Below are positions 1 to 64,000 of a stretch of DNA of 64,000 nt, piece after piece. The notes below the pieces were generated by a model. It was not told the DNA's origin, did no database searches, and was given only the letters and a program-made list of their open reading frames with translations. Position numbers and translations under genes: made by a program. Every line of letters begins with the position of its first letter. Positions within the stretch are counted from its first letter, which is position 1. Where the stretch lies: contig JAPOHD010000005.1 of assembly GCA_026671195.1 (NCBI GenBank), forward strand, positions 62,001 to 126,000. Direction: 5' to 3'. This DNA is from Draconibacterium aestuarii. Lineage in GTDB: Bacteria; Bacteroidota; Bacteroidia; Bacteroidales; Prolixibacteraceae.

Positions 1-49
1 TTTGAACGGCAAGGCCGGAACAATTTGCGGTATTTTTAGTTCTGATAAA

Positions 50-934
50 ATGAAACGAAAAGCATTTTTAAAAACAGTAATGGCAATAGCGCCGATAACA
101 TTTTTTGGTATGAAACTGAATGCATTAAATAAAATCACAGAAACATTGGAAAATACTCCTAAAATGCCGGCGCTTTTTCTGGGTCACGGAAGTCCGATGA
201 ATGCCATTACTGAAAATGAGTTTGTACAGGGCTTCAGAACAGTTTCTTCAGGAATAGAGACACCAAAGGCTATAGTAGTTGTTTCTGCTCATTGGGAAAC
301 CCAGGGAACCCGCGTAACGGCGATGGAAAATCCATCTACCATTCACGATTTTGGGGGATTCCCAAAAGCGCTTTACGAGGTACAATACCCCGCACCGGGA
401 AGTCCGGAACTTGCCAGAACAACCAAAGACCTGATTCAATCCACCGAGGTTCTCCTGGATGATAAATGGGGATTGGATCACGGGGCCTGGTCAGTCATCC
501 GCCACATGTATCCCAAGGCAGATGTGCCGTTAATTCAGTTAAGTTTGGATTATTACAAAAGTCCGAAAGAACATTACGAGCTGGCAAAAGAACTGGCCCA
601 ATTGCGCGAGAAAGGGATTTTGATCGTGGGTAGCGGTAACATGGTACACAACCTCAGCATGGTGCACTGGCAAAAGCTGAATGAAAATTACGGCTACGAC
701 TGGGCCAACGAGGCCAACAATAAAATGAAACAATTTATTTTGGACGGGAATCACAAGGAACTGATCAGTTATTCAAAACTGGGAAAAGCTTTCGAATTGT
801 CGATCCCCACGCCCGAACACTATTTGCCTTTGCTGTACGCCCTGGCGTTGCAGGATAAAAAAGATGAGATCAGTATTTTTAACGACGAACCGGTTGGAGG
901 ATCATTAACCATGACTTCGGTAAAAATCGGATAA
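50..934 (+). CDS. LigB/DODA-family extradiol ring-cleavage dioxygenase-like protein
   Basis: About 294 residues, matching the YgiD / 4,5-DOPA-extradiol-dioxygenase family (LigB fold), which cleaves catechol-type rings using a divalent metal. Visible motifs are GHGSP (residues 45-49), SAHW with His81, a TIHDFGGFP segment near residue 99, LDHGAW near 144 and GSGNMVHNL near 211; conserved His residues in these motifs bind the metal in the family. The ATG at 50 gives MKRKAFLKTV followed by a hydrophobic stretch, so the protein may be exported or anchored. A TTG at position 2 would add 16 residues, but the ATG is better placed. The next gene on the same strand starts 39 bp downstream and is an oxidoreductase, so the two may be co-transcribed. 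The physiological substrate cannot be read from sequence. Confidence 0.85.
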   Translation: MKRKAFLKTVMAIAPITFFGMKLNALNKITETLENTPKMPALFLGHGSPMNAITENEFVQGFRTVSSGIETPKAIVVVSAHWETQGTRVTAMENPSTIHDFGGFPKALYEVQYPAPGSPELARTTKDLIQSTEVLLDDKWGLDHGAWSVIRHMYPKADVPLIQLSLDYYKSPKEHYELAKELAQLREKGILIVGSGNMVHNLSMVHWQKLNENYGYDWANEANNKMKQFILDGNHKELISYSKLGKAFELSIPTPEHYLPLLYALALQDKKDEISIFNDEPVGGSLTMTSVKIG

Positions 935-973
935 AAAAAATAAAACAAGTAATAACAATTAAAAACAGAAAAA

Positions 974-1819
974 ATGAAAATAGCAGTAACAGGAGCAACA
1001 GGACAATTGGGAAAATTGGTTGTTGAACAATTAAAACAAAAAGTAGAAGCAGATAAGCTTGTAGCGTTGGTTCGCACGCCCGAAAAAGCTACGGAACTGG
1101 GAATTGAGGCCCGTGCATTTGATTACGATAAAGCCGAAGTTTTGGCAGAAGCACTTTCAGGTGTCGATCATCTGTTGCTGATCTCAAGCAGCGAAGTGGG
1201 TAAACGAGCCGAACAACATTCGAATGTAATTGAGGCGGCAAAAAAAGCAGGTGTAAAATGGATCGTTTATACCAGTCTGCTTCATGCCGACAGCTCTACC
1301 CTGAGTTTAGCAGGAGAACATTTAGCTACCGAAAAAGCATTAAAAGAATCCGGGATTGAACATACCATTCTCAGAAACGGATGGTACACCGAAAACTACA
1401 CAGGTTCTATCGAGGGTGCATTAGGTACCGGAGCATTTGTGGGAAGCGCCGGCGACGGAAAAATCTCATCTGCAGCACGTGCCGACTTTGCCGAAGCTGC
1501 TGCGGTTGTTATTTCCGACGAAAGTCACAAAGGAAAAGTTTATGAACTGGCAGGCGACGCGTTTTATACCTTGACTGACCTGGCCGCAGAGATTTCGAAA
1601 CAAAGCGGGAAAACCATTCCATACAACAATTTGCCGGAAACTGAATATGCACAGATTTTAAAAAGCATTGGATTACCGGAATTTTTTGCTGATGCCATTG
1701 CAAGCTGGGATACCAGCGCATCAAAAAACGATCTTTTCGACGACTCGAAACAACTTTCGAAGTTGATCGGAAGACCAACCACTTCACTTACCGATTCGGT
1801 GAAAGCGGTGATTAAATAA
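974..1819 (+). CDS. NAD(P)H-binding SDR, QorB/YtfG-like quinone oxidoreductase
   Basis: A 281-residue NmrA-like atypical short-chain dehydrogenase. It starts with the Rossmann motif VTGATGQLGKLV (residues 5-16), followed by a basic ALVRTPEKA segment typical of NADP-binding members. The SSSEVGKRAEQHSNVIEAAKKAGVK region and the TEKALKESGIEHTILRNGWY segment are characteristic of QorB, which reduces quinones with NAD(P)H. Length fits the family (about 280-290 residues). It starts at an ATG with an A-rich upstream region, 39 bp after the dioxygenase-like gene. A joint role in handling reactive aromatics or quinones is plausible but inferred only from adjacency. Confidence 0.88.
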   Translation: MKIAVTGATGQLGKLVVEQLKQKVEADKLVALVRTPEKATELGIEARAFDYDKAEVLAEALSGVDHLLLISSSEVGKRAEQHSNVIEAAKKAGVKWIVYTSLLHADSSTLSLAGEHLATEKALKESGIEHTILRNGWYTENYTGSIEGALGTGAFVGSAGDGKISSAARADFAEAAAVVISDESHKGKVYELAGDAFYTLTDLAAEISKQSGKTIPYNNLPETEYAQILKSIGLPEFFADAIASWDTSASKNDLFDDSKQLSKLIGRPTTSLTDSVKAVIK

Positions 1820-1820
1820 G

Positions 1821-1991
1821 ATTATACCAATTTTATTTCAGAATGAGGCTCAAATAATTTCAGAATATTTGTGTTTAGGCAAGGCATAAAAACGAGGCAT
1901 AGCCAAAGTTCTGTTGAGTTTTTATAACGAAGTATAAACACAAATAAATGGAATTACTAGGCTCAGTTTGATGTAATATTGGTATTATAAT
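1821..1991. repeat. MITE-like imperfect palindromic element, about 171 bp
   Basis: The ends are inverted copies: ATTATACCAA at 1821-1830 and its inverse TTGGTATTATAAT at 1979-1991. Reading inward on both arms gives matching blocks: GAGGCTCA (left) against the inverse of GGCTCAGTTT (right), then ATTTGTGTTTA at 1867-1877 against its inverse TAAACACAAAT at 1934-1944. The arms are about 57 bp with scattered mismatches, and the centre (about 1878-1933) has its own partial dyad around GCATAAAAAC and GTTTTTATAAC. It has no coding capacity. This is the architecture of a miniature inverted-repeat element or a large hairpin-forming intergenic repeat. Whether it is multicopy in the genome cannot be seen here. 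Confidence 0.7.
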
Positions 1992-2103
1992 TAAGGCTAT
2001 CCAACGATTCTGCTTTATTACTGGAATTCATACCGGCGATAAGCAGAATTGTTTTTTTCTATCCATTCCATCCGAAAAAGAGAACATTATAAAAGTCATT
2101 GCC

Positions 2104-2628
2104 ATGAAAAATGTACAAAATGTGCGGACTGTTCATTTCGATCAACTAACACTTCAGTTTCAATATTTGAAAAACAATCAACTTAGTGAAAAGATTACAC
2201 TAAAAACAGGCGCTCAGCACATTGCCGAATCCTTCTTCAAACAAAACCTACCCGCCGAAGCTGAAACAGAATATGCAATTAATTTTATTGAAGACGAGTT
2301 GATGAGCCATAAAAAGTTGATGAACGATAATGAAAAACTAGTTTGTGCAGATAAAAGCCTTATGGCCATTTTCGAAAGAAACGGGCTGAAACAGGGAATT
2401 GTCTCACGCGAGGCTGTTGAATATCTTTTTACTCAGTATGCCTATGTTGTATTGGGAGCATCGGGTTTTGTGCAAAATGTTGATGTAAACCGGTATGATT
2501 TTGCGGCTCTTCTTGTACTGCGGGAAATCATGCATCATTTGAATTTTGATGAAATTGAAGTTATAGACTCTTTCCGCATAACCAATGTTAGTAAGATATC
2601 CAGGATGAACAATTATATGCTTAACTAA
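2104..2628 (+). CDS. Hypothetical protein, 174 aa
   Basis: I do not recognise the family. It has an ATG start, no signal peptide and no clear membrane segment. It looks like a small soluble alpha/beta protein, with a charged middle (EDELMSHKKLMNDNEKL) and a more hydrophobic stretch (YLFTQYAYVVLGASGF) around residues 108-123. The gene lies directly downstream of the palindromic element at 1821-1991 and is convergent with the outer-membrane protein gene, whose stop codon is only 16 bp away. Real gene status is supported by length and by a position that leaves no other gene in this stretch. Confidence 0.6.
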   Translation: MKNVQNVRTVHFDQLTLQFQYLKNNQLSEKITLKTGAQHIAESFFKQNLPAEAETEYAINFIEDELMSHKKLMNDNEKLVCADKSLMAIFERNGLKQGIVSREAVEYLFTQYAYVVLGASGFVQNVDVNRYDFAALLVLREIMHHLNFDEIEVIDSFRITNVSKISRMNNYMLN

Positions 2629-2644
2629 TTATACAGGCCGTTCT

Positions 2645-3799
2645 TTAGAAGATCTCCGTAAAGTTAAAATATACACCTTTTGAGTCGCGTCCAACACCAA
2701 AATCGACACATACATTCATGCGGGGCTGCAATTCCAAGCGATACCCTACTCCACCGTTGGGCACCCATTTGGTCAGGCTAACTACATCGGGCGCAATACT
2801 TCCGGCTCCCAGCCACACTACCATTCCATTTTTACTTAAGCTATTGTCCCGTTTTTTAAAGGTGTACCTCCACTCACTCAAAACAAAAGCAGTGGTATTA
2901 TCGCGGTAGTGGCCTAAAAGATACCCACGCAGGTTTTTACCACCCGAAAAATCGGAAAGTTCGGTTATGGGTACATCGCCATAAGAAGAACGTATATAAA
3001 ACCGAAACGCCAGCACATTACCGGGTCGGTTAAGTGTTTGGTAATAACGTGTGTCAAGTTCATACACCTGAAAATCGTATTTGCTACCAATTGTATTGTC
3101 GTAAAACAAAGCCGACAAGTTCAGGTACATACCCCTCCAGGCATTTACAACAATATCGCGGGTATCGTAAGCGAACTGTCCTCCTATTCCATTCAAAAAA
3201 TACTTATCGGCGAACCGCGAACGGTAGGGGTCGTTTTCTACCGGTGGTGCAAAATTTTTTGTACTGGCATAACCTGGTTTTAATGTTAAGCCCACAAATA
3301 CCGATGGTTTTATTTTATAAACAAAATCAATTTCAAGGCTTGAATTTGTTTCGTGGTACAGTGTTGTAGTATCAGATAAATGAGTATTATCAATCTGTTT
3401 AAAACCTTTTCCGTAGTAATTATTATCCTTATCGCGAATGTTTAGGTTGGCATCGAAACGGAATTTGTCCTCCAACCAAAAGGTTTTCAAAAAAGTACTT
3501 ATTCCGAAATTTCCCTGCGTACTGTAAAATATAGTAGCGGGCAGGGTTGAACGCTGCGAAACGGTATCCTTTTTATTCACCTTGAACGAGTAGAGCATTC
3601 CGCCTGAAACTAAAAATCCGGCGTCGGCAGTATATGCCGGAGCAATTATTGGCGAAAGCCAGGGTCGTCCCTCTGCAAATGCCTGTTTTTTCAACGAGTC
3701 GTTTTTCTCCGTCCAGCTTTTTAGTTTCCCCTGTGCAAAACTTTCAGCGAATGGAAAAAGCAGCATAAAAAATATCAACAGCAACCTTTGTGTAACCAA
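2645..3799 (-). CDS. BamA/TamA-family outer membrane beta-barrel (D15-like surface antigen)
   Basis: A 384-residue protein with a signal peptide ending near SFAQ (residue 23). It is followed almost directly by beta-barrel repeats of alternating hydrophobic residues with many aromatics, and it ends in Phe (YFNFTEIF), as outer membrane barrels do. There is no room for POTRA domains, so this is the short, barrel-only type of the D15/BamA superfamily common in Bacteroidota, not the essential BamA. The segment SDFSGGKNLRGYLLGHYRDNT resembles the conserved 'GG...LRGY' barrel motif (VRGF/Y of BamA). The start is a TTG; no in-frame ATG gives a complete signal peptide. Role: outer membrane insertion or secretion, not specified further. 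Confidence 0.82.
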   Translation of the reverse strand: MVTQRLLLIFFMLLFPFAESFAQGKLKSWTEKNDSLKKQAFAEGRPWLSPIIAPAYTADAGFLVSGGMLYSFKVNKKDTVSQRSTLPATIFYSTQGNFGISTFLKTFWLEDKFRFDANLNIRDKDNNYYGKGFKQIDNTHLSDTTTLYHETNSSLEIDFVYKIKPSVFVGLTLKPGYASTKNFAPPVENDPYRSRFADKYFLNGIGGQFAYDTRDIVVNAWRGMYLNLSALFYDNTIGSKYDFQVYELDTRYYQTLNRPGNVLAFRFYIRSSYGDVPITELSDFSGGKNLRGYLLGHYRDNTTAFVLSEWRYTFKKRDNSLSKNGMVVWLGAGSIAPDVVSLTKWVPNGGVGYRLELQPRMNVCVDFGVGRDSKGVYFNFTEIF

Positions 3800-3840
3800 A
3801 TCTATTCACTTTTAGATTTTCTATTCAAATATACAACAAA

Positions 3841-4158
3841 TTAAAATCTGAAATAAAACAGGTTATTCCAAAGATAATTATACAATTTCCGGCTTGTTAT
3901 ACGCAACAAGATCAAGATGAGTGCGATCGTACAGATTATTATCCGTGTTATTTTTGCACTCAATATTGATACAAATACCTTACTTAATTGGGTTGCAATT
4001 GGTACAACAAACAAAATTGTCCTTCTGTAAACACAACCTGAAGTATCAACGGCAAAAACAAATAAAAGCCATATTACAAATTCGTTTCGATTAAGATTTG
4101 CAACTCTAAAAATCGCTGTATGTATTTGTTCGTTGCAATAGAACTTTTTATCATTCAT
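3841..4158 (-). CDS. Possible small membrane protein (weakly supported)
   Basis: An open frame of about 105 residues fills most of the 384-bp gap between the barrel protein and the permease. It contains three hydrophobic stretches (FVIWLLFVFAVD, TILFVVPIATQL, IIICTIALILILL). I do not recognise the family. It opens divergently from the permease and no clear ribosome binding site is visible. It could be non-coding AT-rich sequence that happens to be open. The rest of the gap holds nothing I can name. Confidence 0.25.
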   Translation of the reverse strand: MNDKKFYCNEQIHTAIFRVANLNRNEFVIWLLFVFAVDTSGCVYRRTILFVVPIATQLSKVFVSILSAKITRIIICTIALILILLRITSRKLYNYLWNNLFYFRF

Positions 4159-4183
4159 CGCTGTATAAAAAGAAAAAAAGGTT

Positions 4184-6298
4184 TTGAAACTCAAAAAAGA
4201 ACTAGGATTATTCGATGTATTCTCGATAAGTACCGGAGCTATGTTTAGCTCGGGATTCTTTCTTTTGCCCGGACTGGCGTCGCAACATTCGGGACCATCC
4301 GTAATTCTTGCTTATTTCCTTGCCGGAGTTTTAATAATGCCTGCCATGTTTAGTATTGCAGAAATCTCAACGGCATTGCCAAGGGCCGGAGGCACCTACT
4401 TTTTTCTCGACCGCAGCCTTGGACCGCTTATGGGAACAATTGGAGGCATTGGCAAATATTTTGCTCTTTCGCTTAAAACAGCATTTGCCTTGGTCGGAAT
4501 CGGGGCTTATACATCTATATTCTGGGATATTCCGATAAAAGAGACAGCTATAATTTTTGCACTGGTGTTTACATTGATAAATATTTTCGGAGCGCGAAAA
4601 TCGTCAGGAATTCAAAAAATATTTGTTATTGTATTATTGGTTATCATAGGATTGTTTATAGCCGATGGTTTGGGCAACTTGTTTATGGGAGATCAGACTT
4701 CTTTACGTTTTCATAAAAACGAATTTGTTCCTTTTTTTGCAGGAGGATTCGACGGACTAATGTTTACTACAGGTTTTGTATTTGTTTCTTACCTGGGGCT
4801 AACCCAGATAGCCAGTGTTGCAGAAGAAATTAAGAATCCGGAAAGAAACATCCCGCTGGGCATGGCATTGTCGTTGATGGTAATAATGTTGATTTATGTA
4901 TTGGGGGTATTTGTTATGGTAGCCGTTATCGGGACAGAATCTATTGCTTCCGACCTTTCCCCGGTTGCGTCTGCAGCGACATATCTATTCCAGTGGCTTC
5001 CTGCCCGGGCAGGACTTTATATGATTGTTGTAGCAGCCATTTTTGCATTTGCTTCAACAGGCAATGCCGGAATGTTATCAACATCGCGCTACCCTTTGGC
5101 AATGGGCAGAGATAAATTGTTTTCTCAAAAATTTACATCGATAAGCCGGTTCGGAACCCCTGTTCCTGCAATCTTACTCACAGCCGGCATAATCGTTGTG
5201 TTTATCCTTGTTCTTTCAGAAGAAGGCATTGTAAAACTGGCAAGCACCTTCCAACTCTTTATTTTTATGGTAATTAACTTTTCGGTAATTGTTTTCCGGA
5301 ATAGTAAAATAGCGTCGTATGATCCGGGCTATTATTCACCTTTGTACCCCTACATGCAGATTTTTGGGATAATCTCTTCTATTGCATTAATGTTTTATAT
5401 GGGATGGGCCCCGGTTGCATTCACCTTATGTACTATCGTTTTTGCTTTCCTTTGGTACCGGTTTTTTGTTCGTTCAAAAGTAAAACGAGAAGGTGCCATT
5501 TTCCATTGGTTTGCCTTACTGGGTAAATATCAACACGACGAACTTGAAAGCGAATTTATGACGATTATCAGGGAAAAAGGATTGCGACAGGAAGATCCCT
5601 TTAACCAAACCATCGTGCGTGCCCAAGTTAATTTTGTCAACAATACCATTTCGTACCGGGAAATAATTAACCAGGTTGCAGTTTCCCTCTCCAAAGAGCT
5701 TAATATCGAAAGTCATATTATTGAAACGGAGTTCCTCAAAACCGGTCCAATTGATCTTTCGCTCGCTGTGCCCGAAGTCTCGTTGCATTATGCAAAATTT
5801 CGCGACATTGACCATCCGAAACTTCATATTGTTCTTTCAGAAAAAGGGATAAATAAACCCATGGAGAATGTAGATTTAGAATTTGGGAATAGCATAAATG
5901 TCTTCTTCTTTATGGTAAACGCCGAAGAAAAACCCAAACAACAGCTTCGTATGCTTTCCGGAATTTTAGATATTGCTGAACGCGATCATTTTATTAAAGA
6001 TATTCTTTTACTGAAAGACAAACGAAAGATTATTGAATACCTGTTGCACAATAAGCAATATATCACATTCGAATTATTAAGAAACACAAATTCCGGGATT
6101 TTTATCAATAAGAAACTGATGGATATATCATTGCCATCCGATGTATTGGTTGTTTTTATTGAACGCGGTACCGATACTTTTGCGCCAAAAGGAAAAACCA
6201 TTTTAAAAGAAAACGATATTCTTACTATAATCGGAGAAACAGGATCGGTTAATACGCTTTATGATCGGTTTATATTTGAGGATGACCAAGGGCTATAA
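4184..6298 (+). CDS. APC-superfamily amino acid permease with C-terminal RCK_C (TrkA-C) domain
   Basis: A 704-residue membrane protein. The first ~440 residues form a 12-helix APC-type transporter: the N-terminal LFDVFSISTGAMFSSGFFLLPG segment is the conserved unwound helix 1 region, and ALPRAGGTYFFLDRSLG is the family motif after helix 2. Residues ~445-610 are soluble. Residues ~625-700 (GIFINKKLMDISLPSDVLVV...KENDILTIIGE) form an RCK_C/TrkA-C ligand-binding domain, suggesting cytosolic ligand gating of transport. The start is a TTG preceded by AGAAAAAAAGG; an in-frame TAA at 4166-4168 blocks any earlier start and the first internal ATG would remove helix 1. It is convergent with the cation/proton antiporter. 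The transported substrate is unknown. Confidence 0.87.
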   Translation: MKLKKELGLFDVFSISTGAMFSSGFFLLPGLASQHSGPSVILAYFLAGVLIMPAMFSIAEISTALPRAGGTYFFLDRSLGPLMGTIGGIGKYFALSLKTAFALVGIGAYTSIFWDIPIKETAIIFALVFTLINIFGARKSSGIQKIFVIVLLVIIGLFIADGLGNLFMGDQTSLRFHKNEFVPFFAGGFDGLMFTTGFVFVSYLGLTQIASVAEEIKNPERNIPLGMALSLMVIMLIYVLGVFVMVAVIGTESIASDLSPVASAATYLFQWLPARAGLYMIVVAAIFAFASTGNAGMLSTSRYPLAMGRDKLFSQKFTSISRFGTPVPAILLTAGIIVVFILVLSEEGIVKLASTFQLFIFMVINFSVIVFRNSKIASYDPGYYSPLYPYMQIFGIISSIALMFYMGWAPVAFTLCTIVFAFLWYRFFVRSKVKREGAIFHWFALLGKYQHDELESEFMTIIREKGLRQEDPFNQTIVRAQVNFVNNTISYREIINQVAVSLSKELNIESHIIETEFLKTGPIDLSLAVPEVSLHYAKFRDIDHPKLHIVLSEKGINKPMENVDLEFGNSINVFFFMVNAEEKPKQQLRMLSGILDIAERDHFIKDILLLKDKRKIIEYLLHNKQYITFELLRNTNSGIFINKKLMDISLPSDVLVVFIERGTDTFAPKGKTILKENDILTIIGETGSVNTLYDRFIFEDDQGL

Positions 6299-6360
6299 AC
6301 ATAACGATCAGAATTATCCCGGAGAAATCAAGTTTACCCTCCACCCTTAATTTTTGCCGA

Positions 6361-7620
6361 TTAATTCAAGTTAATTTCTACCAGCTCCGGTTTTTCCTTC
6401 TTACTTACCGGGGGTTCAAGGTCCGTTTGCAATTCTTCGTCTCTATTCCTTTTGCCCGATACAATTAATGACCACGCCATTATAATATTTGTAACTATTA
6501 TTACCACAAACAAAATTCCTTTCTGGAATCCATTAATCTGAAGCGATTCAGGAATTGCAAAAAACAACAGAATTGAAATTAATCCCTTTGGTGCTATAAA
6601 CGACTGCGGCAAGGTATCTTTTTTCTCAACGATATAAAACAAGCCATAACGCAACGCATAAGTTACAATTAAAAAGAGAATACTTATCAGCCAGACTTTC
6701 CATGTAAGTAACGTATACAGTGGTAAAGTCATACCAAAAACAACAAAAAAGAAGGTACGAACCAAAAAAGATGTTTCTTCTGTAATTAATTTAAACTGCT
6801 CATAAACACGGTCAATACTGGAATCACGAAGCCATTCTTCCAGCTTCCCGAACAGCAATACTTTGTGGTTACGCAGCAACAAACCAAACATTAAAATGAT
6901 TACAAGCGAGGACAGGTGAAACAGTTTACCAACGGCATAAAGCAACACTAAAACTGCCAAAAACAGGAAAAATTTTGCGCCACCTCGTATATTCTGAATA
7001 ATATATAACAATATGTAACTCAAAACAACAGAGATAACCAGTGTAAGAAAAATATTGCTTCCAATGGCAAAACTCAACTGTCGCATTCCTTCGGTATCAA
7101 GGTTCTCAACAATCATATAAAACACCATAATACCCAGTATGTCCGAAAACGTACTTTCATAAATCAGAAATTCCTTTTTATAACTACTCAGGTTGGCCAC
7201 GCTTGGAATAATAATTGCGCTGCTCATAATGGAAAGAGGCAAGGCATATACCAAAGCCGGTAAAAATTCAATGCCGGGGATTAAAAGCCGAATTATAAAA
7301 GAAATGGAAAGTGATGTTAAAGTCAGTGAGAACGAAGCTATGACAAAGGATTTCCAGATCACAGGCCATTTCTCCTTTTTTAACTCCAAATCGAGGGCAG
7401 CCTCTAAAACAATCATTATCAAACCTATAATACCCAATACCTCAAGCGAACTAAAATAGTTGGGTTCCATATTCAGCTTAGTAAGTATTTCCTGAATAAC
7501 AACTCCCAAACCAATCAAGATCAACACACTTGGAATATTCGTCTTTTTTGCCAGCATGTTTGTAAAAAACGAAATGATAATAATAACACAAAGGCCAATT
7601 AAAAAAAGGTAAGCGTTCAT
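6361..7620 (-). CDS. Cation:proton antiporter, CPA1/NhaP-type
   Basis: A 419-residue protein with about 12 membrane helices, fitting the sodium/hydrogen exchanger family (PF00999). Family features are the N-terminal NIPSVLILIGLGV segment, the helix with conserved acidic residues (ESTFSDILGIMVFYMIVE, including the core Asp), and the PKGLISILLFFAIPES segment near residue 345. The tail (~390-419) is short, charged and cytosolic, without the RCK domain found in the neighbouring permease. It would exchange Na+ or K+ for H+ across the inner membrane. It is convergent with the permease (62-bp gap). A terminator-type hairpin belonging to the upstream GH29 gene lies just before its promoter region. 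Confidence 0.9.
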   Translation of the reverse strand: MNAYLFLIGLCVIIIISFFTNMLAKKTNIPSVLILIGLGVVIQEILTKLNMEPNYFSSLEVLGIIGLIMIVLEAALDLELKKEKWPVIWKSFVIASFSLTLTSLSISFIIRLLIPGIEFLPALVYALPLSIMSSAIIIPSVANLSSYKKEFLIYESTFSDILGIMVFYMIVENLDTEGMRQLSFAIGSNIFLTLVISVVLSYILLYIIQNIRGGAKFFLFLAVLVLLYAVGKLFHLSSLVIILMFGLLLRNHKVLLFGKLEEWLRDSSIDRVYEQFKLITEETSFLVRTFFFVVFGMTLPLYTLLTWKVWLISILFLIVTYALRYGLFYIVEKKDTLPQSFIAPKGLISILLFFAIPESLQINGFQKGILFVVIIVTNIIMAWSLIVSGKRNRDEELQTDLEPPVSKKEKPELVEINLN

Positions 7621-7677
7621 ATTTGGATTCTTTTGTACAATTTACTAAAACATGCGACAAACACAATTGTTTGACAT

Positions 7678-7706
7678 AAAAAAAAGCCACCCTGATTTAG
7701 GGTGGC
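7678..7706 (-). terminator. Rho-independent terminator after the GH29 gene
   Basis: The stem GCCACCCT (7686-7693) pairs with AGGGTGGC (7699-7706) around the loop GATTT. On the minus strand it is followed by a run of eight T (A-run at 7678-7685). It lies 28 bp past the fucosidase stop codon. Confidence 0.9.
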
Positions 7707-7733
7707 TCACCATTCAATTAAACTTTGTCTGTT

Positions 7734-9260
7734 CTATACCTCCACTTTAAATACAACAGCCATTGAATCAACAGCTTTTACCGGAGTTATAATCGTTAAC
7801 CCCTTATCGGTTAATTCGTAGTCAATCTTTTCGTCGCATCCCAACAAAGTCACATTTTTAATCGCTTTTATTTCAGTCCAATCTGATTTAGAAAAAGCCT
7901 CAAAAAGTACTTCCTGGTTTTCGCCGGGCCATCCCAAAATGGTTACATAAATATTTCCGTTGTTGGTTGTGTATCGAATATCTTTTGCCGAATATTTTAC
8001 TTTCAAAAACGCCTGATGGTTTTTAAAATGCCCTTCAGGTTCTTTGGTTGGTCCTTCGCCAAAGGTGTACCAGGGTCGCGAACCATAAATGGCCTCACCA
8101 TATTTTTCTAGCCACGCTCCCATTTTTAAAAGAACGTCTTGTTGATCGGCAGGAATTGTTCCATCGGCCATGGGCGAAATATTTAAAAGTAAAACTCCGT
8201 TTTTACTTACAATATCAATCAGAACATGAAGCACATCGGCAGCCGGTTTAATTTTAAGATTATCGGTATAACACCAGCTTCCCGTAGAAACGGTTTCGTC
8301 GGTCATCCACGATTTTTTCTCAAGCACATTTTTGCGCGATTTTTCCAGATCGTCAACGCTCACATCCAGCGGCAAATCCTCTTGTTTACGGACAATTACC
8401 ACTTCTTTTCCCAGTCTATCAGCCTCATTCAAATAATAGGCACAAAATTCCTGACGAAGATTCTCGGGAACCCTGTCTAACCACGAATCAAACCATATGA
8501 TATCGGGCTGGTACTTGTCTATTACTTCTTTCAATTTTCCAAACCACACTTCTTTGTACCACTGTTCGGACGGAATATTTCCGTATAAATATTTTAGTTT
8601 TTCATCTTCCGAAACGGTTGGCATATTTTCAAAGCGTGGATAATGGCCAAGCTGACGCACAATTTCTTCACCATCTTTTACAATGGTATCCACTTCCTGC
8701 AAATTTCGGGCGTGATGAAAAGTGGTAATGAATTTCATTCCCCTGTCGGTAATCGATTTCTGAAGTAATCCGGTGATATCTTTGTGAGGACCTTCATCAA
8801 CAGCATTCCACGGTGTTATTTCGCTGTCCCACATCGAAAAACCATCGTGATGTTCGGCAACCGGACCGGCAAAACGCGCACCGGCTTTTTCAAACAGATC
8901 GGCCCACTGGTCGGCATCAAAATTTTCGGCCTTAAACATGGGAACAAAATTGTGGTATCCAAATTCCGACGGGTGCCCGTATTTTTCCAAATGATGAGCG
9001 TATTCTTTATTTCCTTCGTAATGCATTCGGCTTGGGTACCATTCGCTGCCAAATGCAGGAACCGAATAAACACCCCAATGAAAATAAATACCCAGCTTTG
9101 CATCCTGAAACCAGTCGGGAGCTTCGTTGTGTTGTGCCAGCGATTCCCAGCTTGCTTCGTATTTGGATACTTTCTTTTCTTCAATCACCTTTTTGGGAGC
9201 ATTGCTGCAAGCACTCGTAACTGCTACTGCAAGAAATAACAAAAGAAAATTACGAATCAT
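7734..9260 (-). CDS. GH29 alpha-L-fucosidase, lipoprotein
   Basis: A 508-residue glycoside hydrolase family 29 enzyme that removes alpha-linked L-fucose with retention. It begins with a lipoprotein signal (lipobox TSAC, Cys18), so it is probably anchored in the outer membrane or periplasm. The family signature HHDGFSMWDS is at residues 137-146 and FHWGVYSVPAFGSEWYP is near 60-76. The likely nucleophile is Asp258 in DIIWFDSWLD. A small C-terminal beta-sandwich follows from about residue 400. Neighbours on the same strand are a mutarotase and a FucP-type permease, so released fucose would be converted and imported. A terminator separates it from the mutarotase, so it probably has its own promoter in 9261-9300. 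Confidence 0.95.
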   Translation of the reverse strand: MIRNFLLLFLAVAVTSACSNAPKKVIEEKKVSKYEASWESLAQHNEAPDWFQDAKLGIYFHWGVYSVPAFGSEWYPSRMHYEGNKEYAHHLEKYGHPSEFGYHNFVPMFKAENFDADQWADLFEKAGARFAGPVAEHHDGFSMWDSEITPWNAVDEGPHKDITGLLQKSITDRGMKFITTFHHARNLQEVDTIVKDGEEIVRQLGHYPRFENMPTVSEDEKLKYLYGNIPSEQWYKEVWFGKLKEVIDKYQPDIIWFDSWLDRVPENLRQEFCAYYLNEADRLGKEVVIVRKQEDLPLDVSVDDLEKSRKNVLEKKSWMTDETVSTGSWCYTDNLKIKPAADVLHVLIDIVSKNGVLLLNISPMADGTIPADQQDVLLKMGAWLEKYGEAIYGSRPWYTFGEGPTKEPEGHFKNHQAFLKVKYSAKDIRYTTNNGNIYVTILGWPGENQEVLFEAFSKSDWTEIKAIKNVTLLGCDEKIDYELTDKGLTIITPVKAVDSMAVVFKVEV

Positions 9261-9300
9261 AATATCGGTTTTTAAATGGTTATAACGTTAAATCATGTTG

Positions 9301-9353
9301 GAAAAAAGAGGCACTTTTCTACTGAAACGACAACTGTAACTGTTACTGCCTCT
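9301..9353 (-). terminator. Terminator of the permease-mutarotase operon
   Basis: AGAGGCA (9307-9313) pairs with TGCCTCT (9347-9353), and an inner dyad GTAAC-T-GTTAC (9336-9346) sits in the loop. On the minus strand the hairpin is followed by a T-run (A-run at 9302-9307). It lies 9 bp past the mutarotase stop. Confidence 0.72.
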
Positions 9354-9362
9354 GTAAACTGT

Positions 9363-9710
9363 CTACTTATCCAGTTTATAGATACGTTCCATCAATTGCC
9401 ATTTTTCATCGGCTGAAGCATTGGCACTTGTTTTCTGAAAACGTGAAACATAAGCTTCCCACTCTGCCTGACGTGGTTTCCCGGCCAATTCATTCATTGC
9501 TTTGTCGTGATCAAAATCAGGTACGGTTTCCATTATCATAAAAAGCTGTGTTCCCTGAATATAAATTTCCATATCAACGATCCCAACCTCCTTCATTCCT
9601 TGGGTGATTTCGGGCCAGGCAGCACCCGGAGCGTGTACTTTTTTATATTCTTCAGTCAACTGTGAATCGTCTTCCAGCTTTAAAGTCTTGCAATATCTTT
9701 TAAATTCCAT
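9363..9710 (-). CDS. L-fucose/L-rhamnose mutarotase (RhaM family)
   Basis: A 115-residue protein of the RhaM fold (PF05336, formerly DUF718). Members interconvert the anomers of L-rhamnose, and homologues next to fucose genes are annotated as type 2 L-fucose mutarotase. Seen here: the N-terminal strand RYCKTLKL, the helix ending EEYKKVHAPGAAWPEI with the conserved His, and the strand pair MEIYIQGTQLFMIMET. The start chosen is MEFKRYC at 9710; an open extension upstream to 9809 overlaps the permease gene and has no family similarity. It lies 32 bp downstream of the FucP-type permease, so the two form an operon. Fucose is favoured by GH29 and FucP, but the nearby GH78 genes leave rhamnose open. 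Confidence 0.9.
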   Translation of the reverse strand: MEFKRYCKTLKLEDDSQLTEEYKKVHAPGAAWPEITQGMKEVGIVDMEIYIQGTQLFMIMETVPDFDHDKAMNELAGKPRQAEWEAYVSRFQKTSANASADEKWQLMERIYKLDK

Positions 9711-9742
9711 TCTTTTAAATTCTGATAATTGTGAAAGGTGAT

Positions 9743-11047
9743 TTATACCGTTGGTTGTTTTAGTGCATGGTAAGTGCGATAACCATAAACAGCAATCACT
9801 ACAAAACATACAAAAGGCAATAAAAATGAGAAATTTACTGCGGGAAGAAATCCAATAGTTCCCTGGTCAATAATCCAACCCTGAAGTGGCGGCATTAAAG
9901 CACCACCTACAATGGCCATTACCAGACCGGCTGCACCAAGCGTTGCATCATCGCCAACGTTTTCGAGCGCTATTCCGTATATGGTTGGAAACATAAGCGA
10001 CATAAATGCAGAAGTTGCAACCAACAGATACAAGCCCGGCATTCCCTGAATTAAAATTACACCGCTGGTTGTAATCATTCCACCAACGGCAAAAATCAGC
10101 AACATTAAACGTGGATTCAGATATTTCATTAACAAGGTGCTGATAAAACGACTGGCAATAAAAATGGCCATGGCTACAATATTGTAGTTTTGCGCTTCGG
10201 CTTTTGGTATTCCCAGGTTATCGGCATAATGAATAATAAATGTCCAGCACATAATTTGAGCACCTACATAAAACACCTGAGCCAATACACCTTCGCGATA
10301 TATTCTATTATGAATTAATCGTTTGAATGAATGATACGGATGAATTTCATGGTCGGCACTTTCGCGTTTAGGCATCTTTGAAACAGCAATTACCACCAAC
10401 ATAAGAATAACCACAAATCCCAGAATTACATACGGATTTCGAATAACTCCCAAATCATTGGTTCGGATCGCGGCTTTTTCGGCTGCATCTAATGTCTCGA
10501 AAATCAGATTACCTGTGGCATCTCTTTTATCCGATTCCAATGAGGACAAAATAAGTTTTGAAGCCACAAACATTCCAAATATAGATCCAAGAGGATTGAA
10601 CGATTGTGCCAGGTTCAAACGCCGGGTTGCCGTTGCCGGATCGCCCATCGACAGAATATAAGGATTTGCAGTAGTTTCTAAAAATGCAAGACCAAAAGTG
10701 AGGATATAAAGCGAAACCAAAAAGAAACCAAAGATTTCGAACTGAGCGGCAGGGAAAAATAACAGAGCTCCCACAGCATACAAAGCCAATCCGATAATAA
10801 TTCCAAGTTTATAACTGTATTTCTTTATAATCAGAGCTGCCGGAATAGCCATGGTAGCATAGCCACCATAAAATGCAAATTGTACCATGGCAGCTTTCGC
10901 GTTGGAAATTTCCATTACTGTTTTAAACGCAGCAACCATTGGGTTGGTAATATCGTTTGCAAATCCCCAAAGCGCAAATAAGCTGGTAATCAAAATAAAC
11001 GGGACAAGAAGTTTCTTCTCGACAACAATCTTTTTTAGATCATTCAT
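9743..11047 (-). CDS. fucP: FucP-type L-fucose:H+ symporter (MFS)
   Basis: A 434-residue major facilitator protein of the FHS family with 12 predicted helices. Family features are the helix 1 segment LFALWGFANDITNPMVAAFK, with the Asn-Asp pair in the place of the acidic residue used for sugar/proton coupling in FucP, and FLETTANPYILSMGDP plus ATRRLNLAQSFNPLGS in helices 4-5, both hallmarks of the FucP/NagP group. It imports L-fucose or a related 6-deoxyhexose or hexose across the inner membrane. It is the first gene of an operon with the mutarotase. A 10-bp tandem repeat lies 72-91 bp upstream of the start (11119-11138). Substrate assignment rests on context. Confidence 0.88.
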   Translation of the reverse strand: MNDLKKIVVEKKLLVPFILITSLFALWGFANDITNPMVAAFKTVMEISNAKAAMVQFAFYGGYATMAIPAALIIKKYSYKLGIIIGLALYAVGALLFFPAAQFEIFGFFLVSLYILTFGLAFLETTANPYILSMGDPATATRRLNLAQSFNPLGSIFGMFVASKLILSSLESDKRDATGNLIFETLDAAEKAAIRTNDLGVIRNPYVILGFVVILMLVVIAVSKMPKRESADHEIHPYHSFKRLIHNRIYREGVLAQVFYVGAQIMCWTFIIHYADNLGIPKAEAQNYNIVAMAIFIASRFISTLLMKYLNPRLMLLIFAVGGMITTSGVILIQGMPGLYLLVATSAFMSLMFPTIYGIALENVGDDATLGAAGLVMAIVGGALMPPLQGWIIDQGTIGFLPAVNFSFLLPFVCFVVIAVYGYRTYHALKQPTV

Positions 11048-11118
11048 TGAAATATTAGTTTTATTGGTTTATTAAAAATTTTAGCCGGTGAATATGAAAA
11101 TATTATTTTGTATTGGTA

Positions 11119-11138
11119 ACCTGTACTTACCCGTACTA
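11119..11138. repeat. 10-bp tandem repeat upstream of the fucP-type gene
   Basis: ACCTGTACTT (11119-11128) is followed directly by ACCCGTACTA (11129-11138), matching at 8 of 10 positions. A one-turn spacing suggests side-by-side protein binding. A similar CCCGT-containing tandem pair occurs at 25452-25471. Confidence 0.3.
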
Positions 11139-11152
11139 AATTATAGATTTGA

Positions 11153-12238
11153 TTATAAATATTTATTACTATTCTCTGCTTTTAACTGCTCAACAATTTT
11201 TTTTATGTCTTCGGCATTTTCACGTTTGCAAACAAGGGTTGTGTTTCCATCCTGAACAACAATAACGTCATCCATACCAACCACGGCAATAAGGTTTTCG
11301 TCTTCAGCATATACATACGAGTTTTTTGTGTCGAGCAAAATTCTTTCTCCAGAACCGGAGTTACCGTTTTCATCTTTCTCCTTATCGGCTAAATAAACCG
11401 ACTCCCAGCTACCCAGATCGTTCCAGTCGAAATTACCTTCAACCAGGTAAATATTTTTAGCGTGTTCCATAATTCCATAGTCAACCGAAATGCTTTCAAC
11501 GGCACGGTAAATGGTATCCAGCGTTTGGTCGTAAGTTGGTTTTCCAAAATCGGCTTGTATTTTGCGTAAATCGGCATACAATTCAGGAGCAAACTCTTCA
11601 ACAGCTTTCAGAAATACCGAAACCTTAAATACAAACAAACCACTGTTCCAGTAAAATCCACCTTGTTTCAGATAACCAGTAGCAGTTGCCTCATCGGGTT
11701 TTTCAACAAAACGTTCCACTTTAAACTGCTTAATTTTTTCGTTACCAGTAATATTCTCGTCCGTTTGCACATAACCGTATCCGGTTGCCGGGTACGATGG
11801 CGTAATTCCAATGGTAACAATTCCGTCTTTTTCGTCGGCAATTTTAGCCGCTGCCAGTATCGTATCTTTAAATAGCTCGTTATTTTCTATCAAATGGTCC
11901 GATGGTGAAACCACCATAATTCCATCCGGATTTTCTTTTTCAGCAAACATTGCCGCCAAACCGATACACGGCAAAGTATTCCTCCCAATTGGTTCGTAAA
12001 TGAGGTTTTCTTTCGGAAGCATTGGTGTTTGTTCTTCCAAAACTTTTGCCTGGGTAGCACTTGATACAATGTAAATATTTTCTTCTTCAGTAAAAGATGC
12101 AAAACGTTTAATCGTATCCTGAAGCAATGACTGATCTCCAAAGATATTGAGATATTGTTTTGGTTTTGCTGTTTTACTTCGTGGCCAGAAACGAGTTCCC
12201 GAGCCACCTGCCATAATTAGGCTATATAAATTTTCCAT
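11153..12238 (-). CDS. manC: Mannose-1-phosphate guanylyltransferase
   Basis: A 361-residue nucleotidyltransferase that makes GDP-mannose from mannose-1-phosphate and GTP. The diagnostic N-terminal motif is MAGGSGTRFWPRSKTAKPKQ (residues 9-28), followed by SPSDHLI and FVEKPDEATA, and GNFDWNDLGSWESVY near residue 270, all typical of the guanylyltransferase branch. It lacks the C-terminal isomerase domain of fused type II enzymes. The start chosen is MENLYSL at 12238; the longer frame to 12262 lacks support. It sits next to a GDP-mannose 3,5-epimerase gene that would consume its product, and a fused cytidylyltransferase/kinase-like gene lies between them. Confidence 0.93.
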   Translation of the reverse strand: MENLYSLIMAGGSGTRFWPRSKTAKPKQYLNIFGDQSLLQDTIKRFASFTEEENIYIVSSATQAKVLEEQTPMLPKENLIYEPIGRNTLPCIGLAAMFAEKENPDGIMVVSPSDHLIENNELFKDTILAAAKIADEKDGIVTIGITPSYPATGYGYVQTDENITGNEKIKQFKVERFVEKPDEATATGYLKQGGFYWNSGLFVFKVSVFLKAVEEFAPELYADLRKIQADFGKPTYDQTLDTIYRAVESISVDYGIMEHAKNIYLVEGNFDWNDLGSWESVYLADKEKDENGNSGSGERILLDTKNSYVYAEDENLIAVVGMDDVIVVQDGNTTLVCKRENAEDIKKIVEQLKAENSNKYL

Positions 12239-12314
12239 AGATTTATTTTTTTTGCGATGCAATGTACAAAAATGATCTTTTAATCATTCACATTACAAAA
12301 TCATTCTATTATTT

Positions 12315-12346
12315 AGAAAATAAGAGGCACCGCAATGGCTGCCTCT
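12315..12346 (-). terminator. Terminator after the fused cytidylyltransferase gene
   Basis: AGAGGCA (12323-12329) pairs with TGCCTCT (12340-12346). On the minus strand it is followed by TATTTTCT, and on the plus strand by TTT, so it could act in both directions. It lies 12 bp past the stop at 12358. Confidence 0.68.
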
Positions 12347-12357
12347 TTTCTATCGGG

Positions 12358-13494
12358 TTAAAACCTGATTTTCACTTTAATAGTGCCTTCTACTTCTTCT
12401 TCGGAAGGGAACACAATGTATCCACCACCACTGCCGGATGTAATTGCTCCTGAATATTTTGGAAAGTAGTTGGTTTTCATTTCTTCCATTACCCATTCAG
12501 GAACAGTGTATGGAAGCATTTCACTCCATGCCATGAAAGTAGCTTTCATAGCCTCACCCAGCTGTTTTACATTCATTTTAAGTATGGCATCGTAAGCTGC
12601 ATCGCCCGATTCGCCCAAGCGCTTTATAATTTTTGGATCGAGATTTTGTTTTAATATCGGATTGTATCCCTCGGGACGTGGCTGCAGCGGTGCAAAATTG
12701 AGCACACTCGAAAGCCATTCACACACTTCAGGATCAACTGTATTTTCAATGTGTTTTGGCCAGTATTTTCCATCGTAATCGATGCGACTAACGCCAGGAA
12801 CCAACAAACCAATGTGGTCTTGAGTTCCTGAAATATATTCTGATCCCGGAGGATTCTCTGCACCAAAAAGCAGTTGTGCATTTCGTACCGGATCGCCGGC
12901 AGGATATTGATCGCCCCACAGCTCTTTGGCGACTTTACGCGAGCTGGTTGCCATTCCCGAACGGTCGTTAAAATCTTGTGTTGGCCACATTTGCGCCACC
13001 ACACACGAACCGGAAGCTTTTTCTGAAACCCATGGTTGATCCATCCAGCCACCAGCTATGCAAACACGGTAAGGAATTTTTAATTCTTTTTTCGAATCGG
13101 AACTTGAACGTGCAGGAAGTCCATCCTCCGGAACCCGTTCAAGAACGACTAATTCAACACCATTTTCTTCACAAATACGTTTTTTCCCTTCGGTAAAACC
13201 ATCTTCGTTTACTACAAATATATCAGGTTTTAGGTCTTTCATGTCTTGTTCGAAATCCAGCATTCCCGAACCGGAAGCTACATTTGCTTTTTCGACATAA
13301 CGGATAGCACCAACCATATATTTTCGTTCTTCCTGCGAAAAATAAGGTGCTTTGCCTTTTAATAATTTTATATTTTCGTCTTGTCCAACGTAAGCATGAA
13401 CTTTTCCATACTGGGCTGCAGTTTTAAAGAATGCCACATGTCCAGCATGTAACAAATCGTAACAACCACTTATCATTACAATTTTATCGCTCAT
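12358..13494 (-). CDS. Fused cytidylyltransferase-like and GHMP-kinase-like protein
   Basis: 378 residues in two halves. Residues 4-~125 form a cytidylyltransferase-type Rossmann domain with the HxGH motif (HAGH, 16-19) after GCYDLLHAGH, the fold of RfaE/HldE-C and TagD. Residues ~138-378 resemble a GHMP sugar kinase of the HddA/fucokinase branch: PYRVCIAGGWMDQP (141-154) matches the 'LAGGxxD' motif, GTQDHIG (223-229) matches 'GxQDQ', and SGSGGGYIVF (353-362) matches the C-terminal glycine loop. The central ATP-binding motif (GMATSS, 180-185) is degenerate and the domain is short, so kinase activity is uncertain. It lies between genes for GDP-mannose synthesis and epimerisation. Best guess: activation of a sugar or sugar phosphate to a nucleotide sugar; the substrate is unknown. 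Confidence 0.8.
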   Translation of the reverse strand: MSDKIVMISGCYDLLHAGHVAFFKTAAQYGKVHAYVGQDENIKLLKGKAPYFSQEERKYMVGAIRYVEKANVASGSGMLDFEQDMKDLKPDIFVVNEDGFTEGKKRICEENGVELVVLERVPEDGLPARSSSDSKKELKIPYRVCIAGGWMDQPWVSEKASGSCVVAQMWPTQDFNDRSGMATSSRKVAKELWGDQYPAGDPVRNAQLLFGAENPPGSEYISGTQDHIGLLVPGVSRIDYDGKYWPKHIENTVDPEVCEWLSSVLNFAPLQPRPEGYNPILKQNLDPKIIKRLGESGDAAYDAILKMNVKQLGEAMKATFMAWSEMLPYTVPEWVMEEMKTNYFPKYSGAITSGSGGGYIVFPSEEEVEGTIKVKIRF

Positions 13495-13627
13495 TTTTTA
13501 GAATTTTAAATTATGAGATATGAATAGTGAGACGACTCCAAACGGCTATTAATTTCCACACAATAATCCGTACTCACCAGGTTAAATTTCCGAATAACTC
13601 CCTCTATTTCCTGCGAAAAGGGGAAAT

Positions 13628-13658
13628 AAAAAAAGCCTCAACCCAAGTAGGTTGAGGC
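13628..13658 (-). terminator. Terminator after the GDP-mannose epimerase gene
   Basis: GCCTCAACC (13635-13643) pairs perfectly with GGTTGAGGC (13650-13658). On the minus strand it is followed by TTTTTTTATTT. It lies 12 bp past the stop of the epimerase gene. Confidence 0.92.
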
Positions 13659-13670
13659 AAATATTTTAAA

Positions 13671-14648
13671 TTACTTCGACGCTTTTTCTTGCATTTGAAT
13701 TTTAATCCAATCGTAAGTTTTCTTCATACCTTCTACTAATGGGTAAGAAGGAGCCCAACCCAAATATTCTTTAATCAAAGTGTTATCGCTGTTACGTCCG
13801 CGAACTCCTTTAGGTGCATCCAAATCGTATGTTCTTTTTAGTTTGTAACCCGCAATATCTTCAACAATATCAACCAATTGGTTAATCGAAACCATTTCGT
13901 CGCTACCCAGGTTAATAGGCTCAATAATATCGCTGTACATAATTTTCTGAATTCCTTCAACACACTCATCAACATACATAAATGAACGGGTTTGCTCTCC
14001 GTCTCCCCAAATAATGATTTCATCCTTTCCGAACAATTCACCATCGATAACTTTACGAGCCATTGCAGCCGGTGCTTTTTCGCGACCGCCATCGTACGTT
14101 CCGTAAGGTCCGTAAACGTTATGGAAACGTGCTACACGTGTTGTTAAACCGTAGTCTTCCATAAAGTGACGACACATTCTTTCAGAAAATAATTTTTCCC
14201 ATCCGTAACCGTCTTCTGCCAAGGCCGGATATGCATCAGCTTCTTTCAATCCAGGATTGTTTGGATCGGTTTGTTTTTCGCCGTTGTATACACATGCCGA
14301 TGATGCATAGAAAAAGCGGGTAACACCCAAATCGCGTGATGCCATAAGCAAGTGTGTGTTTATTAAAACACTCAACATACATTCTGCTTTATTATTTTCG
14401 ATGAACCCCATACCACCCATATCGGCAGCTAAGTTGAAAACCTCGTTGTAACCATTAACAGCAGTATAACAGTTTGCTTTATCGTTTAAGTCTAAAACCA
14501 AATTGTCACAGTCGTCATGAACTTGATACCATTCGGTCAAAGGTTTTTTATCTACTACTCTTACAATATTTCCCTGGTCAGCCAAACTTCTTGCAAGGTG
14601 TCCGCCAATAAAGCCTCCACCACCTGCAACTAAAATTCTTTTTTTCAT
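13671..14648 (-). CDS. GDP-mannose 3,5-epimerase-like SDR
   Basis: A 325-residue extended short-chain dehydrogenase very like plant GDP-D-mannose 3,5-epimerase, which makes GDP-L-galactose and GDP-L-gulose. Features: NAD-binding GGGGFIGGH (9-17), MGGMGFI (77-83), ASSACVY (115-121) with the Cys used as an acid/base residue in this enzyme, YGWEK (148-152) as the YxxxK pair, the RFHNVYGPYGT..GGREKAPAA block, WGDGEQTRSF, and GVRGRNSDN near the C terminus. The start chosen is MKKRILVAG at 14648. The gene ends in a strong terminator and is the first of three nucleotide-sugar genes. Its upstream region is shared with a divergent LacI-type regulator and carries a LacI-like operator. Confidence 0.9.
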   Translation of the reverse strand: MKKRILVAGGGGFIGGHLARSLADQGNIVRVVDKKPLTEWYQVHDDCDNLVLDLNDKANCYTAVNGYNEVFNLAADMGGMGFIENNKAECMLSVLINTHLLMASRDLGVTRFFYASSACVYNGEKQTDPNNPGLKEADAYPALAEDGYGWEKLFSERMCRHFMEDYGLTTRVARFHNVYGPYGTYDGGREKAPAAMARKVIDGELFGKDEIIIWGDGEQTRSFMYVDECVEGIQKIMYSDIIEPINLGSDEMVSINQLVDIVEDIAGYKLKRTYDLDAPKGVRGRNSDNTLIKEYLGWAPSYPLVEGMKKTYDWIKIQMQEKASK

Positions 14649-14750
14649 TTTACTAATTTTTTTAATGATTATTTTTTGTTTCCAGTGCAAAGATTAGGAA
14701 TGTTTTTATCCCCCGCAATACCTGCTTTAAACGAGGTTTCCCGCAAAGGT

Positions 14751-14770
14751 TTTCGCAAAGCTTTGCGGAA
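14751..14770. promoter_or_regulatory. Candidate LacI-family operator
   Basis: A perfect 14-bp dyad CGCAAAGCTTTGCG is centred between 14760 and 14761, with outer matches extending to 14751 and 14770. Its form is close to known LacI/PurR-family operators such as CGCAAACGTTTGCG. A partial second site (CCGCAAAGG) is at 14741-14749. It sits 62 bp before the LacI-type gene and about 100 bp before the divergent epimerase gene. Confidence 0.72.
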
Positions 14771-14831
14771 ATAAAAAAGTGTTGTGGAACATAAAAATTG
14801 TTTACATTTGTGGCATTGTAATGAACAATAA

Positions 14832-15851
14832 ATGGGGAAACGACACATTTCATTAAAAGACCTTGCACACGAATTGGGAGTTTCGATTTCTACTGTATCG
14901 AGGGCACTAAAAAACCATCCGGATATCAGCCCGGAAATGACAAAAAAAATCAAGGCGCTGGCGGAAGAACGCAATTACACACCCAATCCACTGGCTATGG
15001 GTTTATTGCGCCAGCAAACAAAAATGATCGGTGTTATTGTTCCCGATATCAACACCCACTTTTATTCCTCTATCATTTCGGGTATTGAAAAAGTGGCCAA
15101 AGAGCACGGCTATTTTATTGTAATTACTTCGTCGAACGAATCGATGCAAAAAGAAATCGAATCGGTTGAAAACCTTTTGAAATCTCGTGTTGAAGGATTA
15201 ATTGTTTGCCTCAGCCAGGAAACCAATGATTTTACCCATTTTGAAAAACTGATCAGAAACGAAATCCCACTGGTATTTTTCGACCGGGTTTGTGAAGAAC
15301 TTGAAGTTCCGGCTGTACTTGCAAACGGGCAGGATGCCACTAAAAAAATTACCCAACATTTTTTTAAAAACGGTTGCAAACGTATTGCTTATATATCGGG
15401 ACCGGAACATTTAAATATTTCGCAAAACAGAAAAGTGGGTTATTTAAATGGATTAAAAGAATGCGGTTTGGAATATGATCAAGACCTGCTTATTCATTGT
15501 AATCTGAGTATTGAAGATGCAAAACTGGCCACACAAAAACTTCTTAGGCTTAAGAATAAACCCGATGCAATATTTGGAGTTAACGATACAATTGCTTTTG
15601 CGGCAATGATCGAAGTAAAAAAACAGGGTTACAAGATACCTGACGATATTTCGCTCGCAGGTTTTACCGACGAGTTTCATTCCATTGTAGTAGATCCGCC
15701 GTTAACTTCGGTTTCACACCCCACCTTTCAAATGGGCGAAGAAGCGGCAAAACTTTTTTTCGAGTCGATTGAAAAAGAAACCAACATCAATAAAAAAGTA
15801 ATGTTGCCAATCGATTTGGTTGTTCGTGAGTCTTCGGTAAAAAAACAGTAA
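14832..15851 (+). CDS. LacI-family transcriptional regulator
   Basis: A 339-residue regulator with an N-terminal LacI helix-turn-helix (ISLKDLAHELGVSISTVSRALK, residues 6-27), a hinge segment (NYTPNPLAMGLLRQQTKMIG, 53-72) and a periplasmic-binding-protein-like sugar-sensing domain (~70-335, starting GVIVPDINTHFYSSII). In this family a sugar or sugar phosphate changes operator affinity. It is divergent from the GDP-mannose epimerase gene, with a perfect LacI-like dyad between them, so it probably regulates itself and the nucleotide-sugar genes and possibly the fucose module. Its stop codon is only 8 bp from the convergent end of the polysaccharide locus, so no regulatory link to that locus follows from position alone. 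Confidence 0.95.
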   Translation: MGKRHISLKDLAHELGVSISTVSRALKNHPDISPEMTKKIKALAEERNYTPNPLAMGLLRQQTKMIGVIVPDINTHFYSSIISGIEKVAKEHGYFIVITSSNESMQKEIESVENLLKSRVEGLIVCLSQETNDFTHFEKLIRNEIPLVFFDRVCEELEVPAVLANGQDATKKITQHFFKNGCKRIAYISGPEHLNISQNRKVGYLNGLKECGLEYDQDLLIHCNLSIEDAKLATQKLLRLKNKPDAIFGVNDTIAFAAMIEVKKQGYKIPDDISLAGFTDEFHSIVVDPPLTSVSHPTFQMGEEAAKLFFESIEKETNINKKVMLPIDLVVRESSVKKQ

Positions 15852-15859
15852 ACACCACT

Positions 15860-17053
15860 TTATTGAACAGGTTGATCTAATATCCACAACAAAGGATTCC
15901 GAATGGGTAAATTTCGTAAAACTTCGTCTGTTTCAGGGTAACCGTCCAATGTTTTCCACAAATCAATGTACGAATTATTTTTATAGGCTTTGCCTGCAAA
16001 CAGCAGAAACGGATGACGCACCGGCCACTCATCCCAATACATTACATCGGGTTTGAGTTCCCATTTGGTTTTATCCTTTACAAACGGATAAAGCCAGACT
16101 GCCCCCAGTTTCATGCTTTTCCCATCGCTTGTTGAATACCCGTACAAACTGTTCTTCTCATCCGAAAGAATTTCGGCGCAGGTCATAAAAGCATCGAGAT
16201 TAAAAAGCGAATAACCATAGGGTTTTGTGCGAGCCAATTCAAGAGGGAATGAACCATCGGTTCCCATTTGATTGGGCAACAACACATTTTTAAACCTGTC
16301 TCTGCAGAGTTCCAACACTTCTTCATTCCCAGATAACCGTGCAAACATACCTACTTGCATTACCCAGCAGGTTGCATGATTGTTTTTTGTATTCATCTCA
16401 TCCAATCCGTAAGGATGAGTTGTTAACCAGCTTACAAATTCGCTAAACCAGTTTTTTATCGCTGCTATCGTCTCTTTCGGCAAAGCCCGATTCATTTCTA
16501 AAATCTCGACAGACCGCGCCACCTCAATTAAGTGAATGGCATCTATTATTCCGATTCCCCGCCCGGTTACCCGGCCTTTTATGGCCTGCACATACAGCAA
16601 ACTTGGATTCATTCGTGTATCGGGATTTACAAACCAGGCCTCCAGGTGTTTTTGAGTGGCTTCTGCAAATTTTGAGTCGCCGGTTAATAAATAGGCAGAT
16701 GTTTGCATTCCAACAATCCGGCTTAATCGAATCATCGCATGACGGTGCGCCACAAAATTATCCGGGTTTGTTTGACCGTCTTTTCTGATGTATGGACCAT
16801 CAGGATTTTCAGGATCGGGCCACCAGTAATCGCCTTCAGAATAAAAATCGTGTTGATTACCCGCACTGCGTTCGCTAATAAAACGGGTAACCGTTTCCGG
16901 CACACTATCCATGAAAGCCGTTGCATTTTCGATAATATAACTCTGTTCTTCTGATGAAATACAGGAGATCTCATTTTGGGAGGTTGAACACCCCAAAAAA
17001 ATTACAAAAAAAGCAAAAATAAATCCATTTGAGAATCGATAATTATGCATCAT
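15860..17053 (-). CDS. PL38-like 'alginate lyase family' (PF05426) lipoprotein
   Basis: A 397-residue (alpha/alpha) toroid protein of the PF05426 group, which includes PL5 and PL38 lyases cutting uronic-acid polymers by beta-elimination; PL38 members act on glucuronan-type chains. It has a lipobox (IFLGC). Shared with its paralogue at 32502-33734 are YYWWPDP..DGPYIRKDG..NP (seen as DYWWPDPENPDGPYIRKDG near residue 80), RGIGIIDAIH, and the NNH motif (TKNNHATCW) with the likely catalytic Asn-His. The open frame begins at a TTG (17059), but the ATG at 17053 is the better start. It is the last gene of the minus-strand locus, 42 bp after the heparinase-like gene. Substrate: a uronate polymer, not necessarily alginate. 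Confidence 0.85.
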   Translation of the reverse strand: MMHNYRFSNGFIFAFFVIFLGCSTSQNEISCISSEEQSYIIENATAFMDSVPETVTRFISERSAGNQHDFYSEGDYWWPDPENPDGPYIRKDGQTNPDNFVAHRHAMIRLSRIVGMQTSAYLLTGDSKFAEATQKHLEAWFVNPDTRMNPSLLYVQAIKGRVTGRGIGIIDAIHLIEVARSVEILEMNRALPKETIAAIKNWFSEFVSWLTTHPYGLDEMNTKNNHATCWVMQVGMFARLSGNEEVLELCRDRFKNVLLPNQMGTDGSFPLELARTKPYGYSLFNLDAFMTCAEILSDEKNSLYGYSTSDGKSMKLGAVWLYPFVKDKTKWELKPDVMYWDEWPVRHPFLLFAGKAYKNNSYIDLWKTLDGYPETDEVLRNLPIRNPLLWILDQPVQ

Positions 17054-17101
17054 GTACAAGTTTTATAAATAACAAACGCAAGTAACAGAAAAAGAAAACA
17101 G

Positions 17102-19024
17102 CTATTTTAGCTCAGTAATTACTACATCATTTTTTCCCCTGGCTGTTGGAGTTTTCGCTTCCAGCACAATTCTGGTTATAGTATCCCAATATCGGCCTAA
17201 TCCTTTATCAGTAATTTCTATTTCCTCGATTTTAGATGAAAGTTTTTTTGCATTGTATTTCATTTGCATCGTAAAACCATCACCTGATAAAATCAGAATT
17301 CCGGGTTCCTTTTCATTTACTGAACATGCCGTAATATAATTCAGGCTTGTTGGTTTCTCCGTTAATTCATTTAACTCGTAGCTATCGGAAATGGTAAATT
17401 GTTTGCCGCGGTCAAGACGGTATGATCGGGTCCATTTTTTAACTTTTGCTTCCTCCGGGTAAGCTCCGGCAATTTCGGTGGAAAAAACGGCTTTTTTTGA
17501 ATCGGCACTGAAGGTTGAATTTCTTGCTTCAAACTTCCGCCCCTCTTTTTGATCAACTCCGTTTATTTTTGGTAGCTGATGGTATCCCGACTGCATGGTC
17601 CATATTTCGTAACGACGACTGCTAAAAGTTTTGGCAGTGTAGGTCTCCCTTCCAATATCAACCAAACAAGGTTTCCCGTTAAAATACAATACACAGGTTC
17701 CTAAATCGTTGTGATTATGACTTTCGGCATTGTGGCCACCTTTTGCAGCAAAGAAAAAACCTTCGGACGAACCGGCCTGATCACGCGCACCTGCTACCTG
17801 TGTTTCCGGTAACCAGAAATCGCCAACCAATGCTTCTTTTCCGGGAACTTTATCTATTTCGTCAAAAAGCATGAGTTGCATCAGTTGTTCGTCAATTTTT
17901 CCACCCGGAGCATCTGACCCCCAATTTTGTTTTTTGGCCAGAAACGCCCCAAACTCTTGCATTATATTATCTCCAATGTCTTTCCCGTAGCTGTATATAA
18001 TTTGTGGACGGCTACCGGTGGTTGCATCCGCATCTGCAAAATTTATAAAATAAGGATAGGCAATGTACGCCTTATAAATGTAGCTCCCCATATTTTTTAT
18101 GAGCTGATTATCGTACACATCAAACCGGCCCTTTGTTGCCCGTTTTAAAAGATCGAGGTTTTGGTAAAGCGAGGCGCCCGCCCTGCCCCAATACGATGGT
18201 CCCTCGTCGCAACCTCCGTCATTGGGATAAACGTTTATAAACTGATCGAGCGATTTTACCAATTTAGTTACACCCGCAACTTTTTTGTTCTGATCATCTT
18301 CCATAATTAAAATGGCTGTCAGCATGTTATGATTGGTCCACGGATTCCAGTTGTTAACATCGCGACTGCCATCGAGGCCCTGCCACCAAAAATCGCTACG
18401 CTCGTAATAGGGAGTTACGGCCTTGTACATGATTTCATCCTTTAAACGTGTTGAGATTAGTGGATGGATCTTGTCGAACTCGTCTTTGAACAGGAACCAG
18501 GTCCAGGAAAGAATATTCGCAATTTCGCCAACACCCAGATCAATAGATGGATCTTTAATATCGGGTAATCCTTTTGGACTGGGTAAATGTGCCGACCATC
18601 CCCACCAGGTTTGTTCGCTGTAATACCAAACACCATTTATAATCTGGTCGATAAAACGTCCCTTTCCCTCGGCGAGCTCTGCCATTACGGAAGCCATTAA
18701 AGCTGCCCGCGGTGCTGAATAAGCACCTTGCCTGCGATCGCCCGAACGAATAATTTCAAGATAATCGGTGGCTTTTACCACTGGCCAGTCGTAATCGAGG
18801 TATTTTTCGCCTTCGCTAATGTATTGTTTGCGCACAGAAGCAGGAAGACTGTTCCAGAAGTCGCGACTTTGATAGGTAGGAAATCCCAGTTCCGAAAAAT
18901 CCTTTATCAACACATTTTTAATATTAATTTCTTCAGCCTCTTTTTGAAGAATGTCTCTTTTTTCTTTCGAAAAACTGCCAAGAGTAAAAATTCCCAGCAG
19001 TAAAAGCAACAACATTTTTTTCAT
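17102..19024 (-). CDS. Heparinase II/III-family polysaccharide lyase
   Basis: 640 residues with a signal peptide (first ~18). An N-terminal (alpha/alpha) toroid spans about 30-390 and a C-terminal beta-sandwich about 410-640, the plan of PL12/PL15/PL17/PL21-type lyases. Candidate active-site elements are NNWNPWTNHN (224-233), DGGCDEGPSYW (269-279) with the Tyr, and the metal/His motif HNAESHNHNDLG (431-442). This set differs in detail from the three HepII-like paralogues between 33.8 and 41.7 kb, so it is a separate branch. It lies between GH78 and the PL38-like gene. It probably acts on uronic-acid linkages in the periplasm; the exact family number and substrate cannot be fixed by eye. Confidence 0.85.
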   Translation of the reverse strand: MKKMLLLLLLGIFTLGSFSKEKRDILQKEAEEINIKNVLIKDFSELGFPTYQSRDFWNSLPASVRKQYISEGEKYLDYDWPVVKATDYLEIIRSGDRRQGAYSAPRAALMASVMAELAEGKGRFIDQIINGVWYYSEQTWWGWSAHLPSPKGLPDIKDPSIDLGVGEIANILSWTWFLFKDEFDKIHPLISTRLKDEIMYKAVTPYYERSDFWWQGLDGSRDVNNWNPWTNHNMLTAILIMEDDQNKKVAGVTKLVKSLDQFINVYPNDGGCDEGPSYWGRAGASLYQNLDLLKRATKGRFDVYDNQLIKNMGSYIYKAYIAYPYFINFADADATTGSRPQIIYSYGKDIGDNIMQEFGAFLAKKQNWGSDAPGGKIDEQLMQLMLFDEIDKVPGKEALVGDFWLPETQVAGARDQAGSSEGFFFAAKGGHNAESHNHNDLGTCVLYFNGKPCLVDIGRETYTAKTFSSRRYEIWTMQSGYHQLPKINGVDQKEGRKFEARNSTFSADSKKAVFSTEIAGAYPEEAKVKKWTRSYRLDRGKQFTISDSYELNELTEKPTSLNYITACSVNEKEPGILILSGDGFTMQMKYNAKKLSSKIEEIEITDKGLGRYWDTITRIVLEAKTPTARGKNDVVITELK

Positions 19025-19089
19025 AATCGCAGGTTTAGTTTTATTGATATTTAATTTGAATACATTGTACTAATTCGGTTATAGTCTTT

Positions 19090-21753
19090 TCAAAAAACTA
19101 CATTAAAGCTGTAACTCCCTGAACCTAATTCCTTTCTTTCATTCGACACAGGTATAATAACCGTAGCGGTTGTATTCGCAGGAATTACCACCTTATACAC
19201 AAACCGGTCTCCCTCCATTTTCCAGTCGGATACTATTTTACCGTACATCGATTCATATTCGGCTTTAGCATACGTTAAACCGCCGCCGGGATGTGGAGCC
19301 AGGATAAAATGCTTGTATCCGGAGGTGTCGTGATCAATCCGAATTCCCGCCACATAATTGTAAAGCCATTCACCAATTGCTCCATAGGCGTAATGGTTAA
19401 AGCTGTTCATTCCAACATCCTGAAAAGTTCCGTCGGGTTTTTGCCCGTCCCAGCGTTCCCAAATTGTAGTTGCACCCTGCGTTACCGGATATAACCACGA
19501 GGGGTACTCTTTACGGTTTAGCAACATAAATGCCAGATCTTCGTAGCCATGATCTGATAATGAGGCACACAACAAAGACGTACCCACAAAACCGGTTGTT
19601 AAATGCTTCATTTTTTTTACATCATCGGCGAGGTATTTTGCTGCAGCAGGTACCAATTCTTCGGGTAAAAGACCAAACGATAATGCCAGCGAATAAGCAG
19701 TTTGAGTATGAGAAATAAGACGTCCGTTTGGCGTTACAAACTCATCTGAAAAGGCCTTTTTTATTCTTTCTGACAAGGTTGAATATTTTTCAGAATCAGC
19801 CTTATTTCCTATAATATCGGCGATTTTACTCAGGAGTTTAGAAGAATAGTAATAGTATGCGGTTGCAATTAAATCTTTTTCGGTAGTTGCTCCCGGATAA
19901 CTCGAACTTGTTGATGCAAACGCCAGCCAATCGCCATAATGTTTATCATCGGTCCATAGGTTACCATCACCAGCCCTGGTTTTCATATATTCCACCCAGG
20001 CTTTCATGCTCGGATATTGTTCCTCCAGAATTCGTTTATCGCCATATGCCAGATACATTGTCCAGGGTACTATCACCGCAGCATCAGACCAGGCAGCGGA
20101 TCCGCCTCTGCCGTTTCTAACATCAGGAACAACATCAGGTACCACTCCATTTGGAAGTTGGTCAACGGCCAAATCCTTTAACCATTTTGTGTAAAAAGCG
20201 GAAACATCGAAATTAAATGCCGCGGTCATACTAAAAACCTGTGCATCACCCGTCCAGCCAAGCCTTTCGTCGCGTTGCGGGCAATCCGTTGGCACGTCCA
20301 AAAAATTCCCTTTTTGTCCCCACTGAATATTGTGTTGAAGTTGATTTATCAAAGAGTCAGAACAGGAAAACGATCCGGTTGGCTTCATTTCTGAATGAAC
20401 AACCACACCGGTAATCTGATCCGGAGCCGGCATATTTGAAAATCCTTCGAGTTTTACAAATCGAAAACCAAAGAATGTGAAATTCGGTTCATAGATTTCT
20501 TCTTCATCACCTTTTTTTGTATAGCTAATTCTGGCTTTTGCCGAACGAAAATTATCGCGATAAAAATTTCCATCCTTATCCAGAACTTCAGCAAATTCCA
20601 GCTTAAACTCATCTCCCTTTTTTCCCAAAAACTTTAACCGAAGCCAGCCCACCATATTTTGCCCCATATCCACAACCATCTCTCTTTTTGGAGTCATGAA
20701 AATTGCTTTGGGTTTTAGCTCCTCTATTGCTTTAATTGGAACACTATTTTGGGCCACAAGAATATCTCTTGGCTGAGTTACAATCTTTACATTCTCCCAG
20801 TTTCTATCATCAAAATCCGGTACATTCCATCCCGGCATTTCCAGCCTGGCATCATAAATTTCGCCGTTGTAAATATCCGATTCTAAAATAGCGCCCGTCG
20901 ACTCTTTCCAACTTTGGTCAGATCCAATAATTTCGGCAGATCCATCAGTGTAGTTAATTCGGAGCTGTACAATCAAAGCTAATTTATCATCGTAGTAATA
21001 CGTTTGCGCCCTTCTATTCCGGCCAATTGTTCCCCGATACCAACCATCTCCGAGAATTGCTCCAACGGCATTTTTTTCGTTTAGCATTGAAGTAACATCG
21101 TATGTTTGATATTGCGTGCGTTTCGAATAACTGGTCCAGCCGGGTGTAAGTAATTCGGAGCTTACTCTTTCTCCATTTAAGTACAACTGGTACGCCCCCA
21201 GCGAGCTCGCATAAATCCGGGCCGATTGAATCTTTTTTTGTGTCGTAAATTCTTTACGAAAGTATCTGCACGGTTTCGAAAACGCTGTTTCATCTTCTGA
21301 TTTTACAGCAATCCACGATACGCTCCACAGATCAGGATCCAAAATCCCCATTTCCCAAAAAGCGGGCGAACTCCAACTACTAACCTTCCCCGAAGAATCC
21401 CAAACCCGAACCTGCCAATAATAGCGTTCCATCGATTTTAAAGCAGGTCCCTCGTAAACAACATTCACCGACTGATCGCTGCTAACTTTTCCCGAGCTCC
21501 ATGTTAAAGTTCTGTTTTTCCCTAAATTTTTTGGGGAATCAGCAACACGAATTTCATATGTAGTCTGTTTTACATTCACTTCTTCAGAAACGATTTGCCA
21601 GCTCAATCGTGGTTTAAACACATCAATTCCAACCGGATTTTGCCGGTATTCACATACAAGTTTCTCAACCTGAACTTTGGCATTTACCGATGTGAAACTG
21701 ATTGACAGAACTGCAAAAAATATTCTACTTAAAATCGAAAGTCTAATCTTCAT
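19090..21753 (-). CDS. GH78 alpha-L-rhamnosidase
   Basis: An 887-residue exported enzyme (signal peptide to about residue 25) with the standard GH78 order: Ig-like domain (~28-135), carbohydrate-binding N domain (~145-330), concanavalin-like domain (~340-455), (alpha/alpha)6 catalytic domain (~460-800) and C-terminal beta-sandwich. The hallmark PTDCPQRDERLGWTGDAQVF (488-507) carries the conserved acidic residues that include the likely general acid. It removes terminal alpha-L-rhamnose. It lies 57 bp downstream of the sulfatase-GH78 fusion and 65 bp upstream of a heparinase-like lyase, all on one strand, which makes rhamnose a constituent of the target polysaccharide. Confidence 0.95.
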   Translation of the reverse strand: MKIRLSILSRIFFAVLSISFTSVNAKVQVEKLVCEYRQNPVGIDVFKPRLSWQIVSEEVNVKQTTYEIRVADSPKNLGKNRTLTWSSGKVSSDQSVNVVYEGPALKSMERYYWQVRVWDSSGKVSSWSSPAFWEMGILDPDLWSVSWIAVKSEDETAFSKPCRYFRKEFTTQKKIQSARIYASSLGAYQLYLNGERVSSELLTPGWTSYSKRTQYQTYDVTSMLNEKNAVGAILGDGWYRGTIGRNRRAQTYYYDDKLALIVQLRINYTDGSAEIIGSDQSWKESTGAILESDIYNGEIYDARLEMPGWNVPDFDDRNWENVKIVTQPRDILVAQNSVPIKAIEELKPKAIFMTPKREMVVDMGQNMVGWLRLKFLGKKGDEFKLEFAEVLDKDGNFYRDNFRSAKARISYTKKGDEEEIYEPNFTFFGFRFVKLEGFSNMPAPDQITGVVVHSEMKPTGSFSCSDSLINQLQHNIQWGQKGNFLDVPTDCPQRDERLGWTGDAQVFSMTAAFNFDVSAFYTKWLKDLAVDQLPNGVVPDVVPDVRNGRGGSAAWSDAAVIVPWTMYLAYGDKRILEEQYPSMKAWVEYMKTRAGDGNLWTDDKHYGDWLAFASTSSSYPGATTEKDLIATAYYYYSSKLLSKIADIIGNKADSEKYSTLSERIKKAFSDEFVTPNGRLISHTQTAYSLALSFGLLPEELVPAAAKYLADDVKKMKHLTTGFVGTSLLCASLSDHGYEDLAFMLLNRKEYPSWLYPVTQGATTIWERWDGQKPDGTFQDVGMNSFNHYAYGAIGEWLYNYVAGIRIDHDTSGYKHFILAPHPGGGLTYAKAEYESMYGKIVSDWKMEGDRFVYKVVIPANTTATVIIPVSNERKELGSGSYSFNVVF

Positions 21754-21810
21754 ATGTAATAAATTTCTTTTTCGTATTTCAGTTTACTGATTGAATGATG
21801 AATTGATATT

Positions 21811-24800
21811 TTAAAATGAATTGATTCGAATCTCAATTTCATTTACTCCGGGATTTAAACGAATGCTGCCAAAAGAAAGGCTTACCGACTCGCCATTTAC
21901 ACTAACAACAGCATTTTTGGGAAGAACAGGAGAGAATTCTCCCGGCATATTGGCCGGTAGTTCTATCCGGTAGCGGGTAAACCGGTTATTGACCAACTGG
22001 TAATCCGCCTTTATTTGTCCTTTAATGGTTGGCACAACTATGGAGCTGTTTTTTAAACTTCCCATTTGTGGTTGAATGCTAACCACGCCAAATCCGGGTG
22101 TTTTGGGTTGAATTCCCCACATGTAGCGCGGAATGATATTGGCCGGAGCGGCACCCCAGGCATGGTTCCAGTCGGAGTTGGGTTTGTAACGCATATCCCA
22201 GGCTTCCATGCTTATGGTCGATCCCACTTGTATCATATTGTACCAGCTGCGGTCGTTTGTGGCAGTCATCAATTCCAGTGCATAATCATCAGCACCGGCA
22301 ATGTATAAGGCTTCCATTAAAAACTGTGCACCGTAAACACTGCATCCCATTCCACGGGTTTTAATGTATTCGGCCACACTCTTTTTGTAAGCATCGGGAA
22401 CAATTCCAAAGGCCAGCGCTAACATATTTGAATGAACAGCACCGTGGTCGGTTTCAATACCATCTTTGTAATAGCCGCCATCTTTGCTAAAAAGCAACTC
22501 GTTCATCGATTTTTTTACCCGGACGGCGCGCATCTCAAAATCCAGCTCTTCTTCCGGTTTGTTTAAAATGCGGGCAAACTCGGCCATTATTTTCATATTC
22601 TGGTAATAGAAACTGTTTATAACTGTACTAACCGGTGTGAACACAAATCCGTCGCGTTCGCCCTGTGTCCAGTCTTTTGGTAGTTTCCAACCGGTATCTT
22701 TTTGTGCCGGTGGCCAGTCAACAATGTCACGCACCCGCTGTGTGGTATCGGCAAAACCCAGTTTCGCCATAAATTCGCCGGTAAGTTTTGGTGACGAGGT
22801 GCTGATCAATCCATCGCGGTATTCCAGCTCCATTAAAGTTTTGTATTTCAGTGGCTCGTAATATTTTTCAATCAATTCCGTGTTGCCTGTATACATGTAA
22901 TCCTGGTAAAACAACAGAGCTACATGCAACTGCCACTCGGTTGGCCACGTTGGGTAATCCATAAAATACTCGATGGTTTTGCGTGCAATGGCATATTCGT
23001 TATCCACCGAATAATGACTGAGCTGATTTAAATAAGCGTCGGCTTCATAAGGAATACGTTCGCGGTCGCCATCCACATAATAACCGGCAAAAGAAGTGGC
23101 TTTTTGCGAGTAGCGACACAATTCCCAAACCTGGTTTAAAATATCGTTATCGCTTGAAAACGAACTTGAATTATCATCGAAATAATAAAAATAAGCCAAC
23201 TGGGTAAGGTCTTTAGCCTGCAGATCTGTGGCTCCCTCAATTTCAACATAACGGAAAGGCATAATTACCGGAAACGAATCGGGCAAGGCAACTGCTTTTG
23301 AGTTGGTATTGCGTTCATTGGCAGGCAAATCAATTTGGTACTGTTTTTTACCGGGTGTCACCTCCAGCTCAACTTCCTGAAAACGAATGGTTCCTCCCGG
23401 TTTTCTGTCGATGGCTCCGTTGTCTAGTTTTTCACCCAAACGAATGGTAAGCGTTTCCTGCTTGTTTGCTGAATAGTTGATGGTCAATGTTCCAAAAGCG
23501 TCTTTCCCAAAATCGGCAAAATAATTTCCATCGGTATTCTTTTTAAAATCAACAGGTTTAATCTTTTCGATTTTGAAATAATTGGCCGATGTAATTTTAT
23601 CACCAAAAGTTCCGGTGGTAAATTCCTGCGCTTCCGAATATTCCGAAATGCGGTTGTCTTTGTCGTAGATCCTGACTTTCCAAAAATAGGTGGTATTCTC
23701 TTTTAACGGCTGCCCCTTATATTCCATATTGAAAGACTGGCTGCTGCGCACATTTCCGCTATCCCAAACATCACCAATATTTACATCAATTTTCCCCTTA
23801 CTTGAGGCTACCAGCACTTGATAACCTTTTTGTAAAACCGCCTCGGCAGGTACAATCCAGCTAAACTCAGGTTTCGGATCGATGATTTTTGTGTAGCGCG
23901 GATCGCGAATGTATTCTACCGTTAAACCTTCAGGAACCCCTGAATACGGATCGGCATACCGGTGTGCCAACTCGTTGTTTTTAGTCCTTAATTCCAGCAA
24001 AATACTTTTGTATTTTGGATCAGAAGCCACGTTATTTATCTCTTTTGGATCCTCTTTCAGATTATATAATTCCTCTAACGACTTGTCGTTTACATAACGG
24101 AAATATTTCCAGTCTTCAGTTCTTATTCCCTCGCTGGGCGGAATGTTTTCAAATTCCCAAAGGTGTTCGATTAAAATGGTATCTCGGTCCAGTTCTTTTT
24201 GTTTGCCTTCAACAATGGGCAATAAACTTCTACCCTGGTAAGTTTCGGGTAGTTTCACTCCCGCAATATCAAGAAGCGTTGCCGGAACGTCAATATTCAA
24301 AGCCATTTCGTCAATATCGTGGTGTTTATTAACGCGCGGATCGTAAATGATCAACGGCACCCTGATTGAATTGTCGTACATCAACCATTTGCCTGAAATC
24401 TGGCGCTCGCCCAAAAAGAAACCATTGTCGCCCATTAACACAATTACCGTGTTGTCGTCCAGTCCTTTTTCTTTCAGTTTTTTTCTGATTTTTGCAATTT
24501 CCAGATCAATGCCGTAAATCATACGATAGTAACCTTTTGTACTGTGCTGGTATTTTTCGGGCGTATCGTTTTTCCAGAACCAGCGCGTGCGGTTAAAACC
24601 ATCGCGTACTGCCTGTGGCAAAGCATAAAAATATTTATCATCGGCCAGGTCGGGTCCAGGCAGATCCATATTCTGATACAGTTTATCGGGTTCTTCCTGC
24701 CAGAAATATTGCAAAGGTGCTCCGTCGTGGGCATGTGGTGCACTAAAACACAACGATAAGGAAAACGGTTTATCAGCTGGTACATTATCGATAAAATCGA

Positions 24801-25350
24801 GCGCCTTTTGCCCCGTGTACCGTGTTAAATGAACGGTGTCACCATCAAGCATTTTATAGTAATACCCGCGATAGTCTTTGAATTTACCGTTACGATCGTA
24901 ATCTTCAATCTCGTCAAACATTTCTTCCTTTCCGGGCGAGTTTACCCCAAACTTCCCAAAGAAACCAGTATAATATCCGGCATTTTGTAACAACCTTGGG
25001 TAGGCATTTTCCATAAATTCACTACGAATGGAACCGGTTTGAAAAGTATACTTATGCGTGCGTTCGTGTAAACCTGTAAAAATACTCGACCGACTTGCCG
25101 AACAAATGGGCGTGGTAACAATGGCATTTTTAAAGTAAGTTCCGCTCTCGGCCAGTTTATCCATTTGCGGGGTGTTTGCAATCGGATTTCCGGCATACCC
25201 AAGTGCACTCCAGCGTTGATCATCCGTAAGAATAAAGATGATATTTGGTTTTGTCTGTGCAGTTTTTGATTTTTTCTGACCGTTTGCCTTTTGTATATTC
25301 GCGGCAAGAAAAACAAAGAGCAGCAAACTTAGAGTTAGTTTTGTCTTCAT
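21811..25350 (-). CDS. Sulfatase (S1) fused to a GH78-like rhamnosidase
   Basis: 1179 residues from the chosen ATG, which gives a clean signal peptide; the frame is open to 25446. Residues ~35-490 are a type I sulfatase: [13 protein letters not shown], the formylglycine motif CSASR with Cys83 in [17 protein letters not shown], and [13 protein letters not shown] with metal ligands. From ~500 the protein becomes GH78-like: a fibronectin-like domain ([20 protein letters not shown]), a jelly-roll, and a catalytic toroid with [21 protein letters not shown] in the place of the usual RDERLGWTGDA motif. It would desulfate and release (sulfated) rhamnose in one polypeptide. A bifunctional S1/GH78 enzyme is known from the Formosa agariphila ulvan locus (from memory). 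Cys-type sulfatases need a maturation enzyme; none is in this window. Confidence 0.93.
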
Positions 25351-25451
25351 AGTTAAAAATTTGAGCTTATAGAACTTCATTGTTTCAATTTTTGGCCTCG
25401 TTAAAGGCAAGTGATAATGGTACAACAAAACAACAACTTTCACCAATTTTT

Positions 25452-25471
25452 GTATCCCGTCGTATCCCGTT
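25452..25471. repeat. 10-bp tandem repeat ahead of the sulfatase-GH78 sub-operon
   Basis: GTATCCCGTC (25452-25461) is followed by GTATCCCGTT (25462-25471), 9 of 10 identical. It lies directly after the stop of the BNR_4 gene and about 100 bp before the fusion gene, in a 122-bp gap that is longer than most gaps in the locus, so it could mark an internal promoter or operator. Confidence 0.35.
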
Positions 25472-25472
25472 G

Positions 25473-26861
25473 TTAGTTTATTTTTACCGGCTTTTCATAA
25501 TCGTTTTGCATGTTATACGGAAGTTTCCAGATATTCCCCTTAAAATCGCCAAAATATAATTCCGACTTGCTGAATTCGTGCGAGTGTCCGCTGGCCCAGA
25601 AAAAACAAAAAGGCGCTTTAAAATTTAACGGCCGGCGCACATAGGCATGACTGTATTGACTGTTTCTGGTCAACACTTTTTTGCGTTTCCAACTTTCGCC
25701 TCTATCCTTTGAACCCCACACTGCCAATTCGCCACCTACACCCCACTTTGGCGGACCGGGTTCGGTAGGGCCAACTATTTTCCATTCCGTATCGGAAATG
25801 TAAATACTTCCCATATCATAGTTGTGATCAGATTCGCAAACCACAAAGGTTTGCCAGTTTACGCCGTCCCATTTGGTGACACACCACTCGTAGGGTTGAC
25901 TTACCGGGCCGGGTTTAAATCCGTTGCTGCGAACGTACAAACAAACCGGATTCCCTGCTGCATCAAATCCCATGTCTTTCATGTACACATTTTTGCCTTT
26001 CGATTGATAGTCGATGGCCCGTGCAGGAGTTTCGCGCTGCAGCAAAGGTAATTTCAGCTCCGCACCATCAACCGATTTCCATGTTTTTCCCATATCATCC
26101 GATTGCACGTAGTACAAATCGGTACGAGTATCAGGATGCCCGTTTATATGGCGGTTAAAAAAAGTTCCAACCACCCTGTGGTCGTAAACTTTACTGGTTT
26201 GATAGTGCCCCGATTTTTCGCCTTTGTTTACCGGAATGGCTGCCAATAACTTATCTTCAGTCCAGTTTATACCATCCATGCTGCTTTCGAAATACAGCTG
26301 ACGGACACCGGTATATTTTGTAAAAAAATGGAAATAGCCCTGATTGGTATTCCAGGGTTGAGGATAGGTAAATTCTTCTTCCGAAAGTTCTTCAAAATCA
26401 GATATATCATACGGTTTTTTGCTTTTCATCTTTCGCCCCATCCGTTGCTTTGAACGGCCACTTACAAACACCCGGATATACCCTTCATTATCAATCATAA
26501 TCGATGGATTATCGTGCGGATCATCCACTCCGTTTTTATCGTAAACCACAGTTGGTTTTGAAACCATTCCTGTTTTGTGGTCGTATTCGCCAATCATGCA
26601 CAGAAGATATCTTTCGTTTTCTGATTTTGTTCCGCCAAACACAAAAAAGGTTTTATCTACTTTGGGAGCATAAATGGCCAGCGGAACATGTTTCGCGGTA
26701 TAAGTTCCCAGAGCACCTGAATACTTATCTCCATATTCATGTTTTTGGTTTAACTCGAACCAGATTCCGCGGTATCCATCCACTTTTTTGTTTGTCAGCG
26801 ATTGGGCATAAACACCCATCGCAATCAATAAAAATACGATACTAAAATAAACTGTTCTCAT
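25473..26861 (-). CDS. BNR_4-type beta-propeller protein, lyase-like but with altered site
   Basis: 462 residues with a signal peptide (ending VYAQ) and repeated propeller blades of the PF15892 (BNR_4) type, a fold shared by PL24/PL25 ulvan lyases and other seven-bladed lyases. The blade [24 protein letters not shown] aligns with the active-site blade of its paralogue at 31100-32497. His116 is kept, but the second His, 20 residues later, is Arg136 here. Other conserved-looking segments are GHYQTSKV and [16 protein letters not shown]. Its start overlaps the end of the PL8-like gene by 20 bp, so translation is probably coupled. Function may be lyase, debranching hydrolase or glycan binding. Confidence 0.75.
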
Positions 26862-28998
26862 TTTTTGTGAATGTAAATTCTGTACTGTTATCGCTATATT
26901 CAGTGCGTAAAAATTTAATATTTATTACTGATTTGCCGGCCTCTTCAACTATTCTGTTATTGATCCAAAGTTTTTTGCTTAAAGTAAGTTTTACCTGATC
27001 CAAATTTATAGTAGGGTCGGATATTTGTACATTCATATTTCCCAGAACCTGGTCAATCATTAAAATACAAGATTTATCCACCTCAATCCCACCCATTGCT
27101 TCCGATTCTCCGGGCTCATAGAAAACAATTGAACGGTTCCACCCTTGCGCTGAAACCACTTCCTGTTTGTCTGCTTCGTTTATTATTTCGAAGGGAAACT
27201 TTTTCTCCAGTTCAATCAATTTCTCTTTGGTCGCGCCGGGCAAAATAATATACTGGTAATCTTTGCTCTTAGGATTTTCCCCATGATCGAAGTAAAGTTT
27301 GAAAACAGCTGTATGAGCAATTTTGTCGGGATAACGTTTTGCCACCCTATTCCATGAGCCATCTACAATTTTGGTTTCAAGTTTTAGATTTCCACCGTTT
27401 GGAAAAAAATATCCGACGCTGTCATGTAAAATCCACTTCGGATTTACAAGCGATTTAACTCCATTGCTTTCTATAATTTCTTCTGCCTGAATTTCAACCT
27501 CCCCATTTAAAAAGGTTTGATTTATTGAAGTTGTTACTGGAAGACCAGTTTCACTCGAAATACCACTCCCTAAGCAAACGATCATGTCTTGTACAAAAAA
27601 CCAGGCTTTGTTAGCTGCCAGTCCATTTCGTCTGTATTTCATTGTTGCCATACCGGCTGCAGGATATTTGCCAATTGGTCTCCCGATCATTCCTCCAACA
27701 AAATCACTCTCAATCCGATAACCACTGGCTGTTAACACCGGCAAAGGTTCTTCGTCTTGTTGCGTGGTGGTTCCGGGTACCTTTTTCCAATCCCAAAAAG
27801 GAAAAATATTCCGGTATTCTTCTCCGGTCTGGTATAAGTATGTTGCCCCGTCTCCCATGTAATATCCTTGTATATTTTCCGAATTGCACGATTCAGCACC
27901 AATCACCCGGTCGGAGCACATTTTCACTGAAAAGTAATATTCGGGCTTTCGAAAAACATAAAAGTTCGATCGCCAAAAATATTTTTGCCCCGTCAAACTG
28001 GTGTAATCGTTTGCCTTTAAATATTCAGCTGAATTATCGGGATCCAGTTTCTCCATTTTTCTAAATTGCCTCGATAAGGTTGCTGCTTTCTGTTCAGGAG
28101 AATCAATAAACAACTGACGCCCGCATGCGCTTATATCCATCTGGTGTTTCCAGGTGACCCACTGCAATCCTTCCAGCAAATAGTTTCGTAGTACTGTAAC
28201 ACTGTTCTCGTCAAAATGATAAGGAGTTTTTCGTAGAATTGTAATCCATTTTATCATGTCATCAACGTAGGAAAGACCGTAATTCCCAAACTGCAGTTGA
28301 GGCCCGTGCTGATGATATGACCAGTCAGGCTGTACACCTTCTCCTATACTTACAGTGAGTTCCTCTTTTATGGATTCGCCGGCCTTTTTAATCATGGGAA
28401 CATCTTTTACCAGCATCGATGTCAGCAATACATTTCCCGATTGCCAGACTTTATTCTGCCCGGTTCTTCCAATCTTGCAACGATTCAAGATAACCAGTGC
28501 CTGCTCCTTTTGTTTTTTCGAAATTTCAGGTTCCAGTAAAAGCATTATGGGATTTAATTCTCTTGGCACTCCAATAACCGGGTACCACCAGTTGGGACAT
28601 ATGAAATCATTTTCAAGCCAATAGTTTAACACCAAATGAATTTTATCCGAGGCTTTTTTGCTTTCATATATTTCAGTTCCGGGTATTTTGTAGGCTCTTA
28701 CAATCTGAAGTAAATTACGCAAATGCTCCACAGGTTGCCAGGCGCCCCGTTGCTGGCTCGAATAATCAATATTTACCCACGAACCATCTTCCTGCAATTC
28801 GTCCAACAAAACGATTACATCTTCGATGTTTATTGGTTCGTCTAAAATATAATCTAACACATTTTTATGAAGTTGCTGCAATTCTTCCGGATAATCCGGA
28901 TTCGTTTGACCATTGGTTGCCGCACTGCCGTAACAAGCCATTGCCATAAAGAACAGAATAATTAATGCCAGTTTAGTTTGAATCATTGGTTTATACAT
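26842..28998 (-). CDS. PL8-like polysaccharide lyase (hyaluronate/chondroitin AC/xanthan lyase family)
   Basis: 718 residues with a signal peptide. The N-terminal alpha toroid (~35-360) is followed by the large beta-sandwich middle and C-terminal domains of PL8 (from ~365). Active-site elements are NWWYPVIGVPRELN, DWSYHQHGPQLQFGNYG carrying the catalytic His and Tyr, and the Arg of SACGRQLF. The first ATG is at 28998; an ATG at 28986 is also possible and gives a shorter signal peptide. PL8 enzymes cleave uronic-acid-containing chains by beta-elimination. It is 26 bp downstream of the heparinase III-like gene and overlaps the next gene. It is a distant paralogue of the PL8-like gene at 35664-37883. 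Confidence 0.87.
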   Translation of the reverse strand: MYKPMIQTKLALIILFFMAMACYGSAATNGQTNPDYPEELQQLHKNVLDYILDEPINIEDVIVLLDELQEDGSWVNIDYSSQQRGAWQPVEHLRNLLQIVRAYKIPGTEIYESKKASDKIHLVLNYWLENDFICPNWWYPVIGVPRELNPIMLLLEPEISKKQKEQALVILNRCKIGRTGQNKVWQSGNVLLTSMLVKDVPMIKKAGESIKEELTVSIGEGVQPDWSYHQHGPQLQFGNYGLSYVDDMIKWITILRKTPYHFDENSVTVLRNYLLEGLQWVTWKHQMDISACGRQLFIDSPEQKAATLSRQFRKMEKLDPDNSAEYLKANDYTSLTGQKYFWRSNFYVFRKPEYYFSVKMCSDRVIGAESCNSENIQGYYMGDGATYLYQTGEEYRNIFPFWDWKKVPGTTTQQDEEPLPVLTASGYRIESDFVGGMIGRPIGKYPAAGMATMKYRRNGLAANKAWFFVQDMIVCLGSGISSETGLPVTTSINQTFLNGEVEIQAEEIIESNGVKSLVNPKWILHDSVGYFFPNGGNLKLETKIVDGSWNRVAKRYPDKIAHTAVFKLYFDHGENPKSKDYQYIILPGATKEKLIELEKKFPFEIINEADKQEVVSAQGWNRSIVFYEPGESEAMGGIEVDKSCILMIDQVLGNMNVQISDPTINLDQVKLTLSKKLWINNRIVEEAGKSVINIKFLRTEYSDNSTEFTFTKNENSLF

Positions 28999-29024
28999 TA
29001 CGCTTTATTCATTACTCATATTTC

Positions 29025-31070
29025 CTACTCGTTTTTGAATTCAAGTTTTGCTTTGGCACTGTTTGCATAAGGAATTTCAATCCTCCACTTTCCTTTTTCT
29101 TTACTGACCACTTCAAGTGTAACTCCATCGGCATTTTTGGAAAGAATTGATGCGTTTACCTCCGGAGCTTCTTTTTCGGAAGGCAACAGCACCCAAACAA
29201 AACTTTCGTCAGCCTGAATTTGTGTTGAATAAATGGTAGCCAGATTAGGTTCATACTTGTTGTACTCAACACTGTACCATCCCTGAATATCAGGTTCTTC
29301 CTGACCTTCAATTTCTGTAATCTGCCAGTCTTTTGTCTCAAGCGGGATAACTTTTAAGTTTCCTGTTTCGTTTTTTGTCGACACAATACCATTCTCTACT
29401 TCAACAGCGCAACGTGGGTGCCAATGCCATAAGGTTTCTATTTTTCTTGGTTTGTCGGTATCTATTTTATCTACAACAATCCAGAACTCATCCCGCACAT
29501 ACATCATCGAGCGCGTATGTTTTACATCTTCAATATCGAAATACTTATCAAACGAGTTCCAGGCATAATCAAATTCAGAAGTGATTTTATAATGTATTTC
29601 AGTTAGTGGTTCGTCAACTACACCCACATCTGGCATTTGTCCTTTACCATCAATCAGCACAGAATTATGCCCCTGTGTTCCTTTGGCATAAGGGCGAAAT
29701 TTTTCAGCGACTTCACCGGTGTATGCAAACCGTCCGGCATCAACAAGTAAATCTCTTCCGAAAGCTGAAATTGAAATGTGTAATTTATCGTTGTGCTGGT
29801 GTCCGCTTCCCCAGGGGCCAACATCAAAAAACGACCAATGCGCATTTTTATCGAAATCACTTCTGGAAACCAAATGTCCAGCCCAGGGATAGAAATACGA
29901 TGGGCCATCAGCAGGTTTTGTACCAGTTTTTCCGTTGGTAGCAATGTATTCCCAATCGGGTTGATCAAACATTTTTGCCCCGGAGATGATAAATTCCAGG
30001 TCAGAACCGCAGTCTCCATCATTGTTCAGTACCCGACAACCATCGGGCCGAACAACATGAGCCGTGTAACTATACATGTTTTTTAAAGTGTTTGTGTAAA
30101 ATTCAGGCATGGGTTTATTTGCCCTGTCGCAAATAATTTTCAGCAACTCAAAATTCTTTAACGCAACATTGTGATAATGGACGGTTAGTTCGGTTTGGGC
30201 TCCATCGGGATACACCTGTCCGCGCATACTTTCGGTCATGGTTTCAATCGAATAGTCGAGCCATTCAGCAGAATTTTTAAACTCGGGAAAGTTTGTTGCG
30301 AAAGTTGCCAGAGCTGAAATTTCCATGGTCAACCAGTTGTTTTGGGCATGAAAATACCGGTTGTAATGTGCATGCTCAGGCAGGCTGGCCAGCATTAACA
30401 GCTGAGTAGATGGCGACAGATATTCACTGTTGAGCAGTCCGTAAAATATCCGGGACCATATTTTTATGCGGGCTGCCACTTCCAGACCCCGCCAAATGGA
30501 GTTACTGCTTTTCACTCCCGGATACGGCATACTCTTTATAATAAAGTCACGCAAAAACAGATCAATATATTCGGCATATTTTGGATTTCCGGTTTCGAAA
30601 TAGGTAGTAAGCACACTGCTGATCTGGCTGTGACGATTGGAAAGCCAGGCCCATTCCCAGTCGTTATTCGGTCCTTTGTAGTACCAGTCGCGATGACCAT
30701 CGACGCCATAAGGAACCTGCCCGCGAACATTCTGAATAACAAAAACATTGTTTAGCACAGTATCCGCCAGTGCTTCGGTTTTGTTTGTGATTGCAGGCTG
30801 TTCCCTTCTTAAAAACTGTGCCGTGTGGCCATTTTTGTAAAACAGTAAAAGTTCGGTACAGGCCTTTTCAACATCACCTTTTTCATTGGCTTCCTTTACT
30901 TTTTCCAAACCGGCATAATTCAGATTAAGTTCATCAAGCAGCGCTTGCATGTAGGCAGGATAAGCCTCGCAAATGTCTTTTACCGTGTGGATTTTTTGCC
31001 AATGTTGAGCGTGTAATGCCAGCGACAAACTGAGGCCAACTGCGAAAAGAAGAATAGATTTTACAGACAT
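29025..31070 (-). CDS. Heparinase III-like lyase (PL12-type)
   Basis: 681 residues with a signal peptide (to about residue 21). An N-terminal (alpha/alpha) barrel (~35-375) and C-terminal beta-sandwich (~390-680) match heparinase III. Candidate catalytic residues sit at the spacing known for that enzyme: Asn245 in AQNNWLTMEI, Tyr299 in DGAQTELTVHYHN, and His424/His426 in GSGHQHNDKL (Pedobacter heparinase III uses Asn240, Tyr294 and His424, from memory). WRGLEVAARI near residue 193 is another family block. It probably acts exolytically or endolytically on glucuronate- or iduronate-containing chains in the periplasm. The target need not be heparan. It is 29 bp downstream of the BNR_4 propeller gene. 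Confidence 0.88.
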   Translation of the reverse strand: MSVKSILLFAVGLSLSLALHAQHWQKIHTVKDICEAYPAYMQALLDELNLNYAGLEKVKEANEKGDVEKACTELLLFYKNGHTAQFLRREQPAITNKTEALADTVLNNVFVIQNVRGQVPYGVDGHRDWYYKGPNNDWEWAWLSNRHSQISSVLTTYFETGNPKYAEYIDLFLRDFIIKSMPYPGVKSSNSIWRGLEVAARIKIWSRIFYGLLNSEYLSPSTQLLMLASLPEHAHYNRYFHAQNNWLTMEISALATFATNFPEFKNSAEWLDYSIETMTESMRGQVYPDGAQTELTVHYHNVALKNFELLKIICDRANKPMPEFYTNTLKNMYSYTAHVVRPDGCRVLNNDGDCGSDLEFIISGAKMFDQPDWEYIATNGKTGTKPADGPSYFYPWAGHLVSRSDFDKNAHWSFFDVGPWGSGHQHNDKLHISISAFGRDLLVDAGRFAYTGEVAEKFRPYAKGTQGHNSVLIDGKGQMPDVGVVDEPLTEIHYKITSEFDYAWNSFDKYFDIEDVKHTRSMMYVRDEFWIVVDKIDTDKPRKIETLWHWHPRCAVEVENGIVSTKNETGNLKVIPLETKDWQITEIEGQEEPDIQGWYSVEYNKYEPNLATIYSTQIQADESFVWVLLPSEKEAPEVNASILSKNADGVTLEVVSKEKGKWRIEIPYANSAKAKLEFKNE

Positions 31071-31099
31071 AACGTTTAGATTTATTATTCCTGTCCGGA

Positions 31100-32497
31100 T
31101 TAGTTTTTAAGTTTATATAAGTATAAGTTACTGGCTTTCGGCCAAGGTTTTGGTCGGGGACGGTCGCGATTCCGATCAATGGTTTCCCATTTTAACAAGT
31201 ACTGTACGCCCTCTTCGCCCGAATTACCCAAATCGTGTACTGTTCGTACCTGCAATCCCGAGAAAGTTCCTTCTATTCCCATACTCTCCTGAAATCTTTT
31301 GGCTTTCAACACTTTACCTATGGTGTCAAAATCCTTGTCTAACAAGATGGTTCCGGTTCCGTATTTAATGTGCCAGTAATCCACCTCGTAATAGCCATCG
31401 CTTCGTTGTCTGAAACCGTCAATGCTCACTTCTTTGTTGATACTTCCATTTCCGGAGAACTCCCACCGGTAATCCCAGTTGGTTATTTGTTTGCAGGTCC
31501 ACTTTCCACTTTGGGTTTGTGCAATATAGAATTGCAGGTTTCCAAGCGAATCGTATTTATGGTACACAAAAACCGGAAGATTATTTTCATCGAGACAAAG
31601 TTTTGCCGCCAGATTAATAATACCGCCTTTGGGAGGAATCGGATCGACGATAACCAAACGTTTATCGATGGTTGCCGGAAGTTCCAAAGGCTGGTTAAAG
31701 GCATTAAACCAGTTTTTTAAATCCGGACTTTTCATATACGAAAGATCATGATTGGTCGAGCAATCGGGGGTGTCGCGCCAAACCCAATATACATGATACC
31801 AGCCGTCTGACATCACGGTTGGTTGTGTTTGATAGGCATTCATAAGCCCCTGTCCATCCGTTAAAGGAACGTCGAGCATACGCGACCACTTTTTGGTTTC
31901 GGTGGAATAACGGTTATAAATTTCGTTGCCGTTCCCGCTGCCACCATCTCGGTAATGAAACAGCAGTTCACCTTCCTTTGTAAGCATAAAATGCGGATAA
32001 GTGCACCTGTTTTCTTCTGTTCCCACCATTTCCTTTTCCTGAACCAGCGTTGTAATATCGCCAGGTTTTGAACTTTTAAAATAGGTAATTGGATGCACAT
32101 GCATGTTTCCTGAAAGATGTATGTATCCATCTTTGTCGATACCAATGGTTACAAAGTTATGACTGTCCCATCCCAAAACAGTGCTCGTTCCTCCTGCTTC
32201 TTCACGGGTAGTGGCAGGCATTGTGTACAATTGGAACTGATCTTCATTTAAATCCCGCTGACCAACTACCATATTTCTGTTTGCATTGTAGTAGGCGATG
32301 TATTGTCGCAAACCATGCGTATATAAACAAAAACCAACCGGATGCCCGGCCCACACACTATCGATTTTTATGATCTGGACAACCTTTGGTGTCTGACCTC
32401 TTTCATCAATGATCACTTCTTTTTCCGACTTTTTTGGGCTACATGCCAAGCAAATAAGCAAAATAATAACGCCCCCATAAATTGTAAGTAAACGCAT
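31100..32497 (-). CDS. BNR_4 beta-propeller lipoprotein, PL24/PL25 ulvan-lyase-like
   Basis: 465 residues from the ATG at 32497 (MRLLTIYGG), with lipobox LLICLAC (Cys19), predicting a surface or periplasmic lipoprotein. The whole protein is a propeller of the PF15892 type. The blade WDSHNFVTIGIDKDGYIHLSGNMH places His113 and His133 exactly 20 residues apart, followed by LLFHYRDGGSGNGNEIYNRY with Tyr and Arg candidates. From memory, the PL25 ulvan lyase PLSV_3936 uses His123, His143, Tyr188 and Arg204, the same His spacing. It is the best candidate here for an endo-lyase opening a sulfated-rhamnose/uronate backbone. Its start is separated from the upstream PL38-like stop by 4 bp. Confidence 0.78.
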   Translation of the reverse strand: MRLLTIYGGVIILLICLACSPKKSEKEVIIDERGQTPKVVQIIKIDSVWAGHPVGFCLYTHGLRQYIAYYNANRNMVVGQRDLNEDQFQLYTMPATTREEAGGTSTVLGWDSHNFVTIGIDKDGYIHLSGNMHVHPITYFKSSKPGDITTLVQEKEMVGTEENRCTYPHFMLTKEGELLFHYRDGGSGNGNEIYNRYSTETKKWSRMLDVPLTDGQGLMNAYQTQPTVMSDGWYHVYWVWRDTPDCSTNHDLSYMKSPDLKNWFNAFNQPLELPATIDKRLVIVDPIPPKGGIINLAAKLCLDENNLPVFVYHKYDSLGNLQFYIAQTQSGKWTCKQITNWDYRWEFSGNGSINKEVSIDGFRQRSDGYYEVDYWHIKYGTGTILLDKDFDTIGKVLKAKRFQESMGIEGTFSGLQVRTVHDLGNSGEEGVQYLLKWETIDRNRDRPRPKPWPKASNLYLYKLKN

Positions 32498-32501
32498 CTT
32501 T

Positions 32502-33734
32502 CTATTGTTTTTTATATTCCGGTGTAACAAGCAAAATCCATTCGGTTTTCATTCTTTCGAGAAATACATCTTCCCATAATTTCTGATAAGCCTCATTCTC
32601 ATAAATACAGGCAGCTTTTCGAACAATTAGTCCCAAATTATTTTCGGTGTGTTCCCACGATGCAATTTGTTCATAAGGCCACTCATCCTCTTTTCCGATA
32701 AACTGAACCAAATAATCGAGTGCCTTTTGCAGGGAACCGCCTTTTTCATTTTTATAGTGAAAAACATTCACACCTACTTTTAGCCCCTTTTCTCCCACAC
32801 GAAAAAAATTGCCCAGGTTGCCGACAGAATATCCAAAAGCTTTTGTCCGGATCAGCTCTTCGGGTTGCCGGCCATCTTCTTCTATCATCGGATCTATTCT
32901 TCGACGCGGCATTTCTCTTACTTTTCGTGCTGTAAAATCCTCATCACCCAAAAAATAAGCTATTGACGACGACTGCAAATCGTAAGCCACCGAATGGTTA
33001 TTTTTGTAGTTGTCTTCGTTTACACCGTGTTCGCTTTCAACCAGCCATCTGAAGTAACGCTTAAACCACGATTTGATTCCTTCCTGTTCAGAAGCAGTTA
33101 ACGCTCCCGATGTTTCGAGTAAGGCAATGGCATCAACTAAAACATAAAATGAAGTGGCATCGATAACTCCGATAAAACGTCCGGGTGTAATTCCCGGGAT
33201 GCCCTGTGCATATTCAAGATGCGGATGCATTAATGTTTCTTCATCCAGAAACCAAACGCGCAGCAACTCGGCTGCCTTATTTGCATAGCTTTCGTTACCG
33301 GTAAAAAACCAGGCAAGCGACAAACTTCGCACTCCAGTTATTAATTTGTTTTTTTGCGAACTGTCTAATTTATCCCTTTCGGGATTAATCTCTCCATCGC
33401 GTCGGATATAAGGCAAACCATCCTCTTTTTTAGGATCGGGCCACCAATACGGCCCCATGCTCATATAATCGTGTTTGTTGCTGCTAGGTGGAACCAGATT
33501 TTTATTGGTTACTGAAAATACACCGCCATTCAGCGCTTCATCTGCATCTATAATTAATTGATTGTAGGCAGGCACATATTTTTCGCCACCGGCATGTAAA
33601 TCATTTTTTACATTTTGCATCCATTCGTAATCCCAGGCACCAAGTCGTACAGGCTTGTTTTCGGTAGATTGTTCCTCACACGCCGAGAAAAACAAGAGAG
33701 ATGCAACAAATAATGAACAGGTTATCTTTTTCAT
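32502..33734 (-). CDS. PL38-like 'alginate lyase family' (PF05426) lipoprotein
   Basis: 410 residues with lipobox FFSAC near residue 19 and a single (alpha/alpha) toroid. It shares GPYWWPDPKKEDGLPYIRRDG, GRFIGVIDATSFY, and NYKNNHSVAYDL (NNH, the likely catalytic Asn-His pair) with the gene at 15860-17053. The two are paralogues of moderate similarity from the same locus. Lyases of this group cut beta-linked uronates; PL38 is known for glucuronan. It lies between a heparinase II-like gene and the BNR_4 ulvan-lyase-like gene, with gaps of 57 and 4 bp, so it is co-transcribed. Confidence 0.85.
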   Translation of the reverse strand: MKKITCSLFVASLLFFSACEEQSTENKPVRLGAWDYEWMQNVKNDLHAGGEKYVPAYNQLIIDADEALNGGVFSVTNKNLVPPSSNKHDYMSMGPYWWPDPKKEDGLPYIRRDGEINPERDKLDSSQKNKLITGVRSLSLAWFFTGNESYANKAAELLRVWFLDEETLMHPHLEYAQGIPGITPGRFIGVIDATSFYVLVDAIALLETSGALTASEQEGIKSWFKRYFRWLVESEHGVNEDNYKNNHSVAYDLQSSSIAYFLGDEDFTARKVREMPRRRIDPMIEEDGRQPEELIRTKAFGYSVGNLGNFFRVGEKGLKVGVNVFHYKNEKGGSLQKALDYLVQFIGKEDEWPYEQIASWEHTENNLGLIVRKAACIYENEAYQKLWEDVFLERMKTEWILLVTPEYKKQ

Positions 33735-33791
33735 GATTTTTCGTATTCAATTGATTTTAACTTCTTTATTCCTGTTTTAGTTATTACCCGG

Positions 33792-35660
33792 CTACCATAC
33801 TTCCAGCGTTTTATTAAAGAAACTACCTTCCGCTGCACTTGATTCGGGAACCATAAGTACTTCGAAGAACGCTTTTGTATTGGCCGGTATTTCACATTCG
33901 AAGCCCACGATAATCGTCCCCGGATTTTTCGCATCGTAATTTGTAGTTGGTGCCGTACTCCAGGTTCTCATTTCCAGATTATCCGATCCCTGCACTTTCA
34001 ACGTTAGCTGTTTGCCACCCTGCGTTAAAATCGCCTGTTTTTCTCCCAGATCAACATCCGAAGCAGTTACTATTTGCCAGCGAACTTTGGTCGTCTTATC
34101 AAGCGTTTCAAATTCGTCGCGAATGATGGAGTATTCCAGATCTTTTATTGCCACACCACGTTTGGCGCTTTTTAGCTGTCCGTTGTATACAGTCGAAATA
34201 TCGGAAATGGAAAACATAAAATTCTCATTGTCGCTGTATCTGTCTATTTTGGCATAACCATCCACCCGCTGATGCTGATCATCAACAATTAAAACATTGT
34301 GCGAGAAATTATTCATCCTGAAAATTGTCCAGCGTTCTGCATCCTGTGTTTTTCCAAATATTTGCATTCCAAGTGACTCGAGCGATTCATAACTTTGCGA
34401 ACCAAGGTCGGCTGCCCATCGCTTGCCATCGGCTTCCATTACAAAGGAGCCAACATCCATGTGCCCGTGGTTTACGGAAGGCGAGCCGGCTTTCAATCCC
34501 ATATAAATAGCCTCGGTGTCCCATGCGCTTCGCATCATTGCAACCGGATTTCTCCCCTGCCCGACCCACATCTTTTCTTCGGGTTCGGTTATATTAGACA
34601 ACGGAATGTTTTTACCCCATATCATAAGAGCAGGCAGATATCTTATACTTTTAAACTTATCAAAATCATCGGTGTCCAGAAATCTTTTCTCCGACCAAAG
34701 CACTGACGGATTGACGGTACGCATGGCAAACCAAAACATGGCCGGATTTAATCCTGTACCAGTTCCGCTATCGCTCCATGTAAAACTTCCACCTGTTGGC
34801 GTAAGCATGTGTTTCATAAAATCGCCGGTTTTCAGAAATCCGGGTAAGTCTGTTAAACCCTTATCATCGTTAAAAATCTTCTCCACAGCACTTAAAAACA
34901 ACACATTAAAACTTGTTCCGTAGCCCCAGTATGCGTAACCTTCGGGGTAAACACCGTCCGGTGCATATTCATTCATTGCTTTTGGGATTTTATCAAAAGC
35001 ACGGTCTATCATTTCTTTAGCCAGATCAGGATAATCTTCCTGAACGGCCAGTGCACCATAAACCATTCCGGCGTGGCAAACCTGGTTCCAGTTGTTTTCC
35101 GAATTGATCCACCAATGTTCTCCTGTTTTTGAAGCTTTAAGACCTTTCTCAAGAATGGCCTGGCGTGCTGCCAGACGGGTGTCTTCTGACAGATCGGCAA
35201 ACAGCCAATCGTAACCAATGGCAACAGCCATGGTCATTTCGCCCACATCTAAAAAATGCGAAGGATTCCAGTCGCTAAATCCGCAAACCGCCACCATCTC
35301 GGTTTGTACCCTGTTCAGATACTTTTCGTATCCTGTCATTCGATAGGCATAAGCCAAATAAAAAATCCGTTTTAAAGCTTCGCGCGAGGTCCCCAACAGT
35401 CGGCGTCCAACCATTTTTCGTTCCAGAACATCCGTGCCCAGCAATTCATTACTCTTCTCCAGAATTGCTTCGTGCATTTTCTGCCAGGTTTCATCCGAAT
35501 TGATTAAATCCTGAATTTGTTGTTCTTCGCCTTCCAACAATAAAATTCTTGGGTGTCCGGCTTTCTTAAGTTCAGACTCAGAGAATGGATCGTCTGATTT
35601 ATCGCATGAATAGGCGAAAAAAGACATGGACAGCAAAATAATTCCGAATATATATTTCAT
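33792..35660 (-). CDS. Heparinase II/III-family lyase, copy C
   Basis: A 622-residue lipoprotein (AYSC, Cys19) of the heparinase II type. Toroid motifs are FSDWNPSHFLDVGEMTMAVA (128-147), ENNWNQVCHAG (188-198) and DGVYPEGYAYWGYGT (235-249, with the candidate Tyr). The C-terminal sandwich begins with NHGHMDVGSF (397-406), holding the catalytic or metal-binding His. It shares the same blocks with the two genes at 37890 and 39837 but is clearly more divergent: His196 in CHAG is Cys-x-Gly in the others. It probably processes uronate oligosaccharides in the periplasm. It lies 3 bp downstream of the PL8-like gene. Confidence 0.86.
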   Translation of the reverse strand: MKYIFGIILLSMSFFAYSCDKSDDPFSESELKKAGHPRILLLEGEEQQIQDLINSDETWQKMHEAILEKSNELLGTDVLERKMVGRRLLGTSREALKRIFYLAYAYRMTGYEKYLNRVQTEMVAVCGFSDWNPSHFLDVGEMTMAVAIGYDWLFADLSEDTRLAARQAILEKGLKASKTGEHWWINSENNWNQVCHAGMVYGALAVQEDYPDLAKEMIDRAFDKIPKAMNEYAPDGVYPEGYAYWGYGTSFNVLFLSAVEKIFNDDKGLTDLPGFLKTGDFMKHMLTPTGGSFTWSDSGTGTGLNPAMFWFAMRTVNPSVLWSEKRFLDTDDFDKFKSIRYLPALMIWGKNIPLSNITEPEEKMWVGQGRNPVAMMRSAWDTEAIYMGLKAGSPSVNHGHMDVGSFVMEADGKRWAADLGSQSYESLESLGMQIFGKTQDAERWTIFRMNNFSHNVLIVDDQHQRVDGYAKIDRYSDNENFMFSISDISTVYNGQLKSAKRGVAIKDLEYSIIRDEFETLDKTTKVRWQIVTASDVDLGEKQAILTQGGKQLTLKVQGSDNLEMRTWSTAPTTNYDAKNPGTIIVGFECEIPANTKAFFEVLMVPESSAAEGSFFNKTLEVW

Positions 35661-35663
35661 GAT

Positions 35664-37883
35664 TTAAAGTTCTATAGTTACACTATCGCCAGCATAATTG
35701 CCGCCGGGAAGCTTAATGATCAGATCACTCATTTGAGTATCCTCATTCCATAAAGCCACGAAATTTTCTGCTTTTACTGCCACCTTTTGCGGAATAGAAA
35801 CAAACATTCGAGCATTTTTTCGGGCTGGATCAGAAACCGTGATCTCCGATATTTTATTCCCATCTGTTCTTACAATGAATACTCCTGGAGTAGCACATTC
35901 AAGTTTAATATTTTCGTTTATCTCCAGTTTTCCCTGCTGATAAAATATAGCCTGACACATTTGAAGCTCTTTTTGCCAAACTGCCTGCAGTTTCGGTGAA
36001 TTTACCAATACTTTCACTTTGTTATTGAATGAAGTATTCTGAAGCTCTCCTAAACCCACCGCAGGAACTACCATGTACTGATAACTTTCATCACTTGGTC
36101 TTTCGCCATGATCCAGCCAGAGTTTGAAAACATCCCTTTCGATCTCGTCTTTAGGAGAGTCGGTTTGTCTGTTAATCCGGTACCACGAACCTTTCTCTGC
36201 ATCGTTTTTCAGGTAAACCGCAGTTGGTTCAGGAAAAACATACCCTACATTGTCGTGGTAAATCCAGTCAATATTTTCATAGGCCTTTTCACCCTTTTCA
36301 ACAACAGCACTTTTTCCTTCTGAAGAAAGAAGAACATTGCCGCGTAACAAACATTGATTCAAAGTGGTTACAACCGGTAGATTTGTTTTGCACGAAATTC
36401 CGGTACCCAAACACACATATTCTTCGTCGAAGAAAAACCAGGCTTTACGGGCAATTAACGGATCGTGCGGACTTCTGAAATCGAAAGCCACCGCACCATA
36501 TTTTCCATCCGTTGCAGCACCTACAAAATCGGTTAATCCCAGTTTTTGCAATTCTCTTTCACCCGGCATTTCTGTTTTTTGCATTACCGTTGTTCCGGGT
36601 ATTTTCTGGTAATCCATCACCGGAGCCAGGTCTTTATATTCATCGGCAGTTACTGAAATATGATTGGTTCCGTCGCCGCGATGGTGGTTAAAAAAGCCTT
36701 CACTGTTGTACGGCTGTTCCATATTGTAATTGCGCGTTGAGTACATTCTTACTGAAGCAAACCAATCAGGACGCTGAAATGAAAAATGTTCCGAATCCCA
36801 ATAAAAAGTGGCGTGCGAAAGTGTTGGCTTTTTGTTATTGTTTCTGATGTCTATGATTTCCTGCATTTCTGCTTTCCGGTAATCCGTAACAGAAATCAGT
36901 TTTTCTGGCAATGCTGCATTATACGGATTCAATGATCCTTCGCGACTAATACTGCGATTCTTTGCTCCAACATCGGGTATCTTTCCAAAAACCGATGTTT
37001 TACAAATACCATCCAAAAAATAGTCGATCAGCTGTGCCAGTTTTTCTTCTGAAAAGGAGAATTCTGTATCGTCGGTATAGGCAGCCCACTCGGCAAAGGC
37101 AGAGGCGTATCCCGTACCGTACGACAAAGTATTGTTTACACCGTCGGTACGGTGATGGAAACTGTTGTCATACTGAATGCCACGTCCTTCATGGCTACGA
37201 TTTTCAAAACCACCCATTATTTGCCGAAAACCATAACCGTATTTTGCACCGATCCATTCCACATATTTTATTTCGCTTTCAATCACCCCAACCACCTCAT
37301 TAAACTTTTCATCGTCGTCCAGAAACAGACAGTTTTTTGCCTGAATGCCGGCAATTTTAATGCGATCGCCACCGGGTCGCGCTCCGCCCGCATTAATATG
37401 CGCACGTCCGATTATTGACTGGGCTTTCGCCACAAGTTCAGGATTTAGTTTATCGCCAACCAACAACATCAAGGTTACCAAATTATTTGGTGTACCTATT
37501 TGATTATGCCACCAGTTGTCGCAAAAATAATCGTGATCGATCCAGTTTTTCAGGGCCAATTCAATGGTTGTCTTAACTTTTTTGCTTTTATAATATTTCG
37601 ATGATTTTGAATTGTATGCGCGTGCCAAAATATTCATATTATCGGAATGAAAGCGGTGCTCAAAACCGGTTCTTGAAACGTCTTCGTAGTTTATTCCGGG
37701 CCAGGTTCCGTCCTCTTTTATGCTTTCCAAAAGTTGGCTTATTTTGGTGTCATCGGAGCCGTCTTTCATCATTTCCTGAAAAATTCGGGTTTTTACAATT
37801 TCTATGTCTGATTTGTTTTTAGACCACGCTGTAAGTGCTAAGAAACTTACCAAAATGCATATAAATATTTTTTCTTTTTTCAT
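35664..37883 (-). CDS. PL8-like polysaccharide lyase, divergent
   Basis: 739 residues with a signal peptide. It has the PL8 order of alpha toroid then beta-sandwiches. Motifs are CDNWWHNQIGTPNNLV near 120, YDNSFHHRTDGVNNTLSYGTGYA near 240 (candidate His and Tyr), and AKNRSISREGSL near 300 with Arg residues. The HHRTDG form is not the usual QHGPQ of chondroitin AC or hyaluronate lyases and of the paralogue at 26842-28998, suggesting a different substrate. It sits between two heparinase II-like genes with gaps of 3 and 6 bp, so it belongs to a tightly packed operon. Confidence 0.84.
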   Translation of the reverse strand: MKKEKIFICILVSFLALTAWSKNKSDIEIVKTRIFQEMMKDGSDDTKISQLLESIKEDGTWPGINYEDVSRTGFEHRFHSDNMNILARAYNSKSSKYYKSKKVKTTIELALKNWIDHDYFCDNWWHNQIGTPNNLVTLMLLVGDKLNPELVAKAQSIIGRAHINAGGARPGGDRIKIAGIQAKNCLFLDDDEKFNEVVGVIESEIKYVEWIGAKYGYGFRQIMGGFENRSHEGRGIQYDNSFHHRTDGVNNTLSYGTGYASAFAEWAAYTDDTEFSFSEEKLAQLIDYFLDGICKTSVFGKIPDVGAKNRSISREGSLNPYNAALPEKLISVTDYRKAEMQEIIDIRNNNKKPTLSHATFYWDSEHFSFQRPDWFASVRMYSTRNYNMEQPYNSEGFFNHHRGDGTNHISVTADEYKDLAPVMDYQKIPGTTVMQKTEMPGERELQKLGLTDFVGAATDGKYGAVAFDFRSPHDPLIARKAWFFFDEEYVCLGTGISCKTNLPVVTTLNQCLLRGNVLLSSEGKSAVVEKGEKAYENIDWIYHDNVGYVFPEPTAVYLKNDAEKGSWYRINRQTDSPKDEIERDVFKLWLDHGERPSDESYQYMVVPAVGLGELQNTSFNNKVKVLVNSPKLQAVWQKELQMCQAIFYQQGKLEINENIKLECATPGVFIVRTDGNKISEITVSDPARKNARMFVSIPQKVAVKAENFVALWNEDTQMSDLIIKLPGGNYAGDSVTIEL

Positions 37884-37889
37884 ATCAAA

Positions 37890-39797
37890 CTATAATTCTG
37901 TTAGCTGAACTTGAATCTCAATATTTTTATTCTCAAATATCCACGCCGGATAGCGTATTTCTATTCGTTTGAGCTGTTCAATTTGTTTATCGAGTTTTAA
38001 GGGAGCCGGGTAAAGCGAAATAACTGAAACACGCATCTCGGGATGCGAAAGAACTTCAAGTTTTACTTTTTTACTGTCTTGTGCCAAAACGGCTCCACCT
38101 TTGGTAATTTCCACATCGGCGGTGGTAATCATTTGCCAGGTAATCAGCTCGGTTTTTTTCGAAAGTTCAATCTTATCATTAATAACCAATGAATTTGGGC
38201 TGTTTTTGATAAATGTGCGCTCGGCAGATTTTAATAATTCGCCAAACACCGGAGTAAGATTAAAGGTCGCTTCAGGTTTTTCGCCTCCTGAGAATTTTTC
38301 AAGCGTTGCCAGACCGTCAACTTTATGCAGTTGATTATTAACGGAGAGGGTGCTATGCCCAAAGTTATTTTTTGTGATCAGCTTCCAACGATCAGAGTCC
38401 TGGTTACGTCCCCATAAGTTAAATCCGGCCCTTTCAAGCGGACCATATCCCTGATTTCCGGGATCGACGCTCCACCGAACTCCGTTAAGTTCGAACGTAA
38501 ACGATCCAGCATCCATGTTGCCATGATTTATCGATCCGCGGCCACCTTTTCCTCCAAAATAATACCCCTTTGTATCATCACTACCGCCGGTAAAAACAAC
38601 TATCGGGTTAGCTCCTTCTCCTTTCCACGATGTTGGAAGCTCCTCAGTCTGCTTTTCTTCAAACTGAGCAGTCCATACCAAACCGGCACCTGCTAATCGC
38701 GATATTCTGCCTCTTTCTTCAGGGGACATCAAAAAGGTTTCTTCTTTCAAAAAAGCTTTGTTCCCGGTTTTTGCAGCAAACCAACTTAATGTAAACTCGG
38801 TATATCTTTCGGGTTGTTCCGCACAATCGGCATAATTGTACAATCGTTTTGTGGGCGACTCGGATAACATACGAAATACAGCACTCTCTTTTAATCCGGG
38901 GAAGTTTAAAATGCCAAAATCGCTTCCAAACGCGCTTTCGAACATTGCAGCGGTAACGGCAGTGAACTGCGTTCCATACCCCCAATAAATAGCCCCTTCC
39001 GGATAAACACCATCGGGAGCGTAAACCGCCAGTGCATTGTTCATTCCATCAACAGAGCGATGAATGGTTTTGGCTGCCAGTTCCGGCTTCAATTCTGCCA
39101 CTGCAATAGAGGCAGCAATCATTCCGCAGTTACATACCTGGTTCCAGTTGTTGTTGTTATACACCCAATTTAGTGTCTCACCATTATCGGGCCAGCTTGT
39201 TTTTATCCCTTTTTCAATTAAAGCCGTTTTGGCCAATTCAATGGTGGATGACGGTAAATCGCCTGCAGTCCAGTCCAATGCCATCGCAACAGCCAAACAC
39301 ATTTCGCCCACATCTAAAAAATGCCGTGGGTTCCACGTGGGAAAATTACAAGCTGCAATCAGCTCTTCATTAATCCGGTCTAAAATACCCTGATCTTTTT
39401 CAATCCGGTAAACCATGGAAAGCATGTTCATTCGCCATAAAAAGTCTCTGGAAATGCCCAGTTGATTTCGCTGCGAGTTGGGATTATCGGGTATATCAAT
39501 CGTAATGATTTCCTTTTCCAAAACCAGCCCGGCATTAAATTTTATTGACTGGTAAATGCTTTTAATGAGCGGATCAGTTTCTAATTTTTTCCTTAGATTC
39601 GTTTCAGTTTCTTTGTTTAAAACCAGACGTGGTAATTTTTTTGAAAGATGCTGTTTCAGGTAATCGACTGAAAACGGATTTTCGAGCTTGTAAACAGACT
39701 CCTCTTCTGTTCCGGGAGTTTGAGCAATGGCAAACCCGCACCATAAAAATAAAAGGAGCAGGCAGCCAATGTATAATTTTGCTTTATAAAACTGCAT
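37890..39797 (-). CDS. Heparinase II/III-family lyase, copy B
   Basis: 635 residues with a signal peptide (ending AIAQ). Active-site blocks are WNPRHFLDVGEMCLAVA, NNNWNQVCNCGMIAASIA, APDGVYPEGAIYWGYGTQF and INHGNMDAGSFTFELNGVRW. It is strikingly similar along its whole length to the next gene upstream (39837-41699), including the AGDLPSSTIELAKTALIEKGIK segment and the C-terminal PAPLKLDKQIEQLKRIE block, so the pair arose by tandem duplication. Unlike its twin, it has lost the KLQGRRLLG-type segment before the first helix block (replaced by IDIPDNPNSQRNQLG). It probably acts on uronate-containing oligosaccharides in the periplasm. Confidence 0.87.
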   Translation of the reverse strand: MQFYKAKLYIGCLLLLFLWCGFAIAQTPGTEEESVYKLENPFSVDYLKQHLSKKLPRLVLNKETETNLRKKLETDPLIKSIYQSIKFNAGLVLEKEIITIDIPDNPNSQRNQLGISRDFLWRMNMLSMVYRIEKDQGILDRINEELIAACNFPTWNPRHFLDVGEMCLAVAMALDWTAGDLPSSTIELAKTALIEKGIKTSWPDNGETLNWVYNNNNWNQVCNCGMIAASIAVAELKPELAAKTIHRSVDGMNNALAVYAPDGVYPEGAIYWGYGTQFTAVTAAMFESAFGSDFGILNFPGLKESAVFRMLSESPTKRLYNYADCAEQPERYTEFTLSWFAAKTGNKAFLKEETFLMSPEERGRISRLAGAGLVWTAQFEEKQTEELPTSWKGEGANPIVVFTGGSDDTKGYYFGGKGGRGSINHGNMDAGSFTFELNGVRWSVDPGNQGYGPLERAGFNLWGRNQDSDRWKLITKNNFGHSTLSVNNQLHKVDGLATLEKFSGGEKPEATFNLTPVFGELLKSAERTFIKNSPNSLVINDKIELSKKTELITWQMITTADVEITKGGAVLAQDSKKVKLEVLSHPEMRVSVISLYPAPLKLDKQIEQLKRIEIRYPAWIFENKNIEIQVQLTEL

Positions 39798-39836
39798 TCT
39801 TAAAAATGTTCAGTTGTAGAATTACGCTCGTGAATG

Positions 39837-41699
39837 CTATTCTCCTGCAAGTCGTATCTTGATTTTCGTAGCACCTCCTTCAATGATCCAGGCCGGAATT
39901 CTTAATTCCACGCGTTTTAATCCTTCAATTTGGCGATCCAGTTCCATGGGTGCCGGATAAAGCGAAACAAGCGACAAACTCAATTCCGGATGCGAAAGGT
40001 TCTCAAGTTTTAAAGTTTTGCCATCTTGTTTTAACACAGCACCACCATTAACAAACTCCACATCGGCAGTGGTCATAAATTGCCAGGTAATTAGTTGTGT
40101 TTTATCCGATATTACAATCTCATCTTCTATAACTACCGAAACCGGGCTGTCTTTTATAAACGTACGTTTTGCACTAGTTACATTTCCGCCATGGATTGCA
40201 GTCAAATCAAAGGTAGCCTGTGGTTTTTCGCCCGCCTGAAATTGCTCGAGTGTGGCTTGCCCGTTATTTACAAAAAGTGAATTGTTAACGGTCACGGTAC
40301 TGTGCCCGTAATTGTTTTTTGTAAGCAAGGTCCAGCGTTGGCAATCCTGACAACTTCCCCAAAGATCGAAACCTGTTTTTTCGAGGTCGTGATATCCCTG
40401 GTTTCCCGGATCGATGGCCCAGCGCACGCCATTTAATTCGAAAATGAATGAGCCGGCATCCATGTTTCCATGGCTTGTTGTGGCACGACCACCTTTCCCT
40501 CCAAAATAATAATTATGAGTGTCGTTCACATCTCCTTTAAAAACCACCAGTGGATTCGATCCGTCTCCTTTCCAGGCCGTTGGCATTTTCTGGTCGGCTT
40601 TCTCTTCGTACTGAGCCAACCAAACCAATCCTGCACCGGACAAACGCGAAAGCTTTCCCATCTCTTCGGCATGCATTAAAAACCTATCCTTTTCAAAAAA
40701 AGCACTGTTGCCAGTTTTTGTGCCAAACCATGCCAGTGTAATGTCGCCTGACTCACCGCGTTTGTCGCCACAATCGGCAAAATTGAAATACCACCCTGAA
40801 GGTGTATTCATTAAATACCTGAACACGGCACTTTCTTTAAATGCCGGATAATCGGTGATTCCAAAATCGGTTCCAAACGAGCTTTCCAACATGGCAACCG
40901 TTACTACTGAAAAACTGGTTCCGTAACCCCAATATGTCGAACCTTCCGGATAAACACCGTCCGGGCCGTATTGCACCAAAGCATGCGGCATACCATCTAA
41001 CGAACGCTGAATTGTCTTTGCCGCCAGTTCCGGATCTTTTTCGGCAATAGCAATCGAGGCAGCAATCATTCCTCCGTTACATACCTGATTCCAGTTATTG
41101 TGCCCGGTTATCCAGCCGGTGTTGCCTTCAGGATTATAACTTGGTTTAATTCCTTTTTCAATAAGTGCAGTTTTGGCCATTTCAATGGTTGATTTCGGCA
41201 AATCTCCGGCAGTCCAGTCAAGAGCAAAGGCAACTGCCATGGACATTTCGGCCACATCGAGAAAATGCGAAGGATTCCAGTCGGAGAAATTACAAACCGC
41301 AATTACTTCATCATTTATCCGGTCGAGTATTTTTGGATCATTTTCCATTCGGTAAACCATGCCGAGCATATTTACGCGCCAAAGCATTTCACGCGAAACG
41401 CCAAGTAAACGGCGCCCCTGAAGTTTTCTTTCCAAAAAGGATTGTGTGAGAGCCTCCTCTGCATTAAGTTGAATGGCTTTATACATGTTTTTAACAACCG
41501 GATCATTCAATACCTTCTGTTTTAATTGTTTTTCAATTTTTGAATTAAGGACCAAGCGCGGTTGCGACTTTTTTAAATTCTTTTTAAGGTATTGCACCGA
41601 CATGGGATTGTCGAGTGGTGGAATTTCTTTTTCCTGGGCAGTAGCAACCAGGAAAATTGCCAGACACAAAAGTAGAGTCAGGTTTAATTTTGCTTTCAT
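39837..41699 (-). CDS. Heparinase II/III-family lyase, copy A
   Basis: 620 residues with a signal peptide (ending VATAQ). Blocks are LERKLQGRRLLGVSREMLWR, SDWNPSHFLDVAEMSMAVA, HNNWNQVCNGGMIAASIA, GPDGVYPEGSTYWGYGTSF and SHGNMDAGSFIFELNGVRW. These give the Asn/Tyr/His set used by heparinase II and PL17-type lyases. It is the tandem twin of 37890-39797 (39 bp away). A 245-bp gap separates it from the PL12-like gene upstream, the longest internal gap in the lyase block, where a secondary promoter could lie; I found no convincing TAnnTTTG element there. Confidence 0.87.
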   Translation of the reverse strand: MKAKLNLTLLLCLAIFLVATAQEKEIPPLDNPMSVQYLKKNLKKSQPRLVLNSKIEKQLKQKVLNDPVVKNMYKAIQLNAEEALTQSFLERKLQGRRLLGVSREMLWRVNMLGMVYRMENDPKILDRINDEVIAVCNFSDWNPSHFLDVAEMSMAVAFALDWTAGDLPKSTIEMAKTALIEKGIKPSYNPEGNTGWITGHNNWNQVCNGGMIAASIAIAEKDPELAAKTIQRSLDGMPHALVQYGPDGVYPEGSTYWGYGTSFSVVTVAMLESSFGTDFGITDYPAFKESAVFRYLMNTPSGWYFNFADCGDKRGESGDITLAWFGTKTGNSAFFEKDRFLMHAEEMGKLSRLSGAGLVWLAQYEEKADQKMPTAWKGDGSNPLVVFKGDVNDTHNYYFGGKGGRATTSHGNMDAGSFIFELNGVRWAIDPGNQGYHDLEKTGFDLWGSCQDCQRWTLLTKNNYGHSTVTVNNSLFVNNGQATLEQFQAGEKPQATFDLTAIHGGNVTSAKRTFIKDSPVSVVIEDEIVISDKTQLITWQFMTTADVEFVNGGAVLKQDGKTLKLENLSHPELSLSLVSLYPAPMELDRQIEGLKRVELRIPAWIIEGGATKIKIRLAGE

Positions 41700-41944
41700 T
41701 TTAGTTGGTTTAATTTGTTGTTATGGTTTAATAATTTTCTTAAAAATCCTCCATTAAGGTACGATTTAATAGCCAGATTCATGGCGATATTCAGCTCATA
41801 GGTCTGTTTATTTAGCAATAAAACTTTTCGCTGCAAGCAAACCAGGTATCTCAACAGAATTTCAAATCTTTTTAGCGCATTAAAATGCAGGGAATAAAAT
41901 CCAGGAGATTTGACCAATCATTTTCTTTAAAGTTGATAACCTAA

Positions 41945-43951
41945 CTACTTCAGTTCATAAGCGATTAATTTTTCAGTTCCATTCTCATTTATTTTAAATT
42001 GTATCTTATCAGATCCGACTTTTGAATTTCCGACCAGTTCAACTTTAATTTTAGGGATTTCACGTTCAAAAGGAGCAACGAGAGTAACAAATCGTAATGC
42101 TTCATCCTTCTTCTCCTTTATTAGCCTGTAACGAAAAGTAGGCCTCAATTCCTTTTTTGTATACTCATAAGACACCCAACCTTCCTCTTCTGACAATTGT
42201 AATCCAACCTGTTCTTGAGCTTGAACAAATACGTTCGTTCCTGAACTAAACTCCGAATAAACATAATATTTTTCATTTTCATGTACTACTTTCCCCGGAG
42301 CCAGTTGAAAATGAATATCAACATTGCCAGTTCCCGTTCCGATGGCCTCATCAATAATTATAAAGTATTTTTTCTCAACAAAAAGTACCGCACGACGGTG
42401 TGTCAGATTTTCGTACGCTTTATTTTCAACTACCAGTACATCGAGATCATTCCCGGGTTGCCAAAGCAACAAGTCGGGCTTATAACCGCTGTTTTCATCG
42501 TTTAAAGTCAGTGTTTGATGTACTTTAGTTTGCCTAAACCAGTTTCTGCCTTCCGGATCACCACTATAAATGTAACTTCCGGCATCGGGCATTAAAGTTC
42601 GTCCACCGGAATACAACGAAAAAGTTCCATTATCAGGCTGACAATGCCCTCCCCCGTCTGGACCACATTTCAGAACCAGGCATGTGGCATTTTTATCCCA
42701 TCCGCTGCGCATGGAATAAAGCCCGCTTTCTTTTAGAGCAAATGCGGTTTGATTGGGAGCAGTTCCAGATTCCCCATCTGTAGCAAGATATAGAAAATCA
42801 TCGCGTTCAAACCATTCAGCCCATGTTAAAAAATTGTCGGAATGTTGGCCGGGCTGTCCTGCCCACGCATCACCAAATTGAACGTTAGTTCCGTCGGGAA
42901 AACAAAGTTTCATTGGCACTTCGCACATCAGCTCAATTTTTTCGAAATACGATTCGGGGAATGCGCCTGCCCTATTGTTTAACATAGCCAGTTCGTAGGT
43001 TCTGTAAAACCAGTTAATGCAACCCAGATGATAACCAATTGCAAGTTCGCGCTGGTGTCCATCAGGATATACCTGTAAGTTAATTTCGTTGTTTAAACGC
43101 CTGATTGCTTCGGTTCTCCATTTTACTGCATTTTTAAATTCAGGAAAAGTAAAAGCAATAAAAGCTAGTCCTTCGGCTTCCATTAATCCCCAATTACTGC
43201 CAGACCGATACCTTGTCATTAAAAACTCGGCATGATCATAACAACTGTTCAGGAAAGAAACTAAGACTTCCGGCGTAAAATGAGGTGACTGAATAAAACG
43301 ATAAAAAAGAGTCGTCCAGCTATAGCCTCGAATCCCCGCTTCGATAGAACGCCAGGCATAATTGTGTTCTGCATCATTTGGATTCTTTTCAATCCAGTCG
43401 ACAACTTGCAAACACCATTCTTTCACATATTTCTCATCACCTGTTTTCGCATATACTTTACCCATGGCGTTCCAAAAATACATGCGGTTGAGCTGCCATA
43501 CCCACTCCATATCGGCAACCGGACGAGTATTCCAGTTGATATCGTCACCACAAAAATGAGGTGGATAGGCCCGTTGCCCCACAAAAACATGTTCGAGTGC
43601 ATCATTGGCAATTTTAAAATCCGATTCATCAACACTATTTTCAGATCGTATGGAATTTGTTATGCGTTTTACAGGATGGCTGACTGATTCTCTTCCTTTG
43701 TAATAGTTTAGTAGTTCGTCCATAGCCTTTCCCGGAATATCCAATGATTCTTTTACTTTTTTCAACCGTTTTGAATTTAAATATAACCGGGAAAGCAAAA
43801 GTTCTCTACTATCTTGATATACAGATTCTTGAATGCCAACTTGCACTCTTGAGCAAGCATCAAACATTCTATTATGGGAAGATATTTCTTTACCTAAACA
43901 ATTACAACCAAAAAACATGATGGTAATAGAAATTAATATGTTTCTCCACAT
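41945..43951 (-). CDS. Heparinase III-like lyase (PL12/PL33-type)
   Basis: 668 residues from the ATG at 43951 (MWRNILISIT), which gives a lipoprotein-type signal (MFFGC). The longer open frame to 44062 would run through a terminator hairpin and into the preceding gene, so it is rejected. Domain plan: alpha toroid (~70-390) and beta-sandwich. Catalytic candidates are SGSNWGLMEAEG (Asn), VYPDGHQRELAIGYHLG (Tyr) and GGGHCQPDNGTF (His), parallel to the heparinase III-like gene at 29025. It is the first lyase gene after the SusCD block and is separated from it by a strong hairpin. Confidence 0.86.
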   Translation of the reverse strand: MWRNILISITIMFFGCNCLGKEISSHNRMFDACSRVQVGIQESVYQDSRELLLSRLYLNSKRLKKVKESLDIPGKAMDELLNYYKGRESVSHPVKRITNSIRSENSVDESDFKIANDALEHVFVGQRAYPPHFCGDDINWNTRPVADMEWVWQLNRMYFWNAMGKVYAKTGDEKYVKEWCLQVVDWIEKNPNDAEHNYAWRSIEAGIRGYSWTTLFYRFIQSPHFTPEVLVSFLNSCYDHAEFLMTRYRSGSNWGLMEAEGLAFIAFTFPEFKNAVKWRTEAIRRLNNEINLQVYPDGHQRELAIGYHLGCINWFYRTYELAMLNNRAGAFPESYFEKIELMCEVPMKLCFPDGTNVQFGDAWAGQPGQHSDNFLTWAEWFERDDFLYLATDGESGTAPNQTAFALKESGLYSMRSGWDKNATCLVLKCGPDGGGHCQPDNGTFSLYSGGRTLMPDAGSYIYSGDPEGRNWFRQTKVHQTLTLNDENSGYKPDLLLWQPGNDLDVLVVENKAYENLTHRRAVLFVEKKYFIIIDEAIGTGTGNVDIHFQLAPGKVVHENEKYYVYSEFSSGTNVFVQAQEQVGLQLSEEEGWVSYEYTKKELRPTFRYRLIKEKKDEALRFVTLVAPFEREIPKIKVELVGNSKVGSDKIQFKINENGTEKLIAYELK

Positions 43952-43967
43952 AATTCTGAATTTTAAG

Positions 43968-44007
43968 AAAAAACTATAGCCAGGGAAATTTCCCCGGCTA
44001 AAGTTTT
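43968..44007 (-). terminator. Strong hairpin terminator/attenuator between SusCD block and lyase block
   Basis: TAGCCaGGGAAA (43977-43988) pairs with TTTCCCcGGCTA (43989-44000) with a single mismatch. On the minus strand it is followed by a T-run (A-run at 43968-43973), and on the plus strand by GTTTTT (44003-44007). It lies 27 bp past the stop of the glycan-binding protein gene and just before the first lyase gene, so it probably reduces read-through into the lyases. Confidence 0.85.
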
Positions 44008-44027
44008 TCAATAAATGGAACAAGTTA

Positions 44028-45041
44028 TTAATATACTTCAGGTGAGTATGTTTCCAAAACAACTCCTCTGTCTCTTGCTACCAATACATCATTTGCCTGA
44101 TACGTATTTTTACCATCAGAAACAGTGAAATTCAGTTCAATACCGTTTCGGGCTTTATTTCCCCAGTCATATTCTTTTGATTTAAATACACCTGTACCGG
44201 AAATGGTATATGGAGAACCTTCTGCTGCAGTTATTGTGCAGTTATCTCCGTTAAATGTTAACAGCATATGTACTTCGTCAGCCATTACTTCTGAGTTTAA
44301 AAAAATATTAAGAGCAACCTGGTATCTTCCTGTAGTTACTAATTTTGAAACACTATTATTTACAACATAAGCTTCACTGTATGTAGTATTTTCTACAACT
44401 GTATTGGTAGAATCAGCAACACTGCTTTGGCCATAATGGAAATAAGTACCATGATATTCATTTATGTATTTTACTGCAAACATGGTAAAATCTTTCGGAG
44501 CTACAATCCATTGGCCTGCCACCCGGGGATCTGCATTAGGATTATCAGATTTTCCTGCCAAAATAGTATCAACATCCGCTGAACCATTAAGTCGAATGGG
44601 TAAAACGTATGTGTTTTTAATTGCAAGCGGATCGTTTAAAAAAGCATCGGTTAACTGAACCTCAACACCTCCATTTAATTCCCCATTTGAAATAACAATT
44701 TTACTGTTATCGCTTAAAGTGTAGTAACTTGATGGCAAAGCAAGAATGGTATCACCATCAACAGAGAATAATACCCGATTGCACAAACTTTCATCCACCT
44801 CAATTGTAAATTCCCTGTTTTGAGTGTTTTCGTAAACACCACCCATCGCAGCGGAGATAACAAACTTATGCGCATTATCATTCGAGTTGTCATAGATATA
44901 ATCGCCCAGCACCAATGTTCTTACCGGAAACTGGTATGGAAAATATCCTGAAGTATAGTCGAAGTCGGGATGATCGATTTCAAAATTTTCACATGCAAAC
45001 ATCCCGATTGCTATTGATATTATAAAAAATAATTTCTTCAT
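44028..45041 (-). CDS. Surface glycan-binding lipoprotein (DUF1735/DUF5627-like, SGBP)
   Basis: 337 residues with lipobox GMFAC (Cys17). The N-terminal part (~20-160: YFPYQFPVRTLVLGDYIYDNS...) resembles DUF1735, an Ig-like adhesin domain. The C-terminal part (~190-337) is a beta-rich domain of the DUF5627/DUF4361 type found in proteins encoded right after SusD. Such proteins sit on the cell surface and bind the target glycan for SusCD. It lies 29 bp downstream of SusD2 and is the last gene before the terminator hairpin. Assignment is by position and composition more than by motif. Confidence 0.75.
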   Translation of the reverse strand: MKKLFFIISIAIGMFACENFEIDHPDFDYTSGYFPYQFPVRTLVLGDYIYDNSNDNAHKFVISAAMGGVYENTQNREFTIEVDESLCNRVLFSVDGDTILALPSSYYTLSDNSKIVISNGELNGGVEVQLTDAFLNDPLAIKNTYVLPIRLNGSADVDTILAGKSDNPNADPRVAGQWIVAPKDFTMFAVKYINEYHGTYFHYGQSSVADSTNTVVENTTYSEAYVVNNSVSKLVTTGRYQVALNIFLNSEVMADEVHMLLTFNGDNCTITAAEGSPYTISGTGVFKSKEYDWGNKARNGIELNFTVSDGKNTYQANDVLVARDRGVVLETYSPEVY

Positions 45042-45070
45042 ATCTCTCTATTTAATTTTTATTAAACAAA

Positions 45071-46828
45071 CTAGTTCCACCCTTTATTCTGAACGAAACC
45101 AAACTTAGTTATTTCTCTGCCAGGAATAGGTCCATAATGCATATAATCATTATCATAAACCCTTTCTTCTACATCAAAAGTGGTATAACTATTACCCTCA
45201 ATTCTAATTCCCTTTGCAGGTTCAGTTAAGTTTTTCTTCCATCTGCGTAAATCCCAAAAACGGAAACCCTCAAAACACAACTCTAATCTTCTTTCATTGC
45301 GAATTAATTCACGCATCGCTTCCTTATCAGTTACTGTCTCAAGGTAAGTGTCGGCTTGTTCAATTCCTGCACGGTTCCGGATGGCAGCAATAACATCTTT
45401 CGCAGAATATCCGTGAGTTCCACTACCATTTGGTCCCCATGCCTCATTCGCTGCTTCAGCATAATTCAGAAATAGTTCTGTATAACGGATATGCACTTCG
45501 AAATGCTCTTTAGAGTTGCTGGAAGATGGGTCAACATTTACATCTTCTCTCAATAGTTTCTTTAGGTAGTATCCTGTACGTGTTGAGTTTTGCAAAGAAC
45601 CTATCGCATCATCGCCTTCACCTACTCCGATTTCAATATTATTTCCGCGCATGGTACTTCCGTCATAAACGATATAATAAGACAAACGAGGATCTCTTCC
45701 TTCATATGGATTATTAGGATCATATCCTGAGCTCTGGTCACTAATTGGATAGCCATTTGCCATAGGGAATGCATCTACAAGATTTTGAGTTGGATTAATT
45801 TCGCCATCTCCGTAAATTGAAGGAGGGAAATTATCGCTTTCCCGTCCGTTACTATTAGAAAGAGGTCTTCTCCATAACATTTCAGGAAGATCTGTTCTAT
45901 CTCCACCAGTTATATCTGCTTGATCAACCTGTTCTTTTAAATAGAAAATATGGCCGGTGGGGTCTAATCCACTTATTCCACCTATATCGTCTAAAAGTTC
46001 AGCAGTATAATTTGCTGCGTTTTCCCAAAGTGTATTATTATTCTCAATATTAAATGCAGGACTGGCTGCCAACAATGCCAAACGAGCTTTTATGGCTTTT
46101 GCATGCCGTCCGCTCATTCGTTGCTGTGTGTTAGAACCAAAAACGGTATTGTAATTTTCAAGCGTTACTCCGCCAAAACCGGCAGGAATATCTCCTTCAC
46201 TTGCATCACCATAATCCATGGGCAGGTAATCCAACGATTTATCCAAATCGGCATAAGCACTTTGAACTGACTGAGCAAAACTACTTCTTGGTGCGGAAAA
46301 ATCTTCCTGAGTTGTCGGGAACTCATTGTATTCAGGAATACCGAGTAATTCTCCATTTTCTCCTATTCCCGCATGATTGCGTAAAAGAAAATATTTCATC
46401 AGTCCTCGGATTGCATAAGATTCACCCGTTAACCTTTTTGCATACAAATCATTTAACGTTTGGTCTGTCCATTTCCAAGGTACTGAATCCACTACACTTA
46501 AAAACTGGTCAACAGATAGTATAGCCCTGTTACAATTTGTCCAAAGATCTTGCGGATTATATAAAGCTGTCCACTCACCCGTTGCCATACGCATGTAACT
46601 ACTAAATTTATCATTGGTTACTGCATCGTCGGTGGCCACTTCATCCCAGTTGTAAGAATTAGTAGGAATATATGCGTAAGCCCTCATCAGCAAGCCTTCT
46701 GCATACTCAGGGTCATCATAAACCCGTTGTAAAGTACTGTGGTTATCATCTTCCGGCTCTAACAATGTGCACGATGAAATAACCATCAGTAAAATTAGCA
46801 GGAAGAATAATATTTTATTTAATTTCAT
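45071..46828 (-). CDS. SusD/RagB-family nutrient-binding lipoprotein (SusD2)
   Basis: 585 residues from the ATG at 46828; an in-frame ATG at 46837 adds three residues. Lipobox VISSC (Cys20). It has the SusD order of TPR-rich helices with the conserved C-terminal block VIAAIRNRAGIEQADTYLE...LIRNERRLELCFEGFRFWDLRRWK, which is diagnostic. It binds oligo- or polysaccharide on the surface as a lid on its SusC partner, encoded 20 bp upstream (46849-49890). Confidence 0.97.
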   Translation of the reverse strand: MKLNKILFFLLILLMVISSCTLLEPEDDNHSTLQRVYDDPEYAEGLLMRAYAYIPTNSYNWDEVATDDAVTNDKFSSYMRMATGEWTALYNPQDLWTNCNRAILSVDQFLSVVDSVPWKWTDQTLNDLYAKRLTGESYAIRGLMKYFLLRNHAGIGENGELLGIPEYNEFPTTQEDFSAPRSSFAQSVQSAYADLDKSLDYLPMDYGDASEGDIPAGFGGVTLENYNTVFGSNTQQRMSGRHAKAIKARLALLAASPAFNIENNNTLWENAANYTAELLDDIGGISGLDPTGHIFYLKEQVDQADITGGDRTDLPEMLWRRPLSNSNGRESDNFPPSIYGDGEINPTQNLVDAFPMANGYPISDQSSGYDPNNPYEGRDPRLSYYIVYDGSTMRGNNIEIGVGEGDDAIGSLQNSTRTGYYLKKLLREDVNVDPSSSNSKEHFEVHIRYTELFLNYAEAANEAWGPNGSGTHGYSAKDVIAAIRNRAGIEQADTYLETVTDKEAMRELIRNERRLELCFEGFRFWDLRRWKKNLTEPAKGIRIEGNSYTTFDVEERVYDNDYMHYGPIPGREITKFGFVQNKGWN

Positions 46829-46848
46829 AATTATCATTTTTTAATGAA

Positions 46849-49800
46849 TTAAAAATTAGCTTTTATCCCCAGAGAAAAAGTTCTGGAGTAGGGTTCATTA
46901 CCTACCCTCAAATCTCTTTTTTCCCTGTTTTTCGCAAATTGGTAAATATCTGAAGCATCAACGTAAACCATCATTTTTTTCATAAATAAGGCATTTGCAG
47001 CCATCTGTGGCAAATTATAGGTAAGCTGAATTTTCCGAATGTTGAAATAGTCGTTGTTATACAACCAGTAGCTAGAACGGCGGAAGTTATTATTATCTGA
47101 TTCAGCACTCAATCTTGGATATGTAGCTGTATTTGCAGTTTCCGGAGTCCAGCTTCCACGCACTATTTCTGAATATTTATCGTTCCCATCTACCCAGTAA
47201 TAGTTCCCTTCCATAAACGTTTCGGAACCTGACCGACCTTCTCCTAAAACATAAAGAGTGAAGTCTTTGTAAGCCAATTTAATATCCACGCCACCCGAGA
47301 ACGGTGCCTGCCAACGGCGCAAATAAACTTCATCATTGCCATCAACAATACCATCGCCATTCTGGTCTTTGTATTTTATATCGCCAGGTTGAACAGCACC
47401 AAAAGCCTGTGTCGGGCTATTGTCAATATCTGTCTGATCATTGAACAAACCGATAGCTTCTAACCCAAATGATGCATCTCTCGGATTGCCTTGTCTGTAT
47501 TGATAGTCGTTGTCATAAACTTCATCTACAACCTTTCTCTCCGAAGTTACATAAAGTGCATTAATACCTATTACCAAATTCAATTCTCCAAATGATTGAT
47601 TCAGATCTAAACCAACTTCAACTCCTTTGTATGCATCCTCCTCAAAATTTTCGTAAGGAATATAAGGTGTATAAAAACTGGGGTAAATTGTTGTTGGACG
47701 GGTAACCAAATCGCTATAGAGTTCATAAAATGCATTGGCCTCAATGCCCAGTTTTTTGTTGAAAAATAATCCGTCAAAGCCAAAAGTTACCTCGTTGCGT
47801 TTTGCAAAACCAAGGTTCGGATTGTCGCTCCAGCTGGAACTAGTACCTCCCCGGCTTCTGTTTCCTTCAAACCATTGATAACTTCCTGAACCACCGTAAC
47901 GATTATCGTAGTAAAAAAATCCACCAATAGGAAGGTCGGAATTTAGAATACCACCGGACAACCTCAATTTCAAATAATCAACATTATCAGCCGATGCCAT
48001 AAAGTCTTCAGAACTCATCATCCAGGCCAACCCGAGTGAGGGTGAGAAACCACCTCTGTTTCCTTCAGGTAACTTTACAGAACTTGCATAATTACTACTA
48101 AAATCAACCATATATTTTCTATTGAATATGTAGTTAATTTGAAGTCCGAGATGCGATTGCTTTACACCCTGAAAGTCATTGGTTTGTTTAAAATTACTGC
48201 CATACCCAAGCAACGATCCGCTTACTTGATGTACATCATTAAAAATCCTGTCGTAACTAAATAATCCATAAAAACCAAATCTCCTGCGGAACATAGCATT
48301 CCCAACAGACTGGGTTCCTGGCCGATTGTCTGTTCCATGTTGTTTCAAATTAACAATTATGTCTTCATCTTCGGCCCAAATTGGTTCATAAACAGAGTAA
48401 TCATTATAAACTGTTTGGTTATAAGCTGTATAATAATCAAAACTGATGTTGGTATGGAAAGACAAACCTTGTGTTAGCTTATTCAAATCGAAATCGACAC
48501 GGTTGTTGAACGAAAATTTACGGGAAATCCGTTCAAAAACTCCTCCAGCATATCCATCACCAAAAGGCGTGGTCAGGTGGTTTGAATTGCCACCAATGAG
48601 GTATTCGCCATTTACGTCATTTTTTCTGGCTTTTAATAACTCATTTTCCTGATCGATTAAATCAAAAGGTAGCAGTGGAGTATATAAATGCGGTCTGAGG
48701 CTTGCAGCGGAACTCCAGTAGTTGCCTCTCTGACTTCTATCGTTTCCAAAAATTGACACTCCGTCAACCGAAGTTTTAATCCAGTCGTTCACTTTTAGGT
48801 CAACATTTCCCCGAATATTAAATACATTGTCCCTGGCATTTGCACCTTCGCCAAAATCGAGATATCCGCCAGATGAATGCCAGCCAACATTTGCATAATA
48901 CTTGGCAACATCATTCCCATCGGAAAATTGACCTTCCAAATCGAAATAATTTTTTAATGGTTTTAAATACTCATCGGAGTAATAATCCACATCAGGATAC
49001 CGGTATTTATTCCCAGACCTGTAATTTTCAATCTCTTCTTCACTAAACGTTTCTGTTTTTCCGTCATTAAGTCTGGCCTGGTTATAATAGGTCATATAAT
49101 CAGCAGAATTCAGAAAATCAGGCGTTGCCCGAGGCGCAGAAATTCCATAATTTACCGAAAAATTAGATTGCTTTTTGAAAGCTTCACCACGTTTTGTGGT
49201 AATTAATATTACCCCGTTTACAGCAGCGCTACCATACAAAATAGAAGCGTTTACATCTTTAAGAACAGTTATGTCTTCAATTTCAGACAAGCGCAACGAT
49301 TCAATATCGCGAGGAAGGCCGTCAACAATAAACAATGCATTTCCTGAAAAAAGGCCACTGCCCGTTTCATCTGCCACATTAATACCAATTCCGATACCTC
49401 TAATGCTACTGCTTCCTAACATTCCTAAGGTACGACCGTTTAAAACATTGCTGGCCCAAATAGAATTGTCATACGCATTTACTTTATCACCATTTACTGT
49501 ACTAAACGCGCCAACAACATTTCCCTTATGAACTCTGCGAAATGCCAAATCTACCATATCATCGCTTCCATATAAAAATGGAGATGTTTTTAAACTGATA
49601 TTGACTTTGTTTCTCACTTCATCCAGAGTAGCGGTAGTATTTTCATAACCATTGGCCTCTACAATCAACTTTGACCCAGGCTCAACAAAAACAGTAAATT
49701 TACCATTGGCATCGGTTTTAGTATAGGCGGCACCACTGAAAATCTCTGCATTTTTAATCGGATTACCGTTTTCATCAACAATAACCGACTCAATGGTTAT

Positions 49801-49890
49801 CAACTTCTCTTTCTGGGCAAATACTTCATTGTGTTGAAATAAAATGATCCCACATAGAAAAGCTAATATTATATAATATTTTTTCTTCAT
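46849..49890 (-). CDS. SusC/RagA-family TonB-dependent transporter (SusC2)
   Basis: 1013 residues with a signal peptide (ending VFAQ). A carboxypeptidase-regulatory-like domain (~33-95: ITIESVIVDENGNPIKNAEI) is followed by the plug domain (ALFIVDGLPRDIESL and VNGVILITTKRGEAFKKQ near 190-240) and a beta-barrel ending RTFSLGIKANF. It lacks the usual 'VVVGYGTQKK' segment before the plug and has a divergent domain junction (FRRVHKGNVVGAFSTVNGDKV), unlike SusC1. It imports oligosaccharides with energy from TonB. Its SusD partner starts 20 bp downstream. Confidence 0.97.
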   Translation of the reverse strand: MKKKYYIILAFLCGIILFQHNEVFAQKEKLITIESVIVDENGNPIKNAEIFSGAAYTKTDANGKFTVFVEPGSKLIVEANGYENTTATLDEVRNKVNISLKTSPFLYGSDDMVDLAFRRVHKGNVVGAFSTVNGDKVNAYDNSIWASNVLNGRTLGMLGSSSIRGIGIGINVADETGSGLFSGNALFIVDGLPRDIESLRLSEIEDITVLKDVNASILYGSAAVNGVILITTKRGEAFKKQSNFSVNYGISAPRATPDFLNSADYMTYYNQARLNDGKTETFSEEEIENYRSGNKYRYPDVDYYSDEYLKPLKNYFDLEGQFSDGNDVAKYYANVGWHSSGGYLDFGEGANARDNVFNIRGNVDLKVNDWIKTSVDGVSIFGNDRSQRGNYWSSAASLRPHLYTPLLPFDLIDQENELLKARKNDVNGEYLIGGNSNHLTTPFGDGYAGGVFERISRKFSFNNRVDFDLNKLTQGLSFHTNISFDYYTAYNQTVYNDYSVYEPIWAEDEDIIVNLKQHGTDNRPGTQSVGNAMFRRRFGFYGLFSYDRIFNDVHQVSGSLLGYGSNFKQTNDFQGVKQSHLGLQINYIFNRKYMVDFSSNYASSVKLPEGNRGGFSPSLGLAWMMSSEDFMASADNVDYLKLRLSGGILNSDLPIGGFFYYDNRYGGSGSYQWFEGNRSRGGTSSSWSDNPNLGFAKRNEVTFGFDGLFFNKKLGIEANAFYELYSDLVTRPTTIYPSFYTPYIPYENFEEDAYKGVEVGLDLNQSFGELNLVIGINALYVTSERKVVDEVYDNDYQYRQGNPRDASFGLEAIGLFNDQTDIDNSPTQAFGAVQPGDIKYKDQNGDGIVDGNDEVYLRRWQAPFSGGVDIKLAYKDFTLYVLGEGRSGSETFMEGNYYWVDGNDKYSEIVRGSWTPETANTATYPRLSAESDNNNFRRSSYWLYNNDYFNIRKIQLTYNLPQMAANALFMKKMMVYVDASDIYQFAKNREKRDLRVGNEPYSRTFSLGIKANF

Positions 49891-49921
49891 CTGTTAAAAT
49901 TTTTAATTAATTAGTTTCAGA

Positions 49922-51739
49922 TTACCATCCTGGATTTTGTGGAAAACCCTCGTATAATTTTGTAAAACCAACCTGCATGGGTAGCCAGTTATGTTTTTTC
50001 TCGGCAACCCTTGTCACAATTACTCTTTCTGAAAGGTTGATTGGTTTTCCGTCAGGTCCACGCTCAAAATCAATAGCGGTTTTATCAAGGTACCTTGGGT
50101 CATTATTCCGGTTCCAACGACGCAAATCGCAAAAACGGGCACCTTCAAAAATTAATTCAACGGCGCGTTCCCGAACAATTTCTTCGAAAAACACATCCTG
50201 GCTTCCTGTATATTTTGAATCAATATTAGGCAATTGTGCCCTGTTACGAACTGCATTCAAAGCGCCTTCGGCTGTCATAGTATAATTACCTGATGTGCTT
50301 TGAGGTGTCCCACCGTTGCTACTAAACAGTACAGCTTCGGCATACATCAAATAAACATCAGCCATACGCAAATAAGGAACATAAGGTTGAATTCTACCTG
50401 CGAACGAGGTATTGAAATCTTTATCCATGCCATTAAATTTACGAGAATAGTATCCGGTGACACTTGGCGGATTAATTTGTGAACGGTGACGGCCACCAAT
50501 GAATAGTTCAGCATACTTATCATCTGATTTATCGCGGTGAATTCGGTCGCCATCTTTTACAATAATCTTATAGAATCTTGGGTCGCGGTTTGTCCACGGA
50601 TCATTGGGATCGTAACCTGATTCAGGATCATCAATAGGCAGCCCATTGGCCATTCCATAGTTTTTGGTAATGTTATGGGTAGGTACATCGGCATTCGAAC
50701 CACTGTTTAAAGCAAAAGAAGATGGAACCGTTGCTCCAATAGCTGACCATCTTACACGTGAACGATTATAAATAGTAGGAATCATAATTGCTTCGATTCC
50801 ACCCGGATGTTTTCGGTTACGATCATAAAAAATTTGCATATAATCGTCCCAGGGTTGCAGACCATATATACCAGTGTCATCCGCCAACTTTAGCAATTCG
50901 CCAAACGCATCAGCAGCTTGTTTGGCCAATTCTCCATTGAAAGTGTTACTGCCATTTGCTTCTTCGTTGGGCATAGGGCTGGCACCATACAATAATGCTT
51001 TCCCCAGGTACCCCAGCGCAAAAAACTTATTAATTCGCTGAAAATTGCCCCCTTCAGTAGCCTGACCTACTGAAGTTTCATCCCAGTGGTTGGGTAGTAA
51101 ATCGGCTGCTGCCATAAAATCTTCAGCCATTTTTTTAGCTGTTTCCTGATAACTGAGCCTGTTAAACTCTTCTGTTATCAAACTTTCGGTAGGGCTTAAA
51201 GTTCTTGTTATATAAGGCATGCCACCCCAGTAACGACTCAATTCGAAATAGAAGAATCCCCTGAAAAACAATGCTTGCCCTTTCAATAAGTCCTTTTCTT
51301 CCTGCGTACCTTCAAACAAACTTGGTGCCTCTTCTGTTCCTTCTAACTTTTCCAGTGCCAGGTTTGCTTTTCTTATTGCATACCAGGCATATTCCCATAC
51401 CCTGTGATCTCTGGGATTATTGCTAGTAGTGCGTACACTTTGTCCATAAAAATATCCTTCATTTCCCCAGTAGTTTCCCAGATCAAACTGGTAGGGATAA
51501 TTATTCAAGGTTTCGTCTGCAAACAAATACTTGTTCCATGCCCCTCCTTTATCAGGATCCATTACACAGTTATACAACTCTTCAACAAATCCCTGGAAAC
51601 TTATGAAATCTCCATAGGCATCTTTTTCGGTAATGCTGGCTTCAGGAGCTTTATCTAAATAATCCTCGCATGAAATTGAAATTAAAAACAGCATTACGAA
51701 AGCCACATAAATTTTTTTATTCTTTATTATCCTTTTCAT
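49922..51739 (-). CDS. SusD/RagB-family nutrient-binding lipoprotein (SusD1)
   Basis: 605 residues with lipobox ISISC (Cys24) followed by EDYLDKAPEASIT, the typical mature start of SusD proteins. The C-terminal block ALNAVRNRAQLPNID...EIVRERAVELIFEGARFCDLRRWNR is diagnostic of the family. It pairs with SusC1, whose stop is 11 bp upstream. Sequence differs widely from SusD2, so the two pairs probably take up different oligosaccharides or different sizes. Confidence 0.97.
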   Translation of the reverse strand: MKRIIKNKKIYVAFVMLFLISISCEDYLDKAPEASITEKDAYGDFISFQGFVEELYNCVMDPDKGGAWNKYLFADETLNNYPYQFDLGNYWGNEGYFYGQSVRTTSNNPRDHRVWEYAWYAIRKANLALEKLEGTEEAPSLFEGTQEEKDLLKGQALFFRGFFYFELSRYWGGMPYITRTLSPTESLITEEFNRLSYQETAKKMAEDFMAAADLLPNHWDETSVGQATEGGNFQRINKFFALGYLGKALLYGASPMPNEEANGSNTFNGELAKQAADAFGELLKLADDTGIYGLQPWDDYMQIFYDRNRKHPGGIEAIMIPTIYNRSRVRWSAIGATVPSSFALNSGSNADVPTHNITKNYGMANGLPIDDPESGYDPNDPWTNRDPRFYKIIVKDGDRIHRDKSDDKYAELFIGGRHRSQINPPSVTGYYSRKFNGMDKDFNTSFAGRIQPYVPYLRMADVYLMYAEAVLFSSNGGTPQSTSGNYTMTAEGALNAVRNRAQLPNIDSKYTGSQDVFFEEIVRERAVELIFEGARFCDLRRWNRNNDPRYLDKTAIDFERGPDGKPINLSERVIVTRVAEKKHNWLPMQVGFTKLYEGFPQNPGW

Positions 51740-51750
51740 ATTCGTAATTA

Positions 51751-54700
51751 TTAAAATGATAAATCTATGCCTAAATTAACACGTTTTACAGTTGGATAAG
51801 CTCCCTGAGTAGCACTTCCTCCTGAATAAGTCGTAGTTCTGTCATCCGGCAATTTAGACCAGAAGAAAAGATTATTTCCATTCAGGAATAGCCTGAAATT
51901 TGAAAATCCTGCTCTTTTTACCCAATCCAAATCATTGAATGTGTAAGCAATTTCAGCGTTTTGTAACCTAAGGTAAGAAGCATCGTAAAGGTAATAATCT
52001 CCAATGTTCTCGGCCTGAGTTTTCCACCTTGGCAGGAACGATGTAGCATCTGGATTATCTTTTGACCAATAATCTGCTACGTGGCCAAATACAATATCAA
52101 TATCGTTTTGATAATTGTTAAATCCTACATAGCGATTGGCATTATTTACTCCGAAAAACTGAATCATAAAGCTGAATCCACCGTAGTCTGCTCCAAGTGT
52201 AAAGGAACCTGTATTCTGCGGAACTCCTGAATATCCAATGGGTGGAGTATCTTCACTATTTTTTATGATACCATCGGCATTAAAATCAACCAAATTGTAA
52301 TAACCGGGAAGTTTATCTGCATCGTTATTTTCAGTAGGTACACTGGCATAAACTTCATCCCAATTGTTATAAAAATCTGTACTCAACAACCTCTTTTGTT
52401 GTCCAATCGGATAGCCTTTGGCTTTCAGGTATTCAAACTGAAGTGGCGCATCATCGCGTTCAATTACTTCATTTTCGTTGTGTGTAAGCGCAAGTTTTGC
52501 CCAAACATTTGCTTTATTATTTATCCTTTTGTTAAAGCCCAATTCTATTTCAAATCCTTTTGATTTAACATGGCCTAAGTTTGCACTTGGTGGTGTGGCT
52601 CCAAAAAATGGAGGAACATTTCTGCTACCTCCCGACATCAGAATATCCGTCCGGTCTTCAGTAAAATAATCAAAATTTAATGTAAATAAGTTTTTTAATA
52701 CACCAAACTCAACACCAAAGTTTGTTTTAAGTGCACTTTCCCAATGAATATCAGGATTTCCAACCACAGCTTCTCTATAGAAATTATAGGGACTCCAACC
52801 AGAAGTTGAGTTACTCAGGCGAGCTCTTCCACCATACGCTAATTGAGACTCATATAACCAACGAGATCCACTCACTTTATCATCACCTACTCTACCAATA
52901 CTGTATCGAATTTTTAATCGGTCAACCCAATCAATGTTGAAAAATTCTTCATTAGAAACATACCAACCTACCGCTAATGAAGGGAAAAATTCGAAACGGT
53001 AACCTGGTCCAAATTGTTCAGAACCATTATAGGCGCCGTTTGCTTCAAACAAATACCTACTGTCATAACCGTAGGTTGTGCGAAAAACCCAGTCTTCACG
53101 ATAATTTTTGAACATACTTCCTACCGCGTATTCTTCGCGTTTAAATACACCCATTGCAGAAACATTATGATTTTCGAAAGTACGGGCATAATTCATTTGG
53201 AATTCATACATCATTCGGCGAGAAACCGGGATGTAGCTTGTCCAGTTTGCTGAAGTTATATTTTCCTGGCGAACAGACCATGGGTTAAGGGCCCAGTCGT
53301 ATTCCTCATCGCCAATAGGAAGCAGTACTGTATATTCACTCGGGTCCTGATCCGGACCTTCATATTTCATCGGATAAATTTGTTTAAACGGAACGTTAGT
53401 CCTCGCTTCTGCAGGTCTGATACTGTTTTGTACGTCATAAATTCCCCCTTCAGAACGGATGCTGTTATCGTAAAACAGAGATGCCCTTGCACTTAAACCT
53501 TTTGTAATAAAACTAAGATCCTGCACCAGTTTAAAATCGGCGTTTAACTGCGTTTGCCGTGTTTGCCTGACACCAATATTATACACTGCGGCAATTGGAT
53601 TTACAGTATTATTACCACCTTCCTGATAGGCTCCCCAACGGCCATCTTTATATTTTGGTAAAAACAGATTGGGAGCCATTCCATAAGTAGCTTTCCACAT
53701 CCATGCATCGGCCCGGCTTGTACTTCCTTCATTATTATAATTGGTATTTTTCAGACTGTAATATCCTGATAAATTGATCTTTAGTTGTGTTGATTTCGTC
53801 AGTTCGATGTCAATATTACTTCTAAAATTAAACCTGTCATAATCATAATTAGGATCGTAAGTTTTAAAATTGTCATAATCTTTAAACATGTCACCTTCAT
53901 GCAAATAAGCCAGTGAGCCAAAATACCGAACGGCTTTGCTACCACCTTGCGCATTCAGTGTCATACGGTGAGAAAAACCGATATCTTTAAACATGGCATC
54001 TTCCCAGTCCACATTTGGATAAATTTCTGCATATTCTTCTGATTGTGGCTTCCTGTATCGTTGAACTATCTCATAAGGAACATACGCTCCCCATGAAGGT
54101 TCATTTAACACTCCTTCCCGTTCAATGATCTCATTTTTGGCCATCATCGCTGCGTACGATTCAAGTTTGTCCGGTTGCCTTGATAGCATTTTACCCGTTG
54201 TGGTGTAGTTAAAATTCAACTTTGTTTTTCCTGCCTCGCCGCGTTTGGTAGTAATAAGGATAACACCGTTTGCTCCCTTAACCCCAAAAACAGCAGTAGC
54301 GGAAGCATCTTTTAATACAGAGATACTTTCAACCTCATTTACATCTACGTTATTCATATTTCGCTCCACACCATCTACCAATATCAGAGGCTGGCCACCG
54401 TTCCAGGTATTCTGCCCTCTAATATAAATCTCAGTGGAGCTTTCTCCTGTAAGAATTCCACCAGGCTCACCGGAGGATGTTAGAGCAACCATACCAGGAA
54501 TTTGCCCCACCAGGTTTTCGGTAAGGTCAGTAGAACTTCCTGACCGACGGAGTTCTTCGTTTGTTGCCTGTTCTATGGAGCCGACAACACTTTCCTTCTT
54601 CTGTACACCATAACCTACAGCAACAACTTCTTCAAGTCCAATGGATTGTTCTTTCATCACTACATTGAAAGTGGTTTGATTTCCAACTTTCATTTCCTGC

Positions 54701-54960
54701 ACTCCCATTCCTACAAATGAGAATACAAGAGTAGCATCGTTGCTTACCCCGGAAATCGTAAAATCACCGTCGGCATCAGTGACGGTCCCCTTGGTAGTAC
54801 CTTTTTCAACAACAGTGACACCAGGAAGTGGCAGTCCTCCTTCGTCTGTAACATTTCCAGATACAGTTTTTTGTGCATAGGCTCCTATGCTAACTGTAAC
54901 CAGAAAGAAACATAGCAATAAAAAGCTGAGTGCCATTTTTGTTCCATTTTTGTTTTTCAT
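51751..54960 (-). CDS. SusC/RagA-family TonB-dependent transporter (SusC1)
   Basis: 1069 residues with a signal peptide (ending AYAQ). A carboxypeptidase-regulatory-like domain (~31-105: VSGNVTDEGGLPLPGVTVVE) is followed by LEEVVAVGYGVQKKESVVGS (113-132) and the plug (QPLILVDGVERNMNNVDVNE and ANGVILITTKRGEAGK). The beta-barrel ends in VKRVNLGIDLSF. It transports oligosaccharides across the outer membrane with TonB. It lies 57 bp downstream of the GH88 gene. Confidence 0.98.
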   Translation of the reverse strand: MKNKNGTKMALSFLLLCFFLVTVSIGAYAQKTVSGNVTDEGGLPLPGVTVVEKGTTKGTVTDADGDFTISGVSNDATLVFSFVGMGVQEMKVGNQTTFNVVMKEQSIGLEEVVAVGYGVQKKESVVGSIEQATNEELRRSGSSTDLTENLVGQIPGMVALTSSGEPGGILTGESSTEIYIRGQNTWNGGQPLILVDGVERNMNNVDVNEVESISVLKDASATAVFGVKGANGVILITTKRGEAGKTKLNFNYTTTGKMLSRQPDKLESYAAMMAKNEIIEREGVLNEPSWGAYVPYEIVQRYRKPQSEEYAEIYPNVDWEDAMFKDIGFSHRMTLNAQGGSKAVRYFGSLAYLHEGDMFKDYDNFKTYDPNYDYDRFNFRSNIDIELTKSTQLKINLSGYYSLKNTNYNNEGSTSRADAWMWKATYGMAPNLFLPKYKDGRWGAYQEGGNNTVNPIAAVYNIGVRQTRQTQLNADFKLVQDLSFITKGLSARASLFYDNSIRSEGGIYDVQNSIRPAEARTNVPFKQIYPMKYEGPDQDPSEYTVLLPIGDEEYDWALNPWSVRQENITSANWTSYIPVSRRMMYEFQMNYARTFENHNVSAMGVFKREEYAVGSMFKNYREDWVFRTTYGYDSRYLFEANGAYNGSEQFGPGYRFEFFPSLAVGWYVSNEEFFNIDWVDRLKIRYSIGRVGDDKVSGSRWLYESQLAYGGRARLSNSTSGWSPYNFYREAVVGNPDIHWESALKTNFGVEFGVLKNLFTLNFDYFTEDRTDILMSGGSRNVPPFFGATPPSANLGHVKSKGFEIELGFNKRINNKANVWAKLALTHNENEVIERDDAPLQFEYLKAKGYPIGQQKRLLSTDFYNNWDEVYASVPTENNDADKLPGYYNLVDFNADGIIKNSEDTPPIGYSGVPQNTGSFTLGADYGGFSFMIQFFGVNNANRYVGFNNYQNDIDIVFGHVADYWSKDNPDATSFLPRWKTQAENIGDYYLYDASYLRLQNAEIAYTFNDLDWVKRAGFSNFRLFLNGNNLFFWSKLPDDRTTTYSGGSATQGAYPTVKRVNLGIDLSF

Positions 54961-55017
54961 AAAAAATAGTTTTAATTAATTTAAAGTATGCCTTGTACAT
55001 ACAGCCATACAGGCTGG

Positions 55018-56199
55018 TTAATTATCATTAAGCAATTGTTTATTTCTTATTATGGCTTCCAGAAAATAATAATCGGCATATACTAAAGGCACATCAATTT
55101 CAGAATCCTTTGGTTTATGCCCTGTTGAATGTTCCAGTAAAAATCCTGCATTTTCACCAACGGGTGCCAAAAACTCATCGGAAGAAAGCGTTGTCAAAAG
55201 TTTCTGCGCTACTTCCAGGTAAATCGCCTTATGATTTGAAAAACCACTTAGTTCAAATAATGCCGATGCAATTATTGCTCCTGCTGAAGCATCGTAAGGT
55301 TCGTTTGGAATATTGGGAGCATTAAAATCCCAGTAAGGAATTTTGCCCTCTTTTATTCCGGGTTGGTTTAAAATAAAATCTGCAATTTTTTCGGCCTGAG
55401 ATAAAAACTCCGTCATTCCTGTTTCGCGGTACATCATGGTAAAACCATACAAGCCCCAAGCCTGCCCCCGCGCCCATGCACTTTCATCGGCATACCCCTG
55501 GTGGGTATTCTTATTTTCAACTTCTCCTGTTTCAGGATTATAATCGATAACATGATAAGATGAATTGTCCTTTCTGAAATGATCTTTTAGCGTTGTTTGT
55601 GCGTGTATAATGGCTATTTCTTTAAAGTTATCGTTTCCGGTTTCTTTTGCAGCCCACAACAACAACTCCAGGTTCATCATATTATCAATTATAACCGGAT
55701 AATCCCATTTGTCGCTGTTATGATCCCAGGAACGAATACAGCCAACAGTTGGATTAAAACGGGTTGCGAGGGTTTTAGCCGATTGTACCAGAATTTCTCT
55801 GTAATTAGCAACGTTGGTATATTTTATGGCCTGACCAAAACTACAATACATTTTAAATCCCATGTCGTGTGTACCACCGTTCCACTTCTCCTCTTCAAGA
55901 GGCAAAGTAAACTGTAACGCTTTTTCTTTCCATTTTTCGTTACCCGAAAGTTCATATATCATCCATAGGTTTCCGGGAAAGAATCCACTGGTCCAGTCGC
56001 GTGAAGACACAAGTTTTAATTCTCCATTTTCTGAAGTTCGGGGCGATATCAACTTTTTTGTTGACAATTGTTCAGCCATTTGAACAGCATAATCGAGTTG
56101 AGCTTCCAAATGACCAATTAATACTTTTGAATCATCCGACTTTTGTACACTGCATCCAAAAATCAGAAGAAATAGAAGAAACGGAATAATCTTATTCAT
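55018..56199 (-). CDS. GH88 unsaturated glucuronyl hydrolase lipoprotein
   Basis: 393 residues with lipobox LIFGC (Cys16). It has the (alpha/alpha)6 barrel of GH88, which hydrates and releases the 4,5-unsaturated uronate left at non-reducing ends by polysaccharide lyases. The key acids match Bacillus sp. GL1 UGL (Asp88/Asp149, from memory): Asp112 in GGTHDMGF and Asp172 in IDNMMNLELL, 60 residues apart. DESAWARGQAWGLYGF is the other family block. It is the first gene of the 40-kb minus-strand locus and links directly to the twelve lyase-type genes that would generate its substrate. Confidence 0.95.
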   Translation of the reverse strand: MNKIIPFLLFLLIFGCSVQKSDDSKVLIGHLEAQLDYAVQMAEQLSTKKLISPRTSENGELKLVSSRDWTSGFFPGNLWMIYELSGNEKWKEKALQFTLPLEEEKWNGGTHDMGFKMYCSFGQAIKYTNVANYREILVQSAKTLATRFNPTVGCIRSWDHNSDKWDYPVIIDNMMNLELLLWAAKETGNDNFKEIAIIHAQTTLKDHFRKDNSSYHVIDYNPETGEVENKNTHQGYADESAWARGQAWGLYGFTMMYRETGMTEFLSQAEKIADFILNQPGIKEGKIPYWDFNAPNIPNEPYDASAGAIIASALFELSGFSNHKAIYLEVAQKLLTTLSSDEFLAPVGENAGFLLEHSTGHKPKDSEIDVPLVYADYYFLEAIIRNKQLLNDN

Positions 56200-56341
56200 T
56201 CGTTAAACATTTAATATTCATGAAAAGGACAATTGAATTCTAAGACATATAAAGTTTAGTCTGATACCTTTCCTGCCCCGTTTTGATCGTTTGTTTCGCG
56301 GAAATTATTTGAAACACCCAGAGCATTCGCAATATCTTTAA

Positions 56342-56375
56342 AAGGTCATCTACCGGTTAACCGGTAGATGACCTT
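56342..56375. promoter_or_regulatory. 34-bp perfect palindrome
   Basis: The left half AAGGTCATCTACCGGTT (56342-56358) is followed by its exact reverse complement AACCGGTAGATGACCTT (56359-56375) without a spacer. It lies just downstream of the minus-strand promoter-like element at 56386-56393, so it would overlap or follow the transcription start of the GH88-SusCD operon. No T-run follows, and no gene reads into it, so a terminator is unlikely. It is more likely an operator or a leader hairpin. Confidence 0.8.
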
Positions 56376-56385
56376 ATTAACCAAA

Positions 56386-56393
56386 CAAATCTA
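56386..56393 (-). promoter_or_regulatory. Candidate -7 element of the PUL operon
   Basis: CAAATCTA on the plus strand reads TAGATTTG on the minus strand, matching the Bacteroidota TAnnTTTG consensus, 187 bp before the GH88 start. I see no TTTG at the ideal -33 distance, so support is partial. Confidence 0.4.
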
Positions 56394-56598
56394 TGCTAAA
56401 AGCATGGTAATAACTGGTTTAGGTGTACAAACAAAATTTTTCTTTTGAAAGTAACAAGATGTATTATCTTGAATGCGGATATACAAGTACGCTTGATCAT
56501 AACTTGATTTAGTTTATTGTTAGTTTGTCCAAATCTAAGGTTACACCGGATTAATAAATAGTTGGTTTGTTGCGATTTTTTGAAATTTTGTTGCATAA

Positions 56599-56634
56599 TT
56601 GTAAATATGTTGCAGTTCTGCAACATATTTACAA
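56599..56634. promoter_or_regulatory. 36-bp dyad with repeated GTTGC boxes upstream of the hybrid regulator
   Basis: TTGTAAATATGTTGCAG (56599-56615) and its exact inverse CTGCAACATATTTACAA (56618-56634) are separated by TT. Two more GTTGC boxes in direct orientation precede it (56569-56573 and 56590-56594), spaced 21 and 19 bp, about two helical turns each. It ends 45 bp before the regulator start, where a bound protein could block or activate transcription. Confidence 0.72.
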
Positions 56635-56655
56635 GGAAGTAAAACCAACAAATTC

Positions 56656-56663
56656 TATTTTTG
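56656..56663 (+). promoter_or_regulatory. Candidate -7 element of the hybrid regulator gene
   Basis: TATTTTTG matches TAnnTTTG and lies 17 bp before the ATG, predicting a short leader. There is no clear -33 TTTG; the upstream slot is occupied by the 36-bp dyad. Confidence 0.4.
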
Positions 56664-56679
56664 ACAAAAATTAAGCTAA

Positions 56680-59600
56680 ATGAAACCAAAACTTTTTCTG
56701 GTACTACTTTTCTGTTTCATCTCCCTTCAACTACTGTCTCAAGTTGACGATATTACTTTTCGAAGAATATCGCCTCCGGGTGGATTTAGTTTTCAGGCAG
56801 TGCACATCATTAAACAGGATTTGATGGGCTATATCTGGATGGGAAGCTCTGACGGTGTTATCAGATATGATTCGAAAGAAGTAATTCGATTTGCACACAG
56901 ACCGAACAAAATAAACAGCCTTCCCTGCGACCAGGTTACAGGTATTGTAGTTGATCGAAAAAATAATGTTTGGGTAAGCACTGTTGAAGGCCTTTGTTTA
57001 TTCAACCATAAAAAACAACAGTTTGAACCTTTTTCTTACACGTATGAAGATGGTAAAGTTGCTAATAAACTCATACAATCAATTATAATTGACGGAAATG
57101 ACAAATTATGGATAGCCGACATGAACTTTGTGGGTTATCTGGATCAGGAGAAAAATCAGCTTGTAAGAATTAAACAACATTTAAACGAAACTCCCCGATT
57201 GCTTTATACGGACGATACCAACCGGCTTTGGTTAGGCACACAAGATGGAACGATATATTTGATTTTAGCCAACGAAAACAGGATAGAAAAAAAGATAGAC
57301 GGACCGGGATCCTATGTCCGTACCATATTTGCCACCAACGATCAAATTTGGGTTGGTTACGATACACACGGAGCTCGTTTATACGACATGGACGGTAACC
57401 TGATTAATCATTATTATTATACAGGTGATCGTGATTTTAATCTTGAAACCGCAAGTATTCGGAAAATATGGAGAGATACGCGAGGAAGAATCTGGATTGG
57501 CTCTTACTATGGTTTATTTCTTGATACAGGTAAAGAGTTGGTCCACTTTGACCAGGAAAACTACAAAGGTCTGCCTCACAACTCTATTTATGGGATTTAC
57601 GAAGATAAACAAGGCGGTATATGGATTAGTACCTGGTCGGGTGGTGTGGCCTATTTACACCATTCGGATAATAAATTTAATACTTACCGACATTCTTTAA
57701 ATCCCAATACCTTATCGGCCAACATGGTTAGTTCGTTTGCTCAAACCTCCGATGGAGAGCTCTATGTTGGCACCGAACTGGATGGATTAAACAAATTTGA
57801 TCCGAAATCACAAAAATTTCATAAAGTTAAAATCCTGAAAAACGACGGAATTCTGAATGTAAAATCGCTTTGTACCGATGATTATGGCGGACTTTGGGTG
57901 GGCTCGGCATTTAATGGTTTATTTTACAGAGAAAAGGGAAAAACTGAATTTAAGCATTTTACACTTGGCCCGGAAAATGGTCAGGGAACATCACGTATTC
58001 AAGTCTATGCTCTTTGTAAATCCGATTCGGGTATATGGATTGGGTCCAGCACAGGAGGTTTGCTTTTTTACAGTTATCAAAAAAAAGAAATTGTACGTTT
58101 ATCAAATGAATATCTGCTTTCGCAACTGAATCGTATAAATGTTCGTTCGTTTGTGCTGGATTCAAGAAATAACCTCTGGATGGCCTCCCTTACAGGGATG
58201 TTTCAACTTCATTTACCCTCAGGGAAATTGAAACGATTTAACACCGACGAAGAGGCGGATTACAAAACCAAAAGCCCGGCATTCTTTTTTGTTACTGAAT
58301 TATCAGATGGACGGATATGGATGGGTAGCCGGGCACATGGGATTGAGATTTACGATCCGAAAACGGATGAACTAAGTTCATTTAATGCCAAGGGACTGTT
58401 AAAACAGCAGGATGTTTACGGCATAATAGAACGATACAATAATTCGATATGGATTACATCGAATAATGGTTTAATTCTTTATGAATTAGAAAAAGATATG
58501 GTCAGAAGATTTGATATCACCGATGGAATTCAGGGAAATTTGTTTAATCCGGGTGCCATTTTTAAGGATGCTGATAATGCGCTATATCTGGGAGGAACCA
58601 ATGGTTTTACCCGGCTGAGTGCAAATCGGGTAAAACTAAATGAATTGAAACCAAATGTTTTGATATCAAAAGTTGAAGTAAACCACAAGAAAATAATACC
58701 TACCCAACTGGGAATAAACAACTTCGAAAAACTAGTCCTTACCCCTAAAGAAACGACGTTAAAGTTTCATTTTTCAGCCGATAATTATTTGCTGTCTGAA
58801 AAAAACAGATTTATGTATCGGTTAACCAATTATTTTAACGAATGGGTAGGCGAGGAAACAGACGGCACAGCCACCTTTATTAATGTTCCGGCCGGAAATT
58901 ATGTTTTTGAAGTTCTGGCCTGTAATAACGATGGAGTTTGGAACGACCTGCCAGCACGGTTACCAGTCGAAATAAAACAGTTCTGGTACAAATCAAATGT
59001 GGCGATTGTATTAAATAGTTTAGCATTACTATTTATCCTTCTGGGAATACTGAACTTTTTTCGGGAACAAGCAAAACTAAAAAAAACCCTTTTTATTGAA
59101 ACGGTGAAGCACGAACAAGAAGAACAGTTGCACGAAATGAAACTTCAGTTCTTTACCAATATTTCCCACGAATTCCGTACACCATTAACCCTGATTAACT
59201 GGCCCGTAAAAAACTTACTGGAATCCGAAAATTTAACTCCCGAACAACACGAACAGTTAAAAACGGTAAAACGGAATACCAACAGATTGCTTGGCCTGAT
59301 TAACCAGATTATGGATATCAGAAAGGTTGAAAGAGGTAAAATAAAACTTCGAATTTCAAAAATAGAACTGGTTGAATTTGTGAGAGAACGAGTGTTGAGT
59401 TTCTCCGAAGAAGCCAAACAAAAGAATATTGAGTTTTTATTCAATCACGACAGGGATACTTTTATGATTGAAGCCGATGAAGAAAAATTAGATAAGATTA
59501 TTTACAACATATTATCTAATGCATTTAAGTTTACCCCTTTAAACGGAAAAATAAGCGTAACCCTGTTCGATAACCACTTACAAAAAAGTAATTACTTCTC

Positions 59601-60738
59601 AAATCAACTTAGTTTTGGAAAAATTGAAAAGGAAGAATTATTTGAAATACAGGTGCTGGATAATGGAGTAGGAATTGACAGTGAGGATCTGCCCAATGTT
59701 TTTGACCGATTTGAACAGGGGAAAAAGAGTAACACCCGAGAATTTAGCAGTGGTATTGGACTTCACCTGTGCAAGGAATACACATTGTTGCATCGCGGTG
59801 AAATAATTGTTCAAACTACCCCGGGAGAGGGAAGCTGCTTTTCGGTTAGAATACCTACCAAACAAAAGGCACAAAAAATTCTCTACGAAAATCAAACAAA
59901 AGTAAAGAACATAAATTCGTGGCAACCCCAGGAAAAATTATTACTGCAAACAAAAAAATTTAATGTAAACACAAAACTGCTTGTTGTTGAAGATAATGAA
60001 GAGCTGAGAAAATACATCATTGATTTCCTTCAGAAATTTTACACCATAGAATCGGCCCAAAACGGGCAACAAGGCCTTGAAATTTTGAAAACACAAAATA
60101 TTCAACTTATTATTTCGGATGTGATGATGCCGGAGATGGATGGTTTTGAATTTTGTAAAATCGTAAAATCGCAGATTGAAACCAGTCATATACCTGTCAT
60201 TTTACTTACTGCCTTGTCATCTGCCGAAAATACTTCAACAGGTTTGGAAAAGGGAGCGGATGCCTATATCGCAAAACCTTTCGATGAAAATGTATTAATC
60301 TCGCAGATCGCTAATTTATTACAACAGAGAAAACGACTTCAGGAAAATTATACACAGAAGTTTATATCAAAACAGCCCATGGAAATTGGAAGCCTCGACA
60401 ATTATTTTTTAAACAAGGTGAATACCGTAATCGAAAACAACATTGAGAATGAAGAATTTTCGGTTGAAAAACTGGCTAGCGAAATGGGCTTTAGCAGAAG
60501 TCAGCTGCATCGTAAATTAAAACACATTTCGAACTACACCAGTTCTGAATACATTATGATGGTAAGAATAAGAAAAGCAACAACCTTACTTGAAACCCGA
60601 AAATACAGCATTGATGAAGTGGCTTTTAAAACCGGATTTAACAGTCATTCGTATTTCACAAAATGTTTTAAAAAATTCGTTCATAAATCGCCCAAAGAGT
60701 ATTTAAAAAATGAGAATACGAAAACGGTATCCACATAA
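56680..60738 (+). CDS. Hybrid two-component system regulator (HTCS, SusR-like PUL sensor)
   Basis: 1352 residues combining sensor, kinase and DNA-binding parts. After a signal peptide come two seven-bladed propellers built of Reg_prop repeats (~25-680, many 'GxIWIGS' blades), a Y_Y_Y domain (~690-765), one membrane helix (~773-793), HisKA with the phospho-His in FFTNISHEFRTPLTLI (~830), HATPase_c (~930-1060; DNGVGIDSEDLPNVFDRF), a receiver domain (~1100-1220; Asp near 1146 in IISDVMMPEMDG) and an AraC-type helix-turn-helix at the C terminus. Such proteins sense an oligosaccharide in the periplasm and activate the adjacent PUL. All key residues appear intact. It diverges from GH88, so it is the natural activator of the 40-kb locus. 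Confidence 0.97.
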   Translation: MKPKLFLVLLFCFISLQLLSQVDDITFRRISPPGGFSFQAVHIIKQDLMGYIWMGSSDGVIRYDSKEVIRFAHRPNKINSLPCDQVTGIVVDRKNNVWVSTVEGLCLFNHKKQQFEPFSYTYEDGKVANKLIQSIIIDGNDKLWIADMNFVGYLDQEKNQLVRIKQHLNETPRLLYTDDTNRLWLGTQDGTIYLILANENRIEKKIDGPGSYVRTIFATNDQIWVGYDTHGARLYDMDGNLINHYYYTGDRDFNLETASIRKIWRDTRGRIWIGSYYGLFLDTGKELVHFDQENYKGLPHNSIYGIYEDKQGGIWISTWSGGVAYLHHSDNKFNTYRHSLNPNTLSANMVSSFAQTSDGELYVGTELDGLNKFDPKSQKFHKVKILKNDGILNVKSLCTDDYGGLWVGSAFNGLFYREKGKTEFKHFTLGPENGQGTSRIQVYALCKSDSGIWIGSSTGGLLFYSYQKKEIVRLSNEYLLSQLNRINVRSFVLDSRNNLWMASLTGMFQLHLPSGKLKRFNTDEEADYKTKSPAFFFVTELSDGRIWMGSRAHGIEIYDPKTDELSSFNAKGLLKQQDVYGIIERYNNSIWITSNNGLILYELEKDMVRRFDITDGIQGNLFNPGAIFKDADNALYLGGTNGFTRLSANRVKLNELKPNVLISKVEVNHKKIIPTQLGINNFEKLVLTPKETTLKFHFSADNYLLSEKNRFMYRLTNYFNEWVGEETDGTATFINVPAGNYVFEVLACNNDGVWNDLPARLPVEIKQFWYKSNVAIVLNSLALLFILLGILNFFREQAKLKKTLFIETVKHEQEEQLHEMKLQFFTNISHEFRTPLTLINWPVKNLLESENLTPEQHEQLKTVKRNTNRLLGLINQIMDIRKVERGKIKLRISKIELVEFVRERVLSFSEEAKQKNIEFLFNHDRDTFMIEADEEKLDKIIYNILSNAFKFTPLNGKISVTLFDNHLQKSNYFSNQLSFGKIEKEELFEIQVLDNGVGIDSEDLPNVFDRFEQGKKSNTREFSSGIGLHLCKEYTLLHRGEIIVQTTPGEGSCFSVRIPTKQKAQKILYENQTKVKNINSWQPQEKLLLQTKKFNVNTKLLVVEDNEELRKYIIDFLQKFYTIESAQNGQQGLEILKTQNIQLIISDVMMPEMDGFEFCKIVKSQIETSHIPVILLTALSSAENTSTGLEKGADAYIAKPFDENVLISQIANLLQQRKRLQENYTQKFISKQPMEIGSLDNYFLNKVNTVIENNIENEEFSVEKLASEMGFSRSQLHRKLKHISNYTSSEYIMMVRIRKATTLLETRKYSIDEVAFKTGFNSHSYFTKCFKKFVHKSPKEYLKNENTKTVST

Positions 60739-60920
60739 CAGCTTTCTGTAATAACCACAACGCTACTTTTGTGTTATCCTCCCAACATATAAGATACCGA
60801 TCTGATTTCAGATACGAAATGTTTCTATTCCCCCAATTGTCTACTAAACAGCAGCTACGGTTTAACCTTTGATGATTTTTTACGTATTCCACAACATTAC
60901 AATCATTAAATCAAATAGTT

Positions 60921-62363
60921 ATGAAAACAAAATTTATCGATTTGCATGTTCATCCTGCAATGAAACCCCTGGGTAAAAGTTTTAATTCAAATCCCGGACT
61001 TAACCATCCAAAAAAGAACCGTACAAACAGCATTTGGTTTCAGGATCCGCCAACTCTTTCCGACAAAATATTTAATATTTTACTTTCGCTTACCAAATTT
61101 CGCCAGTCAGATTTTACTTCACTGGCAAAAGGTGGTGCACACATTGTATTTGTATCGCTTTGCGGATTGGAAAAAGGTTTCGTGATGAAAAAAGACAAAA
61201 CCGGATTATTGCGCGATCTACCTGCAAACTTTGTTGCAGGCATTGGTAAAAAACGTATCGACTACATTCAGAAAATGACCGATTATTTCACTGATCTGCA
61301 ACAGGAATACGATTTTTACAATCAACTGAATGGCACAGTATTCAGAATAAAAAAGCAGAACTATCGTTACAAAATTATTTCCTCTTTTAATGAAATTAAG
61401 GAAGAAACCGACAAAAGATTAAAAACGATATATGTTATTCTGACCATTGAAGGTACACATGTTTTTAATGCCGGATTAAAACTGATGGATAAAAACGTTG
61501 ATGCGGCAGAAGTAATGGCCAATATTGATAACGTAAAAAGATGGAAACACCGCTTATTTTTTATTGGATTAACGCATCATTTCGACAATGAAATGGTTGG
61601 ACACGCACCGAGCCTGAGTGGAATTGTAACCAAACTGTGCGACCAAACTACCGGAATGTACAGAAAAGGCTTTACTAAATTGGGGAAAAAAGTTCTAAAA
61701 AAACTACTTGATAACTCAAACGGACAACGTGTTTTAATCGACATGAAACATTTAAGTACCGAAGCGAGAAAAGAACTGTATTCAATTCTCGACACAGAAT
61801 ATGCCAATGAAACAATTCCTCTAATTGTAAGTCATGCTGCTGTTAACGGCTGGCCAGCGTTACCCGATGGATTGGAAAAAAGAGAACCCGGCGAGGGCCT
61901 TTTTCAGCAAAAAGAGATCAACTTTTATGATGATGAATTGGTACGAATAGCCAAATCGGGAGGTTTGTTTGGAATACAGTTCGACGAACGTCGGCTGGGA
62001 AGCGATAAAGAGATTAAGAAATCGCGAGGTTCGTGGAGCCGAAGAAAAATGTTGTTTAAACAATCGAAACTGGTTTGGAACCAAATTCAACATATTGCCG
62101 AAGTGCTTAATAGTAATGGAGAGTATGCCTGGGGCATTCAATGCATTGGTTCGGATTACGACGGTATTGTAAACTCGTTGAATGGTTTCTGGACGGCAGA
62201 AGAAATGCCATTGTTTGACAGTTATCTGGAAAAACATGCCTACAATTACCTAAAGTCATCTGAAGCAAAAAAACTAAGCGCCCAAAATAAAGTTGAAGCA
62301 GGAGAATTGATTGAGCATTTTATGCATAAAAATGCCTATACGTTTTTAGAAAAGAATTTCTAG
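60921..62363 (+). CDS. Peptidase M19 (membrane dipeptidase)-like metallohydrolase
   Basis: 480 residues without a signal peptide. It has the amidohydrolase-type motifs of M19 dipeptidases: DLHVHP (7-12) at the first metal site, GLTHHFDNEMVGH near residue 218, LIDMKHLS near 273, VSHAAVNG near 297 and IGSDYDG near 413. It is longer than typical M19 enzymes (about 330-400), with an insertion at residues ~20-150. In the family the enzyme cleaves dipeptides with a metal pair. It is separated from the regulator by 182 bp with no terminator I can identify, and its end overlaps the convergent butyrate kinase gene by 4 bp. A PUL role is unlikely. Confidence 0.82.
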   Translation: MKTKFIDLHVHPAMKPLGKSFNSNPGLNHPKKNRTNSIWFQDPPTLSDKIFNILLSLTKFRQSDFTSLAKGGAHIVFVSLCGLEKGFVMKKDKTGLLRDLPANFVAGIGKKRIDYIQKMTDYFTDLQQEYDFYNQLNGTVFRIKKQNYRYKIISSFNEIKEETDKRLKTIYVILTIEGTHVFNAGLKLMDKNVDAAEVMANIDNVKRWKHRLFFIGLTHHFDNEMVGHAPSLSGIVTKLCDQTTGMYRKGFTKLGKKVLKKLLDNSNGQRVLIDMKHLSTEARKELYSILDTEYANETIPLIVSHAAVNGWPALPDGLEKREPGEGLFQQKEINFYDDELVRIAKSGGLFGIQFDERRLGSDKEIKKSRGSWSRRKMLFKQSKLVWNQIQHIAEVLNSNGEYAWGIQCIGSDYDGIVNSLNGFWTAEEMPLFDSYLEKHAYNYLKSSEAKKLSAQNKVEAGELIEHFMHKNAYTFLEKNF

Positions 62364-63454
62364 GATTCGTTAATGTTACCCCCGGCATTATATTCTTTTG
62401 CCACAACTTCTCCAATAGCAACCCTCAAAGCATTCATTGCCAAAGCTTCCAGTTCATCTTCGCCGGGGTAAGTAAAAACCGGGGCAATAAAACTTGTTTT
62501 TTGTTTTATGTATTTCTCAAGATCACGGTTGAAAGCCAAACCACCAGTAATCAAAATACCATCTACTTTTCCTTCCAATACCACAGCCATTTCACCAATC
62601 ATTTTTGCAACCTGATAAAATAAAGCTTCCTGAACTTCGATTGCCCGCTGATCACCCAAATTGGCATGTTTTTCGACTTCTGCAGCATTGTTAGTGCCAA
62701 GATAGGCAACAAAACCGCCTTCGCCAACCACCATGCGTCGTATTTGTTCTTTTGAATAGTTGCCACTAAAACAAAGCTCAATTACCTGTCCTACAGGTAA
62801 AGTTCCGGCCCGCTCCGGACTAAAAGCACCTTCTCCATCAAGCGCATTATTTACATCGATTACCCGCCCGTTTTTATGGGCACCCACCGATATTCCTCCT
62901 CCCAAATGAGCAATAATCAGGTTAAGTTCTTCGTAGGTAAGGTTTACCTTTTTTGCATGAAAACGGGCAGTAGCTTTTTGGTTTAGGGCATGAAAAATCG
63001 ATTGGCGTTTAAATTTGGGATGTCCGGCATAACGAGCCACATTTTGCAGTTCATCGGTTACCACCGGATCGGCAATAAAAGCTTTGGCTTCAGGAATTTG
63101 AAGCGCAATATAATCGGCAAGCATTGGTCCCAGATTACTGGCATGCTGGCCCATAATTCCCTGGCGTGCATGTTCCAGCATTAGGTTGTTCACCTTGTAT
63201 ACACCTGATTCGAGCGGGTAAGTAAGTCCTCCTCTGCCGATGATATATTTTATCGAATCTACTTCAATGCCTTCTTCAACCAACGATTCAATAATCACTC
63301 CTTTCCGAAACGCAAACTGATCGATAATATTCTTATATCGAAGCAGTTGTTCCAAGGGGTGACGAATGGTCTTTTTCAAGATACAATCAGCATGGTCATA
63401 AACCGCAAACTTAGTAGAGGTTGAACCGGGATTTATGGCTAGAATCCGAATCAT
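62360..63454 (-). CDS. buk: Butyrate kinase
   Basis: 364 residues of the acetate/butyrate kinase family: ILAINPGSTSTKFAVY (4-19) as the nucleotide-binding start, IIGRGGLTYPLESGVYKV, NLIIAHLGGGISVGAHKNGRVIDVNNALDGEGAFSPERAG and GILITGGLAFN. Length and motifs fit Buk and not acetate kinase (about 400 residues). It interconverts butyryl-phosphate and butyrate with ATP formation. It follows the phosphate butyryltransferase gene by 9 bp, forming the usual ptb-buk operon, and overlaps the M19 gene end-to-end by 4 bp. Confidence 0.96.
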   Translation of the reverse strand: MIRILAINPGSTSTKFAVYDHADCILKKTIRHPLEQLLRYKNIIDQFAFRKGVIIESLVEEGIEVDSIKYIIGRGGLTYPLESGVYKVNNLMLEHARQGIMGQHASNLGPMLADYIALQIPEAKAFIADPVVTDELQNVARYAGHPKFKRQSIFHALNQKATARFHAKKVNLTYEELNLIIAHLGGGISVGAHKNGRVIDVNNALDGEGAFSPERAGTLPVGQVIELCFSGNYSKEQIRRMVVGEGGFVAYLGTNNAAEVEKHANLGDQRAIEVQEALFYQVAKMIGEMAVVLEGKVDGILITGGLAFNRDLEKYIKQKTSFIAPVFTYPGEDELEALAMNALRVAIGEVVAKEYNAGGNINES

Positions 63455-63463
63455 ACAACTGTT

Positions 63464-64000
63464 TTATGAGATACTTGCCTGGTAACTTACAATTGATGCC
63501 AGGGCCATTGAATTTAGTTTCGTCTGGCGACTGTCGCCACGCGAAGATACTACCACCGGAACTTTTGCACCAACAATAATCCCCGACATTTCGGCATTTG
63601 CCAGTTTCGAATTGGTTTTATAAAATACATTGGCCGCATCGATATTTGGAAAAAGTAAACAGTCGGCATCTCCGGTTACCGGCGATGTGAATCCTTTTAA
63701 TTCAGCGGCTTTACTGTTTATTGCCACATCCAGTGCCATAGGCCCGTCAACCAAACCGCCTTCAATTTGTCCGTGTTCCGCCATTTTTGCAATGGTAGCA
63801 CCATCCATACACGATTGAATGGAAATAATAATCTGCTCAGTTGGTGCAATTACGGCTACCTTGGGCTTTTCAATGCCCAGTGAGTGTGCGGCACAAATCA
63901 GGTAGTTAGTCATTAAAATCTTTTGTTTTAAATCAGGGTATGGCAGTACCGCAGCGTCACTAAATAACAATAGTTTATGGTAGTTTGGATTATCAAGCAT
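63464..64000 (-). CDS. ptb: Phosphate butyryltransferase, truncated by the window edge
   Basis: The C-terminal ~178 residues of a PTA_PTB-type enzyme that swaps CoA for phosphate on butyryl-CoA. Visible parts are LLFSDAAVLPYPDLKQK, KVAVIAPTEQ, the central DGPMALDVAINSKAA and TGDADCLLFPNIDAANVFYK, and the C-terminal SSRGDSRQTKLNSMALAS, all typical of Ptb. A full enzyme has about 300 residues, so roughly the first 120 lie beyond position 64000; the ATG at the edge is internal. It is upstream of buk in one operon. Confidence 0.93.
   Translation of the reverse strand: MLDNPNYHKLLLFSDAAVLPYPDLKQKILMTNYLICAAHSLGIEKPKVAVIAPTEQIIISIQSCMDGATIAKMAEHGQIEGGLVDGPMALDVAINSKAAELKGFTSPVTGDADCLLFPNIDAANVFYKTNSKLANAEMSGIIVGAKVPVVVSSRGDSRQTKLNSMALASIVSYQASIS

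Follow-up and report, generated by a model that had tools for sequence, protein, structure and literature searches.

A single-strand polysaccharide utilization locus of Draconibacterium aestuarii with twelve lyase-type proteins, one sulfatase and a possibly ulvan-like substrate

Gene content of the cluster

The window (the whole stretch of 64,000 nucleotides that was analysed) belongs to the 6.37 Mb genome of Draconibacterium aestuarii. Reading frames were taken from the ORF list of the window, and domains were assigned with Pfam. Between positions 15860 and 56199, 20 ORFs were found, all on the minus strand. 18 of the 19 intergenic gaps measured -35 to 65 nt, and the gap between HepF and HepE was 245 nt. 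The features are as follows.

15860..17059, minus strand: PL38A, lipoprotein-like PF05426 lyase (Pfam 7.4e-84; PDB 3nfv, 1.2e-56)
17102..19024, minus strand: HepA, PL33-type lyase (PDB 8r6z/8r75/8r70/8r73, E 2e-143 to 4e-146; 8r6z 3.8e-146)
19090..21753, minus strand: GH78 alpha-L-rhamnosidase (Pfam)
21811..25446, minus strand: P36-like sulfatase-GH78 fusion (CSASR motif at C115; likely start 25350)
25473..26861, minus strand: BNRA, propeller lyase-type protein (BNR_4; H116/Y166/K182), candidate new family
26842..28998, minus strand: PL8A, chondroitinase AC-like (Pfam; PDB search)
29025..31070, minus strand: HepB, PL12-type, both heparinase domains (28% to HepF; N245 Y299 H424)
31100..32530, minus strand: BNRB, GH145/PL42-type propeller (PDB 5muk 2.9e-43, 7esl 8.3e-20; likely start 32497)
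32502..33734, minus strand: PL38B, lipoprotein-like PF05426 lyase (Pfam; 32% to PL38A)
33792..35660, minus strand: HepC, PL35-type (Pfam, paralogue alignment; N190 Y244 H398)
35664..37883, minus strand: PL8B (Pfam PL8 domains)
37890..39797, minus strand: HepD, PL35-type (Pfam; 59% to HepE; N217 Y271 H425)
39837..41699, minus strand: HepE, PL35-type (PDB 8khv 2.9e-106; N202 Y256 H410)
41945..43951, minus strand: HepF, PL12-type (PDB 4mmi 5.6e-135)
43977..44000, minus strand: terminator-like hairpin separating the SusCD block from the lyase block (10 pairs, T run)
44028..45041, minus strand: protein with BT_3987-like N-terminal and DUF5627 domains (Pfam)
45071..46837, minus strand: SusD2 (Pfam)
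46849..49890, minus strand: SusC2 (Pfam)
49922..51739, minus strand: SusD1 (Pfam)
51751..54960, minus strand: SusC1 (Pfam)
55018..56199, minus strand: GH88-type unsaturated glucuronyl hydrolase, lipoprotein-like (PF07470 3.9e-07, 29.8 bits, cut-off 26.6)
56680..60738, plus strand: divergent HTCS hybrid two-component regulator (Pfam)

For HepF, the sulfatase-GH78 fusion and BNRB, the TTG starts seem overlong; ATG codons at 43951, 25350 and 32497, respectively, are the likely starts and were chosen by reading, not with a start-site program. Terminator-like sites in the scanned region numbered 22, against 12.0 +/- 3.3 in shuffles.

Among the 20 proteins, Pfam recognized six with Hepar_II_III_C, two with Lyase_8, two with PF05426 ('Alginate_lyase', PL38-type) and two with BNR_4, besides the sulfatase-GH78 fusion, GH78, GH88, two SusC, two SusD and one BT_3987/DUF5627 protein. 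The total is 12 lyase-type proteins of four architectures and one sulfatase. ORF strands and Pfam counts agree with the initial annotation, which had described a one-strand 40-kb PUL with twelve lyase-type proteins and one sulfatase and had given the same make-up of heparinase-type, PL8, PL38, BNR_4, GH88, GH78 and SusCD members. The HTCS that it also listed is present, but lies on the plus strand and beyond the 15860-56199 interval. The BT_3987/DUF5627 protein is a further cluster member that was absent from that list; judged by its domains, it is probably a surface glycan-binding lipoprotein. Adjacent SusC and SusD genes together with CAZymes and a regulator are what defines a PUL in Bacteroidota, and the cluster has all of these.

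The GH88-type protein contains HDMGF and IID motifs and had no match in NCBIfam. Lipobox-like signals were assigned by pattern and reading to PL38A, PL38B, HepC, BNRB, the GH88-type protein and perhaps HepF, and most other members appeared to be soluble exported proteins. The pattern also struck PL8A, HepE and both SusC proteins, hits that were discounted; it missed HepC, BNRB and SusD1, which were read by eye.

Six of the seven PF07940 matches in the host genome lie inside the cluster, as do both BNR_4 matches and both genes matched with PL8A as query. Sulfatase-matched stretches number 75 genome-wide, so that 'one sulfatase' is true of the cluster only.

Family assignments and active-site residues

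By family, the lyase-type proteins comprise one PL33, two PL12, three PL35, two PL8 and two PL38-type members and two seven-bladed propellers. Seven of the twelve (HepA, HepE, HepF, PL8A, PL38A, BNRA and BNRB) were searched against PDB sequences; HepB, HepC, HepD, PL8B and PL38B were placed via Pfam and paralogues. Reference residues were taken from the available parts of four publications (PMC12088678, PMC11848413, PMC8377490, PMC8406133). PL12 references were compared by spacing, and PL8 references through the PL8A alignment or by spacing. Known catalytic residues are kept in 8 of the 10 lyase-type proteins outside PL38, the exceptions being PL8B and BNRA.

All six heparinase-type proteins have the Asn, Tyr and His, and their Asn-Tyr spacing equals that of characterised relatives (54 in PL12 and PL35, 53 in PL33). 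Alignment of HepA with N238/Y291/H444, catalytic in PL33 according to the accessible text of PMC11848413, gave N225, Y278 and H436, as expected of a PL33 enzyme; the Trp equivalent to W242, invariant in subfamily 1 in the same source, is also kept. HepB and HepF have two heparinase domains, Asn/Tyr/His and the 54 spacing of PL12, with HepB assigned outside the PDB search. In HepF these residues are N290, Y344 and H473, counted along the longer ORF (41945-44062), and its NCBIfam HepC match (6.3e-166) was under that model's cut-off. The three PL35 members share Asn/Tyr/His and full-length similarity, judged for HepC and HepD solely from their alignment with HepE. Apart from HepD/HepE (59% identity), lyase paralogue pairs are 22-38% identical.

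PL38A matched PL38 structures 9fi1/8bdq at approximately 1e-38, which places it in that family by sequence similarity, and its N226 N227 H228 and Y281 were conserved in 9 sequences. PL38B appears to have the NNH and Tyr motifs in common with it and was placed in PL38 through PL38A (32%) and Pfam only.

PL8A has the complete PL8 set of Asn, His, Tyr and Arg (N182, H231, Y240, R294), invariant in 41 of 41 sequences. Its assignment as a PL40 enzyme was considered and rejected: the PDB search gave PL8-type structures without the PL40 ulvan lyase Uly1040, which a 908-aa gene of a related genome (G019) did match. In PL8B, PL8 domains are present and Y255 and R310 are kept, but D173 and R245 occupy the Asn and His columns in 14/14 sequences of a joint alignment with PL8A. 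H243 and H244 directly precede R245, and the His has possibly shifted to one of them. Since chondroitinase ABC II is listed with an Asp neutraliser (PMC12088678, available part), PL8B may by analogy have shifted specificity rather than be dead. Standard active sites in all twelve proteins, an assumption held at first, were given up, as the conserved residues of PL8B do not all fall in PL8 columns.

BNRA gave weak PL25/GH145 matches in the PDB search. It has the His and Tyr of PL25, with Lys for Arg204 and Arg for His143, and the PL25 triad His123/Tyr188/Arg204 reads H/Y/K. K182 occupies the position of the Arg in BNRB and PL25 and was Lys in 11 of 11 sequences, the window included; these residues exclude a plain PL25 enzyme. 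A structure model of middling quality (pLDDT 67.4, 13 sequences) had as its best 13 folds PL25, PL42, Uly1 (PL24) and the BT3686 group, to which BACINT_00347 and 4irt were assigned by similarity, not by label. BNRB has the anterior His/Tyr/Arg of GH145/PL42 (H124, Y178 and R194 in 8/8 sequences), a Tyr-Arg spacing of 16 as in PL25, and H72, the GH145 posterior His, in 7/8. GH145 enzymes can work with both sites, as stated in the accessible part of PMC8406133. The NCBIfam BT3686 score of BNRB (194.5) is far under the cut-off of 700. A PL24/25-like propeller, as annotated initially, fits BNRA at the fold level only, and BNRB is a GH145/PL42 relative instead. The accompanying idea that some members may have shifted to new chemistry gained support from the fixed active-site changes in PL8B and BNRA.

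Recurrence in related genomes

In 17 related genomes, loci were annotated using the window proteins and three genes from relatives (PL40-type, 694-aa heparinase type, PL6-like) as queries, and hits with at least 30% identity over at least half coverage were accepted. The fetched loci hold 4 to 13 lyase-type genes per genome, with modules swapped. Several contigs end early, and counts are partial there.

Window: 12
G001: 10
G005 (M. maritimus): 10
G004 (D. mangrovi): 9
G019: 10
G020: 6
G016: 12, over three contigs
G008: 7
G013: 6
G018: 7
G017: 9
G106: 9
G116: 7
G092: 4
G099: 6
G043: 11, over 100 kb
G093: 13, over three stretches
G358: 4

G021, G052, G458, G499 and an additional stretch of G016 were also fetched but lie outside these counts; PL40-like genes at 27-29% (G016, G013) and PL38 beta-helix fusions fall below the threshold.

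The cluster is lyase-rich, as noted initially, but less singular than was implied, with much of the set recurring across the genus and sister genera. PF07940 was present in 55 of 90 genomes of the family; 6 exceed the 7 matches of the host (up to 16) and 4 others equal them. PL8A and PL8B each have their own orthologues among the relatives, and the active-site residues fixed in the two groups differ. BNRA homologues were found in 39 of 140 family genomes (host included), compared with 3 of 394 genomes sampled from the rest of the class. In several sister-genus genomes BNRA and the fetched lyase locus are on different contigs, and in G458 and G499 the stretches fetched around BNRA contain no further window lyase. 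Within the annotated loci, HepD was restricted to the window and G093, and PL38B at high identity to D. mangrovi.

The 908-aa gene of G019 matched Uly1040 at 3.3e-70, and homologues at 62-89% occur in loci of G017, G092, G043 and G093. A search of the host genome for PL40, run without a positive control, gave no match. BNRB is present in all seven genomes with fusion-bearing fetched loci (window, G001, G004, G005, G008, G016, G018), in G016 on another contig. The full sulfatase-GH78 fusion occurs in none of the 5 loci with a PL40-type gene (at least 62%, or the reference itself). The idea that PL40 takes the place of sulfatase-GH78 plus BNRB was rejected nonetheless: contigs are partial, G016 and G013 hold the 27-29% PL40-like genes, and G013, G116 and G093 also have the fusion on contigs outside the annotated loci. 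Because neither sulfatase-GH78 nor GH78 reached the threshold in the G019 and G017 loci, the rhamnose part does not belong to the core.

The separate GH78 had no match at threshold in the annotated loci of the 17 related genomes and was 63% identical to Flavobacterium loci L015/L016. Among the PL8A-type loci listed, 7 of 31 have a propeller, 23-26% identical to BNRA, in the same stretch. Flavobacterial propellers from six of those seven loci, picked for having a BNRA-type hit, were aligned with BNRA; all six have the PL25-type His, Tyr and Arg, the Arg standing at the Lys position. In one of these loci (L018), GH106, GH2, GH43 and an S1 sulfatase were confirmed by Pfam.

Candidate substrates and proposed pathway

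The most probable reading, which we put at about 0.5, is that the cluster may serve as a SusCD-type locus for an ulvan-like, sulfated rhamnose-uronate polysaccharide broken down mainly by beta-elimination. It draws on the P36-like fusion (sulfatase part against Formosa P36 structure 6hr5, E 8.5e-216), which is also a mark of canonical ulvan PULs, on the GH78s, on best matches of BNRA and BNRB to Rha-GlcA or ulvan lyases, on PL40-type genes in relatives, and on flavobacterial PL8A homologues beside PL25-type propellers. The P36 likeness, the His/Tyr/Arg of BNRB and the relatives' PL40-type lyase lend support to the uronate target, most likely sulfated rhamnoglucuronan, that had been proposed from the start. 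The initial remark that most of the classic ulvan set is missing was correct for the cluster, by Pfam on the 20 proteins and the HTCS: GH39, GH43, GH2, GH3, PL28 and PL40 were not found among the 20 proteins, and there is one sulfatase only. Canonical ulvan PULs have a PL24, PL25, PL28 or PL40 lyase and GH39/GH43 with several sulfatases; here BNRA is remotely PL25, and PL40-type genes occur only in relatives.

We infer the following steps. At the surface, the lipoprotein-like PL38A, PL38B, HepC, BNRB and perhaps HepF would act with the SusCD and DUF5627 proteins, and in the periplasm the soluble PL33, PL12, PL35 and PL8 enzymes and BNRA would cleave at 4-linked uronates; these locations are tentative, being read from signal sequences. 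Different lyases would accept different partner sugars, epimers or branch states adjoining the uronates. From Rha3S-capped oligomers, the P36-like protein would strip the sulfate and its GH78 the Rha. In Formosa, P36 desulfates terminal Rha3S and Rha is then removed, on Rha3S-ended trisaccharides (available text of PMC8511951). Alternatively, BNRB might eliminate the bare Rha-alpha-1,4-GlcA bond, leaving an unsaturated uronate with no need for a dehydratase. GH88 would convert unsaturated disaccharides to keto-uronate and free sugar, and the HTCS would regulate the cluster. If the backbone alternates uronate and neutral sugar, few other hydrolases would be needed, which matches the locus content.

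A more far-reaching version is tentative: a lyase cascade for an undescribed rhamnose-uronate polysaccharide with several uronate linkages, in which BNRA and PL8B moved to new chemistry or specificity. All taken together, BNRA would found a family of propeller lyases in which Lys replaces Arg as neutraliser, PL8B would be a PL8 offshoot with Asp/Arg for Asn/His, perhaps for the iduronate epimer, and BNRB would be an exo-lyase on desulfated Rha-GlcA ends, replacing the Formosa GH78 and P29 dehydratase.

The lack of rhamnose enzymes in the G019/G017 core, and GH29 and PL6-type genes in some loci, would also fit another uronate-rich glycan (an exopolysaccharide from microalgae, diatoms, cyanobacteria or bacteria) that contains some rhamnose and has 4-linked GlcA in several contexts; the likeness to ulvan would then reflect no more than a common Rha-GlcA motif. 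G043, perhaps from freshwater, carries a GH78 half without the sulfatase domain; its origin is read from the sample name (Umea3p4) alone, however, and other sulfatases lie on its contig, for which a freshwater, sulfate-free version of the locus was rejected. This explanation is less likely than the ulvan-like one; the published text available links both PL40 and P36-like enzymes to ulvan. That the locus serves for a glycosaminoglycan, be it chondroitin, hyaluronate, heparan or a marine analogue, is unlikely: the two GH78 domains, the P36-like sulfatase and the pair of Rha-GlcA-clan propellers speak against it, and Pfam found no hexosaminidase-type domain and no second sulfatase among the 20 proteins. 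PL8, PL12, PL33 and PL35 lyases do stand with GH88 as in glycosaminoglycan PULs, the nearest solved relatives of PL8A, HepF, HepA and HepE in the PDB search are glycosaminoglycan-active, and the PL8-PL35-PL38 locus of Roseihalotalea was induced on chondroitin sulfate (PMC13027841, available part). Mere redundancy, in which duplicated lyases overlap in activity and their number means little, would suit HepD/HepE and the breadth reported for PL35 enzymes (accessible part of PMC12088678), but is very improbable given the low identity of the remaining pairs and the separate PL8A and PL8B orthologues.

The ulvan-like reading can be compared with known systems. As far as the available text of PMC8511951 goes, the Formosa agariphila ulvan PUL likewise has a P36-type sulfatase-GH78, GH78 and an unsaturated uronyl hydrolase step, and its PL40-type lyase is shared only by the syntenic relatives of the cluster. 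That pathway uses two lyases, three sulfatases, seven glycoside hydrolases and a later dehydratase, whereas the cluster has 12 lyase-type proteins, one sulfatase and no xylose enzymes. In Maribacter dokdonensis 62-1 (PMC8072126), PL33 stands beside PL40 in a PUL with several sulfatases and fucosidases and a proposed ulvan target; its PL33 is of subfamily 2, in contrast to HepA with the subfamily-1 Trp and PL8, PL12, PL35 and PL38 as company. The Roseihalotalea indica GAG-PUL also combines PL8, PL35 and PL38 in one SusCD locus; it has three lyases and CE19, with no rhamnose enzymes named in the accessible part of PMC13027841, where all three lyases degrade hyaluronate and two chondroitin. BNRB resembles GH145/PL42 (BT3686, FoRham1) in both sites but differs in its context, the P36-like sulfatase-GH78, and its activity is predicted. 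BNRA resembles the PL25 ulvan lyase (5uam/5uas) in fold, His and Tyr, unlike at Arg204 and His143. The parts belong to known kinds, and the novelty lies in their combination, in its recurrence and in the altered BNRA and PL8B sites; among the open-licence papers found by searching, none describes such a lyase-rich locus in this group in its title or abstract opening.

If true, the ulvan-like reading would describe a second route of digestion in which elimination replaces the hydrolases and extra sulfatases of known bacteria, give PL12, PL33, PL35 and PL38 members natural contexts beyond glycosaminoglycans and alginate, and provide two altered-site lyases to test. The recurrence of locus parts in several genera of the family bears on the turnover of such polyuronates.

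Among plasmids, the sulfatase-GH78 protein had one match (67%), on a Persicobacter plasmid. A separate classic ulvan PUL elsewhere in the host genome was also considered; the one other P36-like sulfatase site followed there (C17) is accompanied by GH106, by four genes that match the GH78 of the window and by one more gene of GH78 type.

Flanking genes and internal hairpin

Nucleotidyl transferases, a GDP-mannose-dehydratase-like gene, an MFS transporter, GH29 and a Na/H exchanger adjoin the cluster in the window (6361-14690). In the related genome G004 (L063), a nucleotidyl transferase, an MFS transporter and a Na/H exchanger likewise follow PL38A (PF05426 lyase). Within the cluster, the PL12-type lyase gene HepF is separated from the SusCD/DUF5627 block by the following element, which could reduce lyase expression relative to SusCD.

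43977-44000, minus strand, hairpin of 10 pairs with a T run

Lyases and Pfam-less proteins of relatives

Further lyase types were found in relatives (see list). Both chondroitinase-B-type (PL6-like) lyases, from two relatives, adjoin PL38A, and one of the two is also adjoined by GH29. Four proteins encoded in or beside relatives' lyase loci matched nothing in a Pfam search with thresholds up to E 1, and are possible new enzymes.

Features in relatives
L056:10523-12577, PF05426 lyase domain fused to right-handed beta-helix
L089:6200-8260, same fusion
L069:2406-3797, chondroitinase-B-type lyase
L075:3377-4786, chondroitinase-B-type lyase
L056:7644-8609, 321-aa protein
L055:8467-9702, 411-aa protein
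L067:6505-7950, 481-aa protein
L086:11133-12881, 582-aa protein

Other loci with sulfatase and GH78-type genes

A Persicobacter plasmid stretch (L085) carries a sulfatase-GH78 at 67% and six more sulfatase-like genes; the window lyases are represented there by one BNR-type match only (29%). Another SusCD locus of the own genome (L125, contig C17), with a P36-like sulfatase, GH106 and five GH78-type genes, is probably rhamnan-type.
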